Shown: positions 1 through 64,000 of the stretch, piece by piece
Numbering within the stretch: the first letter of the stretch is position 1
Layout: every line of letters begins with the position of its first letter
Source: Quercus robur
Taxonomy: Eukaryota; Streptophyta; Magnoliopsida; Fagales; Fagaceae
NCBI RefSeq assembly: GCF_932294415.1
Contig: NC_065535.1
Coordinates: forward strand, 25,694,782 to 25,758,781
Reading direction: 5' to 3'
Length of the DNA stretch: 64,000 nt
Notes under the pieces: generated by a model
Database searches by the model: none
What the model was told of the DNA's origin: nothing
Seen by the model: only the letters and a program-made list of their open reading frames with translations
Translations under genes and position numbers: made by a program

Positions 1-1014
1 GGAACCCTTCCTCATCCAAACAGAACAATTGTTTGGAATGAGTGTCTCATGAGAAGTGAGACGAGGGTTGGAAGAATGAGAACCGGAGATGCACATAGAC
101 AAGGAGTTAAGAGCATTAAACATTTTCTTTAACAACATGCTATTTTCACTCAAATCCAGTTTACTCTTTTTAGCACAACTTCCAAAAAACTCAAGTTTCT
201 CTTTTCTTTTGATTCTCTTAAAAGCTTGAAACTTAGAGCAATGAGGTCTTAGATGACCAAAGGCACCACAATGGTGACAAATAATGTGTTTAGGTCCACT
301 AGGCTTTTTGGGAATGGATCTAGCAACATGGTTTTGTTCTCTCTTCAACTTATGACATTGAGGTCTTATATGACCAATCACACCACAATGGTGGCAAGTT
401 GGAACAAACTTAGATCCATCCAAAGCCTTAGGTTGAGACCTAAACGAAGGCTTTGACTTAACAGCCTTTCTCTCCACCTTTTGATTTCTTTTATGTGGAG
501 GAATGTACACCGATTTGTCCTTTAAGGTAGAACACACACTAGGCACAAAATCGGGTACCACAACATGATTGCAACAAACATTATCATCCTTTTTAACAAT
601 AGGTTCAGCAATCAAACACTTGGCATGCATCTTAAGAGATTCATTTTCACATTTAAGATCATCAACAAGTTTGTTAGACAAAACAAGTTTAGCATCCAAG
701 TCCATATTCAAACATTCAAACTCTTTCAGCTTTTCAAGAGAAATTTCAGCAAGTTTTTTATATTTCTCAACCAATTTGTTGGATTCATTGAGCTTAGCAA
801 TCAAATCATCCTTTTCACAAAATAACTTGCTCAAATTCTTTTGAAACTTCTTAGCATTTTTCTTGAAGAGTTTGTCAACAACACCCATAGATTCAAATAA
901 CATGTCATCACACTTATGAGGATTAACACTCATAGAGGCATTTTCACAAACACGTGGCATGTTACATTCATCACCAACCAAATCATGCAAAGAGTCATAC
1001 AAAGCACAATCCAT
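1..1014 (-). CDS. Copia-type gag protein with two zinc knuckles (partial)
   Basis: Open without a stop for 338 codons from the ATG at 1014 to the window edge, so it is cut by the edge and not by mutation. The first 140 residues or so are Lys/Glu/Leu-rich and look coiled-coil. Two CCHC zinc knuckles follow: CHHCGVIGHIRPQC near residue 217 and CHHCGAFGHLRPHC near residue 251, each CX2CX4HX4C, which bind RNA in retrotransposon gag. The pattern matches the gag of plant Ty1/Copia elements. The start lies only about 60 bases after the primer binding site and the usual N-terminal UBN2-type gag domain is absent, so this may be a rearranged or non-autonomous form. The reading frame stays open upstream to the primer site, so the true start could be earlier. 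The pol part, if any, lies left of the window. Confidence 0.8.
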   Translation of the reverse strand, partial: MDCALYDSLHDLVGDECNMPRVCENASMSVNPHKCDDMLFESMGVVDKLFKKNAKKFQKNLSKLFCEKDDLIAKLNESNKLVEKYKKLAEISLEKLKEFECLNMDLDAKLVLSNKLVDDLKCENESLKMHAKCLIAEPIVKKDDNVCCNHVVVPDFVPSVCSTLKDKSVYIPPHKRNQKVERKAVKSKPSFRSQPKALDGSKFVPTCHHCGVIGHIRPQCHKLKREQNHVARSIPKKPSGPKHIICHHCGAFGHLRPHCSKFQAFKRIKRKEKLEFFGSCAKKSKLDLSENSMLLKKMFNALNSLSMCISGSHSSNPRLTSHETLIPNNCSVWMRKGS

Positions 1015-1075
1015 GGCAAATAAATACAAGGGGTCAAGGATCACACTTAGGTATTTAAACCACAACAAGTGTACC

Positions 1076-1090
1076 TGCTCTGATACCAAA
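1076..1090 (-). promoter_or_regulatory. Primer binding site of the Copia element
   Basis: On the minus strand the sequence directly inside the LTR reads TTTGGTATCAGAGCAG. TGGTATCAGAGC is the usual plant retrotransposon primer site complementary to initiator methionine tRNA. It sets the element's orientation (minus) and the inner edge of the LTR. Confidence 0.85.
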
Positions 1091-2201
1091 TGAAAGTTCA
1101 AAAACGTGTACAAAAACACTTTTGAACGTTTAGACCCCCAAAAACCAACTTAACCAACACAAGCAATATGTCAAACAACTAGTGTGCGGAAACTTAACAT
1201 ATGCTATAATATGAAATTGGTTAAACAACTATCTAAGCCATAACAAAATAAAACCACAGCAGATAATGTAAAGGCAGAGATAGAGAGGAAGGAAGATGCA
1301 AACACAGAGATAAAACCAGATATGTTATCGAAGAGGAAACCGAAGACCTCGGCGAAAAACCTCTCCGCCGCCCTCCAAGTGGTAATCAATCCACTAGAAA
1401 ATACAGTTGGGATACAAGGACAGCAATAGACCCTCCAAGCCTAATCTACCCAGTGCACCTAAGCCCTCCAAGCTTCTTGCTCCAACGAGGTTACGCCGAA
1501 CCTTTTTCTTTTCTAGCTTCCCGGATTCCGCTACTACACCGTAGCATCAACCAATGAAGATTGGCTCCTTCCTAACTGCTTCCCAGAACTCCAAACGTCT
1601 GTCTCACAGAGATGATGATGGTGAGAACCAGGTTTGGTATAATGCCTCTCAAGGATTTAACAATGGAGAGGAAGAGAGTGAGGGAATTTGATGAGACTCT
1701 AAGGTAGGGATTGTGTGTGAAACAATCTTGTTTTTCTTTAGGGTTTCTCTCTCAAAATTCTCTCTGGAAGCTCTCTTTCAATCGTGGGTTAAAAGGGTAT
1801 TTATACTGGAGTGAAGAGGAATGCGAAACGTCAGGTTTTTCCAAAACAGGGGTGGCTCGCGGCTTGACCTCGCGGCTTGACTAAGTCGCGAGTTCCAGTC
1901 GCGAGTTAACCGTATGGCCAGTTGTCCTGTTTTGTCCTGTAGTGCTCCAGCTAGCATGACTGTTCATCTTCCAGCATGCTTGGCACGTGTGCATCTTCTG
2001 GCGGGTTGAAGCTGCGAGTCCACCCGCGAGTCCCAGCCGCGACACTCTGTTTTCTTGCACACTCTTGAGCAATCTTCACTCTATCTCACTCACTACCCTT
2101 ACAACAATCCCACCTAAATACAGGGTTACTAAATGCTGAATTACAAGCAAATTTGGCACGGAATAACGCCAATTAGATGGTTGAATAAATTCAACCTTAC
2201 A
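1091..2201 (-). repeat. 5' LTR of the Copia element
   Basis: The 1111-bp segment ends in TG...CA (minus strand: starts TGTAAGGTTGAATT, ends CTTTCA). Its inner edge abuts the primer site. Its outer edge is fixed because the Gypsy integrase reading resumes at 2202, so this is an insertion junction. A short palindrome (TTGAATAAATTCAA, 2181-2194) sits near the outer edge. Around 1855-2045 are repeated GC-rich TCGCGAG/CGCGGCTTGA motifs, unlike the AT-rich surroundings. The expected 5-bp target copy on this side is 2202-2206 (CGTTG); the other copy and the 3' LTR are outside the window. Confidence 0.8.
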
Positions 2202-3348
2202 CGTTGGCTTGTGGGTGTTCTAGGGAAGAATAATGATTTCTGATCCCCAGCTCTTTACAGAAATCTCTGAACTTGTTACTGTCAAACTGTCATTCGTTGT
2301 CAGAGATAATCACCCTCAGAATCTCGAACCGACAGATGATATTTTTCCAGACGAAGTGCTGTATCTTGGCCTCTGTGATTACTGTCAAAGGTTTTGCTTC
2401 CACCCATTTCTTGAAATAATCAATAGCAACGACTAAAAATTTGACTTGCTTTTTACCTGGTGGTAGGGGACCTACAATTTCAATTCCCCATGTTGAGAAC
2501 AGCCATGGTGATGAAATGTTCGTCATGTGCTTTGTTGGGACGTGTTGCACATTTCCAAATTGCTGGCACTTGTCACACTTCTGGACGACCTGGGTTGCAT
2601 CCCTCTGCATGGTTGGCCAAAAATATCCTACTCGGACCACTTTCCCCACAAGTGATCGTGGGCCTGAATGATTTCCACAGACACCTTCGTGGAATTCACT
2701 CAACACGTATGCGGCATCCTTGGAGTCTAGGCACTTCAAGTAGGGTTGAGAAAACCCCCTTTTGTACAGCTCTTCATTCAGGATTGTGAATCTGGACGAC
2801 CTTACTCTGATCTTCTTGGCCTCTGAAGGGTCTGATGGGAGCGTGCCATCTTTAATATAAGTGATTATCGGGTCCATCCAGCTACCTTTGGAATTAACAT
2901 AGATTACATCCAACCCTTCTATGCTTGGGAGGCTTTGCACCTTTATGTATAGTCTTGGTCGTCCTGTATCATTGTTGGACGAGGCAAGCCTAGCCACTTC
3001 GTCTGCTTCAAAATTCTCCTCCCTTGGTACCTGAGTAATCCTGATATCATCAAAGTTAGAAACTGACTGACTGGTTAGTTTTAAGTATCTTTTCATCTTG
3101 TCTTCCTTTGCTTCATGCTCCTTGGTTATCTGCCTCACTACAAGCTTTGAGTTTGATTTCAACTTTAAGTTTCCGACCCCTAGGGCTTTTGCGACTCTCA
3201 TACTTGTAAGTACTGCTTCATACTCCGCTTCATTGTTTGTTACTACAAATTGAAGCTGGACTCTATACTTGAGGATGTCTTCCTCAGGAGATAGGAGGAT
3301 CACACCTACACCTCCAGCACCCGCAGTTGACGACCCATCCATATACAC
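2202..3348 (-). pseudogene. Gypsy RNase H and integrase region, inactivated
   Basis: From 3348 the frame gives an RNase H domain (MYMDGSS near residue 4, NEAEYEA near residue 38). The third acidic position appears lost, reading KSNSK where DS[QK] is normal. Next comes an H2C2 integrase zinc finger (HEGVCGNH...CDKCQQ, about residues 218-262) and the integrase core (WGIEIVGPLPPGKKQ, later IISDNE). A TGA stop follows SDNE at about 2290. In-frame integrase sequence (QFDSNKFRDFCKELGI, then HPQANV) continues to 2202, where the Copia LTR interrupts it. RNase H of this dual form followed by integrase is typical of plant Ty3/Gypsy (Tat-like) elements. It cannot make a working enzyme. Confidence 0.85.
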
Positions 3349-3351
3349 CGT

Positions 3352-4657
3352 CTAGTAATCTGCTTCTAGGTCTTGATCTGTCACGGTGAACTTAGCGACA
3401 AAGTCAGCTAATGCTTGAGCTTTAATTGCTGTCCGTGGTTTATAGTCGATTTCAAATTGACTCAACTCCACGGCCCATTGAACCATTCTCCCTGCAGCAT
3501 CTGGCTTGCTCATGGCTTTCCGAATGGGTTGGTCCGTCATGACAAGGATGGTATGAGCCTGGAAATATGGACGAAGCTTCCTGGATGCGACAATTAGAGC
3601 AAAATCCATTTTCTCTATCCTCGGGTATCTGGCCTCTGCACCTTGGAAAGCCTGGCTTGTATAGTAAACCAGCCTTTGGACCCTAAGCTCCTCACGAATC
3701 AGTGCCAAGCTCGCAGCTATTTGTGATACAGCCAAGTAAAGGAACACATCTTCTCCCTCGACGGACAGACTCAAGAGTGGCAGTTTGGACAAATAATCCT
3801 TGAGGGTTTGGAAAGCTACTTCACATTCTTCTGTCCACTGGAAAGCTTGCTTCAGTGTCTTAAAAAATGGAAGGCACTTATTTATGGCCCTAGAGACGAA
3901 CCTGTTCAAGATTGCAATTCGTCTGGTTAGCCTTTGTACTTCCTTCACGCTTCTTAGGGAGGCCATGTCAATTATGGCCCTAACTTTCTCTAGGTTGGCC
4001 TCAATTCCTCCTTGGGAAACCATGAACCCCAAAAACTTGCCTGACGAGACCCTAAATACACACTTTGCCGTGTTTAATCTCATCTGATACTTCCTTAAAG
4101 TGTTAAAAGTCTCTCTGAGATCGTCCAGGTGTGACTCTGCCCTTTTGTTTTTTACAAGTCTGTTTGCTGAACATGTGATTCACCAGCCTCTGATAGGTAG
4201 CCCCTGCATTTTTTAGGCCAAATAGCATGACTTTGTAGTAGTACAACCCCTAGCTAGTGACGAAGGTTGTTTTCTCCTGATCTTGCTAGTTCATGCGAAT
4301 TTGGTTGTAGCCTGAAAAGGCATCCATGAAAGTCAACAACTCATGACCAGTTGTAGAATCCACGAGTTGGTCAATTTTAAGGAGTGGGAAGCTGTCTTTC
4401 GGGCAGTCACGGTTGAGTTCTATAAAATCAACGCACATCCGTCATTTTCCGTTGGACTTCCTAACCATGACGACATTGGCAAGCCATTCAGGATAGAAGA
4501 ATTCTCTGATAAAACCGGCAGTTAAGAGCTTCTCCACTTCTTCCATAACGGCCTTATTCCTTTCAGGAGTGAAAACCCTTTGTTTTTGTTGGACGGGCTT
4601 TTTTGTTGGGTCAACATTCAATCGGTGCTTTATCCCCTTGTTGTCTATGCCTGGCAT
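3352..4657 (-). pseudogene. Gypsy reverse transcriptase, catalytic box deleted
   Basis: The region reads as a Ty3/Gypsy reverse transcriptase on the minus strand with stops and frame shifts. It has KHRLNVDPTKKPVQQKQR and EVEKLLTAGFIRE, then after a stop RMCVDF, GLKNAGATYQR near 4200, and HLDDLRETFNTLRKYQMRLN near 4100, then the RNase H connection and an RNase H-like domain to 3352. Between MFSKQT and LVKNKRAESHL, near 4150, the dozen or so residues carrying the Y[VI]DD active-site box are missing together with a frame change. Three stops or shifts are visible between 4440 and 4090. It lies between protease and RNase H/integrase as expected for Gypsy order. Confidence 0.85.
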
Positions 4658-4831
4658 ATCCTAATAGGTCTAGGCGAAAATATCTAGATTCTTCTTCAGG
4701 AACTCCATTATTTTGTCTTTCAATGGTGGGTCAAGTGCTCCTTCGACTTTAGTGACTTTGGAAGGATCTCCCTCTACCAGCTTCACATCTTCCAAATCTT
4801 TGGTAGGCTTCTCAGACTCCTCCTCGACCAT

Positions 4832-5407
4832 CTAGGCATGATTTTCTTTGGAAGCTAGTACTGCCTGATAACACTTTTGGGCTAGCAGTTGGTCTCGGCA
4901 GTATATTGAGGTTACAGCTTTGAGTCGATTTAATGTTGGTCGTCCAAGGATCACATTATATGATGATGGACAATCGACGATTAGAAAATCCACTTGTTTT
5001 GTTATCCGAGTTGGATGCGTCCCTCCTGTGACTGATAAAGACATGATGCCCTTCAGATAGATACGGTTTCCACTGAAACTGATTAAAGGTGACTTGAAAG
5101 GTCGGAGCCGTTTAGGGTCCAATCTTAGCTGCTGGTATGCCATCATGTACATAATATTCGCCAAGCTCTCATTATCTACTAGTACTCTTCTTGTGTTAAA
5201 GCCTTCGATTTCTAGCATGATGACAAGGGGTTCGTCATGGGGCTGCTTGACCCTATTTGCGTCTCGTTCAGAAAAATTTATGTCATCATTCTTTGAGCGA
5301 TGGTACTTTGCTAAGGGATGCTTGACGTGGAAGCTATTAGTTTGCCTCTGATAGGTCCTCCTCAGAGACTTGCATGATCCTCCTAATACTGGTCCGCCTG
5401 TTATCAT
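4832..5407 (-). pseudogene. Gypsy aspartic protease region
   Basis: 191-codon frame. The segment [20 protein letters not shown] (about residues 81-100) leads into the protease active-site region. The usual plant Gypsy motif is VLVDNGSSADILY; here it reads [13 protein letters not shown], so the Gly and following Ser are changed. A second conserved part, [20 protein letters not shown], lies near residues 142-161 and is the typical flap/C-terminal segment of these proteases. It sits between gag and reverse transcriptase in the usual order. Confidence 0.8.
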
Positions 5408-5633
5408 CTTTATTTCTCCTATGACTTGTTTTGGATGATCTCATCCATCATCGATCCTTATTGTCGTCATGATGCTTATCTTCTGCCCTTGATCAAGACT
5501 GATGATCTCTCTTGAAAAACTTTTGGAGCTTCCCCCTTTGAATTAGCTCCTCAATCTGCTCCTTCAAATCACAACATTCGTCGGTGTAGTGGCCGTGATC
5601 CTTGTGGAAATGGCAATATTTATTTGGATTGCG

Positions 5634-6473
5634 CTACCTAGAGGATGTGCTTAACGGTTTTGGCCATTTTAAGCTGGGTTCATCCTTAATTTGCATTAGG
5701 ATTTTGTCCACAGGCATCACCAGAGGGGTGAAGTTCAACCTTTTCTTTGGAACTTCTGGGCTACTCTTACTAGCCTTGGTTTCCGAGGAATGGTCTTTGC
5801 GGTCTTTTTTCTTACCTTGGGAGTCACTGGTTTCTTCCTTCTTCCATTTTCCCATCAGTCCTTTTGCAATGAGAGCATCCTCCCCATTCATGTATTTCTG
5901 AGCTTTGAACAGGAGGTCTTTTATAGAGGTTGGAGGCGTCTTTCCCAGCAAAAAGACGAGATCGGGATTGTTGAGTCCAGCCTGAAAGGTCATCATTATA
6001 ACTTGGTCATCAACTTCATCAATCTCAAGAACAGCTTTGTTGAAGTGCTTCACATAATCTCTCAAGCTTTCCTTTTCTTGTTGCCTTATAGTGAGCAAGT
6101 AAGATATTGGCCTCTTGTGACGCTGCCCCCCGATGAAGTGCCAGACAAACGAGTCACTAAGTTGTTCAAAGTTCACAATTGAAGACGTTGAAAATTTATT
6201 GAACCACACTCTGGCAACTCCCCTGAGAGTGGCGGGAAAGGACATGCATATGACCTCATTTAGAGTTTGCTGGAGGTTCAGAATTGTCTTGAAAGCCCCT
6301 ATGTGGTCAAGAGGGTCTTTCATGCCATCATAGCACTCCAGTTGTGGGAGGTGAAACTTTGGAGGCAAGGGGCATTCCAGAACACTAGTGGTGAAGGGTG
6401 AATCTGTTTGCTTGAGCATACCATTGAGATTCATCGCCGTCTTCCCCTTCATGGAGTTTTTCACCTCATCCAA
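5634..6473 (-). pseudogene. Gypsy gag, main part
   Basis: 279-codon frame with the Retrotrans_gag signature: YDGMKDPLDHIGAFKTIL near residues 48-65, then RVWFNKFS, with QLSDSFVWHFI and LLTIRQQEKESLRDYVKHFN (about residues 126-145). The C-terminal third is Lys/Ser/Glu-rich. After the stop at 5634 the same reading continues as [17 protein letters not shown], the short His/Cys element typical of Tat-like gag, so that stop is a mutation. It belongs to the Gypsy element that spans 2202-7330. Confidence 0.85.
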
Positions 6474-6741
6474 CTAGGCTTTTCATCATATGATCATTAT
6501 CGTGTGTAGATTGCTTGGTGTATTCGGAAGCATCTTTCCCCTTGTTGTTCTTAAGGCTACTAACTTCTTCGTCATGTCTGCAGCGACTGCATCGATGAAG
6601 TGAAGTGTTGTTGCCCTCAGGACAAGCTTGAAGCTTTAACTCTTCATTCTGCTTCATTAGCTCTTGCAAATTGGTTGTTAAAGCTTGGATTTGTTGAGCC
6701 ATTACTACTGGATTCGAGGGTGTCGTTGCAGCGGATTTCAT
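6466..6741 (-). pseudogene. Gypsy gag, N-terminal part, frame-shifted
   Basis: 91-codon frame beginning MKSAATTPSNPVVMAQQIQA with a Gln/Glu/Leu-rich helical stretch. It ends HMMKSLVG-stop, where one extra G appears to have been inserted: the next frame continues DEVKNSM and overlaps it by 8 bases. Together with 5634-6473 it made one gag protein. Confidence 0.75.
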
Positions 6742-6795
6742 TGGTCTTAAGGAGCTTTGTCAGTAGGAATACAATGGCTTGTCCAGACCTTCCCC

Positions 6796-6814
6796 ATAGA
6801 TGGCGCCAAACTAA
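6796..6814 (-). promoter_or_regulatory. Primer-site region of the Gypsy element
   Basis: The minus strand just inside the LTR reads TTTGGCGCCATCTATGGGGA. TGGCGCCA-type sequences followed by a purine run are common at this position in plant Gypsy elements. I do not assign the priming tRNA. Confidence 0.6.
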
Positions 6815-7330
6815 TGAAGCTGGAATATGACCTCGTTAGTATGCTCCTCGTTAATGCTGATGAACGAACTGCGATACCTGTTGAAGAGACAAGAAATAAA
6901 ATGAAAGATCATCGGCGTGGTGCCAACTACAGACACGTTGATGCCTAAGTCAGATTCTGGCTCTGAATTGATAGGATAGTTGCAGAATATTGTGTTTTTC
7001 ATGAAGAAAACTCACTTGGGTTGGCTAGCCTTTTATAGTTTGCTTTTTGATTAATCATTCATGCTTGTTAATGCTCTTCTGGGCGTTTTCACTTGAGTGA
7101 ATGGTGGCATTTAATGGCAATGAAGATTCTATTTAATGTATAATGCATGACCGTTGGCTCATCAAAGCTTCTGTAACTGTTTCGGCGCGCATTTGCTCGT
7201 TGTCAGCTGACCTGATGGAATTAACTTCTAACTTTAATATGCATAGGCTAGTCTATTCATACGAACAACCTTTCATTATTTGCTCGTGGGAGTTATCTTG
7301 ACTCAGATGCGGTTTATGGTCGTCCTTACA
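6815..7330 (-). repeat. 5' LTR of the Gypsy element
   Basis: 516 bp bounded by TG...CA. On the minus strand it starts TGTAAGGACGACC and ends CAGCTTCA, next to the primer-site region. Only this LTR is in the window; the 3' LTR would be left of position 1. Because no second LTR is visible, the limits rest on the TG/CA ends and the position next to the primer site. Confidence 0.7.
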
Positions 7331-9124
7331 CTGTACCACTATTTTATCGATACTTGTCAAGTCTAGTTTGTAAAAATGAGTTGAGTATTTCTAACATTGT
7401 TAATAGTGTAGATTTTAGTTAGCATTAACAATTTAACATTACCCATGAATGTAGTTATAGAGTTAACGGACTCATATTAAATCAAGTTGTTTTGTATTGT
7501 ACATGTGTAGATATTTTTAATTGTTTATTTTTGTCAATGCATGTGCTTCCATTAGCCATAAATGTGTTATTCCATGTTTGTTCATTTTTGAATGATTATA
7601 ATGTGGCTTGCATATCATTTTGAGGCAGTATTTGAAAGTTTTAAACGGGACTACCGATGACAATAAGCTAATTAATAGGAACAGCCACTAGAGGTGTCAA
7701 TAAACATTGCAACATCGACCAAACCAACTATTTTTGCGCCGGATTGAATGCTTTTAGAGGGTTCAAATGGCATCATCAACGATGGTCTTTGGCAAATTTG
7801 AGGGTTCAAATGGCATCATCGACGATGGACTGTGGCAATTTTACAAACTGATGGCATTGGAGTGGTCATCAATAAGGGGTTTGAAAAGTCATGGTAAAAA
7901 TATACAGTTGATTTTTAAAGTTTAACTTTTGAGTAGTTTTATTCTCTAATGTACAAAGTGAGCTTAGCCCCTAACACTATGTTTGGGAAGAGTAAGAGTG
8001 TCCATGGGTCGGGTTGGATTGGGTTTGGGCTCAACCTGCACTCAACTTGATCTGATCATGTGAAGCAAATCTCAACCCACCATTGAACAGAGATGAAAAT
8101 TGGATTTGGCAAATCAAGCCTTCAACTAGTAGCGGTCAAACAGTGGGTTTTGGAGGAAGAGACCTGCCACCCGCCATTTGACTTGCAGGTGTTGGTTTTT
8201 AGAGGAAGAGTCCTGCCGCCGACCATTGGAGTGGTCAGATTGGAAGGTGGTGGGCTTGGGTGCAGTCGGTTTGTTCGGGTGCATTAGGTTTGTGGGTATG
8301 TTGAATAGCCTTAGGGAGGAGTGAAATAAATGAAATGAAAATAATAAATTAAGAATATTCATTCCATTCCATTGTTTGAGAGTTTTGACGGAGATAATTG
8401 AAAGACTATCTACTTGTTTGAGAGTTTAGGAGAATGGAATAAGTAAGAAAAAACACTCATTTTTCATTTTCCCCTTAAAATTTCAAATTTTCATTTCCCA
8501 AAATTGAGAGGAATTGGAGGGAATAAAATTAGATTTAGTAAAATTTTCACAAAAACTCCCAAAATAACCCTTAAACACTCCGCCATTTATTTTAAAATAG
8601 GTGTATAATTGTAATATTGTTGTAAAATAATTCCATTAAATTCATTCTATGTTACTCCCAGACAAAGTTATTTACATCTCATTCGTCTCTATTCCTTTAT
8701 ATTAAAATATCCAAAAAAGTATATTCAATTCCATTTCATTCATTTTCTTTCTATTCCTTTATGATTAACCCATTCCATTGCATTCCATTCCTTTATGAAC
8801 TCCCAAACGAAGTGTGAAGGAGCTCTTTTGATCCTTCTGTCATATTCTATTAAATTTCTTGTAAAACATAGCTAGTAAGGAGATCGTGCAGCCTAATTGA
8901 ATTCTGATGTGGTATTAGATTTTTTTTTTTTTTTTTTTTTAATTATACCATGGTATGTTCCCTAAATTACCCCTAATTTGAGCCCTAATTTCACATTTCC
9001 CCCAATTTGAACTCTAAGAAATTAGTGTGGTCTTTCCCTCAAATTACAATCTGAATTCTCCCTTCCAAAACAAGCATATAAGGATTCTATAACAAAGCAT
9101 TGCTATTTCTCTAACCAAAGCAGC
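7331..9124. other. Intergenic; short tandem copies and CCATTCC-rich sequence
   Basis: No gene seen. A direct repeat of about 45 bp lies at 7756-7845 (GGGTTCAAATGGCATCATC occurs twice). 8130-8290 is GC-richer and holds two imperfect copies of a GGAAGAG-CCTGCC motif, probably a repeat fragment. 8340-8800 is rich in CATTCCATTCC and ends in sequence close to the inverse of its start, suggesting a degraded inverted-repeat element. A T run of about 22 lies at 8919-8940. Confidence 0.5.
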
Positions 9125-9133
9125 CTAAAGATG

Positions 9134-9356
9134 GAGAAATTATTAGGTCTATTAGGAGGACTATTGAAGTGGTCCTCTCAACCAATAAAGTAATGTCATC
9201 TATGCAAATGTGAGTCAGCTTCCTAATCAGCACAATAAATAAAAAATAAAAAATTATTAGGTAATGTCATATTTACATAAATGATATTATTTTATTAGTT
9301 GGAAGGACCACGGAGGACTGCTTCAACAGTCCTCCTAATGGACCTTATAATTTCTC
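9134..9356. mobile_element. Mutator-type MITE with 9-bp target duplication
   Basis: Inverted ends of about 50 bp: the left begins GAGAAATTATTAGGTC and the complement of the right end begins GAGAAATTATAAGGTC; both continue with ATTAGGAGGACT and TTGAAG, with one 9-base length difference. The element is flanked by the same 9 bases, CTAAAGATG, at 9125-9133 and 9357-9365. A 9-bp duplication with long inverted ends is the mark of Mutator-like elements. No coding sequence inside (223 bp). Confidence 0.85.
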
Positions 9357-9473
9357 CTAAAGATGAACCAAATATATTCCTATTTGGGCTAAAACCCAAA
9401 AGTACCTACACATAACAAAAATAGCAACAACCACTTTGCACTCGCATTAATTATTATTATTATTTTTTATAAA

Positions 9474-9651
9474 GGGAAATGCTAACGGACGCTCTTAAGG
9501 CCAGTTAACAATTTATTTAAAGAAAATTTTTATAGGAAAAAAAAGTGATTAATGTTTTGACAGCTTTTTTCATTTTCCATAAAAGTGGTGTCAAAACTTT
9601 TCTAAAATGAATTGTTAACCATTGCCCTAAGGGCACCCGTTAGCATGATTC
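9474..9651. mobile_element. Second Mutator-type MITE, with tail duplication
   Basis: 178 bp. The left end GGGAAATGCTAACGGACGC pairs with the complement of the right end, GAATCATGCTAACGGGTGC, and pairing continues to GTTAACAATT on both sides. TTTTATAAA at 9465-9473 and 9652-9660 forms a 9-bp target duplication. The right end plus about 20 bases of flank is then repeated in tandem: 9632-9672 resembles 9673-9713, so the second copy arose after insertion. Confidence 0.8.
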
Positions 9652-9713
9652 TTTTATAAATTAATTACCCCCGGGCACCCTTTGGCATGATTCTTTTATA
9701 AATTAGTTACCCC

Positions 9714-10667
9714 ATATGGTTAAACGCATGATGTGGCTATCAAGAAATTTGTATGGTAAGATTGGTATATGGCATCATGCATTAGAAACGAAGTAAAGAT
9801 TTAGATAAAGTAACTCCAGGTAAAAAAAAAAAAAAAAAAAAAATTGATCAATTGCATACTGTAATGCAAAATATGAAATGAAAGGCAATCACTTTTATGT
9901 ATCAGTCACTTGGCGACTATTACCACATCTTACAAATTGATCCTAAAAGAACAAATCTACGCTAATTTCGTCACCTTAGTTTTAGGTGCCTAGAGTTTTC
10001 TTCAATGGCCCCGTTCAACATGATAGGTTTTCTTGATTGAATGCCGTGCATGTAATTATGTAAATGGCAATGAAGTCATTGAACTTTTAATGCATCAATA
10101 TACCCCTAATTAGGAGGGAATTTTTTAACTCATAATGAACCACCAAATATTGAAAAGAACCAAAAAAAAAAAAAAGAAGTGTTGCTGAATTGTTTTTCCA
10201 GATAATATGTTGGCAAATGAAAATTAGAATTCACTAGCACACCTGCACTGCTGCAGCCACATTCTGCATTAATGCATCTAACCAAAAAAAAAAAAAAAAT
10301 AATAATATTTCTAACATGGGGGATGAGGAGGAAGCAAAGTGTAAAATTTGCGCAAAAAGCATTACGAAGAGAGAAATTAAAAAAAAAATGTAAATGTTGC
10401 AGATTACACGCCACAATCCATAACAAAGAATGTAATCAAAATAAGACAAAGATGAAATTTGAGCCCAATTGCCGCCAACATATGGCCCACCAAATTAAAG
10501 TATTTGAGTAAAAGAAACAGGTAATGCCATTAATAAGTTTCCAACAAGCATCCACACCAAAATTAATTTCTTCTAGAGTTTTGTACCCCATTCTATCATC
10601 TTCAGCATTAAAGCTACACCAAAAATGACCTCTATACCTCTCTTCTCTTTCAGAACCAAAAAGAAAA
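9714..10667. other. Intergenic, 3' side of the VQ gene
   Basis: AT-rich, with A runs at 9822-9843, 10158-10172 and 10284-10299. The VQ gene's 3' UTR and poly-A site must lie in the last few hundred bases, but I see no single convincing signal. No gene recognised. Confidence 0.4.
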
Positions 10668-11384
10668 TCAATTGTCAAATAAATTGTGGAACAAATCAAA
10701 GGATGGTGCAGTTGGGGAAATCATATAAGGTGAAAAGAAGTTTGAAGGACTAAGCATGAAACTACCTTCTTGGTAATTTTTGCTACCGGCTTGAAGCGCG
10801 GGGCTTAAATCATGCAAGAAGGAGGTAAACGGGCTAGGATCAGATGGTGGAGAGAAAAAGTTTGGAGGAATTGGAGGAAGTGAAGCCGGCCCTGGTGACA
10901 AAATCCCCGGAAACGAACCCGTCCTATCAACCCCATGAACCATCTCCATCTCCATCTCTTCCACACTACTCACTTCCCCAGCTTGCTGTTTCTTCTTCCC
11001 TTCAGGAAACTCCCTAGCCTTCTCTATCGTTGCATAACAAGCCGCTGGTGATAGTGCGCCGCTGTTTAATGGATTAATACTGGACTGAGCTGCTTGCGCT
11101 GATGAGGAAGAATATGTAGAAGATGATGATGATGATGATGACAAACCGGTTAGGCGTTGAACTAGGTTCATGAAGTCATTAGGGTTGGTGTGAATTATCT
11201 TTGGTGAGACCGTGTAGATTATGATCGGCGGGCGAAGCTGAACTTGTGGTTGTGAGGGATGTTGCGGCGCTAGTGGTGGTTTTTTGATCTTGTGGGAATC
11301 TTTATGTACTCTGAGAGGTGCAGGACGAGGACCTTGGATCTCTCTTTTGAATGATTTACTGCCAGGGATGTTTGATGGATCCAT
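10668..11384 (-). CDS. MKS1: VQ-motif protein of the MKS1 type
   Basis: 238 residues, single exon. The VQ motif FMNLVQRLTG is at residues 71-80 (FxxxVQxxTG is the family core) and binds WRKY transcription factors. Upstream, KREIQGPRPAPLRVHKDSHK (residues 13-32) is the conserved N-terminal block of MKS1, the substrate of MAP kinase 4 in Arabidopsis immunity; its basic/Pro/Leu pattern fits a MAP-kinase docking site. PPIIIYTVSPKIIH (52-65) precedes the VQ motif as in MKS1. Several Ser-Pro sites follow (for example ILSPGPASLP near 161, SPSNF and ISPTAP near the end), likely kinase targets. A Ser run follows the VQ motif. No signal peptide or membrane segment; a nuclear location is expected. The start is chosen because MDPS and the docking block match the family. 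The name marks similarity, not proven orthology. Confidence 0.9.
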   Translation of the reverse strand: MDPSNIPGSKSFKREIQGPRPAPLRVHKDSHKIKKPPLAPQHPSQPQVQLRPPIIIYTVSPKIIHTNPNDFMNLVQRLTGLSSSSSSSSTYSSSSAQAAQSSINPLNSGALSPAACYATIEKAREFPEGKKKQQAGEVSSVEEMEMEMVHGVDRTGSFPGILSPGPASLPPIPPNFFSPPSDPSPFTSFLHDLSPALQAGSKNYQEGSFMLSPSNFFSPYMISPTAPSFDLFHNLFDN

Positions 11385-11528
11385 GCTGAATAAGGAATAG
11401 AGGTAAACAAGGAATAGAGATAAGCAGAGAAAGGGGAAATTATTTGAGGAGATGATGATGATGATGGTAATAGTGATACAAGCATTGTTGATTTAGCTCT
11501 CAAGAAGTGTATTTAGAGCGGACATGAA

Positions 11529-11551
11529 ATATTTAAGGGGAGCAAAGTCAA
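11529..11551 (-). promoter_or_regulatory. Likely VQ gene core promoter with W-box
   Basis: About 150 bases upstream of the VQ start the minus strand has a TATA-like TTAAATATTT (11529-11538 region) and, just upstream, a W-box core TTGACT (complement of 11546-11551). Two more W-box cores, TTGACC at 11791-11796 and TTGACT at 11814-11819, lie farther out. W-boxes bind WRKY factors, the known partners of VQ proteins. Motif matches of six bases are weak evidence alone. Confidence 0.35.
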
Positions 11552-12565
11552 TGGAGTAGAGAGGAATAATTAAATAGATAATATAGTAAAATTTGGCTAC
11601 TTCTTGGTGATATATTATAGACATGATATAAAATGGCCGGTTTCGTGGTGCTATGAATGTTTGAACTTGTCTAAACTTTTGTGGGGGTCTGGAAGGGGTC
11701 ATGTACCACGTAAGAGTGGGACATCATGACGTAGCATGTCCATGTAAGCTTGTATATGAATTCAAGCACTGGATAAAGTGAATTGCTATCTTGACCCTAG
11801 TTGTATGGATTACTTGACTGAATGATATACATGGGTAGGTAGCACAATTTTGGACTAGTACTGTTGTGTGGGCTTCACAGCATAGATTTACAAAGACTTC
11901 TTGAGTACATGTGAGCCCAAATGTGTACTTGTCGTATGTGTGTAATTCACGTAATCATATAATATTTTAGTAAAAAATCAAGAAGAGTGAGTGAGTTAGT
12001 ATTGTATATAGATATATATATATATATATATATGTAGTATTGCAAAAAGTGGAGTCAAGTCTGTTTAGATTAATTGCAAGAAAGGCCAAGAGGTGGAGCT
12101 AAGTTAAACAAGTTGTTCGTTGTTTATTTTGCATAAACCTTGCAAGTAATTTGTAAAAGTAATTCCTATAAAAAAATGTTGTATAAGTAATCGTAATCTA
12201 TGACATTTCATCGATCAAGAATAAGACGTAACTTTATCACAATGCTTGTCAGTGCGCAAATTATTCAGAATTAGATGGTGTGCTATAGCTTCAAATTGAC
12301 CTTTTAATTAGGCAGACCTGATAAATTAAATTGGATATGACTCAATAATCCTTCCAAACATGAATGATAAAAAAAGGGTATGTGCCATAGAAATAACTAG
12401 GGGTGTGCATAAACTGATTGCACCGTTGCTACCCCAGAATTGATGGAGCTGCACCACTCAACGTACCAGCCGATAGAATTGAAATCGGAGATTAAAGGCT
12501 AAAGTCCATTTTGATGCTGGTTTGATGAAGCCGTTAGAGCTGGGAAGGGTAAAATGATAAGAACC
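11552..12565. other. Intergenic upstream of the VQ gene
   Basis: AT-rich. A TA microsatellite lies at about 12009-12032. No gene or clear element seen. Confidence 0.4.
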
Positions 12566-12570
12566 AAACT

Positions 12571-13422
12571 TGACAGTTTTTAGACCCCTTAAACAATTGA
12601 TTTAACCTAGGTAATTAGCCAAATTGTTACTTAGTCCAATTAAACAAGTCTAGGTTATCACAATATCAAAGATCAAATCATGCAAAGCAACGGAAAATAA
12701 ATAACACAAGATATGATCACACAGGAAACCAAACTGGTAAAAACATGGGGAGGATTTGACCTAACTATCCTCAAGGTAAACTTGAATCCACTATCTTGAA
12801 GAATCGAAGTTCATATAATAAGACTTACAAGCCCCCACGCTCGACTTCTTATTGCTACCAACCAGTAGAACTTACTGACACGACCACGTGTAAACTTCGA
12901 ATCCACGGACTCTTTCTTTCTTGGATTCACCACCAGATACAAGCATACCCGCTTGTGTTTTCTTTAAGCTTCAATGGCAGCAACTGAATTGATCATCAAG
13001 GCGTAGATAAATTTTCTCCTTGAAAACCCTAAGTTTGTGTAAAGGAAAACTCCTCTAAATCTCACAAGAGATTTACACAAACCGCAATTATGAGCAACAC
13101 TAAAATGTGGCTAGGGTTTGCCTTTTATACTTAGGACAAATAAGAAACCCTAAAAATGTTTTAAAACACTTAGGGCTGAGTTGGAAAATTCTGCAGAAAA
13201 ACATTCTACCCAAGCTTTGATCGATCGAGCCTGTCTTTCAATCGATTGAACCAGGCCGAAAGGCACAATCCTTTCCTGCTTTAACTCAATTCCAACTTTA
13301 CATAGATGCACAAATTTGAGCTAGACTTAAACACTTCTAAACACATTGTTTTGATCATGGTTTGCCAACAATACAAATTAGAGTTCTAAATACATATATT
13401 CTAAGTCTTTAGAACCTAACAA
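12571..13422 (-). mobile_element. Solo LTR with 5-bp target duplication
   Basis: 852 bp with TG...CA ends: on the plus strand it starts TGACAGTTTTTAGACC and ends AGAACCTAACA; on the minus strand it starts TGTTAGGTTC, the common LTR start, so I assign minus. The same five bases AAACT flank it at 12566-12570 and 13423-13427. There is no internal region or primer site next to it, so it is the product of LTR-LTR recombination. It contains GATCGATCGAGC-like palindromic motifs near 13220. Confidence 0.8.
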
Positions 13423-13427
13423 AACTG

Positions 13428-15377
13428 CGTCGAGCTTTATATATAAATCTTTACAAACACCTCAAACCCTTTGATTTTTGAAGTTCATAACTCTTTCTCT
13501 CTCTCTCTCTCTCTTAAAAACCCTAACGTAGCCGCTGGAGCAAACCCCTAAGCTCACCACGACAAACCCACACCAAACAAACCTGAACCTTAGCTATCGC
13601 TGCCATCTCTCTCTCTCTCTCTCTCTCTCAAATCAATAATCTCTCAGAATCTCACTCTCCTCTCTTAGACACAGCAATGACACCACCACCACACACACAC
13701 AAGCTCTCCTCATTCCTCTTCAAGCTCCAATCTTTAATGCCACCGCTCTCACAAGTTTTGATCTTAGGTACATTTTTTTGGTGTTTTAAACTTTCAATAT
13801 GTTTTTGTGGGGTTTTGATATTTGTGGTTACAAAGTTTTGATTTTTTATGGGTTTAATTTGATCTGTGTTTGATGATCTTTGATCGGTGGGCTTGAATTT
13901 GTGGATCTAATTGTCTTTTGATCTATGGGTTTTGATCTTTGTGGTCACTAAGTCTTTGATATAAGTTGGTTGAGTGAGTCTTTGATTTGTGGGTTAGTCT
14001 TTATGGGTTTGAAACCGATTGCTCCGCATCGCACTGGTGGAGAAAAACCGCATTTTTGTAGGTCAGAGAATCGACCTCAGGCGGTATGCAACATGATGAT
14101 TATGGGAAAACTGACCTCAACGGTCCTAAAAATATATGGGAAGAAACCGAAACAACCGAACTGTGCACAGTCCTAGAAAAAACAATAATATGTTTTACTC
14201 CAATAAGTTTCTAGCCCGAACCTGATTTGACCCAAACTTGACTGAGTTGAACTTGTACCTGATGTGACTTGTTCATCAAGCCTTTATTACAAAGTTTTAA
14301 ACTTAATTGTTGTATTGAATCATTTTTAATGTATGTCTGTATACTAAATTTTCTATATTGTAGAGAGATATTAATGACATTACTCATCAACTCAACAAGC
14401 AATTCTCAAATATAAATATTTTTAGTGCCAAATCTATACTACATAACATGTTGGGTAAATTAATTACCCCCCCCCCCCTAAAGTATGAGTTTGGATTAGT
14501 TTTTTCCCCTCCTAACATTTTAGCTTATTTGCTTATGTACAGCTTTTAAAAGCCTCAATTTTAAACTAATATTTTTTAAAGTAAAGATATAAACCAAAAA
14601 AATACGTATTTTAGGCGATTTTTACCTTATTTCATATTTCGTGAGTGTTTGGATTGCACTAGACGTATGCGTTTTGTTGAAAAATGTGGGTCTTACGATA
14701 TTATTCATGGACCCACAAAAGTCATCCAAATACAGATTTTAATATAGATTTGGATCCCATAGCATTATTTAAACATTTAAAAATTATTTTGCTACAGTGT
14801 TTTCAGTTTTCAGTAATAAACGGTATCCAAATAGACTCTTCATGTATTCTTTTGTATAGTTAATTATTAGGCTAGCAAAGTATTTGAATTAATTATCAAA
14901 TTATAAACTTGAAGATTTTTGTGCTATTCGACTCCTTTTTTCTTTTAGTGTTTTTTTTTTTTCTTTTTTTCGTATGTGAAAAAATATGAGACTAGAAAGT
15001 GATTAGCATCACTTAACTTATAGAGAGGTTATATTTGTACTTATTCTTTTAATTTCTGTTACAACTATGAAACAAACATTTTTAATCGTGAGGTGATGAG
15101 TCTTGTTCACGGTATTTCTTTATGTGGATACAGTGGATTGCTTAAAGTGGTGGACGTTTCTATCATTTGCTTTAAAAAAATATAATGTATTACAATTTTC
15201 TTTTTTTATGTGATTCATTTACTTATTTTTCTTGCTTACTACACTGTTTGTTGTTTAACAATCGTGATCCATTAACATCAGTTTTGGATTTAACAATCGC
15301 CTATATATCAAAATGCGACACATGTTTTTGCTAGAAAAGGACAGCAAAAATTGGTCATGTAATCATGTTTGTTCGAG
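13428..15377. other. Intergenic with CT microsatellites and a TTTGG-ended MITE
   Basis: (CT)n runs at about 13494-13514 and 13605-13629. A likely MITE of about 195 bp at 14643-14838 has inverted ends (GAGTGTTTGGAT and the complement GAGTCTATTTGGAT). A C run of 9 is at 14467-14476. From about 15110 to 15377 the sequence is clearly similar to 37150-38080, the start of the segmental duplication. A 68-codon frame at 13970-14176 has no recognisable features. Confidence 0.5.
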
Positions 15378-15388
15378 TACTGCGGGTC

Positions 15389-15954
15389 ATAGTTTTCAGA
15401 ATCGGACTGGACCGGGAGGTCGGATTGTGAAAACCGGGAATCGGGATGAAAACCGGTTTTTTAAGCCTAAAGAATCGGATTTTTTGTTAATTCCATGAAC
15501 CGCTAAAACCGGAGTTGGACCGCAAGAACCGGTGAGAACCGTGCGGTCCAACCCCTTAGCAATTTTTTTTTTTCCTAAAAAAAACAACTTAACACAATTT
15601 TATTCTACTTAATTAAATTATCCATCTCTTACAAGGAATAAAAAAAATTATAATTAAAATCCTTCAAAGATATTCAACTTTACTTCAAAAATCAATCATA
15701 AATTTTAATGTTTTCATGGTTATTATTTTATTTTATTAACTTTCTTATTTAATTATTAAATATATGCTTGAAAATCATTAAATTTCCCTCATATATATAG
15801 ATATATTATCAATTTTGCTAGTTTTATAAATTTAATATCTATATTTAGGCTTTAATTAATTATTAAATTAATTATGACGTCATCACGGTTCGACCTTAAA
15901 AACCTTGAATCTCTTTCTTTTACGGTTCAATGAACAGTCCGAGTCTGAAAACCT
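15389..15954. mobile_element. TIR transposon with paralogous empty site
   Basis: 566 bp. Left end TAGTTTTCAGAATCGGACTG pairs with the complement of the right end, AAGGTTTTCAGACTCGGACTG. Flanks TACTGCGGGTC (15378-15388) and TACTACGGGTC (15955-15965) form an imperfect 9-11 bp target duplication. The duplicated segment at 38071-38090 has the uninterrupted site TTCGACTGCAGGGTCTG, with matching sequence on both sides, which proves insertion. CCGG-rich ends (15410-15560) and an AT-rich middle. The length of the duplication favours a Mutator-type element over hAT; no coding sequence. Confidence 0.7.
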
Positions 15955-15965
15955 TACTACGGGTC

Positions 15966-16625
15966 TGTATGCATTATAAAAGGAGCTATAAAATATGGAG
16001 CTTATGTACGTAGTAAATAGGAAAATAGAAGATCTTATATATGTTAGTATAGTCCACTTGGCATTAGGGATTTTAATTATTTATTTATTTTTATTTTAGC
16101 AAATGGCTTTTTATAACCTCAATTATATATATATTTTAAAGTATAAATATACTTTAACCTACTTTTAACCAAAAAAAAAAAAAAAGTTAAATAAATTGAC
16201 GCCAAACACATATATTATAATAGACCTGAAGATAAGAAGAAAGAAGATTAACTATAACATCGATTTTTTAAAAACAAGTATCCCAATTAGTTGCTTTATT
16301 AATTACAAAAACCAATGACAATAATGCAGACGACAAAAGCTGCAGATTCTCAGTCGTAGATGACGACTACTTTATTAACACTGAAACTCCATACACGCAC
16401 GTAGGAGCTAGGACACACATCCTTTTCTATATTACTGTCTAAAAGTAAATATATATATATATATATATATATTTATGACACCACCGCCATTATTGTCTTC
16501 CTAGCAACAACTTTTGCAGAACCAAGTATATTATGGTTCAGGCATCAAGCATAATATTATAGCAACACCAAGCAGCAACTTAATTATTTGGGACACAGTT
16601 ACATATATTACTAAGTATTAGTGAA
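15966..16625. other. 3' flank of peptide gene A, part of the segmental duplication
   Basis: Contains an A run (16171-16185), an AT microsatellite (16449-16471) and, from about 16470, sequence closely matching 38655-38800 (both have GACACCACC, TTAGCAACAACTT-like and TATTTGGGACAC). This is the 3' UTR or downstream flank shared by the two peptide genes. Confidence 0.6.
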
Positions 16626-17369
16626 TCAATTATATCCACCCCGCCCAGTGGTTTTGTAGCTGTTGTATCCTCCTCGCCCGTTGGTGTTGTAGTCCGCTTG
16701 AAGGAGCCTGCGTCCTACAATTAGGAATATTATGTTGTCAAATACTTGGATAGACACACAAATGTTGTAAATTTTTCTGTTTCCTTACCAAAGTTATGAT
16801 CATTTAAAATTAAAAAAGAAAGGATAAATGGGCAGCCATAAAGTTTTATTTCTTTTCTTGACCTTTAGTGCTTGAACTGAAAAAAAATGGTTGAGGTGCT
16901 TATGCTGTCACGAAGTTATAAAGCTAAATTCCATTGTGTTTGAGCATTCACAATGAATTCAATAATGTTCTAGTTAAAATTTTATTAGAAAGTATTTAAA
17001 AAAAAAAAAATCTTTTTGAATTCACTAAACAGCAAACTCTCTATTCTTTTTTATAATCCGTATAAATATTATATTTGTATTATTTATTTATTTTTTACCA
17101 AACGTTATATTTTTCACACATTAAAAAACGGGAAAAAAAAAAAAAAATTTACTTCTAACTTTCCCTCCTTCACCTCCCTTCAACACCATGATTGAGCCCA
17201 CCGCAACCACTCCCACAACTCAACCCCTCAAGATCATGGTCGGAGCGGATTCCTTCTGGTACGCCTTGAAGGACACCCTCGTCTCCCACCTCTACTCTCT
17301 CAACATCAAAGTCGAAGATCTTGGCACCTCCACCTACTACTCCATTGACCTCTTTTGCTTGCGGCGCTG

Positions 17370-17410
<41 letters not shown>

Positions 17411-18401
17411 TGAAAAAAAATGGACTTGACAAACCAAAATTTGGGAAAATGTTGGATTGATGAGTTCATTGTTAATGCTCTTATAACTCCAATAGGTTAA
17501 ATATATATCTAAGCTATTAGACAATTTGTGCAAAACATATAAGTTTAGATTTTGAAAGGAAAATGCTAAAATTAGTGTTGGAGCTAGAATTTTGAGTTAG
17601 GAGAAGCCGATGATCTATGGATTGTGGTTGTTTGGGCTAGCCGATATGTGGAGGGGTGACCAAGATATTAGAGGGAGGAGGGGCAAAGTGTTGGTTTCCT
17701 TGAGACCGATTTGAATTATACCCTTATATATTTACAATATATATATTCCTTTTGCAACTCGGGGCAGGGCCCTAGTGTGCATCCCTGATTATAACTAATA
17801 CAACTTTATTATGAAAGACTAAAAAACTATTCTAACATGCAATACATTTGATTGATGCTATTTATACAAAATACTAAATGAGGAGTTGAATTATTTTTTA
17901 TGATTGGTAATAGATAAATTCATAAAACCTTTTTTTTTTTTCTTGTGATAGATAGGTTAGAATCTTAGCTTATTAAGTCCACTTCATATAGGCTAAAATA
18001 TATACTAATTACTTTTTGGTGTATGCAGGATTCGAAACTCAAATATCAATACAATGACAATTTTACCAATTAAACTAATTAGAACTTATATAAATTCGTA
18101 AAATATAACATAACGAAATTTGTAGTATTTATATAAATACTAATTAGTATCACCCATTTGAAAAAGGGGCTAGCAAAGAAATTGCAATTTTAAGAATAAA
18201 TAGAAAAGTTTAGCATGCTAAATGAAACGTTTGAGCCAAGTGGAATAAAAGAAGCTCAAAGAAGGCCATTTTCTACAAACCAAGCTTAAGTTCTGGCACC
18301 GCATTATGAACCACAGCAGTAGCCACCTCAAAGGACATGAGGAGCAAGATTGCAAGAAGAGCAGCCAAAAGCAAAAACTTTGTGGCCCTATTAGCAGCCA
18401 T
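16626..18401 (-). CDS. Small secreted peptide precursor A (two exons)
   Basis: Exon 1 is 18281-18401 and exon 2 is 16626-16714; the 1566-bp intron has GT (GTTTGTAG) and AG (AATTGTAG) ends, and the split codon GGA joins in frame. The product is 69 residues. Residues 1-30 form a signal peptide: basic start MAANRATK, then a hydrophobic core FLLLAALLAILLLMSF, with a likely cleavage near EVATA. A short linker ends ELKLGRRLL, followed by QADYNTNGRGGYNSYKTTGR and the end GGYN, so a TxGRGxYN-like unit occurs twice. No cysteines. RRLL fits the RxxL pattern cut by the plant subtilase S1P, and Asp-Tyr is the context for tyrosine sulfation; both are inference. Gene B encodes the same plan with the same splice positions. 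I recognise no named family. A secreted signalling peptide is the likeliest role, unproven. Confidence 0.75.
17188..17351 (+). pseudogene. DRT102/RpiB-like gene fragment in the intron of peptide gene A
   Basis: On the strand opposite to peptide gene A, an ATG-started frame reads MIEPTATTPTTQPLKIMVGA, then DSFWYALKDTLVSHL and SLNIKVEDLGTSTYYSI. This matches the start of the sugar-isomerase (RpiB/LacAB) domain of plant DRT102 proteins, where the usual text is GADDFG...LKD...HLRSLNI.VEDLG. The match stops at a (GA)n microsatellite (17374-17404). Only about 55 codons are present, so it is a captured or retroposed fragment. The paralogous intron in gene B lacks it, so it arrived after the duplication. 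Confidence 0.7.
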
Positions 18402-18500
18402 CTTTTCTATACTAATTTCAGAGGAAGAAGATAATTTTTGCTTAAGAAAACAAAAATCTAGAGTGAAGATTACAGTGGGAAGTGTTGGGCTAAGAACACA

Positions 18501-18508
18501 TATTTATA
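18501..18508 (-). promoter_or_regulatory. TATA box of peptide gene A
   Basis: The minus strand reads TATAAATA, about 100 bases upstream of the start codon at 18401, a good distance for a plant core promoter with a 5' UTR of about 70 bases. The UTR is similar to that of gene B (CTAGA...TTTTG...AAGATAA shared on the plus strand), but I do not see the same box at B. Confidence 0.55.
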
Positions 18509-18843
18509 GATGTAGATCGATGAGGATTCTGCTGAGATTACTATATTGGGAAAGCAACAGGTTATTATAAAAAGATGTGGTAGCTGGACTTGGGAAAATA
18601 TACAACTTGGTCGATGCCGGTCAAGTTTATCAGTATAACATGTCGTCTTCATTACTCCCCATTCCATTGTTATCCACACTTTACTTCAAATTTTGCAGCT
18701 TGTAAATATGGGTTTGATATAAATATGTATAAAGTTTGCCGGTCAATCTTCACTGCTATATATATAACGATAAATGGTATTTTCTTAGGCTCCTTTTACG
18801 TATACTCTTTCATATGATATTTACAGTTGTACAGGTTGAAACT

Positions 18844-20303
18844 AGGGACGGACCCAGGTGGGTTCCACGAGGCTCGGGCGCCCTGGTCCTTTCTTTTTTC
18901 TTATTATATATATAATTTTTGTAGTTGAGTTCTTCTAAAACCTTAGGCACACTTCAACTAATACCTATCTAACTCAAAAACTTAATAAAAAAAATACAAA
19001 AAAATTCACAAGGGTGATTGTACTTTAGCAAAAAAATATTTTACCACAAAAAAATCATGTGTTATTGGAGAAGTTAAAACTAACTTTTTTGCAATTATAA
19101 TAAATTGGTATAAATACTAGTTGACTATAGTAAGTTGTTAAAAACATAATATAATATTTTATTAAGATTATCTCTCTTCCTTCAATTAAAAAACTCAAAT
19201 TATCTCTGTAAGGACACGATTCGTATCGAACCACAACAGTGTAGGGTTCGCACGTAAAAAGGCCCAAACAATATCATTTGTAGAGCGTGGGTTTGAAAGG
19301 TTAGGCCTCGGTCGCCATGTGGTGGGTTTTCCGTGATATCCATACATAGTTAAGTTGTCTTCACCCCTGGAGTCTTTCTCCTGAAGGTGGGTTGGGAGGT
19401 TCTGGTTTTTGGCCATTTTTCCCAGCCCCTTCTATGAATTGCTTACTTTTCTTTTTTATACTAGCCTGTGTTTTTTATCCTTCGTCCACGTGTAAGATCA
19501 ACATTCCAAGACTGATACTTATCCCATCAACCCCTACTCAGAGTGGTTGGGGGTGGTTGTAAAAACTGGAGAGTATGTCTTTGTCAGGTGCAGAGTATTG
19601 AATGGCAGTAAGGGCAGTTTTCCCCAGTCGTTTACGCTTTCCAGCATACCCTTTTATATTGGTACAGATATTTTAGATTTTTTTCCCAAGTTGTTTCTAT
19701 ACCACTTTTGCCCTTTCTTCCGAGGAGACTTTGGACCGGCCGAGGATTGAACCGTCCTCGACTGTATCCCAATGCTTATTTTGTACTTGCATTACAACGT
19801 CTGGGCCATAACCTTCCTCGGCTTGGGCCTTTGGACCTCAACGAATTAATAGAGTTGGCCCAAAAGATTGTTTTTACTCGGAGCTGGCCCAAATATTGTT
19901 GGGCCCCACAATCTCTTTTCCTTTATTATTTTAATGAATTGTTTATATTATTTTAAATGAAGTGATAAAAATAAAACATTTGATATTGAGTGTATTGTAA
20001 AATGATGTGGTAAAATAGATAAATTAGCTTTTTGAGATATTAAAAGCTAACTTAGTACTACTACCGTAAATGCTCTAACTTCAACAAAAGAAGAAGAAAA
20101 AAATCCTTACTAACCTAGTATTAAAAAAAACATTATTATTATTATTTTTTTTCATCTTTGTTGGTAGATGATTGCATTTTAATGTATTAAGAAATAACGA
20201 TTTTGTGAGTTTATAATTTGTTAATGCTATATGGATGTTTATTTAGAGTTTTTTTTTTCTTATACTCCGACTTCCTCTAACTTGAAATCCTAAGTCCGTT
20301 CCT
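18844..20303. mobile_element. TIR element hosting a solo LTR
   Basis: The left end AGGGACGGACCCAGG and the complement of the right end, AGGAACGGACTTAGG, form inverted termini. Such GGACGGA ends are common in plant non-autonomous DNA elements. Between them is AT-rich non-coding sequence interrupted by the solo LTR at 19207-19910. I find no clear target duplication, so the superfamily stays open. Confidence 0.5.
19207..19910 (+). mobile_element. Solo LTR with 5-bp target duplication
   Basis: 704 bp starting TGTAAGGACACGATTCG and ending GTTGGGCCCCACA. ATCTC lies on both sides (19202-19206 and 19911-19915). No internal region remains. Its TGTAAGGAC start resembles the Gypsy LTR at 6815-7330 read on the minus strand (TGTAAGGAC), so both may be Gypsy LTRs. 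It lies inside the TIR element 18844-20303, giving the order of insertion. Confidence 0.8.
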
Positions 20304-20540
20304 GAATTTAACACACATTTTTAAACATTTAAAAATGTGATATCCATACCATATTTAAGACTTGAAAAGTGATTGTGAAATGGAGTAATGTATATGAGAA
20401 AATTATTATCTTATTATATTATTATTATGAGCTTAGGAGGCTTTTAATTTTCAAGCGCCTGAATATTCTCTTAGATCTGTTACATACACACCAAGTAATG
20501 AAGTAATTATTCTTTGAAATGACCCCAAAAATGCTGCTTT

Positions 20541-20594
20541 AACCTTAAAAACTATTGGTTCTCAAAAAAAAAAAAAAAAAAACCTTAAAAACTA
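20541..20594 (+). mobile_element. Tiny poly-A insertion with 14-bp duplication
   Basis: AACCTTAAAAACTA occurs at 20541-20554 and 20581-20594. Between them are only TTGGTTCTC and a run of A (20555-20580). This is what an extremely 5'-truncated LINE or SINE copy would leave. It lies at the edge of the Stowaway-like MITE. Confidence 0.6.
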
Positions 20595-20886
20595 CTCCTT
20601 CGGTCTCACTTTTTTTTGTCTTCTGGTCTATTTTGAGATGTTTCAAAATATTGTCATATTTTTAAAAATAAAAATCATTAATTTACTAATGTTTCTATTA
20701 TACCCCTATTAATTTACTAATTCAATTTTTTGATAAATTTTTTTAAGAGTAGTTTTAAAAACTTATACATTTTTTAAAGATAGACAAGATAATAAATAAT
20801 ATTTCTTTAAAAAATTTAACTTTTTAAACAGGATAAAAAAAGGACCCAAAAAAAAAAAAAAAAAAAAAAAAAAAGGACGGGAAGAG
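20595..20886. mobile_element. Stowaway-like MITE
   Basis: Starts CTCCTTCGGTCTCAC and ends GGACGGGAAGAG, whose complement is CTCTTCCCGTCC. CTCCCTCCGTCCC-type ends with TA on each side (20593-20594 and 20887-20888) are the mark of Stowaway/Tc1-mariner MITEs. 292 bp, AT-rich, with an internal A run at 20850-20873; non-coding. Confidence 0.75.
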
Positions 20887-21179
20887 TATTAGACATATCC
20901 CTTCCGACTTCTAAGTTTTGTTAAAGTTGTAATTTACTACTACTACTGTCACAAAAACCTAGGTTATCTATCCTTCTTTTTGTCTCAAAGTAGCTACTTT
21001 TCTCTAATTTCGGCAATTTCCAAGTCAGGCCATCATAGCATTGCTTGGGAAGTCGTAGGAGAAAATTTGAATATGTTCAAAGTAAAGATGCATCATATAC
21101 GCACTTTTTTGTGAGGATTGGACACTGGATATATAATGAGTGCTCATGATATTATTTTTTTTTCCCTTCATATAGCACC

Positions 21180-21237
21180 TAGAATGCTTCATCGGTCATC
21201 CAAAAAAAAAAAAAAAAAAAAATAGAATGCTTCATCG
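21180..21237 (+). mobile_element. Tiny poly-A insertion with 15-bp duplication
   Basis: TAGAATGCTTCATCG at 21180-21194 and 21223-21237 flanks GTCATCC plus about 21 A. Interpreted as a target-primed retrotransposition that copied almost only the poly-A tail. Confidence 0.65.
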
Positions 21238-21771
21238 CTTGTATATATGTACTTTCTTTTGATTTTTTTGTTTATTATTGTTTCATAATTATATATGTAT
21301 GTCTTATAACTTTACACGTAGGATGGATATGTGTCTTTGAATTTGTCTTACGAGCGTAGTGAAAGTTTTTGGAGCTCAAAAATTTCAGACTAGAGACGAG
21401 CTTTTTTTGACTTGAAACTTTAAAGTGTCGGCCAAGCTGCATTCATTTTGTATGGGTAAATGTCATTTTCTCTCCGCTCCACTTGTAATTGGGCCCTTAT
21501 AGTCTTCTTCTTACAGATAAGTAGAGAATTTTAAAACACAGTCAAGGGAAACTACAGTTTTGAAGCAAGAAACAAGAAACAAAAACTACCATGACCATGT
21601 ACTATTAATTAGACTCTATAGTACATTCCTAGCTGATAGGTTAAGCTAAGCTTTCGCATGACGCTTTGAAGTGGAACTCAGCCTCTTCTTCATATTTTTT
21701 GGTGGTGGATAGAGCATGTGTTGTGCCCTTTGTGAGCAGTTTGCTGGGTCAACCATTTTAGAAGAAAATTG

Positions 21772-21804
<33 letters not shown>

Positions 21805-22572
21805 ACAAATTGTTTATATTCAAGAGTAGGTAGTTATAGCGTGTTTGGTTGGAGGTGATTTAGGGAAGATGGAAGATAGGCAAGGGAAAAGAGGTGGAAA
21901 TATGCCATTTTCTCTTCTTCAGTAAAGAGAGAAAATAAAATAAGTTGGAATAAAAGTAGGGTTCGGAGAATTCGTCAATGGCCTACAAATTGATAAATAA
22001 TTTATTAAATTTATAAATTGTAATTTATACCTTTAAAAATTGGATTCATCTTGATTTTGTCTCGTAAAATTCTAACATTTTGAATTCGGAACCCTAACAT
22101 CATATGTATTGCTTGCAAAAAGACTATTTTGTTGATTTCAACAGTTGTTGACGTGTTTATTATATGTCATCTTAACTCAAAAATCACATAGTTTTTATGT
22201 GTTAAAACTACACCGCCTTATGAGTGTAAAAAGAAATAAGAATAAGTATTGATTTTTTATTTTTGTTTTTATTTTTTGTTATATTTCTTTCACATCTCTC
22301 TCTCTCTAACTTCCTTACACAACAAATTAAATCACAGAAACACCCACACCCAACCAAGCCACCATGATATTAAACCCATCCAAAATCTCTTAACCAAACC
22401 TCAAACACCAACTCATTCCACCACACACGCCGACCCAGCTCTCCAATTACTTTGGCTACTTGTGGTGCCCAAAATTTCAAGCCAAACCTCAATCACCGTA
22501 CATGTTGACCAAGTGATTATCATCAACGTATGCCTTGTGACCCAATTACAAAAACTTTACCCCAATCACCAA

Positions 22573-22609
<37 letters not shown>

Positions 22610-23024
22610 CAGAGAGCTTCCAGTGTTGACTTTGGGATCCTCAGTGAATAGACAGCGTAGCTATGGATTGGAGTTAATGGAAACTAATGCGTGTGTGAGA
22701 GAGACGAGACAGTGGTCCATTTTTTCCTAGTGCGTGGGTCAATGGGTGTCTATTGTGCTTGTGGTGCTCGTGTAGTGTAGAGGTGCTCTGGAGTTGTCAC
22801 CAATTATTGAGTTTTTTAAATGTGTGATTGTCATGTGAGTTTTGAAAATGTGGTTTTTATTGGACAAAAATTGTTTCTCGAACAAAAAAATTGATTTGGA
22901 GGTTTGGTTATATGTGAGAAAGGTACTAGATACCTCACAACACCTAATAATAATTGGTACATAATTTTGATTATAACTTGGTAACAATTAATGTGTGCAA
23001 CATAGTATAAATAGAGTATCTGAA

Positions 23025-23078
23025 GTAAAACTTCTAAGTTTCTCAAAAAAAAAAAAAAAAAAAGAGGTAAAACTTCTA
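23025..23078 (+). mobile_element. Tiny poly-A insertion with 12-bp duplication
   Basis: GTAAAACTTCTA at 23025-23036 and 23067-23078 flanks AGTTTCTC, about 17 A and GAG. Same structure as at 20541 and 25214; the unique part also ends TCTC before the A run. Confidence 0.55.
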
Positions 23079-23149
23079 TATTATTTTGATAGTATTTCGA
23101 TTGAAACTTGGTAGTTTTTGACACTATTTTGGAAAAACTTTTGAAAAAA

Positions 23150-23640
23150 GTTTTGAATAGGAAAATTACATCATTTTGAGTTTATTTGACACAACAAACA
23201 CAAACACATAGCATTGAGCATGGATGAAATGGTTTGTTTCCAAACTATACATAATGTTAAGGGCCCAAATTCAGAATTTGAAACTTTATGTGGTAAAATA
23301 AAATTTATCCCAAACTTTAAGGTATAAATTGAAGAAAAGAAGAAAAAAAGTAAAGGTTAAAAAACAGGAAGAATAAAATAAGAAAAAATAGAATAAAATA
23401 AATATGTTGACATGGCTTTTACATGGTTCAAAATGATTCAGTTTTGAATAGGAAAACTACATCATTTTGAGCTTAGTTGACACTTAATAGAAACATAGCA
23501 GTGAACATAGATGGAATGGTTTGTTTCCAAGATGATACATAATGTTAGGGGCCCAAATTCAAATTTTGAAACCTAAGGGATAAAATCAAAATAAACCCTA
23601 ATTTTAAAGGTATAAATTGAAATTTAGTTTAATGCAAAAA
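23150..23640. repeat. Direct repeat, two diverged copies spaced 291 bp
   Basis: 23150-23345 and 23441-23640 share GTTTTGAATAGGAAAA, TACATCATTTTGAG, GGAATGGTTTGTTTCCAA-like text, GGGCCCAAATTCA and GGTATAAATTGAA. The first copy has an A-rich insertion near its end. Function unknown; probably part of a transposon remnant. Confidence 0.7.
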
Positions 23641-24941
23641 TGACCCTTATCTTTAAAGGTATAAATTGCAATTTAATTTAATTTCAAAACAAAAACCTTG
23701 CTTGACTAACTGCATAAAAATGAATCTCTTGGTTGGGAAGCATGAAAATAAGATAAGCTCCAATAGCATCTTGTTCAAGAATGTTATGTCACATTCTTGG
23801 GGTCCACGATAACTCAATGGCTCGGGAGAATTGCCCCAGATTTAGGTTTTATTAGACATCTAGCTTGATTTTGTACCAAGATCGTAAACCCAACAAGGCC
23901 AAATTTAGGCCTAGGCTTGAGGCCCCTCTTTACGGAAAAGGTCCAAATGTTGTAGAATATAATAAATTTTCTAAAAGAATAATGTTATGAACGAACATTT
24001 TCAAAACTCTTTTCATAATATTGACATAACAAGCTCTCAGTAGAGCAATATCCCTTTTACATGAGCTACTACTAACAACACTTTTTATTAGCACAAATTG
24101 TAGCATTTCATTTTAGTAGTTATGAAAAAATATTGTGAATTTTTTTGCCTACAAACTTATTGGAAAAAAATTTTTTTTTTACTGGGCGGGTTGTGTACCC
24201 TTGGCTCTCCTTTAAGAAGACTCATGAAATATTGGGCTAATAATAACCTCATGAAAAATATGCCATGAGCGTGATATATCATCATTATATAACAATCAAT
24301 TTTCTCCAACAACTTGAAGTTTTAAATTTTGTAAACCAATCTCTTTGCATGTTATAACTTATATTATTAATTAAGTGAAGTTGCAATAATGTTTATTAAA
24401 TTAGATTCTTGTTATAATTAATATTGTAGATAGTATTTCTTGCAATAATCAATTTATAGAAAATATTTGGTGGATGATGAAATAGTTAATAGAAAAATAG
24501 TATTATTGTAATGAAAACTATTATAATAATTTTTAAGATGTAATACAACAATATTACATAAAAATTTATGTTTTAAAAAAAAATACATGCAACATATGCA
24601 AAATATTACTCATAATACTTTTTGTAGTAGTTTCTGCATAAGGGAAATTTTCAAAATAAAAAATTGATAAAATCTTATTTAAGACTGATTGTGTCAAAAG
24701 AAGATTAAGTGGAGTAGCTACTATCAATTGGGAAAAAAATGTTAACAAAATCTAAATACAAAAACTTTGTTAATAATTTTACCTTTCATAAAGAAAGAAT
24801 GACTTTTAAACAAAAAAACTGTAATATAGAAAGTTAAATAATATATGTGTGTAAAATTGACTATAATTTATTGGCTTGAGCCTCAAATTTCTTTCTCATC
24901 TCTATCTCCACTGCTGCTAAGCACCCATAGTGGCATAGGCC
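23641..24941. other. Intergenic, AT-rich repeat remnants
   Basis: Near 23890-23940 is AAATTTAGGCCTAGGCTTGAGGCCC, text of a kind often found at the ends of plant DNA transposons; no partner end identified. No gene seen. Confidence 0.35.
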
Positions 24942-25213
24942 ATGAAAGTGGAGTTTGATGCTCTCCTTCGCAATTGTATTAGGTATACCGTTCCCTTTAA
25001 TAGAGCTCAAAAGTTCATTGGCTGCAAATGGGTTTTTCAAATCAAGCATCATGATGATGACTCTATTGAGTTGTACAAAACAAGGTTTGTTGCAAAATTG
25101 TTTCATCAACAACCTGATTTGGATTCCAATGAGACTTCCAGCCCTAATGCTAAACCCATTAATATACGTACATTCTCTCTTTTGATGCGTCTATATATAT
25201 ATCCTTTAGATTC

Positions 25214-25278
25214 AACTTCAACTATGCTCCTTCTCACAAAAAAAAAGAAAAAAAAAAAAGGAACTTCAACTATGCTCC
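25214..25278 (+). mobile_element. Tiny poly-A insertion with 17-bp duplication
   Basis: AACTTCAACTATGCTCC is present at 25214-25230 and 25262-25278. Between them are TTCTCAC, an A-rich run and GG (25231-25261). It interrupts the Copia pseudogene, so the pseudogene is older. Confidence 0.7.
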
Positions 25279-26299
25279 AACCTTGGATCGTTGGTGAAGA
25301 ATATTATGGGTTGGTACGTGCAAAAAATTGATTTTCAAAATGCGTTCTTGCGTAGTCAATTGTCTGAAGTGGTTTATATGTCTCAAGTTTTGGAATTCAC
25401 CCACCCATGATTTCCACATTATATTTGTAATTTACAAAAATCCATTTATGGCTTGAAACAAGCCCCACGAGCTTGGTTTTCAAGACTAACTAGTTGGTTC
25501 CTTTAACTTTGGTTTTGAAGGATCTAAATCAGATTCGTCTTTGTTCATTTAAACTAGTAACTATGTTTTTCTTAATCTATGAGGATGATATCATCATTTC
25601 CCACATCTAATCATCTGCTATTGATGATTTCCTTATGCATTTGCTAACTGACTTTGCTATTAAGGAATAAGTTGGTCTCAATTTCTTTCTAGGAATTGAA
25701 GTGGTGCTAAAATCCCTTGGTGTTCTATTGTCACCAAAAAAAAAAAAAAAAAAAAAATGTTATATCTTAGATATTCTTAACCGTACTAAAATGTTGGAAG
25801 CCAAGCCAGTCAACTCTACCATAGCTATACATACATCTACTCCTCTTTCTGACATTGAAGGAGATCGATTTGATGACGTTAACTTATGCACAAGCACTAT
25901 TAAGGTCATTGTAGTACCTCTCCATCACTGGCCAGATATAACCTATACAGTGAATAAAGTATCTCAATGTATGCCTAAACCTACAATCCTTCATCTGCAG
26001 TTTGTATAAAGACTTTGCGTTATCGCAAGCATACATTTCATTTTGGTTTGCAGCTGAAACACTGATTGGCTGGCCTAGTTGACATGATGATCGCAAATCT
26101 GCAAATAGGAGTTTTTTGTCTCCTAATTTACGTGAGAATCACATTTGTTGGGGTCATAAAAAGCATAAAACTATTGCATGATCAAGCATTGGAGCTATTA
26201 TAACGACAAGGCCTTGCCAATGCCGCTGCAGAAGTTTAAATGGTTACTGATGATGCAGAAAATCGTTAGTTGAGTTTTTATCTATGTAGAAGGACAATG

Positions 26300-26997
26300 A
26301 TGTTGGATTCATTCAGAGACAAACCTGCAATAAAATATGAAATAGAGAGAAAGAAATACACTAGTGTGGTGTTTGCCAAAAACTTTCCGATAATTAAGTT
26401 AGAATGAAGTTCAATTGAAATATATTGCAAAAGAATTCAACTTAAGAGTAGTTTTTGGGATGAGAATTATGTACCCTCTCCCTTTGGTTTGTGTGGGTTT
26501 TATAGTCCTTATCTTCATTGTCTAGATGAATATTTGCATTTATGGGATATAGAGCCGTTAGTAATAATGACTGACTTTTATTGTCTGTTAACGGTTATTT
26601 GTTTGTTGGTGTGGTACGTTACTTCTTAGCTATCTTGGACATTGAATATCTTTTATGGCTCCATCTGTCATTGATGTTCGTACGTTATGTCTTGCATTGA
26701 ATAACATTTAATTCTTCTGTCTAGAGATGGATGATCTTGATAAATTAACAATCATCAATAATGAATGCGAAGAGGTTATAGACTTCAATGGTCTTTTACC
26801 TTTTTTATCCGTTGGTCTCTCGGTTACGCTTTTGCCTATCTTGTGCGTTAACCGTTACTCATGTCATTTATGAGGAACTTATTTAATGGATGATACTGGC
26901 TTGATGGATGATGTTGTTTTTCTCTTCTTTTGCTATATGATAGACGAGAGTGATTTTTCTCCTTTTAAGATACAGTATTTGCTAAATGAGCTGGGTG

Positions 26998-27037
<40 letters not shown>

Positions 27038-27050
27038 GCCCTCCGGGGTT
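26300..27050. other. Foreign segment inside the Copia pseudogene
   Basis: Copia RNase H reading stops near 26290 and resumes near 27050. The segment between could be a solo LTR: it begins near TGTTGGATTC and ends near CCTCTCCTCA, with AATGA and AATGC as possible, imperfect flanking copies. An AT microsatellite lies at 27001-27032. The identification is weak; the interruption itself is clear. Confidence 0.4.
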
Positions 27051-27260
27051 ACTTGCCTCTCCTCAAATGCAGTTTTCCATATTTTGCATAAAACATGTTC
27101 AAAATGATTTCTACTTTGTTTGAGATATGGTCGCCAACAAATCTCTTATTATTCGATTATTGTCCGTGGCGATCAATTAGCCGATATTTTCACCGTGCCA
27201 TTATCTCCATCCAGATTTGCACTTTGATGGACAGGACCACATAATTTGGAATGCAAGCTT

Positions 27261-27988
27261 CAACTTAAAGTAATTGTAATAAGATCACAACTCAAATGTG
27301 ATTTTTTTAATCTTCCACCACCTACTTTCGTCCCCTCAACTTGGAGACGTGTGTCAATCCATCAAGTGAATATGTTAAATAAATATGTCCTGAATTCGAG
27401 TCAAACATAGGAATTAAGAAAATCAGTATTGGCGGATTCAAAGAAAAATTCAAAGGGGTAGAACCTATGTTGGTCCCGTTCAATGACAAAGAGAAGTGAC
27501 ACAAATAGATTATAGGGATGGCAGACGTGAGTAGCTATTGTTTATTGAGTTTGCTATCAGGGTAGCCTGGGTAGGAGATATGTTACCATCTGCTAGGGTC
27601 CATTTAAGGTGGCATAAGATCACCTGGGTGTACAAACACAAACGCTACTGGATTAAACAAATGTTACAGACTTAAAAGAACTATAAGCTTGATTTGTTTG
27701 ATTTTGATGAGGTAAGAAGAAAAAAAAAGGATAATGACAAATAGCTAAAGACATATTTGTTGATAGGCATTGTTAATTCCTAGCTAAAGCAGCCTTTCCG
27801 GTGTCATTGTTTTCATGGGCCAGCTATGGGAAGTTGGAACAATTCTAGCCATGCAAATGAAAGAGTCATATTACTTGCTTTCATGACACATGATGACGTT
27901 AAAAGATGATAATCCACCATTTGTGATTGTTCACTTCAACAAGTTGTAGCAAAAAATGGTATGATATTAAAAGAACCAGCTTTTATTA
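27261..27988. other. Intergenic
   Basis: No gene or clear element seen. Confidence 0.35.
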
Positions 27989-28394
27989 GAAGAAATTATA
28001 CTTTACTCTCTAATTATACTATATTTTACACATGCATTTTTAAACTATGAGAATACACACTTACTAAACTATACCCATTTTTACACTTATCCCTCTAATC
28101 TATGAGAATCCACCCTTTGCCCTCTTAAATATACCCATTTTGCATTTACCCCACCATAAACTATAAGAATGCATACTTACATTTTTTTTTTTGGGAGAAT
28201 CTCTTACATTTTAAACTATTATTCAAGGAATGTGATAATAATAATAGTTTAAGAGGAGTAAGTCTGGAGTCTCATAGTTTAATTAGGAAGACAAATATTA
28301 CGCAAATAATAGTTTAGAAGAGTAAATATGCAATTTCATAATTTAAGAGATAAATGTAAAAGTATAATTTAGGAGGTAGTGCATAATTTTCCTC
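27989..28394. mobile_element. Fold-back element with internal tandem units
   Basis: Left half: AGAAATTATACTTTACTCTC and repeated units with AAACTATGAGAATACACACTTAC, TATACCCATTTTTACACTTA (three diverged units in 28010-28180). Right half: the inverse, ending AGTATAATTTAGGAGGTAGTGCATAATTTTCCTC. The two halves can pair through most of their length. No coding sequence; target duplication not identified. Confidence 0.6.
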
Positions 28395-31119
28395 ATTATT
28401 TAGATCTAAGATTAGTAGGTCATTTTTTGAAATTCTTTGGTTGATAATTAAGTCGGCAATAAAATTGTGGGTTAATATAGCTTCAGCTTGTATGTAATTG
28501 GTAAAGAAAATGACAAATAATAACTTTAAAGCAAGCATGGCCACATCTTTAGAGTCCGTTTGTTACCGTTATTTAAATAACATTACACATATTTTTACAC
28601 TTACATATTTTTACACTTTTTCACTCAGAGGTCCTCATCCTTTAATTTTGATAGAAGTTATTGCCAGATTTTGCTCTAGATGTAATGCCAATACACAAGG
28701 CTGATTCGTCCATCCATCGTGATCTTCACTATCCTTCTTCCCACTGTAAACAATGAGAATTGTAGGTACATATGATTTGTTAACTACCACTGGGTTTGAA
28801 AACCTAGCCGATAAGACTAATCATACAAGTTTTATTTTTTAATTTATTTCAATTTTTAATAAAAGTGGAATTCAAATTTTATCTCTTATTTTTTACCACA
28901 AAAAGTTTTTACCAGATGAGTCAAAGAGAATTCACTACTAATCATACATATTAATAGTTTATAATATGAATTATGACAAACCCTGCTAACCACGTTAAAT
29001 TTTTAAGCAAAGAGAAGAACATAAATTGAATAAATATCAGCCAAACTTGGCTAATATTTATTACACACACTCGCAAAGTGTTTACCCTTCATAAAAAATA
29101 TTGGAAAGCTCCTGAGTACAGGTACTTGATAGATATGAGGAGACACTCTGGTTTTGCAGCCACTCTGCCTCATTCACCATACATTACACACAAAGTCCAC
29201 CTGCCATGCATTAGACTACTTGCATAAGTGCTTATAATAAAAAAATAAAAAATTAAAAAATTAAAAAAAAGAAAAAAAGAAAAAAGAAAAAAAAGAAGAA
29301 GAGCACATTTTAGTTTTTTAATTAAACCCAAAATTCATATACATCAAACCATGCAAAGTTTGTATAAAAAAATATGGTTACGATAATAGCTATGTAAATA
29401 TACACTGTCACTATTTATTTTTCATTTAGTTCTTTATTATTATTTTTAGGTATTATGAAGGAAGAGAGTGGATAGTGGTGATCGCGTGTGAAGAGAAAGA
29501 AAACAATTAAAAAAATAAAAATTAATATTTTAATGAAATGTAAAGTAAAATAGATAATGTAATGTGAGGTGTTCTGAAAAGTGAGCATGTAAATATTTTT
29601 TTTTTTTAAAAAATTTAAAAAGAGTAAGTTCTTATACTAAAATAGATAAAAATTTTTACATGAGATAACACAAAAAAAGATATATTTATATAACAAATTC
29701 AGTCTTGATTTTGTTGTTGTCGTTGTTGTTAGGAGCAAATTCAGTCTTGATGATTACAGTACTTTACACTTTTCAATAGGCCGGCTCTAGGCCGAGATCA
29801 CTTGGGCCTAGGACTAGCCCTAAGGGCCCGTTACAAAAAGTCCTCAAAGATATTTCGGGATATAATATTGTGTCCTTTTGTAAAGCGTTTTCAAAACCAC
29901 ATTTTTTCCATAGTAAAACTTTTTAAATTTCATAATCTCTTTCTAGTTATAACATTTTAAAATAAATCTAATTTAAAAAATTGAAAAAAAATTTGTGCGC
30001 TCTTTCCTTAACTTTCAAAAAGTCTCCAAAGTATTCCACCAATCAAAATATAGCCTAATTGAAATCATAAATTATTTCATAAAAAACAAAAATTTTATGA
30101 GTGTGACAAGTTATTATCCACGATGAATTCTCTCCAACAGTTTTAGAATTTAATTTTTGTAAACCAATATAATTAGGACTTCCTCATTTTGTTGAGTTGT
30201 TTTATGATTAACCATCACCAATGGCGAAGCCAAAAAGTTAACTTTGTAGATCCTCAATCTTATAGATATGTATGTGTATGTCTATTACAAAATTGTATGT
30301 AATTACTCCAACACTAAAAAACACAAAATTAGCTAAGAATCCTATACTTCAGGTGATACTTTGTGGTGTTTTCAACGGAAATATCCAGGGTTCAAATTCT
30401 TTCATTCCACATTGTAACTATCAAATTGTTGAGGAAAAAAAAAAAAAAAAAACACATAACTACAAGCTGAAAAGAAAAAATTATACCATTATCATTTATA
30501 TGTAGAGTAATTTGAAATTGTTTTTTAAACTTTACGTTTTTATTCATTTTTGAGATATAAAAGGAATATTATATAGGCATGTGTGTGCAGATATATTCTC
30601 AAATCATATGATCATTTACTTTGTAACTTATAAGTCATATAAATATTATATGACATTTTTCTTAACAGTTACATTACATTGGACCAAGATTGTGAGTAAA
30701 TAAATTACAAATTGTAGACACATAATCAACATAAATAACATTCATTGGTCATAATTTGGGAGATTTTATTACATTTTATACATAGAAAAAAAAAACACTT
30801 CTTATCCTATATTTATAAACTACATATATACATACACTTAACATATATTTTTGGAGGATTACAACTTTCACAAGAGTTTAAAAAATTATAAAATTTTGAC
30901 GGGTCCAAGTGGTATTTTTGTAAGGGGTATACTTGTAAACATACTATGACATATGGGGAAATAAAGGAATTTTAAAAAGTTTGGGGCCCTTGGCTCCCCC
31001 TGTTTACATGTGGTCACATTCTTTTTAAATAGAAAACCATGAAATAAACTATCAATCATGTTCTCAACGCCCACCCCGATCTTCACAAAAAATAAAATAA
31101 AATTATAAAGGAGAGAGAG
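28395..31119. other. Intergenic, repeat fragments
   Basis: Purine-rich A/G stretch at 29240-29305. GGCCGGCTCTAGGCC (29780-29795), CAATGGCGAAGCC (30219-30231) and GGGGCCCTTGGCTCCCCC (30982-31000) are texts seen at the ends of plant DNA transposons, but I could not pair them into complete elements. An A run of about 18 lies at 30435-30452. No gene recognised. Confidence 0.4.
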
Positions 31120-31585
31120 AGGGTTGTAAACGAACCAAGCCATTCATGAACAACTTGGACTCGGTTCGATAAAAAGCTCGTTTATGTTCGTTTGTTTACA
31201 AATAAGCCAAGCTTGAGCCTTAGTTTTAGGCTTGTTTGATAAACAAGCTGAGCTCAAGCAAAAAAAATTGTTCGTGAATAAGCTCGTGAACAATAGGGCT
31301 TGATACAAAACATGCCAAGCTTAATCTCATTTATAGCTTGATATATGTTTACTAAATAAACTAATTATTATAACATTACACATAAGTTTTGGAATGTTAA
31401 TTTATTTAGATTTGTGAAGATTATAGTTGTACGAATGACAAATGTGGATGTAAAAATTGTATTTTGAACAATTACTCAAGCTATAGACAATAAATGATGA
31501 TGGATGGATTTAATTATGTAAAGTTGTAATTTGAACAAATTCTAATCACGGGTGTTAAAAGTATGATAAAATGAGTATATTATAT

Positions 31586-31644
<59 letters not shown>

Positions 31645-31947
31645 AGTATATTTGTTTACTTGATTTTTGGTGATATAAGCATTGGATGATGTAATTTTTT
31701 TGGATCCCAAGCTAAAAAACTTGACTTGAACTCGAGTTTGAGCTTGATATTAAGCTCGAGCTTGGCTTGACTAATTAATCAAGCCAAGCCAAGCCGAACT
31801 CAAACTTTTTGGCATTCTCACAAGCTCAAGTTCAAACATTGTTTTTAGACTTGTCTCAAGCTCAAGCCAAGCTTGAGCATTTGATTTTTATTGACGAGTC
31901 AAGCTCAAACACACACTACTCAATAAAACTTGGCTTGTTTACAGCCC

Positions 31948-31948
<1 letters not shown>
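31120..31948. mobile_element. TIR element inserted in a GA microsatellite
   Basis: The left end AGGGTTGTAAACGAACCAAGC pairs with the complement of the right end, AGGGCTGTAAACAAGCCAAG. The subterminal parts are full of AAGCTTGAGC / GCTCAAGC repeats in both directions. (GA)5 lies directly left and (GA)n, about 60 bases, directly right, so the target is the microsatellite and the duplication is hidden in it. Inside are (CA)n(TA)n at 31586-31632. The AGGGCTGTAAAC end is usual for hAT-like MITEs; the class is inference. Confidence 0.65.

Positions 31949-32009
<61 letters not shown>
31949..32009. repeat. (GA)n microsatellite
   Basis: About 30 GA units, continuing the (GA)5 left of the TIR element at 31111-31119. 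Other clear simple repeats: (AT)n 27001-27032, (ATA)n 47013-47083, (GA)n 17374-17404, (AT)n 50181-50204, poly-A 63117-63153. Confidence 0.9.
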
Positions 32010-32013
<4 letters not shown>

Positions 32014-33889
32014 CTTTTTTCTAATTTTAGTTAGGCATGATTTTATTTTTTGAGAGAATTTCAACTTATAGTGTCTACCCCTACAATAGCTCTTTTTTAT
32101 CAAACCAAGATACCAATCAATTTTTGGTGTAGGTGAAAATTGAATCCCAGATCTCTTATTCAACCATCAGAGAATTTACTAGTTGACCTAACTAGAACCC
32201 ACTATTAAGTATGATTATAATTGTTCATTCCCATGCAAAAAGGAATAACTAAGGAGTTTAGATGAGACTACAAGTTGTGAGATTCATAGGGATTCATATA
32301 TGTACCCTCGAGTGGGCTAAACCATAATTTGACCTGATCAAACCAAATTAAAGTATAAGTTGTTTCATGACATAAGATATTGTACATTTCATTGGAATAC
32401 CTTTAAAATATATATATATATATATATATAAATATAGTATTTTTTAGAAAATTCTATAATATATTCTTTATTTTGTAAAATTTTGAGGAGTATTTAATCA
32501 AAATTGAATTTTTATAGAAATGTTTGTTCTTACCTATTAAGTTTTAAGAAGCCTTTAAATAGGCATTTAAAACAGGAATAAAAATTCATATTTCGAATAA
32601 ATTGATTCGAGATTTAGTCTATTTAGTCATTATATCGTTGCACTTTCAATCTCAAGACCTATTCTACACCAAGACCTTAACCATTATACATAACCTAGAT
32701 GGTGACCATCATATTTCCTTATTACAAAGATTGTTCAGGCATATTTATTTTAAAATGGTTAGAAAAAAATATTCACAATATTTTTAGGATATATAATAAG
32801 TTGTTATTGGAAACATGACTTTTAATCTTTTATATGGGTTCTTCACTAGTATTACTTTTATGATGCACCAATTACAACCACGTTAACAATTATGAAAAAT
32901 GCCATTTATGTCAATCGATGGCGATATATAGTGACTATAAAAAATAAAATAAAATAAAATAAAAGAGAGATGAAGATATAATTAAAAGTCACAGTGTGTT
33001 ACTGTTACAATGGGCCTATATAAACTTAAGGAGGACTACACCTCCCAATTCATAGGCCTTGAGCTCACACTTCTTTTTTGTTGGGTTTACAAGTGAAGTC
33101 TCATATTGAATAATGATGAGAAGAATAAGTAGTTAAAATAACATAATTGAGCACATACACATTGAGCTTAGGCCTTTTGGGTTAAAATGTGTCTCTATAT
33201 ATTATATTAATTATTTAATGAAACTCTTCAAGGTGTTTATCTTCTCAATAACTGATATCAAGCCCTTTTGCAAATAGAGTAGGATGGGTCCTTTTCGTAA
33301 TTTGAGCAAGGACAGTATATTGCACCAAGCATAATGGTGAGGTGCAAGGTTCCCATGGAGGATAAACAGTTAAACACTTTTCCCTGTGCAAGTCATTTGG
33401 ATTTTGCTCACAAATTATGCTCTCAAGTAATCTCCTTCTCATCTTTCATGCTCTCGTGTTATTCGTATTATTTCTTTCTCTTTAAGCTTAGTATAAATCA
33501 ACTATTTTGAACTTCCACTATAACGAAAATAATATTTCTTTCATAAAGTGGGGCGGTTGTATGAAATTATTATGTCTTTGAATAGTGAATACATATGTAT
33601 TAGATGTTACAACATCTGTATTAGGCTTTTTGATTGATCTGCAGCCTTGATCATTGATACAATTCATTTTATGTGTCAATCATTTCTAACACAGATAGAG
33701 CCATAGAGGTGAAGGAGAAGCGAGAACTCAAAAAATTTTAGAATAGCCCAATAAACCTATATATGATTAAATTCGATGGTATTTTGTCCAAGTAACAATA
33801 TTATGAAAAGTTGGAAATGGCCCAAAGCTTGCTGTTGGGAATCAAATTGACCAACTTGGAAAAATTCACTAGAAAATATTATTAAAATT
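32010..33889. other. Intergenic; LTR-like fragment
   Basis: AT microsatellite at 32409-32430. 33015-33240 (GGGCCTATATAAACTTAAGG and AAGTCTCATATTGAATAATG) resembles the leader part of plant LTRs, without definable ends. No gene seen. Confidence 0.35.
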
Positions 33890-34110
33890 GTATAATACTT
33901 TACAAATGTTTTGGTCATTTTTAGTGGTTCTTGAGCTATTTTGGTTGTATTTGTTATTTTAGAAGTTGGAGGTATTTTAGTTATTTTGGAGGTCCATAGG
34001 TATTTTGGTGGTTACTACTACTAGAATAATTTGATAATTTTGGTGATTTAAAGGATATTTTGGTCATTTCAATGGCTTTGGAGAATTTTAGTTATTTTGG
34101 ATTTTGGTGG
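33890..34110. repeat. Degenerate TATTTTGGT minisatellite
   Basis: The motif ATTTTGGT / ATTTTAGTTATTTTGG recurs about every 25-35 bases with much variation. A strand-biased G/T-rich stretch, probably from an LTR. Confidence 0.5.
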
Positions 34111-34385
34111 CTTTTCAAAATTCCAAGGGCTGGTGCCTTGGCTCTTCCAAGGGCCGGTGCTTTTCCTTCGCTAGATCTCTATTTGGTCGGATGGATCATA
34201 GATCTTAACGCAGCTTTTGTAAAATAAAATAAAGTAAATGATGGCCTAAGGAAAAAATGGGGTGGTCGGCCACAAGTGGCCCAACCCATATACAAAAGAA
34301 AAGGAATGGATCTTGTTGTTTCATCAGACTTTATGCTATGTATGTGCACAGCTCCAGCCCATCTGCACCGCTCAAAAGTTTAGAA

Positions 34386-34438
34386 CCATATGTTACTTTT
34401 TTTTTTTTTTTTTTTTTTGACGAACAGACCCATATGTT
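34386..34438 (-). mobile_element. Tiny poly-T insertion with 9-bp duplication
   Basis: CCATATGTT at 34386-34394 and 34430-34438 flanks a T run and GACGAACAGAC. Read on the minus strand it is a few unique bases followed by poly-A, like the other tiny insertions. The duplication is shorter, so the case is weaker. Confidence 0.45.
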
Positions 34439-34592
34439 TCATAGAAGAGACAAGCCTGCCATATCTAATTGGATAGAAATGAAAGAACCGTCTCTACCTT
34501 CATGTTACTCAGTTACTGGGGTTTTTATTTATTTATTTATTATTATTTTTTAGTTCTACTTAAATCAGTCAATCATAATACTGCTTCGGTAT

Positions 34593-34765
34593 ATTATCGC
34601 GCACTTTTGGTACGGTAGTTACTCCACAAGTATAAGTGCTTGTGGAGTGTGGAGGACAAGGGTCAGGGTTCAAGTTTTTAGGAAAGAGATTCACACACAT
34701 ATATACTTAAATTAGGTTAGAATAGAAATTCTATATTGTATATATATAAAAAAATAAATAAATAA
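34593..34765 (+). mobile_element. SINE with 16-bp target duplication
   Basis: 173 bp. AATACTGCTTCGGTAT occurs at 34577-34592 and 34766-34781. The 5' part contains a tRNA-like stretch: TTTGGTACGGTAGTT (A-box-like), AAGTGCTTGTGGAGTGTGG, and GGGTTCAAGTTTTTAGG with the pol III B-box core GGTTCAA. It ends in an A-rich tail (TAAAAAAATAAATAAATAAA). Long perfect duplication plus internal pol III promoter identifies a tRNA-derived SINE, inserted plus. Confidence 0.8.
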
Positions 34766-34781
34766 AATACTGCTTCGGTAT

Positions 34782-35477
34782 CAATGTAACCCATCACGAA
34801 AGCCATATCCAAGTCCTTTGTGCGAGGATTGAGTCAATGGATTCTTCCTCCAAAATGATGAGATTGGTAATGAAAAAATATTATTGGTGATAAAGAAGAA
34901 TCAACTATGACAATAAACTAGTGCTGAAAGAGAAGTGCGAGTGCCAACAGATTTTACTACAATGTTGGAGCAACAGGAAGACTTAATAAAGCCATGCTAG
35001 ATAGTGTACCTGAACCATTGCTTGATGAAGAAAAAATTCAACAAGCCTGGGTGAACATATTGTGAAGAATGAGTTTAATACATATGGTACCGATAAAGTT
35101 TCCATGTGTTTAGAGTAGGGTTTGTTCTGTTTTTCTTTCTAAGTCGCTGCAATAATATTCATTTAATTAGTGTTTATTACACACATATTATTGCACACAC
35201 TTTTAGAGATGCAGAAATTGTAATGAAATCATGACTTGAAGTTTGTGTAAAAGTGTGTACAACAAGTTGTGTGAAACAAGTATTTCTTTATTCATTTATT
35301 AAACCTTTTGCACGCAACAGAGTCCGTAAATGTAACTAGGATCTCTACTAGTAAGTAGTGGAAAAGTGTCAATTTATTCACTTATTCTATAGCAACACAT
35401 TGGAAACATTGTTTCGGGTGCCAAGATACGTTTATTGGTGGTTCATTTGTAAGTTGTGTTCATTTATAATGATAAAA
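34782..35477. other. Intergenic
   Basis: No gene or clear element seen. Confidence 0.35.
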
Positions 35478-35493
35478 ACTAAGATGCCTTGTT

Positions 35494-36191
35494 TTTTTTT
35501 TTTTTTTTTTTGATAAGCTGCAATTTCATTAAGAAAGGAAAGAAGAACACAAGGGGTAATCTTCCTTACAGAGAGCCACAAAGGCAGGGGGAAGATTATC
35601 CTTATTGAAAAACAAAGAAGATAAAGAGCATAAAGAAAATTTTGCAACATGATGGGCAAGACAATTACAGGAACGTCTGACCCAATTAAATGCAGAAAAC
35701 ATAAAAGAAGACCGAACGGAGAGGATGTTATCAGTAGTAGTTTTGATGGCCCACGGTGGGGAGAGGTCAGGTGAGTTGACAGCATCAAAACACGCCTTTG
35801 CATCTCCCTCAAAAATCACCTGGATCCAACCTTCCTTCGCAGCCAACTGCGTCGCCCAGAGTAACGCCTCAGATTCAGCCACAAGAGGGGAGGTTACCTT
35901 AATGATTCTAGCCCAGATTTTGATGGGAACACCAAGGTGGTCCCTAGCAACCACAGCGAGGGAAGCATGAGTGGTGGATAGTGCCGCATCTGCATTAATT
36001 TTAATCCAGTCGGGGGGAGGAGGAGACCACGAAGATTGGTGAGCATGGGTATGACCAGGAGCTGGGATAGCGAGAGCTCGTTAAACTTTATGCGAATAGA
36101 CCGGATGGAAGACAGCAAATCAATGGGGCTGCCGTGGTGTAGGGCTAGATTCCTGAGATTCCAAATTTCCTCCAATGTCAAAGCCATGTTG
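35494..36191 (-). mobile_element. 5'-truncated LINE with RNase H domain
   Basis: On the minus strand the insertion ends in poly-A (plus-strand T run 35494-35511) preceded by GCAGCTTATC. ACTAAGATGCCTTGTT flanks it at 35478-35493 and 36192-36207, a perfect 16-bp target duplication. The coding part is the C-terminal RNase H (RVT_3) domain of a plant L1-type LINE: DWIKINADAALS near 36005, VVARDHLGVPIKIW, VAESEALLWA near 35880, VIFEGDAKACFDAV and a final CNCLAHHVAKFSL. The acidic residues D, E, D are retained. A frameshift separates IWNLRNLALHHG upstream from the RNase H frame. All of the endonuclease and reverse transcriptase are missing. Confidence 0.85.
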
Positions 36192-36207
36192 ACTAAGATG
36201 CCTTGTT

Positions 36208-37149
36208 AATTTCACAAGAAATGAGATGAGCCAATCTTCACATTCATTTTGAAATTTCAAAATAATTAAACGAAAGTAGTGTTCTTTTAAGAAGACGACT
36301 TTCAACTATCACCTCTAAACACAGCTATATGAATCCATGCCTTTTGTTTCTTAAAAGTAATAATGTTATTAGTTACCGTTTAAACACACATGTATAATTT
36401 TACAATGGGCTTAATGTTTTGTACAAATTGTTGTGCACACTTAAATTTGTACTTAAATCCATGATATTGTGATTCTGAGTTATACTTTGTGTCATTTTTA
36501 ATTAGTAGTTTTGTATCCATCTGTCGTGGGACCAATCATGGTAAAGAAATGACACTTTTGAGGATTGTATATCTACCTATTAATTGTAAGATCAATTATT
36601 GTTAATTTTTTTATTGTCGCACCAAATAATTTGTTGCATAATTTTCCAAGTAAATACAATTTAAAAAAAAAAAAAAATCATGTGAAAAAATATGAGTAGA
36701 CCCAATCTGTTTTAAACTTATTTGAATGACTTTTTTTTTTGATCGTGAACCCATTTTTGACCTGAGCTCAACTGATCCCACCCAACCTGCTCGCCACATC
36801 ATCTTGAATCACTTCTTTTGATCAGGTGATTTTGATGTGTTTTAGAAAATGCCCCAAACTGACCTTAATTTAGTATTCAAGATGGGGTGCAGAGCCATTC
36901 TTAGGCGATGTTGGATCAACATTACACCTCAAATCCCAAAAAACTTTTCATACAAAACTCCAAAAACTTTAATCAGCGTGTGCAAGCTTAAGATTCTTCG
37001 GGCGCAAAGCTAGGGTATAGATGGGTTTTGCTTTGTTCGAAAACTCCTTCCATTTTAATGATTCTCTTGGTTAGGCCATTAACAAGAATAAGCCCTCTAA
37101 GGAATGAGGAGTTGAGTCATAAGAGGTGAAAAATGAGGTATCTACATCA
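36208..37149. other. Intergenic
   Basis: AT-rich; A run at 36662-36677. No gene recognised. Confidence 0.35.
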
Positions 37150-38800
37150 ATATCACTTAGGTGGATTGCTTAAAGTGGTGAGTGTTTCTATCATTTGTTT
37201 TGTATCCTTTAGATAGTGAGCTTTTTATCTATTAATACTATTATTGAGTGTCTACTTTAGGGATGATAAAAAATTCTTGCTTCACTTCGCTTGAATTGTC
37301 TGCCCTATTTCACCCTACATGAATTTCCACAACCTGAAGAAGTGATGGGCTGAGGATGGGTTTTGCTTGCCCCGCCTCGCCCCGCCCCACCCCACCCCAA
37401 ATGTGTGTATATATATGTGTGCGTGTATTTTATTTAATATATATATTTAAATAATTTATACATATAATTTTATATATATATATATATATATGTATATAAC
37501 CTTCAAAATACTTGTCTCTCCAACCCGCCCCAAACCCAACTTGTTTCGCTCCTGCTCTATATTGGTCTTCCTTGCTTGAAGATGAGACAAGATAGGGGGA
37601 GGGCACCCATGATCCGACCTTACCCCAAACCATTGTTATCCCTAATTTTGCTCGTGTTTCACTTGTAATCTAGGAAGTACGGATACTTCATTTAAAGTAT
37701 CATACCTGTGCCGTACTTGTATCATACCGGTGTTGTACTTGTAGTTTTATGTTATAATTATTCAAAAATTGCTCGTGTAATCATATCGTACCCGTACCTG
37801 TGTCCATGTCCGTGTATACATAAGTAAAACTCAATATATATATATATATATATTACCAATTTTCATGCTCTTACTAAGCTGTTTTGTTGTCTAAGAAGAT
37901 ATAACATTTGCAGTCAATAGGTGATCCACTAACATCAATTTAAAATTTAACTGTAGCGGCATATGGCAATTCCAAGTTACGCCCCCATCAACATTTCAAT
38001 ATGAGACACTTGTTTTAGAATAGGACACAGACCAGCTAACATATAGCTAGACGAGAATTGGTCATATATTTGTTCGACTGCAGGGTCTGTGAGCATTGTA
38101 AAAAAGGCTGCAAAATATTTAGCTTATGCAGTAGACAGGAAAACAGAAGATGTCGCAGAAGAATCTATATATATTTGTCCCACACTCAAAATATCGACCA
38201 TACATACATATTATCGGTGTCCTGTTGAATATGGAGTTTCCTATAAAAAAAATATAAAAAGAAGGCTTAGGTGTAGTATTTAGGTGTTGTTCTTTAGATT
38301 CTTTTTTTAAGACTTTGCCGAGTGACTTTTTTCTCATAAGATAAAAATGTATTTTTTAATTAAATAACCATATGATAGAATTTTAAGAGAAAAATCTAAA
38401 AAACAGCATCTAAAATATTGTACATAAGTTTAATCCAAAATATAAACACCTAAATCTAATGTGAAAGTATACAAATGGTATGAAAAAATAATTTTCTATA
38501 GTTTCGTTTCCTAAAAAGATGTATCCCAAGTATGTTGTTTTATTCATAATATATAATAATAAAATAGACAATTTTTTTACCACTACGTACTTTCATATAA
38601 ACGCACGACTTCACACATCCTTTTCATTATTACCATCCCAAAGTAACATATATATGACACCACCTCCATTATTGCATATTTAGCAACAACTTATCCAGAA
38701 CCAAAGTATATTAGGGGTTCTGGAATCAAGCTTAATAGTACAAGGTAGCAACTATTTGGGACACCGTTACATGTATTACAAATTATTAATGATTAGGAAA

Positions 38801-39759
38801 TCAATTATATCCTCGCCCAGTGGTGTGGACCGTGTGGTAGCTATTGTATGCTCCTCGACCAGTTGTGTTGTATTCCGCTTGAAGTAGCCTTCTTCCTGCA
38901 TAGACAAATATTATGTTATCAAAACCTCCCTCTCTCTGTTTCTTTAATAATGTTATGCTAATTTAAAATTTTAAAAATAAATAAATCAATAAAGAAAAAG
39001 AAATAAAGAGAGGATAAAAAGGGCAGCCATCACTCTTGAGTGCAGGCTTTAATTTCTTATCTTAACTTTTAATTTTGCTTGAACGGAGAAAAATGGTTGA
39101 GGTGTTCATGCTAAATTGCATGATCCTATAACTCCATACATATAAGCTTGGCTTTTGAATAGGAAAATGCTTCAACTATTTTAAATTTTATTATCCAAAA
39201 CTATCTGTCAATGAAAGTATTGATATGACTTGAGCAATATAATAAATGAGTGTTAAAATTATTTTTTATGATTTGTAAAACATAAATTTTTATAAACTTA
39301 TGTAATAAAGTTTATAGTATCTCTAGTACTGTTATAAAAAACGGGTTGGCAAATAGATGATAGTTTTTTTTTTTTTTTTTTCCCTCTAATAAGGTAAATA
39401 ATGAGGGAGGAGGGTGTGCTTTAAACAACAGATATGAGATGACATGAAAATGTCATTAGTGCTATGCTATTACTTTTTTTTTTTTTTTTGATAAGTTGCT
39501 ATGCTATTACTTGAATCCTCTACTGTAATTTTAAAAATGCATAGGAAGGTTTAGAGTGTCGATACAAGCTAAATGAAACATGTGAGCCAAGTGGAATAAA
39601 AGATGCTCAAAGATGGCCATTAATAGTCTACAAACCAAGTTTAAGTTCCGGCTGTGCATTATTATCAACCGCAGCAGTAGCCACCTCAGTGAAGATGAGG
39701 AGCATGATCGCAACAAGAACAGCCAAAACCATAAACTTTGTGACGCTCGTTGCAGCCAT
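38801..39759 (-). CDS. Small secreted peptide precursor B (two exons)
   Basis: Exon 1 is 39636-39759, exon 2 is 38801-38895, with a 740-bp GT-AG intron (GTTTGTAG donor, CTATGCAG acceptor) at the same codon as in gene A. The product is 72 residues: signal peptide MAATSVTKFMVLAVLVAIML, then LIFTEVATA with a likely cleavage after it, linker to ELKLGRRLL, then QAEYNTTGRGAYNSYHTVHT and the end TGRGYN. Compared with A, Asp before the first Tyr is Glu (acidic kept), and the second unit is TTGRGYN after a 3-residue expansion (HTV). The conservation of RRLLQA, acidic-Tyr, GRG and YN while the linker varies suggests selection on the C-terminus. An in-frame ATG three codons upstream (39768) exists; the 39759 start is chosen because it aligns with gene A. 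No named family recognised. Confidence 0.72.
39460..39512 (-). mobile_element. Tiny LINE-tail insertion in the intron of gene B
   Basis: TGCTATGCTATTACTT at 39460-39475 and 39497-39512 (16 bp) flanks only 14 T and GATAAGT. On the minus strand that is ACTTATC plus poly-A, matching the 3' end of the LINE at 35494-36191 (GCTTATC plus poly-A). It is therefore a copy of the same LINE family cut to about 7 bases. Confidence 0.75.
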
Positions 39760-39830
39760 ATTTTCCATACTTAACTTCAGAGGGAAAAAGATAAGTTTTG
39801 CTTGACAAAACAAAATCTAGAGCTAGAGAA

Positions 39831-40585
39831 GATTACAATGGTGTGCGAAAATTTTGTGCCCTTATTGCCATATTACGTACATAAATTAAGTTTGCCGGTC
39901 AAGCACAGCCATATTTAGAAAAGTAAGAAATGCATGGTAGGGGTGTTAGGATTGAAGTGGGAACTTTAAGAAACCTATTTTAAAGAGTCTGTTTGGGATC
40001 CGCTTATTTTGTTAATATTGAAAACTTTTTTCTAAAAGTACCGTAAATAAATGTAAAAATTAGTTGAAATAGTACAATGAGACCCATAAATAGTACCAAA
40101 AAGTGCAATGAGCTTATAAATAGTAACGAAAATAAGTTGAATAGTAAAATAAGCTGATGGGTGCTTATTAGCTAGTGAAGGTTTTTATTTATTTATTTTT
40201 GTTTTTGGGCAAGGACAAAATTATTTTGTTTAAAATTTTTCGAAGGCCTGATTGTTTGTTTTAGGTAAAATTAGTTTATTAGACTTAATTTTTTTAGCTT
40301 TGTTATTGGTAATTTTTATTGTTTGGCTATTTTTTTGGGCTTGTATATTTTGTATTAGATTTTATAATTTTTTGTGGCATTTAAAATGAGAAAACACTAG
40401 AACTACAAAACTTTTTACAAATTGCAGTTGTTGATAGTGATTATTGGTAAGTAAAAAAATAATGTAAGTGATGGGTCTAGATGTGAACTAGTAAGAATTT
40501 TTTACCTCAATAGTTTGTAAAAATATTAAAAAAAAGTTTGTGTCTATAGCATTACTCTTAAAATAACCAATGATATTGTTAAAGG
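39831..40585. other. Intergenic upstream of gene B; TTTGG-ended MITE-like sequence
   Basis: 39985-40165 begins GTCTGTTTGGGATCCGCTTA, contains repeated AAATAGTAC.AA units and ends near AAATAAGCTGATGGGTGCTTA, a MITE-like pattern without definable duplication. No gene seen. I do not find a TATA box for gene B as clear as that of gene A. Confidence 0.4.
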
Positions 40586-41295
40586 GGGGCAAAATATAAC
40601 TTTATTGAACAAAATTGTTAAAATTCATAACTATAATAATAATAATAATAAAAGAAAAAGGTTTGGGGGGCATTGCCCCCAAAGTCCAAGAGTGCTTCCG
40701 TCCAAGATTTATGTTGGTAATTTTTTTTTTGGTGGCTACAAAGAAGGTTTCTATTAACTCATATATAACAATGTCATCTCAAGTTTGTATCATTAATTAA
40801 AAACTTATAGAATATTTTATTCATTTAGTTAAACCAAAAATAAAAATGAAATCTTTTTTTTTTCCTGAAACCCTATCCAAAGGCGAAACCATCCTCCCCT
40901 CTAGGCCAAAAAAAAAAAAAAAAAAAAAACCAAAACAAAACAAAACAAAAAACATGAAACCCAAGTGACAACATCAATTAACTCCAGTTTCATAAAACTT
41001 TTTGCTAGAAAAAATTTTGGAGTTCCAACTTTCCTATACTTTCCTACAATTTCTATATATATATATATATATATATAAATGTTTAGCCACAAAATTGGTT
41101 ATAACCTTACTCAATAAAATAAATATCATCACATATTTTAAAAATCTAATTGTTGAATTGTATTTTTTTTATGTTCTTAATACACATGTCAAATTTTGTG
41201 TTAATCGGATTTTTTTATTATATGATCTATAAACTTATATTTTATGCATAATTATAAATTACAAAAACTTGCAATTTAAACAATTTAATATTTTC
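40586..41295. repeat. Direct repeat, left copy (Helitron-free)
   Basis: Matches 46985-48450: GGGGGGCATTGCCCC, AAAGTCCAAGAGTG, TTTATGTTGG, GGTGGCTACAAAGAAGG, GTCATCTCAAGTTTGTATCA, AATTAACTC.AGTTTCATAAA and ATATGATCTATAA.CTTATATTTT in the same order. Here the sequence between TTTATGTTGGTAATTTT and GGTGGCTAC is uninterrupted, so it is the empty site of the Helitron found in the right copy. Confidence 0.75.
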
Positions 41296-42449
41296 TATTT
41301 TTAATTTAGTCTTACTATAAAGACTATTATAGAGTGTGAATGGTGTTTCGGTAGGACAGTCAAAATTAGCGTTCCAATTTATTTTTATTTATTTATTTTT
41401 TGTGGAGACAATTATAATATGTTGTTATTCCTGCAGCTCAAACATTTTCCCCTTCTAAACTTCTAAGCACTTTGTGCATAGGGAGGAACCAATTAAGTTA
41501 CAAAGTTTTTGGATATTTAGACTTAATTCAACTAATTGTATATTGGTAGCTTTTACTTATGTGATATTGAACTTATGTGGTTTAATATAAATTCTTTGTA
41601 TCTATTATACATAATATAAAGTATTATGCATTTTGTATCGTTTGTAGATTTTTTGATTTTGTTATTGTTAAATAGGTAAGTTACATACTATTGATCCGTT
41701 TGTGTCGATGAAAAACCTCTAGTAAAGATAATTTTATTAAATATTAAAGTATGCTACAATTTCTAGAAAACATTAAAGTCAAAACAAACAAAGACTACAT
41801 AAAAATCCTAAATATAGTGTTTATATTTTTAAATAGATTAATGGAAAAATAATAATAAACATAATTTATTGCAATGAAAATTTCGTTGCAATAACTTATC
41901 ACATTAAAATTTCGTTGTGATGGTGCTTGATAGATTAGATGTGACCATAACTTATCAAAAATCCTTTATTGTAACGAATTTACTGCAACAAAAGGTTATT
42001 GCAACAATAAAATTGCAACAATTTTTATTGTTGCAATAATCTATTGCCATAGGCTTTATTGCAATAGTGTGCAATGAAAATTTTCATTGTAATAAGTGTT
42101 TGTTGCAATAGTTTTGAGTTTATTGCAATAAAAAATTTTGTTGCAATAGTTTTGAGTTTATTGTAATAACCTATTGATCATTGTGGCATGAGAATTCCTG
42201 AAAAATATGGGAGGTCTAATGAAGAACGTGATCTATCATTTTTTTTTCTCCATATACTATAGACATGGTTGCATCACAAGTCCAATCATTACAATATAAT
42301 TACTTACAAGTAATACCTTGCATGTAGAAAAAATCAACACAATGCATATGCAATGAGATGTTTTACTCGTAAACATACAAATGGTATGAACTCTAAAATT
42401 GTTCCAAAACAATACAAGAAATTCTCTATTGCTACAATCTATTGAAAGC
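41296..42449. other. Intergenic, TTGCAATA-rich tract
   Basis: 41870-42175 holds more than ten copies of TTGCAATA/TATTGCAA and close variants in both orientations. The same text recurs at 43310-43500, 44580-44700 and in the right arm of the inverted repeat. No gene. Confidence 0.5.
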
Positions 42450-43212
42450 TTAGAACAACAAGAGCATCCTAGAAGTTGAGATTAAAATCCCCGTCAGAGG
42501 AGTTCCATGACGAGACCTCTTGTGAAAGAATTTAGGCAGCATCCCTCGTTCCACCATACCCAAAATTTGGAAAGAATCACTGCATATCTCAGTTAGAAAC
42601 ATCCCTATATTTGGCATTGCTGAAGTGCCATAATCCACAATCTCAATGAATTTCCCTGAAGAATTTTAGCAATATTTGAGCAATAGCCCTTAATCCACAA
42701 CTCATAGTTCACTAGAATGGAACTAGTATCAATCAAATTATAAAAAATACCTAAGAACTACCAATAGTATAAAAGCAAAGCCTTTGGAAGAGTTCCCTTT
42801 GGGTTGTCCATTTCACTGGTAAGTGTGCTTATTGAGTCCTAATAATTTAGATTTCAAAATAAAGTTTTCAGATTCAAATTCCAATTTACATCATGTAAAT
42901 TCACCCCTAACCATTTGGAAGGCTCTAACTTTGGATATACCACAATTCCCATAACTACAAAAGGAAGAAGTGAGGAAATCCCTAAAAGAACAAGTCATTC
43001 CATAATGGTTAATCCCCTATAGTTTATATAAGTAAGAACAACAGTCAAATCTAATATGGCTAAGTTTCTTGGTAAACCATCACCTAAAATTAGGAATGTC
43101 GACTTCAAATAATCAAGAAAAGAGGTAGAAATGAAACTTTCTTAAATTTATCTACCCTAGGGAGAGGTACTTCACCAACTAGCACATTTTTATCACCACT
43201 AGAGTCTCCCAT
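42450..43212 (-). pseudogene. Polyamine-transporter-like pseudogene, long fragment
   Basis: From an ATG at 43212: [33 protein letters not shown] then a stop; after a deletion, GDGLPRN then [16 protein letters not shown] (about 43030); [20 protein letters not shown] and [50 protein letters not shown]; and an open stretch [20 protein letters not shown] with [29 protein letters not shown]. These blocks are in the order of plant APC-superfamily LAT/PUT transporters, which carry polyamines across membranes. There are several stops and a missing segment (the part found separately at 44074). No introns are visible between blocks. Confidence 0.8.
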
Positions 43213-44746
43213 TGCACTAGATGCTTGCCGATTTGTTGTGCTCCTCAATATTTGCATGCATCATCATGTTCTCACCACAATAAATGATTTTTGCAATAAA
43301 CTCAAAACTATTATAATAAACACTTATTGCAACAACAAAAAAATTTGTTACACACTCATGCAATTTCCTCTTAGTGTTGCTTTTTGTTACAATAACCTAT
43401 TGCCATAGACTTTATTGCAATAGTTTGCAATGAAATATTTTCGTTGCAATAAGTTTGTATTGCAATATTTTTGAAATTGTAATAAAAAATTCATTGTAAT
43501 AAACTTTTTTTTTTCTTTTAATAGTTCGATTATGCGAATTGCTTGAGTTTAGGTGGTGTAACATGAATTTGGATGTTGGTGTGGAGATCTACAGTTGTTC
43601 TAAGCTTGTATATGAAGCAATTAGATTGAAAAATAATTGTAAAACAAGGCCTACTTGTTTTGTAATCTAATGCAACTATTATTTGTCAATTATTTTGCAA
43701 TCTCATAACAATAGGTCATTGCTTCATGATACTTATTGCAATATATTTCAAAAAAAAGTAACAAAAAAAAAAGGGTCAAGTTATTTGCAATGATATATTT
43801 GTTGTAATTGTTTATTGCTTTATATTTTTCACAGTAATAGTTTGCAAAATAATCGTTATTATGTTATTGTGATGACATATTCATTGTAATAGGTTCTTAC
43901 TTTAAGATTTTAGTTGTAATAAAATGTAAAAATAATTGGTATTCATTTATTGTTGCAATTTCTACATTTTAAGTTATTGCAACAATTTTCCTATGAATAT
44001 GTGTTAGTTGGAGCAGTATTAAGAAAATTTTAGTTCTGTATTTTTTGTTCCTTATATTCTATGACATTTTAGGGTGCTCATTTGGGGTGAGTACATTGTT
44101 GGTCTTGTTTTAGCTCTTCTTGACTTCTTGGTCTTTCCAATCATATGGAGTGTTCTTGAAGCATTAATAACTGTTAAGATGAATACCATATTCCCTGAGA
44201 ATGGTGGTTATGTGATTTGGGTTTTAGCTACATCAGGTCCTTATTGGGGGTTTCAACAAGGTTGGATGAAATGGCTAAATGGGGTTATTGAAAACACGTC
44301 TACCCGTATTCTGTTTCTTGATTATTCGAATTCGGCATAGGTAGTGGTTTATCGAAAATCCTAGTCGTGTTAGCATTGACTATAGTCGTCACTTACATGA
44401 ACTATAGGGATTAACCATTGTGAGATGACTTGTTATTTTTATAGTTATTTTCTAAATTTTTTCTTTTGTAGTTATGGGGCTTGTAGCAATTCCAAAACTA
44501 GAGCCTTCTAGATGGTTATTTCGTGCTAATTTAATTGTATTTCATACTTACTATCTTGTATTTGTGGGATATTTTTATTAATTATTTTTCAATCTATTGC
44601 AATCTCATGACAATATATTATTGTTTCATGATTTTTATTGCAATAGATTGCAACTAATTGACAAAAATAATTTTAGTTAAGTTATTGCAACTATTTTTTC
44701 GTTCTAAATGTTTATTGTAGACTTTAATTCAAATAATGACTTTATG
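42981..44746. repeat. Left arm of the large inverted repeat
   Basis: Pairs with 45139-46901 read on the other strand, from CCTAAAAGAACAAG at the outer end to CATTATTTG...TAAA at the inner end. Arms are about 1766 and 1763 bp around a 392-bp loop (44747-45138). The 88-codon transporter frames in the two arms differ at only four residues by eye. Contents from outside in: N-terminal transporter fragment, TTGCAATA-rich stretch, central transporter fragment, TTGCAATA-rich stretch. Confidence 0.85.
44074..44560 (+). pseudogene. Polyamine-transporter-like central fragment (left arm)
   Basis: Frame 44074-44340 reads [53 protein letters not shown] and [10 protein letters not shown]. This is the conserved region of plant polyamine transporters (normal text [11 protein letters not shown] and [27 protein letters not shown]). 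Past the stop, SKILVVLALTIVVTYMNYR and VVMGLVAIPKLEPSRWLF continue to about 44525 with a shift. It overlaps the same protein region as the 42450-43212 pseudogene (TYxNYRGLTI), so it derives from a second copy of the family. Confidence 0.8.
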
Positions 44747-45324
44747 AGTTGTGGAAACTTTATTGGTAAAAAAAGGACACAAATTTTTCATTTCTACACA
44801 CTTACTCACTCCTAGACCTCTACCACTATATTCTCAACCCCCAAAATAGCTCAAAACTATTAGAAAACCTTCATTTTTTTTCATTCCTTGTTATCAAAGC
44901 TAATCATCCAAGGGAATAATCTCTCTACTTTCTCTACTTTTATCCCTTCCATTTGCTTTGTTTGCTTGAATATGGGTTCTTTCATACTTGAATAACATAT
45001 TATTTATGTTGGTAATTTTTCTTTGATGCTTGTATATATTGATTTGGGGGTTTCTTTTTCTTTGAAACTTGATATGTATGCTTTGATGCTCATAGCTCTT
45101 AGCTGATATAAGCTTTTGGCCTAGAGTTTCATTTTTACATAAAATCATTATTTGAATTAAAGCCTGCAATAAACATTTAGAACGAAAAAATAGTTGCAAT
45201 AACTTGACTAAAATTATTTTTGTCAATTAGTTGCAATCTATTGCAATAAAAATCATGAAACAATAATATATTGTCATGAGATTGCAATAGATTGAAAAAT
45301 AATTAATAAAAATATCCCACAAAT

Positions 45325-45810
45325 ACAATATATTAAGTATGAAATACAATCAAATTAGCATGAAATAACCATCTAGAAGGCTCTAGTTTTGGAATTGCTA
45401 CAAGCCTCATAACTACAAAAGAAAGAATTTAGAAAATAACTATAAAAATAACAAGTCATCTCACAATGGTTAATCCCTATAGTTCATGTAAGTGACGACT
45501 ATAGTCAATGCTAACACGACTAGGATTCTCGATAAACCACTACCTATGCCGAATTCGAATAATCAAGAAATAGAATAGGGGTAGACGCGTTTTCAATAAC
45601 CCCATTTAGCCATTTCATCCAACCTTGTTGAAACCCCCAATAAGGACCTGATGCAGCCAAAACCCAAATCACATAACCACCATTCTCAGGGAATATGGTA
45701 TTCATCTTAACAGTTATTAATGCTTCAAGAACACTCCATATGATTGGAAAGACCAAGAAGTCAAGAAGGGCTAAAACAGGACCAACAATGTACTCACCCC
45801 AAATGAGCAC
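45325..45810 (-). pseudogene. Polyamine-transporter-like central fragment (right arm)
   Basis: Mirror copy of 44074-44560. The 88-codon frame 45544-45810 has Pro, Ala, Ala and Pro where the left arm has Leu, Thr, Thr and Arg. In three of these positions (Ala in VLAASGP, Ala in IENAS, Pro in TPILFL) the right copy is closer to the family consensus, so the left arm has decayed more there. Confidence 0.8.
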
Positions 45811-46671
45811 CCCAAAATGTCATAGAATATGAGGAACAAAAACGACAGATTTAAAATTTTCTTAATACTGCTCCAACTAACACATATTCATAGGAAAATT
45901 GTTGCAATAACTTAAAATGTAGAAATTACAGCAATAAATGAATACCAATTATTTTTACATTTTATTACAACTAAAATCTTAAAGTAATAACCTATTACAA
46001 TGAAGATGTCATTACAATAATATAATAACGATTATTTTGCAAACTATTACTGTGAAAAATATAAAGCAATAAAAAATTACAACAAATATATCATTGCAAA
46101 TAACTTGACCCATTTTTTTTTGTTACTTTTTTTTGAAATATATTGCAATAAGTATCATGAAGCAATGACCTATTGTTATGAGATTGCAAAATAATTGACA
46201 AATAATAGTTGCATTAGATTACAAAACGAGTAGGCCTTGTTTTACAATTATTTTTCAATCTAATTGCTTCATATACAAGCTTAGAACGACTGTAGATCTC
46301 CACACCAACATCCAAATTCATGTTACACCACCTAAACTCAAGCAATTCGCATAATCGAATTATTAAAAGAAAAAAAAAAGTTTATTACAACGAATTTTTT
46401 ATTACAATTTCAAAAATATTGCAATACAAACTTATTGCAATGAAAATATTTCATTGCAAACTATTGCAATAAAGTCTATGGCAATAGGTTATTGTAACAA
46501 AAAGCAACACTAAGAGGAAATTGCATGAGTGTTTAACAAATTTTTTTGTTGTTGCAATAAGTGTTTATTATAATAGTTTTGAGTTTATTGCAAAAATCAT
46601 TTGTTGTGGTGAGAACATGATGATGCATGTAAATATTGAGGAGCACAACAAATCGGCAAGCATCTGGTGCA

Positions 46672-46888
46672 ATGGGAGACTCTAGTGGTGATGAAAATGT
46701 GCTAGTTGGTAAAGTACCTCTCCCTAGGGTAGATAAATTTAAGAAAGTTTCATTTCTACCTCTTTTCTTGATTATTTGAAGTTGATTCCTAATTTTAGGT
46801 GATGGTTTACCAAGAAACTTAGCCATATTAGATTTGACTGTTGTTCTTACTTATATAAACTATAGGGGATTAACCATTATGGGATGAC
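46672..46888 (+). pseudogene. Polyamine-transporter-like N-terminal fragment (right arm)
   Basis: Mirror of the start of 42450-43212: ATG then [32 protein letters not shown] and a stop, then GDGLPRN and the [15 protein letters not shown] block. Same stop codon as the left arm, so the stop is older than the inverted duplication. Confidence 0.75.
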
Positions 46889-47015
46889 TTGTTCTTTTAG
46901 GCATTACCACTATAGTTTGTACATATAATTTTTACCAAGTTATTGTACAAACTATTTTATATTATTTTTACAAAATTTTAACATGACAAAGTGTAACTTT
47001 ATATAACAATATTGT

Positions 47016-47085
<70 letters not shown>

Positions 47086-47151
47086 GAAAAAGGTTTGGGG
47101 GGCATTGCCCCAAAGTCCAAGAGTGTTTCCATCCAAGATTTATGTTGGAAA

Positions 47152-47911
47152 TCTATATATATATATAAAACCGAAGCCTCTGCTAGCACCACAATTTTCC
47201 ACGTCAGCACAATATTTAAAAAATAAAAAATAAAAATAAAAATAAAAACATTATAACACCTCAAAACCCTAGCAACCTTACCCCTCTCTCAAGTTAAGAA
47301 ATAAAACCCTAGCAACCTTACCCCTTTCTCAAGTTAAGAAATATAAAGCCATAGTTTCTGCAAACTCTCTCTCCAAACGTAAATATCAAATTCAACCCCT
47401 TTAATTTCTCTTTATATTTTTTAGGCTTCTATAGAGTTATAGTGAGTTATGCTGATTTTGTTTTTTGTGTATGTGTATATAGATGGTCATAATACTCCGG
47501 TATTCCAAGAGAAGTTTGTGTTTTCGTTAATTGAAGGCCTTAGAGAGATAAGTACTGCAGTTTGGAAAAGCAATACAAAAGACGATTTCATTGGCAGCGG
47601 AAAGTAATTACTTTGTCTCATATTTTTGTTTTTTGAATTGATTTTGTGTGCTTTTTAGACCCTTTTGGATCAATTTTGTTAATTGGGTGTTTTTTTTTTT
47701 TTTTGATAGGGTCCAATTGGGGAAGGTTCTTTCAAAGGGTTACGACGACCGCACTTGGTGTCTGTATACTAATAGTGGGGGGTAAGTACTATAAATTACT
47801 AACCCTTTTAAGTGTATTAGTTAGAATTATTTTCAAATGATTGTATCAATAAAAGTGAATGTGTAAAAATTTTGTTTAACTATTCCGTGCATCGCACGGG
47901 TTAGCAACTAG
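47152..47911 (+). mobile_element. Non-autonomous Helitron with captured C2-domain exons
   Basis: Begins TC (TCTATATATATATAAAACCG) after an A, ends CTAG before a T, and has the 3' hairpin CCGTGC-ATC-GCACGG (47885-47899) eight bases before CTAG. These are the defining Helitron termini, with A-T target and no duplication. The empty site at about 40715-40725 confirms the insertion. 760 bp, no RepHel coding, so it depends on other elements to move. It carries two exons of a host gene. Confidence 0.85.
47483..47781 (+). pseudogene. C2-domain gene fragment, two exons, inside the Helitron
   Basis: Exon 47483-47603 reads DGHNTPVFQEKFVFSLIEGL, REISTAVWKSNT, DDFIGSGK; exon 47710-47781 reads VQLGKVLSKGYDDRTWCLYT NSG. 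The intron has GT (AAAGTAATT) and AG (TTGATAG) ends with a T-rich tract, a GTAAGT donor follows the second exon, and a TATATAG acceptor precedes the first. The frame is open across the junction. The pattern (F.EKF.F.L..G...I.V.V......DDFIG.....L..V...G) is the C2 domain of plant elicitor-responsive / small C2 proteins, which bind calcium and membranes. It covers only part of one C2 domain, so it is a captured fragment. Confidence 0.75.
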
Positions 47912-48450
47912 TTTTTATTATTTTGGTGGCTACAAAGAAGGTTTCCGTTAACTCATATATAATGATGTCATCTCAAGTTTGTATCATTAATTAAAAACTT
48001 ACTTATAGAATATTTTATTCATTTAGTTGAACCAAAAATAAAATTGAAATTTTTTTTCCCTGAAACCCTATCTAGAGGCCAATCCATCCTCCCTTTAAAT
48101 TCAAATTAAAAAAAAAAAAAAAAAAAAAAAAACCAAAAACAAAAAAAAAAAAAAAACACGAAACCAAAGACAACATCAATTAACTCTAGTTTCATAAAGC
48201 TTTTTGCTAGAAAAAATTTCTAAGCTCCAACTTTCCTACCATTTCTATTAAAAAAAAAATGCACAAAGTTTAGTCATAAAATTGGTTGTAACCTTACTCA
48301 ATAAAATAAACATTGTTATATGTTTTAAAAATCTAATTGTTGAATTATATATATTTTTACGATCTTAATACACATGTCAAATTTTGTGTCAATCGAATAT
48401 TTTTTATTATATGATCTATAAGCTTATATTTTATGCATAATTTTAAATTA

Positions 48451-49281
48451 CAAAAACTTATAATTTAAAAATTTATTCATAACATAAATATTGAACTTTA
48501 ATTTTCTAAACATTTTGCAAGCATGGAGAATAAATGAAGAGAAGATGTAATTCAATGGTGCATTTATTAAAATTCACCTCCAATAAAAAGATATTGAGTA
48601 AGGTTGTAGCCTAATGCTAAAACCAATTTTGTAATTAAACTTAAATAAATAAAAAAAGTATGATTTAATTCAAATAAAATAGCAAATCATCAAGTTCCCA
48701 AACTATTCTCCTCTTTATCAAAAATCAAAGACTCGTGTAAACAAGTTCTCAAACTCCTCTCTTCTCTTTTGGCGACACCTTCATCAACTTCTGTCAATAG
48801 TGGCCTCTTCTTTCCCCCTAATTACGAAAAAACTTGTAAGTCTAACATCCCTCTAAATTCCCTAGAGATTATGCAGACCATGTACCCTTTCCCTCTAATT
48901 GGCAATTCTAAGACAAGCTTGGGAATGTTGGGAAATTTGGGGTTAATGAATGAAAAGAACAAATAAATGATTGATAAACAATGACTTAGAGGCATGAATC
49001 TTCATTGTCGTCTTTGGATAATATTTGCCTTCACACAAATGATGCTAAAAGGTTACAGCAAATTTCTCCCCATGATACAACTACTCCAAGAATTCTTCAA
49101 GTAGCATTCTTGAGAAAAATCTTGCGATTTTTATTTAATGGTTAAGAGTTATGTCTTAAAATGAATATTAATCACGATTTATAGACAATGGGGTGTGGCC
49201 TTTCAATAGGTACCTTTAGAGAGACATCTTGGTTGGTTTTATGTACCAAAACATGTTCACAAAACTTGTTGTTTGAAGCAA

Positions 49282-49312
<31 letters not shown>

Positions 49313-50173
49313 TCAACCGATCAAGATTTTACTTCTATCAATTGATCTCATAAACTCGATCGATCAACCTACAATTGAGCACATGTCATTTTAAACTGAA
49401 ATCGTGACTCTAAGTCATGGCTTTAGTTTTAAACAGTTTTACACGCAAGTGTCATGGATTCGACTGATTAACTTAGAATCAAGTTGTCTTCTGGTCAAGC
49501 TAGGAGTTGAGATTCCTTAAAAAAAATCCAACTAACCTTCTTAACTTTATATTCAACGGCATTCTCTTAATGATTCATATAGAAACTCTAAGGATTCACA
49601 CAAAATTTTAATTTAAAATTTTCTCCACGTTCAAACATTATATATGACGACCTACATTGTATATATCTATTGTCAATACCCTCTCGTCAGGAATGGTGGA
49701 CCACCTGTGACTGTGATGTGCAAAGAATTAAGGAGAGAAAAGTAACAGAGAGCTCCCCTTCCCTTCTTCATTCTCGTGTAGAAGAAAGGGACGATTATGT
49801 GAATGAGTGCTTGTTAAATATGCGAAACCTATGTGTGCACTCTGTGTGGGTTATTAGCGATTCACTTAGTTTTGGGAATCACTACCAGTCATTTAAATTT
49901 TTAAAGTGTGATTGGTCCCCATTTCTATTAGCTTTTTATTAAATTAAAACTTTGTTAAGGGAAATCTTGTATTATATAGCATTTGTTCTTGACTAAGCAA
50001 TGAATCAATAAATTTACTTTCGTTCAAGGTTACACATTTTAAATTGACCAAGTTTATTTATTCTAATAGTTAAAAAGTGTCTCGTTATAATTTGAAACAA
50101 TCCATACTTTGTTCTATAACATTTTTTTAACCAAGAACACAACTTTTTTAATAGTAATATTCGAATGAAACTT

Positions 50174-50204
<31 letters not shown>

Positions 50205-50730
50205 TCACTTTTAATTAACAAATAGTAGGACAATTGGAACTTCATATACGTTAAATGACTTCTTTACAAAAAAATTTTAACCAAGATTTTCTTTCAAAAC
50301 CTTTAAAATAGGTGCTTAATCTAATGTATTCAGACCGATTAATTATTCATACTATCAAAAAGTGTACTCAATACGCAAAATGTTTTTTAAATGAATATTT
50401 TAAAGAATGAATAAACAATTAGTCAGAATATATTAAATTTTAGCACCCATTTTAAAGGTTCTATGAAGAGTCAAATGTTAACATAAAAAATATTGTGAAA
50501 CCTTGTGACTCTAGCCAAATAAACATTACTTATAGTGAAAGACATTCAACTAAAAATTGCCAATACTTTCAAAAATCACAATGCTTAAATAGCTCAATTA
50601 CTTAACAAAATCATCATTATTCTTAAAACTTTTTTTTATTATTCTATTATATATAAGACATAAGAGTCCAAATTCTAATTATTGCTCTAAATTTTCCTTC
50701 AAAATAACAAAAATTTGAATTAGAAAAAAT
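48451..50730. other. Intergenic, repeat remnants
   Basis: T run at 49281-49307. 49310-49400 and 49440-49500 contain CGATCGATCAA-type text like the solo LTR at 12571, probably LTR remnants. AT microsatellite at 50181-50204. Frames at 48769 and 49670 have no recognisable domains. Confidence 0.4.
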
Positions 50731-50733
50731 TTG

Positions 50734-51046
50734 ATGGCTAGGAAATTTATTAGCAAATTTATGGCAATGATGACGAATTTGATTATCCTTATTCTTGTTG
50801 AAGTGCAAGCTAATTACCTTATTCCTACTTCTTTTCATTCCCCTTCATTTCCGGTCGTAGTTTGTTTTCCTTCCAAACTCGATAATGTTCAAGAACTATT
50901 TTATTATTGCCTTGAATCAAACATTAAAAGATGTTCAAGCACTATAAAAAAAAACAACGTGTCCGTCATGCAATATGTGTTACTAGAAGTTATCGAAGCT
51001 GCCTTCTTAAACACATGGAGAATACAGCAGATGACCCAGTATATAA
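50734..51046 (+). pseudogene. Secreted small-protein-like ORF, degenerate
   Basis: The frame starts MARKFISKFMAMMTNLIILI, then LVEVQAN, a good signal peptide, followed by VCF, YYCLESNIKRCSSTIKKNN. After about residue 78 another frame reads HAICVTRSYRSCLLKHMENT ADDP, which restores Cys spacing, so a frameshift is likely. Short secreted Cys-containing proteins of thionin-like families look like this, but I cannot name one. The 3' end runs into the TIR element that begins at 51047. It could be a recent pseudogene or a misread intergenic frame. Confidence 0.35.
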
Positions 51047-51191
51047 GAGCATTAGCATATCTAAGGATAATTTGGCATTTTAAGCCTTAAAACCGTTTGC
51101 ATCAGAGAATGGTAAAGCCCACTATTGTAAATTTTTTTGCAATAGTGCTACAGTACAATTCTAAAGTTAGAATTGTACTTAGCAGTATTCT

Positions 51192-51229
<38 letters not shown>

Positions 51230-52273
51230 TTTTATTCTACTCTGACTCCCACTCTCTCAACTGTCCTCCTCGTCTCTCTCTCTTTCTCCCTCTCCCTTTC
51301 CTCTCTCTCACTGCTGTTTGCTCTGATGGGTTCGATGTGGCTTCGATGGGTTTGTTCCGATGTGGGTGTGGTTTGCTTCGATCGGTGTATCATGGGTCAA
51401 GTGGTGGATCGGCATGGTGGGCCGTGGGTTATGGGTTATGGGTTTTGGATTTGGGTTGATCTGGGCGTTTTTCAAGGTATTTTCTGGGTTGATCACGTGG
51501 CTTCAATGTTTTCTTGGTATTTTCTGGGTTGATCGGTGTATCATGGGTCAAGCTTCGATCGAAGTGGCTTCGACGTTTTTCTGGGTTGATCATCGACATT
51601 TTATGGGTATTTTCTGAGTTGATCGGTGTATCATGGGTCAAGCTCCGATCGATGTGGCTTCGACGTTTTTCTGGGTTGATCATCGGCGTTTTTTTGGGTA
51701 TTTTCGATGGCCTGGGTTTCAAATCGGCGGTGTGGGTTTGCTGATCGGTAGCTTGGGTGGTGGGTCTGGTGGTCGTTGTTGGCTCCAACTGGTTTGTGTG
51801 TAGCTTGGTGTGTGTGGCTCTATTGATGGTTTGGTGGTTTGTGTTTATGTGTGGGGCTCTATTGATGGTTTGGTGGTTTGTGTTTATGTGTGTGGCTTTG
51901 TTGATGGTTTGTGTTTGTGTGTGTGTGTGTGTGGCTCTATGTGTGTGGTGATGGGTTTGGATAGGTTGATCGGTGCATAATGGGTCTGTGTGTGTGTGTG
52001 GCTTTGTGTGTTGAACCAGTGCCAGAGGTTAAGGGAGAAAGAGAGGAAAAAAAATGACTGTTGGAAAGCCTAGGAAAATGTAATTCAATCACGCCTAGTC
52101 TGAAAAAAACTAACGGTTAGAAATAAATAATAAAGAAAGATTAAAAATAATATTTTAATAAAAATAGAGTTTTGGAATGCTGGAGGTATTGTAAAATGGT
52201 ATGGTATAAATAATAAAGTGATTTTTTGAAATGGTAAAATAGAATAGGATAGAATTCTTTGATGCTGATGCTC
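51047..52273. mobile_element. PIF/Harbinger-like TIR element with minisatellite
   Basis: Left end GAGCATTAGCATAT pairs with the complement of the right end, GAGCATCAGCATC. TAA is present on both sides (51044-51046 and 52274-52276); a TAA/TTA duplication is the mark of PIF/Harbinger. 1227 bp. The middle (51330-51970) is G/T-rich with direct repeats and the frames there are not credible proteins. Confidence 0.6.
51500..51712. repeat. Minisatellite, about 105-bp units
   Basis: Two adjacent units, from about 51515 and 51611, share TTGATCGGTGTATCATGGGT, CAAGCTTCGATCGA/CAAGCTCCGATCGA, GTGGCTTCGACGTTTTTCTG and GGGTTGATCATCG. Partial, more diverged copies precede from 51366 and follow to about 51970. 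Confidence 0.75.
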
Positions 52274-52276
52274 TAA

Positions 52277-54509
52277 GAAAGCTTTTGAAGGCTATGAGTA
52301 CTGTGTCCAAAAACACAAGCATGCCCTTAAACGTGGAGATTGTTTACATGCATGGTTCAAATGGAATATAAAAAAGAATTGAGACATCATTGTACAAAAA
52401 ATCCAAGAGATAACTCCAATTTTGGATTTGGTAAACATTTTCTCTCTCTCTCCAGTCCTCTGTGTATATGAATGCACACAAGCACAAGATATACTACTAT
52501 GACTGACTAATATGCTTTAGTTGGTCCAATCACTCATATTAAACCTATTCTAAAGATGGGTATAAAATTGCACCATTAGCCTTAGGGGTTAATGTGTGGG
52601 AAAGGATTTTCCACTTGTTTTTATGAGAAAAGTATTCTTGCTTTGAAAAAAGGTTTTTAGAAATTATAATTTTTTACAAACTACATGAGGAAAAAGCTTG
52701 ATTTTATTCTTGCTCTGAAGAAAGGTTTCTTTTCACTTAATTTGGCATTTTAAATTTACTAAATTATAGGACTTTTTGATCTGATTGTAAACATTTTATA
52801 ATACTTTGTGTGTAAAGTAATGTTGCTTCTAATTTTTTGGATGATTCTCATTTGGTTTGCATAATTTTGCAAAGACCAAATCCTTGCATAATAAAAAATA
52901 AAATGTGTTTGTTATGAGTGTGGAATTGATTGGATTGGACTAGACTGCGATATGTGCTGAGTGACTGAGTCACACATTAAATGCTTAATAGATAAATATT
53001 TTGCTATTGAAGTGATTATGAATAACCTTAATTGTAATAACATTAGTTCTTTAGGGGTATAATAGAGAAGTGGCTTGCACTTTTGCAGGGCCGTGATAAA
53101 TGGTATTAAAGCCTACCAACCAATCTCGTGTATGTGGCTCAGGGTACTGTAGCAGTAGCATAACAAGTGTCCTTAACACGAACATTAGGGATTTAAGATA
53201 TGGAGCTTGTGTGGACTTGATTGCAATGTATGACTGTGTATTATGCAAACCAATACAATGTACCACATTGGTGTTTATTAGGTAGATCTTGGTTATGTGT
53301 GATTATGTGGATCCCAAATTATAAGTTGATTAGCCCTTTTGAGGTGTAGAGTAGATGTGATTAGGAATTTTCTCAATTTATAAAAAATGGTATTAGAGCC
53401 AACCTAGTAATGCCATGTTACTCAGGAGTACTACAATTAAAGGGAAGTAAGAAAATATAGAAATTTACAAGGACCAGATTGCGGAATTGATGTTGACAAA
53501 TAATATGCATCATTGATGTGTGTGAGGATGAGTGATTGTTTCTTATAGCATTGAAATGCCTACTTTTATTACACTAGTACGAAACTTTGATTGATATAGT
53601 TCCGTTGTCGTATGACTAAAGTTTCAAGCTATGAGCTGAATGCTACATAGAGTATATTTCATTTTAAAACTTCTCTAGGTATATTGATTTTAAGTACTTT
53701 GAAGCATTTGAAAACTGATTATGGTTAGTTTTGATGTTAGCAATTGGAGGGAATGCATGAGATTTTCCAAGTCATTTTCTAATAAATATTGTTCAATTCA
53801 ATAGTTACAAAGGGGAGGGGGAATTTTAATCTTAAACGTCTTCATTAAAACACTGGAATGTACCAATTAAGCTATAAGCCTATAATACTCTTAGCTTCTA
53901 AGTCCTTTTCTACATCCTCTATTTTGAACACTTCCTAAATGAAAAGGTTCAAAAACAATTACCAAACAAATTTTATGTTTTTTTTGAAAATCATTTTTTC
54001 CCAAGCTAACCAAACATATTTTTTGAAGAAAAAAACAAGCTTTTGAAGATAAAACAAAAGAAGTTATCAAACATACCGTAAATATTTTATGGAATAAATT
54101 TAGCTCTGAACTAATTGGAACTAGCTTTCCTCAACTTATTATATGACAATTGAAGAGACTATCCTTATATACTTTTAGTTACACAAATTTTATAATATAT
54201 CATGTGGCTTGTTTTATAAATTTTCACGTTGTAATGTTTTTAAAAAAGAAAATTCACCGTATAATGAATTAGAGAGGATAGCATTTGGAGCTAAACTGTA
54301 TCCATATTTTACCTGTATTTCATGTCATCCGCATATATATATATACAGAAAATCTGAGGATATATCTGCCTAATCTCGCACTTTATGCCTGGTAGCTTAG
54401 ACTCGAAATTTCGAAAATTGTGGCCATTGGAGAAGCACGTACAAGGAAACTATTCGACTACAAGGGGGGTAGGGTAGACTCTATACTGATGAGCTAAAAA
54501 AGAAAGAAA
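52277..54509. other. Intergenic; possible LTR leader remnants
   Basis: AATGGTATTAAAGCC (53099) and AATGGTATTAGAGCC (53387) resemble decayed TGGTATCAGAGCC primer sites, suggesting two old Copia leader copies, but no ORF or LTR limits can be drawn. No gene recognised. Confidence 0.35.
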
Positions 54510-54514
54510 GAAAG

Positions 54515-54980
54515 TGTAAAGAAACAGAGAAACTAAATAGAATAGAGAGAATTTCATTGATTGAAGAATGAATTACAATGAAATGAATTGAATGAATAAA
54601 CATCTACACATTACTCTGTTTATATACACAGAGAAATAACTAACTCAACTATTGGCGCCAAAATCAGTTATTTGAATTTTCTGGTGGCTGTACACGTGGC
54701 AAGCCTAAGTAACTAACTCCTAGATTTGTGGAACTAACTTCTTCAATGATCCTGGATGAAGAACTCATGATGTGGCATGGACTCAATCATTTCCAAGATT
54801 GCTGAGTTGATCTTGTCCTTTGATGCTAGCTTGGTAGTCTGATCAGTGCGTACCTCATCAGCAAATGCTGCACTGACTGCTGGTCTTGTGGCTGAGCTAG
54901 TGCTTCCTTCATCAGTCCCAGCTACACTACTAGCTAGCTGTGTGGCTTGAGATATGCAACACTTCTTTGCATTCTTAATA
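54515..54980 (-). repeat. 3' LTR of the young Copia element
   Basis: 466 bp. On the minus strand it begins TATTAAGAATGC and ends TTTCTTTACA. It encodes the last part of the gag-pol frame, to the stop at 54743. On the coding strand it is preceded by the purine tract TTGAGGGGGAG (54981-54991), which primes plus-strand DNA synthesis. Confidence 0.9.
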
Positions 54981-57900
54981 CTCCCCCTCAAGAGTACAGC
55001 TCTTGCCTGTTGATCTTCCATACCAGTATGAGGATATTCCACATGAGAAGCAAAAATATTTATGACACTTAGTCTTCTAATTAGCCTTAAAAAACTCTCC
55101 ACTCCCAAGGCCTTGGTAAACACATCTGCCAACTGATTCTTAGTCGAAACATGGAAGGTTTTGAGTGCACCCTCAAGGATCTTATTCCTTACAATATGGC
55201 AGTCAGCTTCTATGTGTTTTGACCTCTCATGGAACACTGGATTAGCTGCTATATGGATTGCTGCCTGGTTGTCACAGTACATCAACACAGGCTGATCATG
55301 TTTGACATGTAAATCTTGTAGCAGATGCAAAATCCAAGTCAATTCACATGTGGTGTTAGCCATAGCTCTATATTCAGCTTCTGCACTAGACCTAGAGACT
55401 ATGCTTTGCTTCTTAGACCTCCAAGACACTAAGGCATCACCAAGGAACACACAATAGCCTGTTAGAGACTTTCTTGTGTCAGGACACCCTGCCCAATCAG
55501 CATCACAGTATGCTTTTAGGTGTAGATCAGATTTAGTGGGAAAGAAAACACCTTGACCAGGTGTTCCTTTTATGTATTGAAGTATTCTAGAGGCTGCTTT
55601 CATGTGTGGTGCTCTAGGCTGTGCTAAGAACTGGCTGAGTCTATGAACTGCATATGTGATATCCGGTCTGCTCAAGGTCAAGTACATAAGCTTCCCAATG
55701 AGCCTTCTATACTGTCCTGGATTGGTAAGTAAGTCTCCACTGCCTTTAGACAACTTCAGTTGCTGTTCCATTGGGGTTTGGACTGGTTTACACCCTGTCA
55801 TACCAGTTTCTTCAAGCACTTCCAAGGCATACTTCCTCTGTGTTAAGCTGATCCCACTCTTGTTCCTTGCAATCTCTAAACCCAAGAAATACTTGAGTGA
55901 TCCCAAGTCTTTAATACCAAACTTTTGATCAAGAATGGACTTGAGAGAGACAACACAGGCATGATCATTGCCAGTGATCACCATATCATCAACATAGACC
56001 AACAGAGCAGTGAACAAGGACCCTTTGCTGTGCACAAATAAGGAATGATCAGCCTGAGATTGAACAAAACCAAGCTCCTTTATTGTTGTTGATAGCTTAG
56101 TGTACCATTGCCTTGAAGCTTGTCTCAACCCATAAAGAGATTTAACCAATTTGCACACCTTAGGAGCAGTGGAAGAATCTGAAACACACTCCCCCTTACT
56201 GAGAAAACCAGGTGGCAATGACATATAAACCTCTTCATCCAAATCACCATGCAAAAAGGCATTGTTGATGTCCAATTGGTGCAAAGGCCATTGCTTGGCA
56301 GCAGCAAGAGCAATCAAGACCCTCACTGAAACTGTTTTAGCAACAGGAGAGAAGGTTTCAAGAAAATCAAGACCTTCCCTTTGAGTATATCCCTTTGCAA
56401 CCAGCCTAGCTTTGAACCTTTCAACACTTCCATCAGGGTTAAGCTTGACTTTATAAACCCATTTGCAGCCAATGGGAAGCTTACCAGGAGGCAAGGTAGT
56501 CACAGTCCAAGTATGATTCTGTTCAAGGGCCTGGATTTCTTTGTCCATGGCAGCCCTCCAAAGTGGATCTTGAACAGCTTGGGAGAAATTTGAAGGCTCT
56601 TTAGGACTAGAAGTAACTGCCAGCAAATAAGAATGGTAGCATGGCTCCAAGTGAGAATATGTAAGACATTGATCAAGAGCATAAGGAGCACCAGGTGCAA
56701 TGGCAGTACAAGCATAGTCCTGCAAATAAGCAGGAGGTCTGATATCCCTAGTGGACTTCCTTAGAGGCACTGGAGGCACTGAAGCAACTGGTGGTGATGA
56801 AGAAGGTACTGCATCAGAATGACACATCTGTATAGGACTAGAAGAAGAAATAGGATTAGAAGACAAGACAAGTGGAACATGCTGATGAGAAGAAGAAGGT
56901 GGATCAGTAAAATCCATGGAAGAGGGTTCAGAAATGCTGACAGGAGTAACAAAATCAGCAACACCAGCAGAACAAGAAGCTTCCACAGCAGATGATAGGA
57001 AAGGATCTGCATTATGAGGTGAAATAGAAGCAAAAGGGAAAGAATTTTCATGGAAAACCACATCTCTAGAAAGGAACACCTTGTTAGTAGACAAATCAAG
57101 AACCTTATATCCTTTAACCCCAAAAGGATATCCCAAGAAGACACACCTAACAGCTCTAGGGGCAAATTTAGACCTATGATTTGAAAGAGTGGAAGCAAAG
57201 CATAAGCAACCAAACACTTTAAGATGTGCATAGCTAGGTGGATGACCAAATAAAACTTCATAAGGAATCTGATTTGACAAAACAGATGAAGGGGTTCTGT
57301 TGATTAAGTACACAGCAGCTAGTATAGCATGACCCCACAAATGCAAAGGTAAATGGGATTGAAACATGAGAGCTCTTGCCACATTTAAGATGTGTTGGTG
57401 CTTCCTCTCAACAATAGCATTTTGTTGAGGGGTTTCAACACAACTCAAATGATGTAAGATGCCCCTTTTTGCAAAAAAATCTTTCATGATGAATTCAGTC
57501 CCATTGTCAGACCTTAGAGTTTTAATTTTCTTACAAAATTGAGTCTCCACCATAGTGCAAAATTGTTCTAAAACAGATTGTGTTTGAGACTTATGCTTTA
57601 ACAGATAAACCCAAGTGGTTCTAGAATAGTCATCAACAATGGTTAAAAAATACTTGCAATGATCAATGGTAGAAACCGAGAAGGGTCCCCACAAATCACA
57701 ATGAATCAACTCAAAGCAAGATTTAGACAAATGAGAGCTTTTATTAAAGGGTAAACGTTTTTGTTTTGCAAGGGGACAAATGTTACAATCAAGGGTCTCA
57801 ATAGAAATGAAACTAGGTACATCACTAGATTTTATTGAAGCCAATTTGGCATTTGACAGGTGGCCCAATCTGGAGTGCCAGATGTGAACTTGAGGACTAT

Positions 57901-59572
57901 GTACAGAAGCAGCAACAGATGGTGAAGAAATGTAGCTCTTGTCCAGCAAGTAAAGTCCATTGCTTTCTCTACCCAGACCAAGTGTGCTCCAATGAGCAAG
58001 GTCCTGGATAAAGCAACAATGTCCAAGGAAAATAAGGCAACAAGCAGTGGACTTAACTAACTGACTGACAGAGATGAGATTGAAACTAAAAGATGGGACA
58101 CAAAGAACATTGTGAAGTATAAGGTGTTCTGATATCTTCACAATGCCAACATGAGTAACAGAAGCAACTTCACCATTAGGTAAATTGACAAAGGTGTTTA
58201 GGGTAGCAGTGATAGTGGTGAAACATGCAATAGAATGGACCATATGATCTGTAGCCCCTGTGTCTATGACCCAATCAGTGGCACAAAAGACATCCCTATC
58301 AGCTACTTTAGCAGAAAAGATTGAATGCTTCAAGGAAGGGGAAAAATGAAGCAAAGGATTGATACCTGACATGGTGTCAACAAAGGTAGATTGAGTATAG
58401 TCTGAAGATGTCATAGATGTGGAAGGCACACCAGTTGCAGCATGCGAACCAGTAGCTCCAGAAAGCATGCTAGAGACAGCAGCACTTGTACTAACACTTG
58501 CAACATGGTGATTAGCACCTTGACCAGTCCCAGAATTGAATAGAGCAAGTAATTGTTCACACTGTGCCTTAGAAATAGGACACTGAACAGATGCATTAGA
58601 AGGAACCTCAACAGCTTGACCTTGAGGATATGAAACTTGGTTAGCATTGGAATTAGGCTTCCCTTTGTGCTTGTAACCTGGTGGATACCCGTGGAGCTTG
58701 TAACACTTGTCCATAGTATGTCCAAGCATGTTACAATGGGTACACAAAGGTCTTTCCTTCTTGAAACCACCTTTATTGCCTGAATATCCCCTGGTATTGG
58801 CATACATTGCCACTGAATCAGGCTTAGGTGTGAAGGTAGAGCCATGGCCAATGCCTTTGTGAGATTCTTCTTGGAGAACCAGAGCATATACCTTGCTCAT
58901 TGAAGGAAATGGTTCAAGCATGAGAATGTGACTCCTCACTGTCTCGAAATTCTCACTGAGTCCCATCAAGAACCTCATCACATAGGATTTCTCATGTGCA
59001 ATGCTCAGAGTTTTCATTGCTCCACAAGAGCAGGCTGGTAAAGGTTCATAATGAATCAATTGATCCCAAAGCTTCTTGAATTTAGAATAGTACTCAGTCA
59101 CTGATAATTGCCCCTGAGTTATCTGTGAAATCTCTTGCTGAAGATTATAAACCTTTGGTCCATTTCCTTGTGAAAACACACGCTGTAACTCCAGCCACAT
59201 CTCCCTTGCAGTCTCACAGTACATGATGCCACTTGAAACATCATCATGCATAGAGTTGATCAACCAAGAAAGCACCATTGTGTTACAACTTTCCCAATCT
59301 TCATACAGAGGAGAATCATCTTCAGGCTTTACAATCTTGCCATTCACGAATCCTATCTTTTTCTTGGCAGTCAATGCTAGAACCATAGCCCTAGACCAAG
59401 ATTGATAGTTCCTCATCCCCAAGAGTGGTTGAGTGACTAAGATATTTCCAGGATTCTCACTTGCACTAAGGAAAAACCGATTGGGAGAATTGATTTCTGT
59501 GTTAGACTGAGGAGCTTGGTGTGTGGATTGATTGTGCGTAGGATCAGAGTCACTTCCTTCAACAGAGGCCAT
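54743..59572 (-). CDS. Copia gag-pol polyprotein, intact
   Basis: 1609 codons, uninterrupted. Approximate order: gag (LLGMRNYQSWSRAMVLALTA near 50), zinc knuckle CTHCNMLGHTMDKC (about 276-289), protease WVIDTGATDHM (about 432), integrase with HSRLGHL and CDLWGP (about 623), SDNGTEF (about 686) and VERKH (about 720), giving the D, D, E residues; reverse transcriptase from GCKWVYKVK through RLVAKGYTQREGLDF to LVYVDDMVITGND (YVDD near 1193); RNase H with YCDADWAGC (about 1353), AEAEYRAM and CDNQAAI. It resembles Pol of RE1/Retrofit-type plant elements. The usual end is near NQLADVFTKAL; here about 100 residues follow, the last 79 or so encoded by the 3' LTR. The knuckle and catalytic residues I can see are intact, so it may be active. 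Confidence 0.93.
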   Translation of the reverse strand: MASVEGSDSDPTHNQSTHQAPQSNTEINSPNRFFLSASENPGNILVTQPLLGMRNYQSWSRAMVLALTAKKKIGFVNGKIVKPEDDSPLYEDWESCNTMVLSWLINSMHDDVSSGIMYCETAREMWLELQRVFSQGNGPKVYNLQQEISQITQGQLSVTEYYSKFKKLWDQLIHYEPLPACSCGAMKTLSIAHEKSYVMRFLMGLSENFETVRSHILMLEPFPSMSKVYALVLQEESHKGIGHGSTFTPKPDSVAMYANTRGYSGNKGGFKKERPLCTHCNMLGHTMDKCYKLHGYPPGYKHKGKPNSNANQVSYPQGQAVEVPSNASVQCPISKAQCEQLLALFNSGTGQGANHHVASVSTSAAVSSMLSGATGSHAATGVPSTSMTSSDYTQSTFVDTMSGINPLLHFSPSLKHSIFSAKVADRDVFCATDWVIDTGATDHMVHSIACFTTITATLNTFVNLPNGEVASVTHVGIVKISEHLILHNVLCVPSFSFNLISVSQLVKSTACCLIFLGHCCFIQDLAHWSTLGLGRESNGLYLLDKSYISSPSVAASVHSPQVHIWHSRLGHLSNAKLASIKSSDVPSFISIETLDCNICPLAKQKRLPFNKSSHLSKSCFELIHCDLWGPFSVSTIDHCKYFLTIVDDYSRTTWVYLLKHKSQTQSVLEQFCTMVETQFCKKIKTLRSDNGTEFIMKDFFAKRGILHHLSCVETPQQNAIVERKHQHILNVARALMFQSHLPLHLWGHAILAAVYLINRTPSSVLSNQIPYEVLFGHPPSYAHLKVFGCLCFASTLSNHRSKFAPRAVRCVFLGYPFGVKGYKVLDLSTNKVFLSRDVVFHENSFPFASISPHNADPFLSSAVEASCSAGVADFVTPVSISEPSSMDFTDPPSSSHQHVPLVLSSNPISSSSPIQMCHSDAVPSSSPPVASVPPVPLRKSTRDIRPPAYLQDYACTAIAPGAPYALDQCLTYSHLEPCYHSYLLAVTSSPKEPSNFSQAVQDPLWRAAMDKEIQALEQNHTWTVTTLPPGKLPIGCKWVYKVKLNPDGSVERFKARLVAKGYTQREGLDFLETFSPVAKTVSVRVLIALAAAKQWPLHQLDINNAFLHGDLDEEVYMSLPPGFLSKGECVSDSSTAPKVCKLVKSLYGLRQASRQWYTKLSTTIKELGFVQSQADHSLFVHSKGSLFTALLVYVDDMVITGNDHACVVSLKSILDQKFGIKDLGSLKYFLGLEIARNKSGISLTQRKYALEVLEETGMTGCKPVQTPMEQQLKLSKGSGDLLTNPGQYRRLIGKLMYLTLSRPDITYAVHRLSQFLAQPRAPHMKAASRILQYIKGTPGQGVFFPTKSDLHLKAYCDADWAGCPDTRKSLTGYCVFLGDALVSWRSKKQSIVSRSSAEAEYRAMANTTCELTWILHLLQDLHVKHDQPVLMYCDNQAAIHIAANPVFHERSKHIEADCHIVRNKILEGALKTFHVSTKNQLADVFTKALGVESFLRLIRRLSVINIFASHVEYPHTGMEDQQARAVLLRGSIKNAKKCCISQATQLASSVAGTDEGSTSSATRPAVSAAFADEVRTDQTTKLASKDKINSAILEMIESMPHHEFFIQDH

Positions 59573-59758
59573 TGATGATTTTCACGAAGCTTGAATGAAA
59601 CTTCTAATGAAATTGGAAATGGAATCGAAAGACAAGATTCAATATCAACAGAGATGAATTAAGATCTTGCAAAATCAGAATTCAAGGAAAACTCTTGAAG
59701 TATTCTCTGTTTGGCAAACAAGAAAAGTTTGTAACAAGAAGCGAAGCTAGCACATGCT

Positions 59759-59772
59759 AGGGCTCTGATACC
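59759..59772 (-). promoter_or_regulatory. Primer binding site of the young Copia element
   Basis: The minus strand reads TGGTATCAGAGCCC next to the LTR end TTTACA; it is the standard initiator-Met tRNA primer site. Confidence 0.9.
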
Positions 59773-59773
59773 A

Positions 59774-60239
59774 TGTAAAGAAACAGAGAAACTAAATAGA
59801 ATAGAGAGAATTTCATTGATTGAAGAATGAATTACAATGAAATGAATTGAATGAATAAACATCTACACATTACTCTGTTTATATACACAGAGAAATAACT
59901 AACTCAACTATTGGCGCCAAAATCAGTTATTTGAATTTTCTGGTGGCTGTACACGTGGCAAGCCTAAGTAACTAACTCCTAGATTTGTGGAACTAACTTC
60001 TTCAATGATCCTGGATGAAGAACTCATGATGTGGCATGGACTCAATCATTTCCAAGATTGCTGAGTTGATCTTGTCCTTTGATGCTAGCTTGGTAGTCTG
60101 ATCAGTGCGTACCTCATCAGCAAATGCTGCACTGACTGCTGGTCTTGTGGCTGAGCTAGTGCTTCCTTCATCAGTCCCAGCTACACTACTAGCTAGCTGT
60201 GTGGCTTGAGATATGCAACACTTCTTTGCATTCTTAATA
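59774..60239 (-). repeat. 5' LTR of the young Copia element
   Basis: 466 bp, same sequence as 54515-54980 as far as I can read. It should hold the promoter; on the minus strand TATATAAACAGAGTAAT (around 59870-59886) is a good TATA-like element about 100 bases from the LTR's inner end. Confidence 0.9.
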
Positions 60240-60244
60240 GAAAG

Positions 60245-62577
60245 GAAGATACGTTGACCATATGATGATCAATAATTGCCAAATGAGAATCCAAATTTCG
60301 AGAAAGACGTGTAATGAACACCATGCACAATAGGAATAGGGGATCAAGAACCTTAAGAATTAATTCAACAATGATAATAATCAATAGTTTTCTTTTATTT
60401 GTGAAAATTTATTTGATTGGAAGGAAAGCATGCCACGTATCCCATTGACCACGTGGAAATGCAACATCCCCGCGACGTTATCCCTATCATTAATTAATTA
60501 AAAAATCTTCCTTGTACTAATTCTTATTTTTTTGCTAATCCCCACGGACGATACTATTGTAGACTTGTACAATGTACCGGTCCAAACATGCCGACGTCTC
60601 AGACTTTTTTTCTTATATATATATATATATTGAGGAAAAATCGGCAGACGTTTTTTTAATGAAAGACTTTGTTACACTCAAATCACTAAAATGCCCATCT
60701 GTGAAGTCAGAGAACACGCTCTAAAACCAAATTAATGATTAATCACAACATGAAAATCTAATCGAAAAGCCTGAAATGACCCCCACAAAATGGATAATAT
60801 ATAACAGTCAGTCAAAAGCAGAGAAATAGAGAGATTTTTCAGCAGGCTAATCTCAATCTTATGAAAGTCGAGCCAATACAAAAGAAAAAAACATAAACAA
60901 ATACTTAATTAATTACTGGTAGCCTGTAGAAATAAATCGGCATATCATTCAGTAGGATGTGCAGTGGCGACTCTAGAAATTTTGTTTAGAAGGGTCATTA
61001 AGAAACTTAAATTAAAAATTTTTTAATAAAAAAATAATTTGAATATATTAGGTTATTGACAAAAAAATAATAATAAAACACGAAGTTTTATAATTTCTTT
61101 TTACAAGTTTTTAAATTTTGAATTGTTACGTAATAGTTCATTATAAGTGTCTATTGTCAATGTGGGTAGCTACGAGCTTATGACCATTTTATTTTATTAA
61201 ATTTGCCTAACATTTTTTTATCTTTATGTAGTTGTTATTATCTATTTGTCTTTGCTTTTATAAAAATATTTTAAAGTAAATGACTAATCTCAATTCTCAA
61301 TTCATTGGCTCCGTATTAATTATTGACACACACAATCATACTTGTTCATATTACATAATATTATCTACTACGTGTCTACTTAACCAATCAAATGCTTAAA
61401 TAATCACTAACTTTACAATTTTTTTCTTGAATTTTACTAACTTAAAAAAAAAAAAAAACATATTATAATATGATAATAATACACAAACATGTAAAAAAAA
61501 AAAAATTCTCTCTATTTCCTAATTGTTAAATTATATAAAGTTATATTATATATTTATACTATACACACATCATAATTCACACAAATAGCATTATATATAA
61601 TAAAAAGTAATATATTTGATACACTCACACACATGTAATATAAATTTATAATAAAGAGTGAAACTTACAATTCACAAACACTTAATTTTTACTCTTAGAG
61701 ACTAATTTACTTGTAATAAGGGTGTATAAGATTTAAGTCAAGGTGTGAAAAAAAAAACATTTTTAAGAATAAATTAAAGTATTAAACTAAACAAAATATT
61801 TTGTATATATATATATATGTATATATATTTGAAGTCAGGGGGTTCATTTGAACCCCCTGAATAACCTGTAGTATGAAAAGTTATGGCATATTAAAATTTA
61901 TGTATGTGATTTACAATTTGGTTTTTATGATAAATCTCTCTCTATAAAATCTTCATCTTTTAATGCAGTTTCCCATCTTAAATTGTAGTTCATTGCACAG
62001 ATTTTACAAAACTGTACAAGTCACCTAGAACAAAGGTTTGTCAAGTCAGGTATGAGATTAGTAAATCATACCGTGACTAATATAATTTATTGAATAAAAA
62101 AGAGAGCTCAAAAGTGTGATCATTACTTCTGACCTACTTAAACTATGCTCATAATTGGTATGAGACCACTTGAACAATAGCAGAGCAGCCAGAGCTTGTC
62201 ACTACTTGACTCACAATTTTGAACTCATAAGATAATAGGTCAAGCGGGTTTCGTACCACTAAGGCACTTCCGGGGGTGGTATTCTGGTATCAAGTAGGTG
62301 ATTAGTTTCGTGTGAAGGAGAAAGATAATGAACAACACAAAAAAACAAAGCACACTTTTGCTTGGTGGCACTTGTAACCCACCAACACCTCCACTAGTCC
62401 ACTTGTTGCACAGTTTGCTTTGTTTTGATTATGGTAATTTACTGTTAATTATAATGAAAAATATTACACAATTTTATCTTTGTTATGAAAATTTACACCC
62501 AAATTTTTTTTTAAAAAAAAAACCTCAAAGTAATTGTCCATCGTGGGAGAGATAAAAGCGATTAACAAGGTAAGGTG
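60245..62577. other. Intergenic; DNA-transposon remnant
   Basis: 60961 starts CAGTGGCGACTCTAGAAATTTTG and 61828-61860 has CAGGGGGTTCATTTGAACCCCCTG, a perfect palindrome; together they look like the two ends of a plant non-autonomous DNA element of about 0.9 kb, AT-rich and non-coding. AT runs at 60617-60630 and 61803-61830. A short frame at 62328 is not convincing. Confidence 0.4.
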
Positions 62578-62890
62578 AATGCTAGGAATTCTGGAATCCT
62601 TAACAGCCTTATGGCTGAATTATGGACTCTTAAGAGATGGTTTAGCGCTAGCCAAGTCTTTAAATAAATCTAATATTATCATCGAAGTCGATGCCTTTTC
62701 ATTAGTGTTATTCTCATGAATACCTCTGTCAATATCTCTTTGGAACCAATTCTGTTTGATTGCAAGAGCAGCAAGACCCTATTGGATGAGTTTCCTTGCA
62801 AGAGACTGAGCACATATATTGGAATTTTGTTATGGAATTGAACCAATTCTCGAACCAATTGCAAGATCCTATTGGATGAGTTTTCTTGAA
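62578..62890 (+). pseudogene. LINE RNase H fragment
   Basis: The plus strand reads GLLRDGLALAKSLNKSNIII EVDAFSLVLF and then, with a shift, NTSVNISLEPILFDCKS with LLDEF. This is the second half of the RVT_3 RNase H domain of L1-type LINEs (normal LRDGLALA..L....I..E.DA). The phrase CAAGA.CCTATTGGATGAGTTT occurs twice (62768 and 62861), an internal duplication. No target duplication identified. Confidence 0.6.
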
Positions 62891-62925
62891 CCAATTCTTG
62901 CTAATTATGGAACTTTGTTATGTTC

Positions 62926-63117
62926 GGGTTCGTTTGGATTGAACTTATTGTTGCTGAAACTGAAAAATGAAAACATTGTACTAAAATAATTTTTAAATGT
63001 ATGAATAGTGTTGTGGGACCCGTAAACAGTGCATGAATAGTACATAAACAGTACATGAATAGTATTTTTTTGTCCCCTGCATAGTAAAATCATGTGATTT
63101 TACTATTCATGTGCAGG

Positions 63118-63157
<40 letters not shown>

Positions 63158-63206
63158 GAAAACGCAAAACATGGACGTCACTTTCAGCTGAAACCAAACG
63201 GGTGCG
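62926..63206. mobile_element. TTTGG-ended MITE with long poly-A
   Basis: The left end GGGTTCGTTTGGATTGAAC and the complement of the right end, AACGCACCCGTTTGGTTTCAGC, are inverted ends (shared CGTTTGG core), with GCTGAAA near both. Inside are repeated CAGT.CATGAATAGTA units, a palindrome GTAAAATCATGTGATTTTAC (63084-63103) and an A run of about 37 (63117-63153). Confidence 0.55.
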
Positions 63207-64000
63207 TTGTAAATTTGTAATATTATGTATTTTTTTACCTCATCGTCTATGGTGTAGGATGCTCTGGCCCTAGACCTAGAGGGCTTTGTTTATAATAGAC
63301 TTATTACTCTTTAATCTGAGCATCATTCATTGTTAGCCCTCCCCCAAAAGAAAAGGAAAATAAGAGAATGATAGACAAAAACAATAAGGGAGCAAGAATC
63401 CTTTGTCCAAAGTAGGACATAGAGCAAACTAAGATTTTTTTTTTTTTTTTTTCTCCAAAGGGTAAATTTTGGACTATAGAAGCTATGATATGAGTCTAAG
63501 TTGTTAAAATTACTTGTGTATTGTTATTTATTTATTTTCAGGGAGTGGTGGGAGATGATTAAGGAAACAAAAGTAAATATGTAAAAGCATACATACCCTC
63601 TTATCACTTCTAAAAAAATGTCTTATTTTCTTCTCTTGTTATTTCCCAATATCCAACCCTATACTAAACATTCTACAAGGTTGGGTATATATATGTATTT
63701 TCCTATCATTATACAAGTGATATGCAGTTCATTTGCAAGTTCTTGTATACTATAATTAGGGGTGTCTATGGGGTCAAGTTTAGTAGGGTTTTTGTTCCAC
63801 CCTTTATTCCACTTGCTAATGGATTCAAAAAGACTCCACTAATGTCGGTTGTTAATGCTTGAATGATCAACTGGCTAGCCTCATTTGATATGTTGTTGGA
63901 TCTAATTGGTTTCGTAGGTGTGGCACAATGAAAGCATCTTTGAAAGTCACTTGAAAATCGAGGGAAAACGGTCTCTAGATCTCTCCTGGATTTATCATCG
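63207..64000. other. Intergenic to the window end
   Basis: T run at 63436-63452. No gene recognised. Confidence 0.35.

Follow-up and report, generated by a model that had tools for sequence, protein, structure and literature searches.

The 64,000-nucleotide stretch of Quercus robur DNA analysed here (the window) raises the question of whether two small, similar reading frames, termed A and B, are genuine genes and, if so, what kind of secreted product they encode. Both are real two-exon genes with a genuine frame and a constrained tail: each lies on the minus strand and encodes a short cysteine-free precursor, 69 aa long in A and 72 aa in B (Table 1). An initial annotation had described a pair of small secreted-type peptide genes that share one splice phase, a fixed ELKLGRRLLQA block, an acidic residue before Tyr and two terminal GRG-YN units. 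All of these features were found, together with an intact splice plan and a hydrophobic leader. The precursors run from a hydrophobic signal-type leader through a variable linker to ELKLGRRLLQA, an acidic-Tyr-Asn step and two C-terminal GRG-YN units. ELKLGRRLLQA does not differ between A and B, the first Tyr follows D in A and E in B, and the tail units are GRGGYN twice in A and GRGAYN followed by GRGYN in B. Both introns are in phase 1, with G/GTTTGT as the donor in each (the slash marking the cut) and TTGTAG/GA (A) or ATGCAG/GA (B) as the acceptor. The copies differ in length by 3 bases in exon 1 and 6 bases in exon 2, so the reading frame is preserved. An earlier in-frame ATG of gene B, at 39768, would give a 75 aa product.

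Table 1. Features of genes A and B and of their upstream words (positions within the window; for upstream words the last column gives the offset)
Feature	Position	Strand	Description or offset
Gene A exon 2	16626..16714	-	(G)RRLLQADYNTNGRGGYNSYKTTGRGGYN + stop
Gene A intron	16715..18280	-	phase-1, 1566 bp, GTTTGT...TTGTAG
Gene A exon 1	18281..18401	-	signal peptide, linker, ELKL(G)
TTGACCGGC, gene A proximal copy	18616..18624	-	-223
TTGACCGGCAAACTT, gene A distal copy	18732..18746	-	-345
Gene B exon 2	38801..38895	-	(G)RRLLQAEYNTTGRGAYNSYHTVHTTGRGYN + stop
Gene B intron	38896..39635	-	phase-1, 740 bp, GTTTGT...ATGCAG
Gene B exon 1	39636..39759	-	counted from second ATG
TTGACCGGCAAACTT, gene B copy	39888..39902	-	-143

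The signal peptides were called from a hydrophobic run (mean Kyte-Doolittle of 3.4 and 3.5 over 12 residues) and an A-T-A end. After ATA, the chain has a net charge of +4 in A and +2 in B, a pI of 9.99 and 9.4, a glycine content of 18% and 12%, four Tyr and no Cys, and Pro is absent downstream of RRLL in both. An AlphaFold2 model of A showed one helix, at residues 3-52, and a low-confidence end, the final two blocks having pLDDT values of 59 and 57; as the run used the single sequence of A, and such models are weak, the sole reading drawn from it is that the tail has no confident fold.

Within the 33-codon C block, A and B differ at 16 bases and in 4 of 33 residues, and 12 of the 16 base differences fall in third positions (binomial P 0.0008). 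When equal numbers of base changes were placed at random in this block, a mean of 10.9 residue changes resulted, and 4 or fewer were obtained in 0 of 20,000 trials. The initial annotation had noted conserved C-termini with changed linkers and had proposed a region-by-region dN/dS comparison. This comparison agreed with it, giving a dN of 0.085 and a dS of 0.595 for the C block against a dN of 0.22 and a dS of 0.12 for the signal peptide. Selective constraint in the pair is confined to the tail; leader and linker, unlike the tail, vary freely. When the GRG-YN unit was sought with a loosely defined DNA pattern, 3 matches, all outside A and B, were obtained where 1.39 were expected, which is not above chance; the evidence consists of the paired genes, and this DNA pattern is not part of the case.

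Of 4 candidates scored when the whole 786-Mb genome was searched with protein A, all 4 matched at E 0.001, each being an exon of A or B, and the C block of B gave 2 matches genome-wide at E 10 among 3 scored candidates, both corresponding to exon 2. Since every match was A or B, a third copy in the genome was rejected; these searches score the best candidates alone, so a strongly diverged copy could escape them. A degenerate GRRLLQA pattern occurs at 9 places genome-wide, two of which are A and B, and the GRG-YN tail is absent at the remaining 7. At one of these, L010, some downstream Gly and Tyr are interrupted by stops, and it was rejected as a third copy; because the frame upstream of it is similar to the one at L014, both were taken for a repeat. 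The pattern GRG[GA]YN-stop, which suits the end of A and not that of B, was found at 3 places genome-wide, one being A and the other two unrelated. No relatives were found among 160 pattern stretches of viral contigs searched with protein A or among 52 stretches of GTDB genomes searched with the A/B alignment, and protein A had no match in a PDB sequence search. Across the whole window, Rfam at its gathering score and a tRNA search gave 0 and 0 matches. Six longer A/B motif strings had no occurrence in the literature searched, and shorter ones occur in literature on other subjects, as judged by title; GRGYN is the start of an unrelated Arabidopsis signal peptide (PMC7459403). The breadth of the family cannot be read from two sequences of one genome.

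The top Pfam match of both whole proteins was PF07172, a family of glycine-rich proteins (GRPs), at 20.1 bits for A and 25.4-25.6 bits for B, in both cases below the gathering score of 30 bits. With the signal peptides alone PF07172 was the only model listed, and weakly so (15.2 and 12 bits, E 0.035 and 0.34); the mature halves matched no Pfam model. In 9 of 9 controls in which signal peptide B was followed by a shuffled tail the PF07172 score was still 13.0-23.6, so the tail contributes little to this kinship. Comparison of A and B with six GRPs by phmmer gave low scores, at best 10.8 bits (A) and 11.6 bits (B). Among 11 GRP-type matches in the genome, 6 were spliced, with sites chosen by frame and with alternative sites available in L019 and L024, and 5 were left unspliced. 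All six spliced genes (about three independent cases, since four are near-identical) resemble A and B in that a phase-1 intron interrupts them shortly after the signal peptide, a gene plan that lies outside the Pfam definition. Phase-1 introns behind signal peptides are common among secreted proteins. Exon 2 of the six encodes acidic residues with Lys and either Tyr or His, followed by repeats. The pair resembles PF07172 GRPs in its Leu-rich leader, in the phase-1 intron that closely follows, and in an exon 2 that is acidic near Tyr/His before the repeats; the GRP leader end is of the (D/E)VA type in most cases. A and B differ from these GRPs in their sub-cut-off score, their length of 69-72 aa, the lack of a glycine-rich region after the signal peptide (glycine 12-18%) and the invariant ELKLGRRLLQA, and in that the acidic residue adjoins Tyr directly, whereas Lys stands between them in GRPs. 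Given the sub-cut-off score and low glycine, we term A and B GRP-like derivatives rather than GRPs. The earlier statement that no known family has this end holds, within the literature and Pfam models searched, for the longer motifs and for the mature halves, but the leader and gene plan do resemble those of PF07172 GRPs.

The two genes also share an upstream word. The 64 kb contain 3 copies of TTGACCGGC, against 0.09 expected, and each copy lies within the 350 bp upstream of one of the two genes; none of 7 GRP-type upstream regions examined contains the first eight letters of the word. With 3 mismatches allowed, the 15-mer TTGACCGGCAAACTT was matched only by its 2 exact copies where 1.69 matches would be expected, so that this looser test is not significant. 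The core TTGACY is found twice in the 400 bp upstream of A and once upstream of B, where 0.53 per 400 bp would be expected from the window. TTGACC is a WRKY site, of the W-box type; a W-box claim for A and B was nevertheless lowered, as 2 of the 7 GRP-type loci share the core upstream, and only the longer TTGACCGGC stands out.

How the precursors may be processed is suggested by the RRLL that both contain. A passage of PMC13082318 gives an RxxL/RxLx rule for SBT6.1/S1P and SBT3.5, with PROSCOOP12 cleaved at TGRRLM/G and RALF23 at RRIL/A; RRLL conforms to this rule in A and in B, in line with the S1P-type subtilase site originally proposed. The terminal Asn of both matches known ligand ends: according to a section of PMC11756074, residues at the C-terminus, Asn among them, are read by the receptors in the case of RGF1, AtPep1 and IDA. 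For plant TPST, a section of PMC7162652 reports that the residue on the amino side of Tyr must be Asp. The tyrosine-modified peptide first envisaged fits the Asp-Tyr of A, but is weakened by the Glu-Tyr of B, and tyrosine sulfation is doubtful. The predicted cut behind RRLL would leave 24 residues in A and 26 in B, rather than the 25-28 given earlier.

Among known peptide families, RALF23 resembles the pair in having RRxL immediately before the C-terminal peptide. RALFs have a cysteine-bearing C-terminal domain and a YISY-type motif. The latter is missing from A and B, and no RALF model was among their Pfam matches. RGF/GLV/CLEL and CIF peptides share with the pair an S1P-type site (CLEL6), Asp-Tyr (in A) and a C-terminal Asn (RGF1), and differ in that the A/B tail has no Pro and B has Glu-Tyr; their core sequence is unrelated to that of the pair. 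A and B are without Cys and much shorter than RALF23 (138 residues in the passage of PMC13082318). PROSCOOPs, described in part of PMC6382344 as cysteine-free, of 72-117 aa, with 2-3 exons and in tandem clusters, are likened to the pair by the short, cysteine-free, two-exon form of A and B and by a GRRL[LM] subtilase-type site (PMC13082318, same passage). The RxLx/RxxL processing motif of many, not all, PROSCOOPs is present as RRLL in both. The SxS motif occurs in neither translation, SCOOP motifs sit away from the very C-terminus, unlike those of A and B (PMC6382344, same part), and SCOOPs are reported only in Brassicales (PMC11331138).

It is conceivable, if somewhat unlikely, that the pair encodes very small glycine-rich proteins with a structural role in the cell wall; these would be secreted intact and anchored there through Tyr cross-links, and would release no signal. 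The GRP-like leader and gene plan, the GRG-YN repeats and the four Tyr per mature chain suit this, and the repeat-like tail is compatible with a structural role too; however, glycine after ATA is scarce, the repeat units number only two, and the non-repeat ELKLGRRLLQA is invariant where repeat filler would not need it. Apoplastic antimicrobial peptides, whose cationic Gly-containing tails would hit microbes directly, are an improbable reading: the positive charge, high pI and upstream TTGACC words, of the W-box type, accord with it, but the charge is modest and not the same in A as in B, cysteines are absent, and the tail of the single-sequence model of A lacks a confident fold.

We give equally little credence to a hormone with sulfated Tyr in the manner of PSK/PSY/RGF/CIF peptides. 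The Asp-Tyr of A, three residues past the subtilase-like site, is the feature expected of that group, but it is Glu-Tyr in B, against the reported need of TPST for Asp (PMC7162652, same section), Pro is absent after RRLL and neither mature half matches a Pfam model. The core motif of these families is likewise missing. That the two are decaying or non-coding duplicates with residual frames is highly improbable: UTR and intron ends are likewise similar between A and B, but the third-position bias, the random placements (none equally conservative), the exon length differences in multiples of three and the conserved splice sites all argue against it.

The reading we tentatively favour is that A and B are duplicated short secreted peptide precursors, derived from or alongside PF07172-type GRP genes, that are probably cut by an S1P/SBT-type subtilase and may yield a receptor ligand. 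We infer that the genes are expressed and their products secreted, exon 1 supplying a signal peptide probably cut behind ATA and exon 2 the conserved cationic Gly/Tyr/Asn tail. While the precursor passes through the secretory pathway, a subtilase of this type probably cleaves behind RRLL; the product, 24 or 26 residues long with GYN-COOH as its end, would then reach the apoplast and could there be bound by an LRR receptor kinase that reads the C-terminal Asn and signals. A bolder proposal, which we regard as unlikely, is that the pair represents a new signalling-peptide family that split off from cell-wall GRPs, shed the glycine filler and fixed an S1P-type site together with a bivalent YN-GRG-YN-GRG-YN tail, with a shared stress-type promoter word controlling both genes. 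If true, it would trace a route from structural wall protein to receptor ligand.

With introns of 0.7-1.6 kb in genes so short, such genes may easily be overlooked by gene finders, and numerous receptor kinases still lack a ligand (PMC11756074, same section). Should A and B be small wall proteins only, they would be a clear case of a GRP-like gene minus its glycine filler; if instead the tail acts as a ligand, it would offer a directly testable short synthetic peptide and a signal evolved from a wall-protein gene.

The initial annotation had described A and B as a pair of genes for small secreted peptides ending in GRG-YN units, and the structure that it gave was borne out. The two genes lie on the minus strand with 21.4 kb from ATG to ATG, and their phase-1 introns, placed after residue 40 in A and residue 41 in B, begin with the same eight bases (GTTTGTAG). 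The length difference between the copies is 3 bases in exon 1 and 6 in exon 2, which preserves the reading frame. Read-through of exon 1 into the intron meets a stop one residue later, and the tail is thus present only if the intron is removed. Gene B has an extra in-frame ATG at 39768, which would lengthen its product by three residues.

Features of the window
Feature	Position	Strand	Details
Gene A	18401-18281 and 16714-16626	minus	two exons; 69 aa
Gene B	39759-39636 and 38895-38801	minus	two exons; 72 aa
VQ-motif protein	10668-11384	minus	238 aa; PF05678, E 6.2e-13
Gypsy-type retroelement remains	2290-6473	minus	separate frames
Long inverted repeat	43099-46785		1648-nt arms, 97% complementary; 391-nt centre
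Outer arms of long inverted repeat	42974-43097 and 46785-46908		124 nt each
Ty1-copia retrotransposon	54515-60073		two identical 300-bp terminal repeats

The content of the window marks it as plant DNA: it carries copia- and gypsy-type retroelement domains and one VQ-motif protein, presumably of the MKS1/VQ type. The identical terminal repeats of the Ty1-copia element and its single 1609-aa open frame, with gag, integrase and RVT_2 domains, suggest a recent insertion. RNase H, integrase zinc-binding and gag domains were found in the gypsy-type remains (two frames scanned). If transcribed, the long inverted repeat would fold into a long hairpin and might give rise to small RNAs.

Since A and B also resemble each other in their UTRs and intron ends, similarity by itself proves little, and the case for selection comes from the codon pattern. 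In a codon alignment threaded on the proteins, A and B differ at 16 bases within the 33 aligned codons of the C-terminal block, which starts at ELKL. Third positions account for 12 of these (binomial P 0.0008), and only 4 residues change; when the same base changes were placed at random, the mean was 10.9 residue changes and none of 20,000 trials came as low as 4. The signal peptide and linker carry 20 base and 14 residue differences, in line with random placement (13.2, P 0.78), and their third-position share differs from that of the block (Fisher P 0.018). Region-by-region dN/dS, a check suggested in the initial annotation, came to about 0.14 for the block (33 codons) and 1.8 for the signal peptide (29 codons), both small samples. 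Both the gene anatomy and the constraint on the tail are real.

Protein, tail and pattern searches of the genome (785.7 Mb, 42 contigs) found no third copy. The single consistent Pfam match of the whole proteins was a weak one to PF07172, the glycine-rich protein (GRP) family (A 20.1 bits, B 25.4-25.6 bits, cut-off 30). Signal peptides alone scored 15.2 (A) and 12 (B) bits, the mature halves gave no Pfam match, and the B signal peptide joined to nine shuffled tails scored 13.0-23.6 bits; the score therefore reflects mostly signal peptide and composition. A published critique (PMC2912341) places PF07172 among the models prone to false matches through the signal-peptide portion.

Gene plan is a stronger lead to GRP kinship than the Pfam score. 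A genome search with PF07172 gave 11 matches from 26 scored candidates, one above cut-off, and 8 of the 11 span profile positions 1-34 only. Six were spliced by frame, L028 and L029 were scanned crudely, showing no GRP-type second exon, and L020, L026 and L027 were left out. In all six spliced loci, which amount to about three independent cases as L021, L022, L023 and L025 are near copies of one gene, the exons could be joined across a phase-1 intron that falls 30-37 residues from the start of the protein. In the exon that follows, acidic residues precede Lys and Tyr or His, after which come Gly- or His-rich repeats, those of L025 being Asp/His-rich rather than Gly-rich. A and B share this plan. 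The four near copies cluster on contig C37 at about 9.01-9.19 Mb, with a Gly/His-rich exon 2 in three and an Asp/His-rich one in the other. BLAST without composition correction aligned A to L019 with 34% identity over 61 residues, and phmmer against the database of six spliced loci gave weak scores, at best 10.8 bits for A and 11.6 for B; such scores are merely suggestive, being driven by signal and low-complexity sequence. Since phase-1 introns commonly follow signal peptides, descent of A and B from GRPs is likely rather than proven.

The reading favoured over any other, though tentatively and somewhat short of probable, is that a signalling peptide is released. Its main rival, that A and B are miniature wall proteins, seems rather unlikely. 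PMC11756074 lists glycine-rich proteins as a class that is non-Cys and non-modified, and the string GRG is absent from the first 300,000 of its 467,095 characters. RRLL, in both proteins, matches the RxxL/RxLx pattern at which SBT6.1/S1P and SBT3.5 cut (PMC13082318); among the printed sites compared, RALF23 RRIL|A and PROSCOOP12 TGRRLM|G come nearest. SBT6.1 cleaves CLEL6 at RRLR and RRAL (PMC7162652). The S1P-type site proposed earlier thus fits; cleavage after RRLL would release peptides of 24 (A) and 26 (B) residues, pI 9.4 and 8.4, and not the 25-28 residues first suggested. Both tails terminate in Tyr-Asn, and receptors recognise RGF1, AtPep1 and IDA through C-terminal residues including Asn (PMC11756074). 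The proposed tyrosine sulfation suits A, with Asp-Tyr, but is disfavoured by the Glu-Tyr of B, because TPST is reported to require Asp before Tyr (PMC7162652).

Against 0.09 expected, TTGACCGGC has three copies in the 64-kb window: two upstream of A, at -345 and -223, and one upstream of B, at -143. The word is common to both genes despite the BLAST match between their upstream regions stopping about 80 bp before the ATG, and TTGACCGG occurred in none of seven GRP-type upstream regions examined. It is a fair inference that TTGACCGGC is a control element common to A and B; if it acts as a W-box, A and B may be used in stress or defence.
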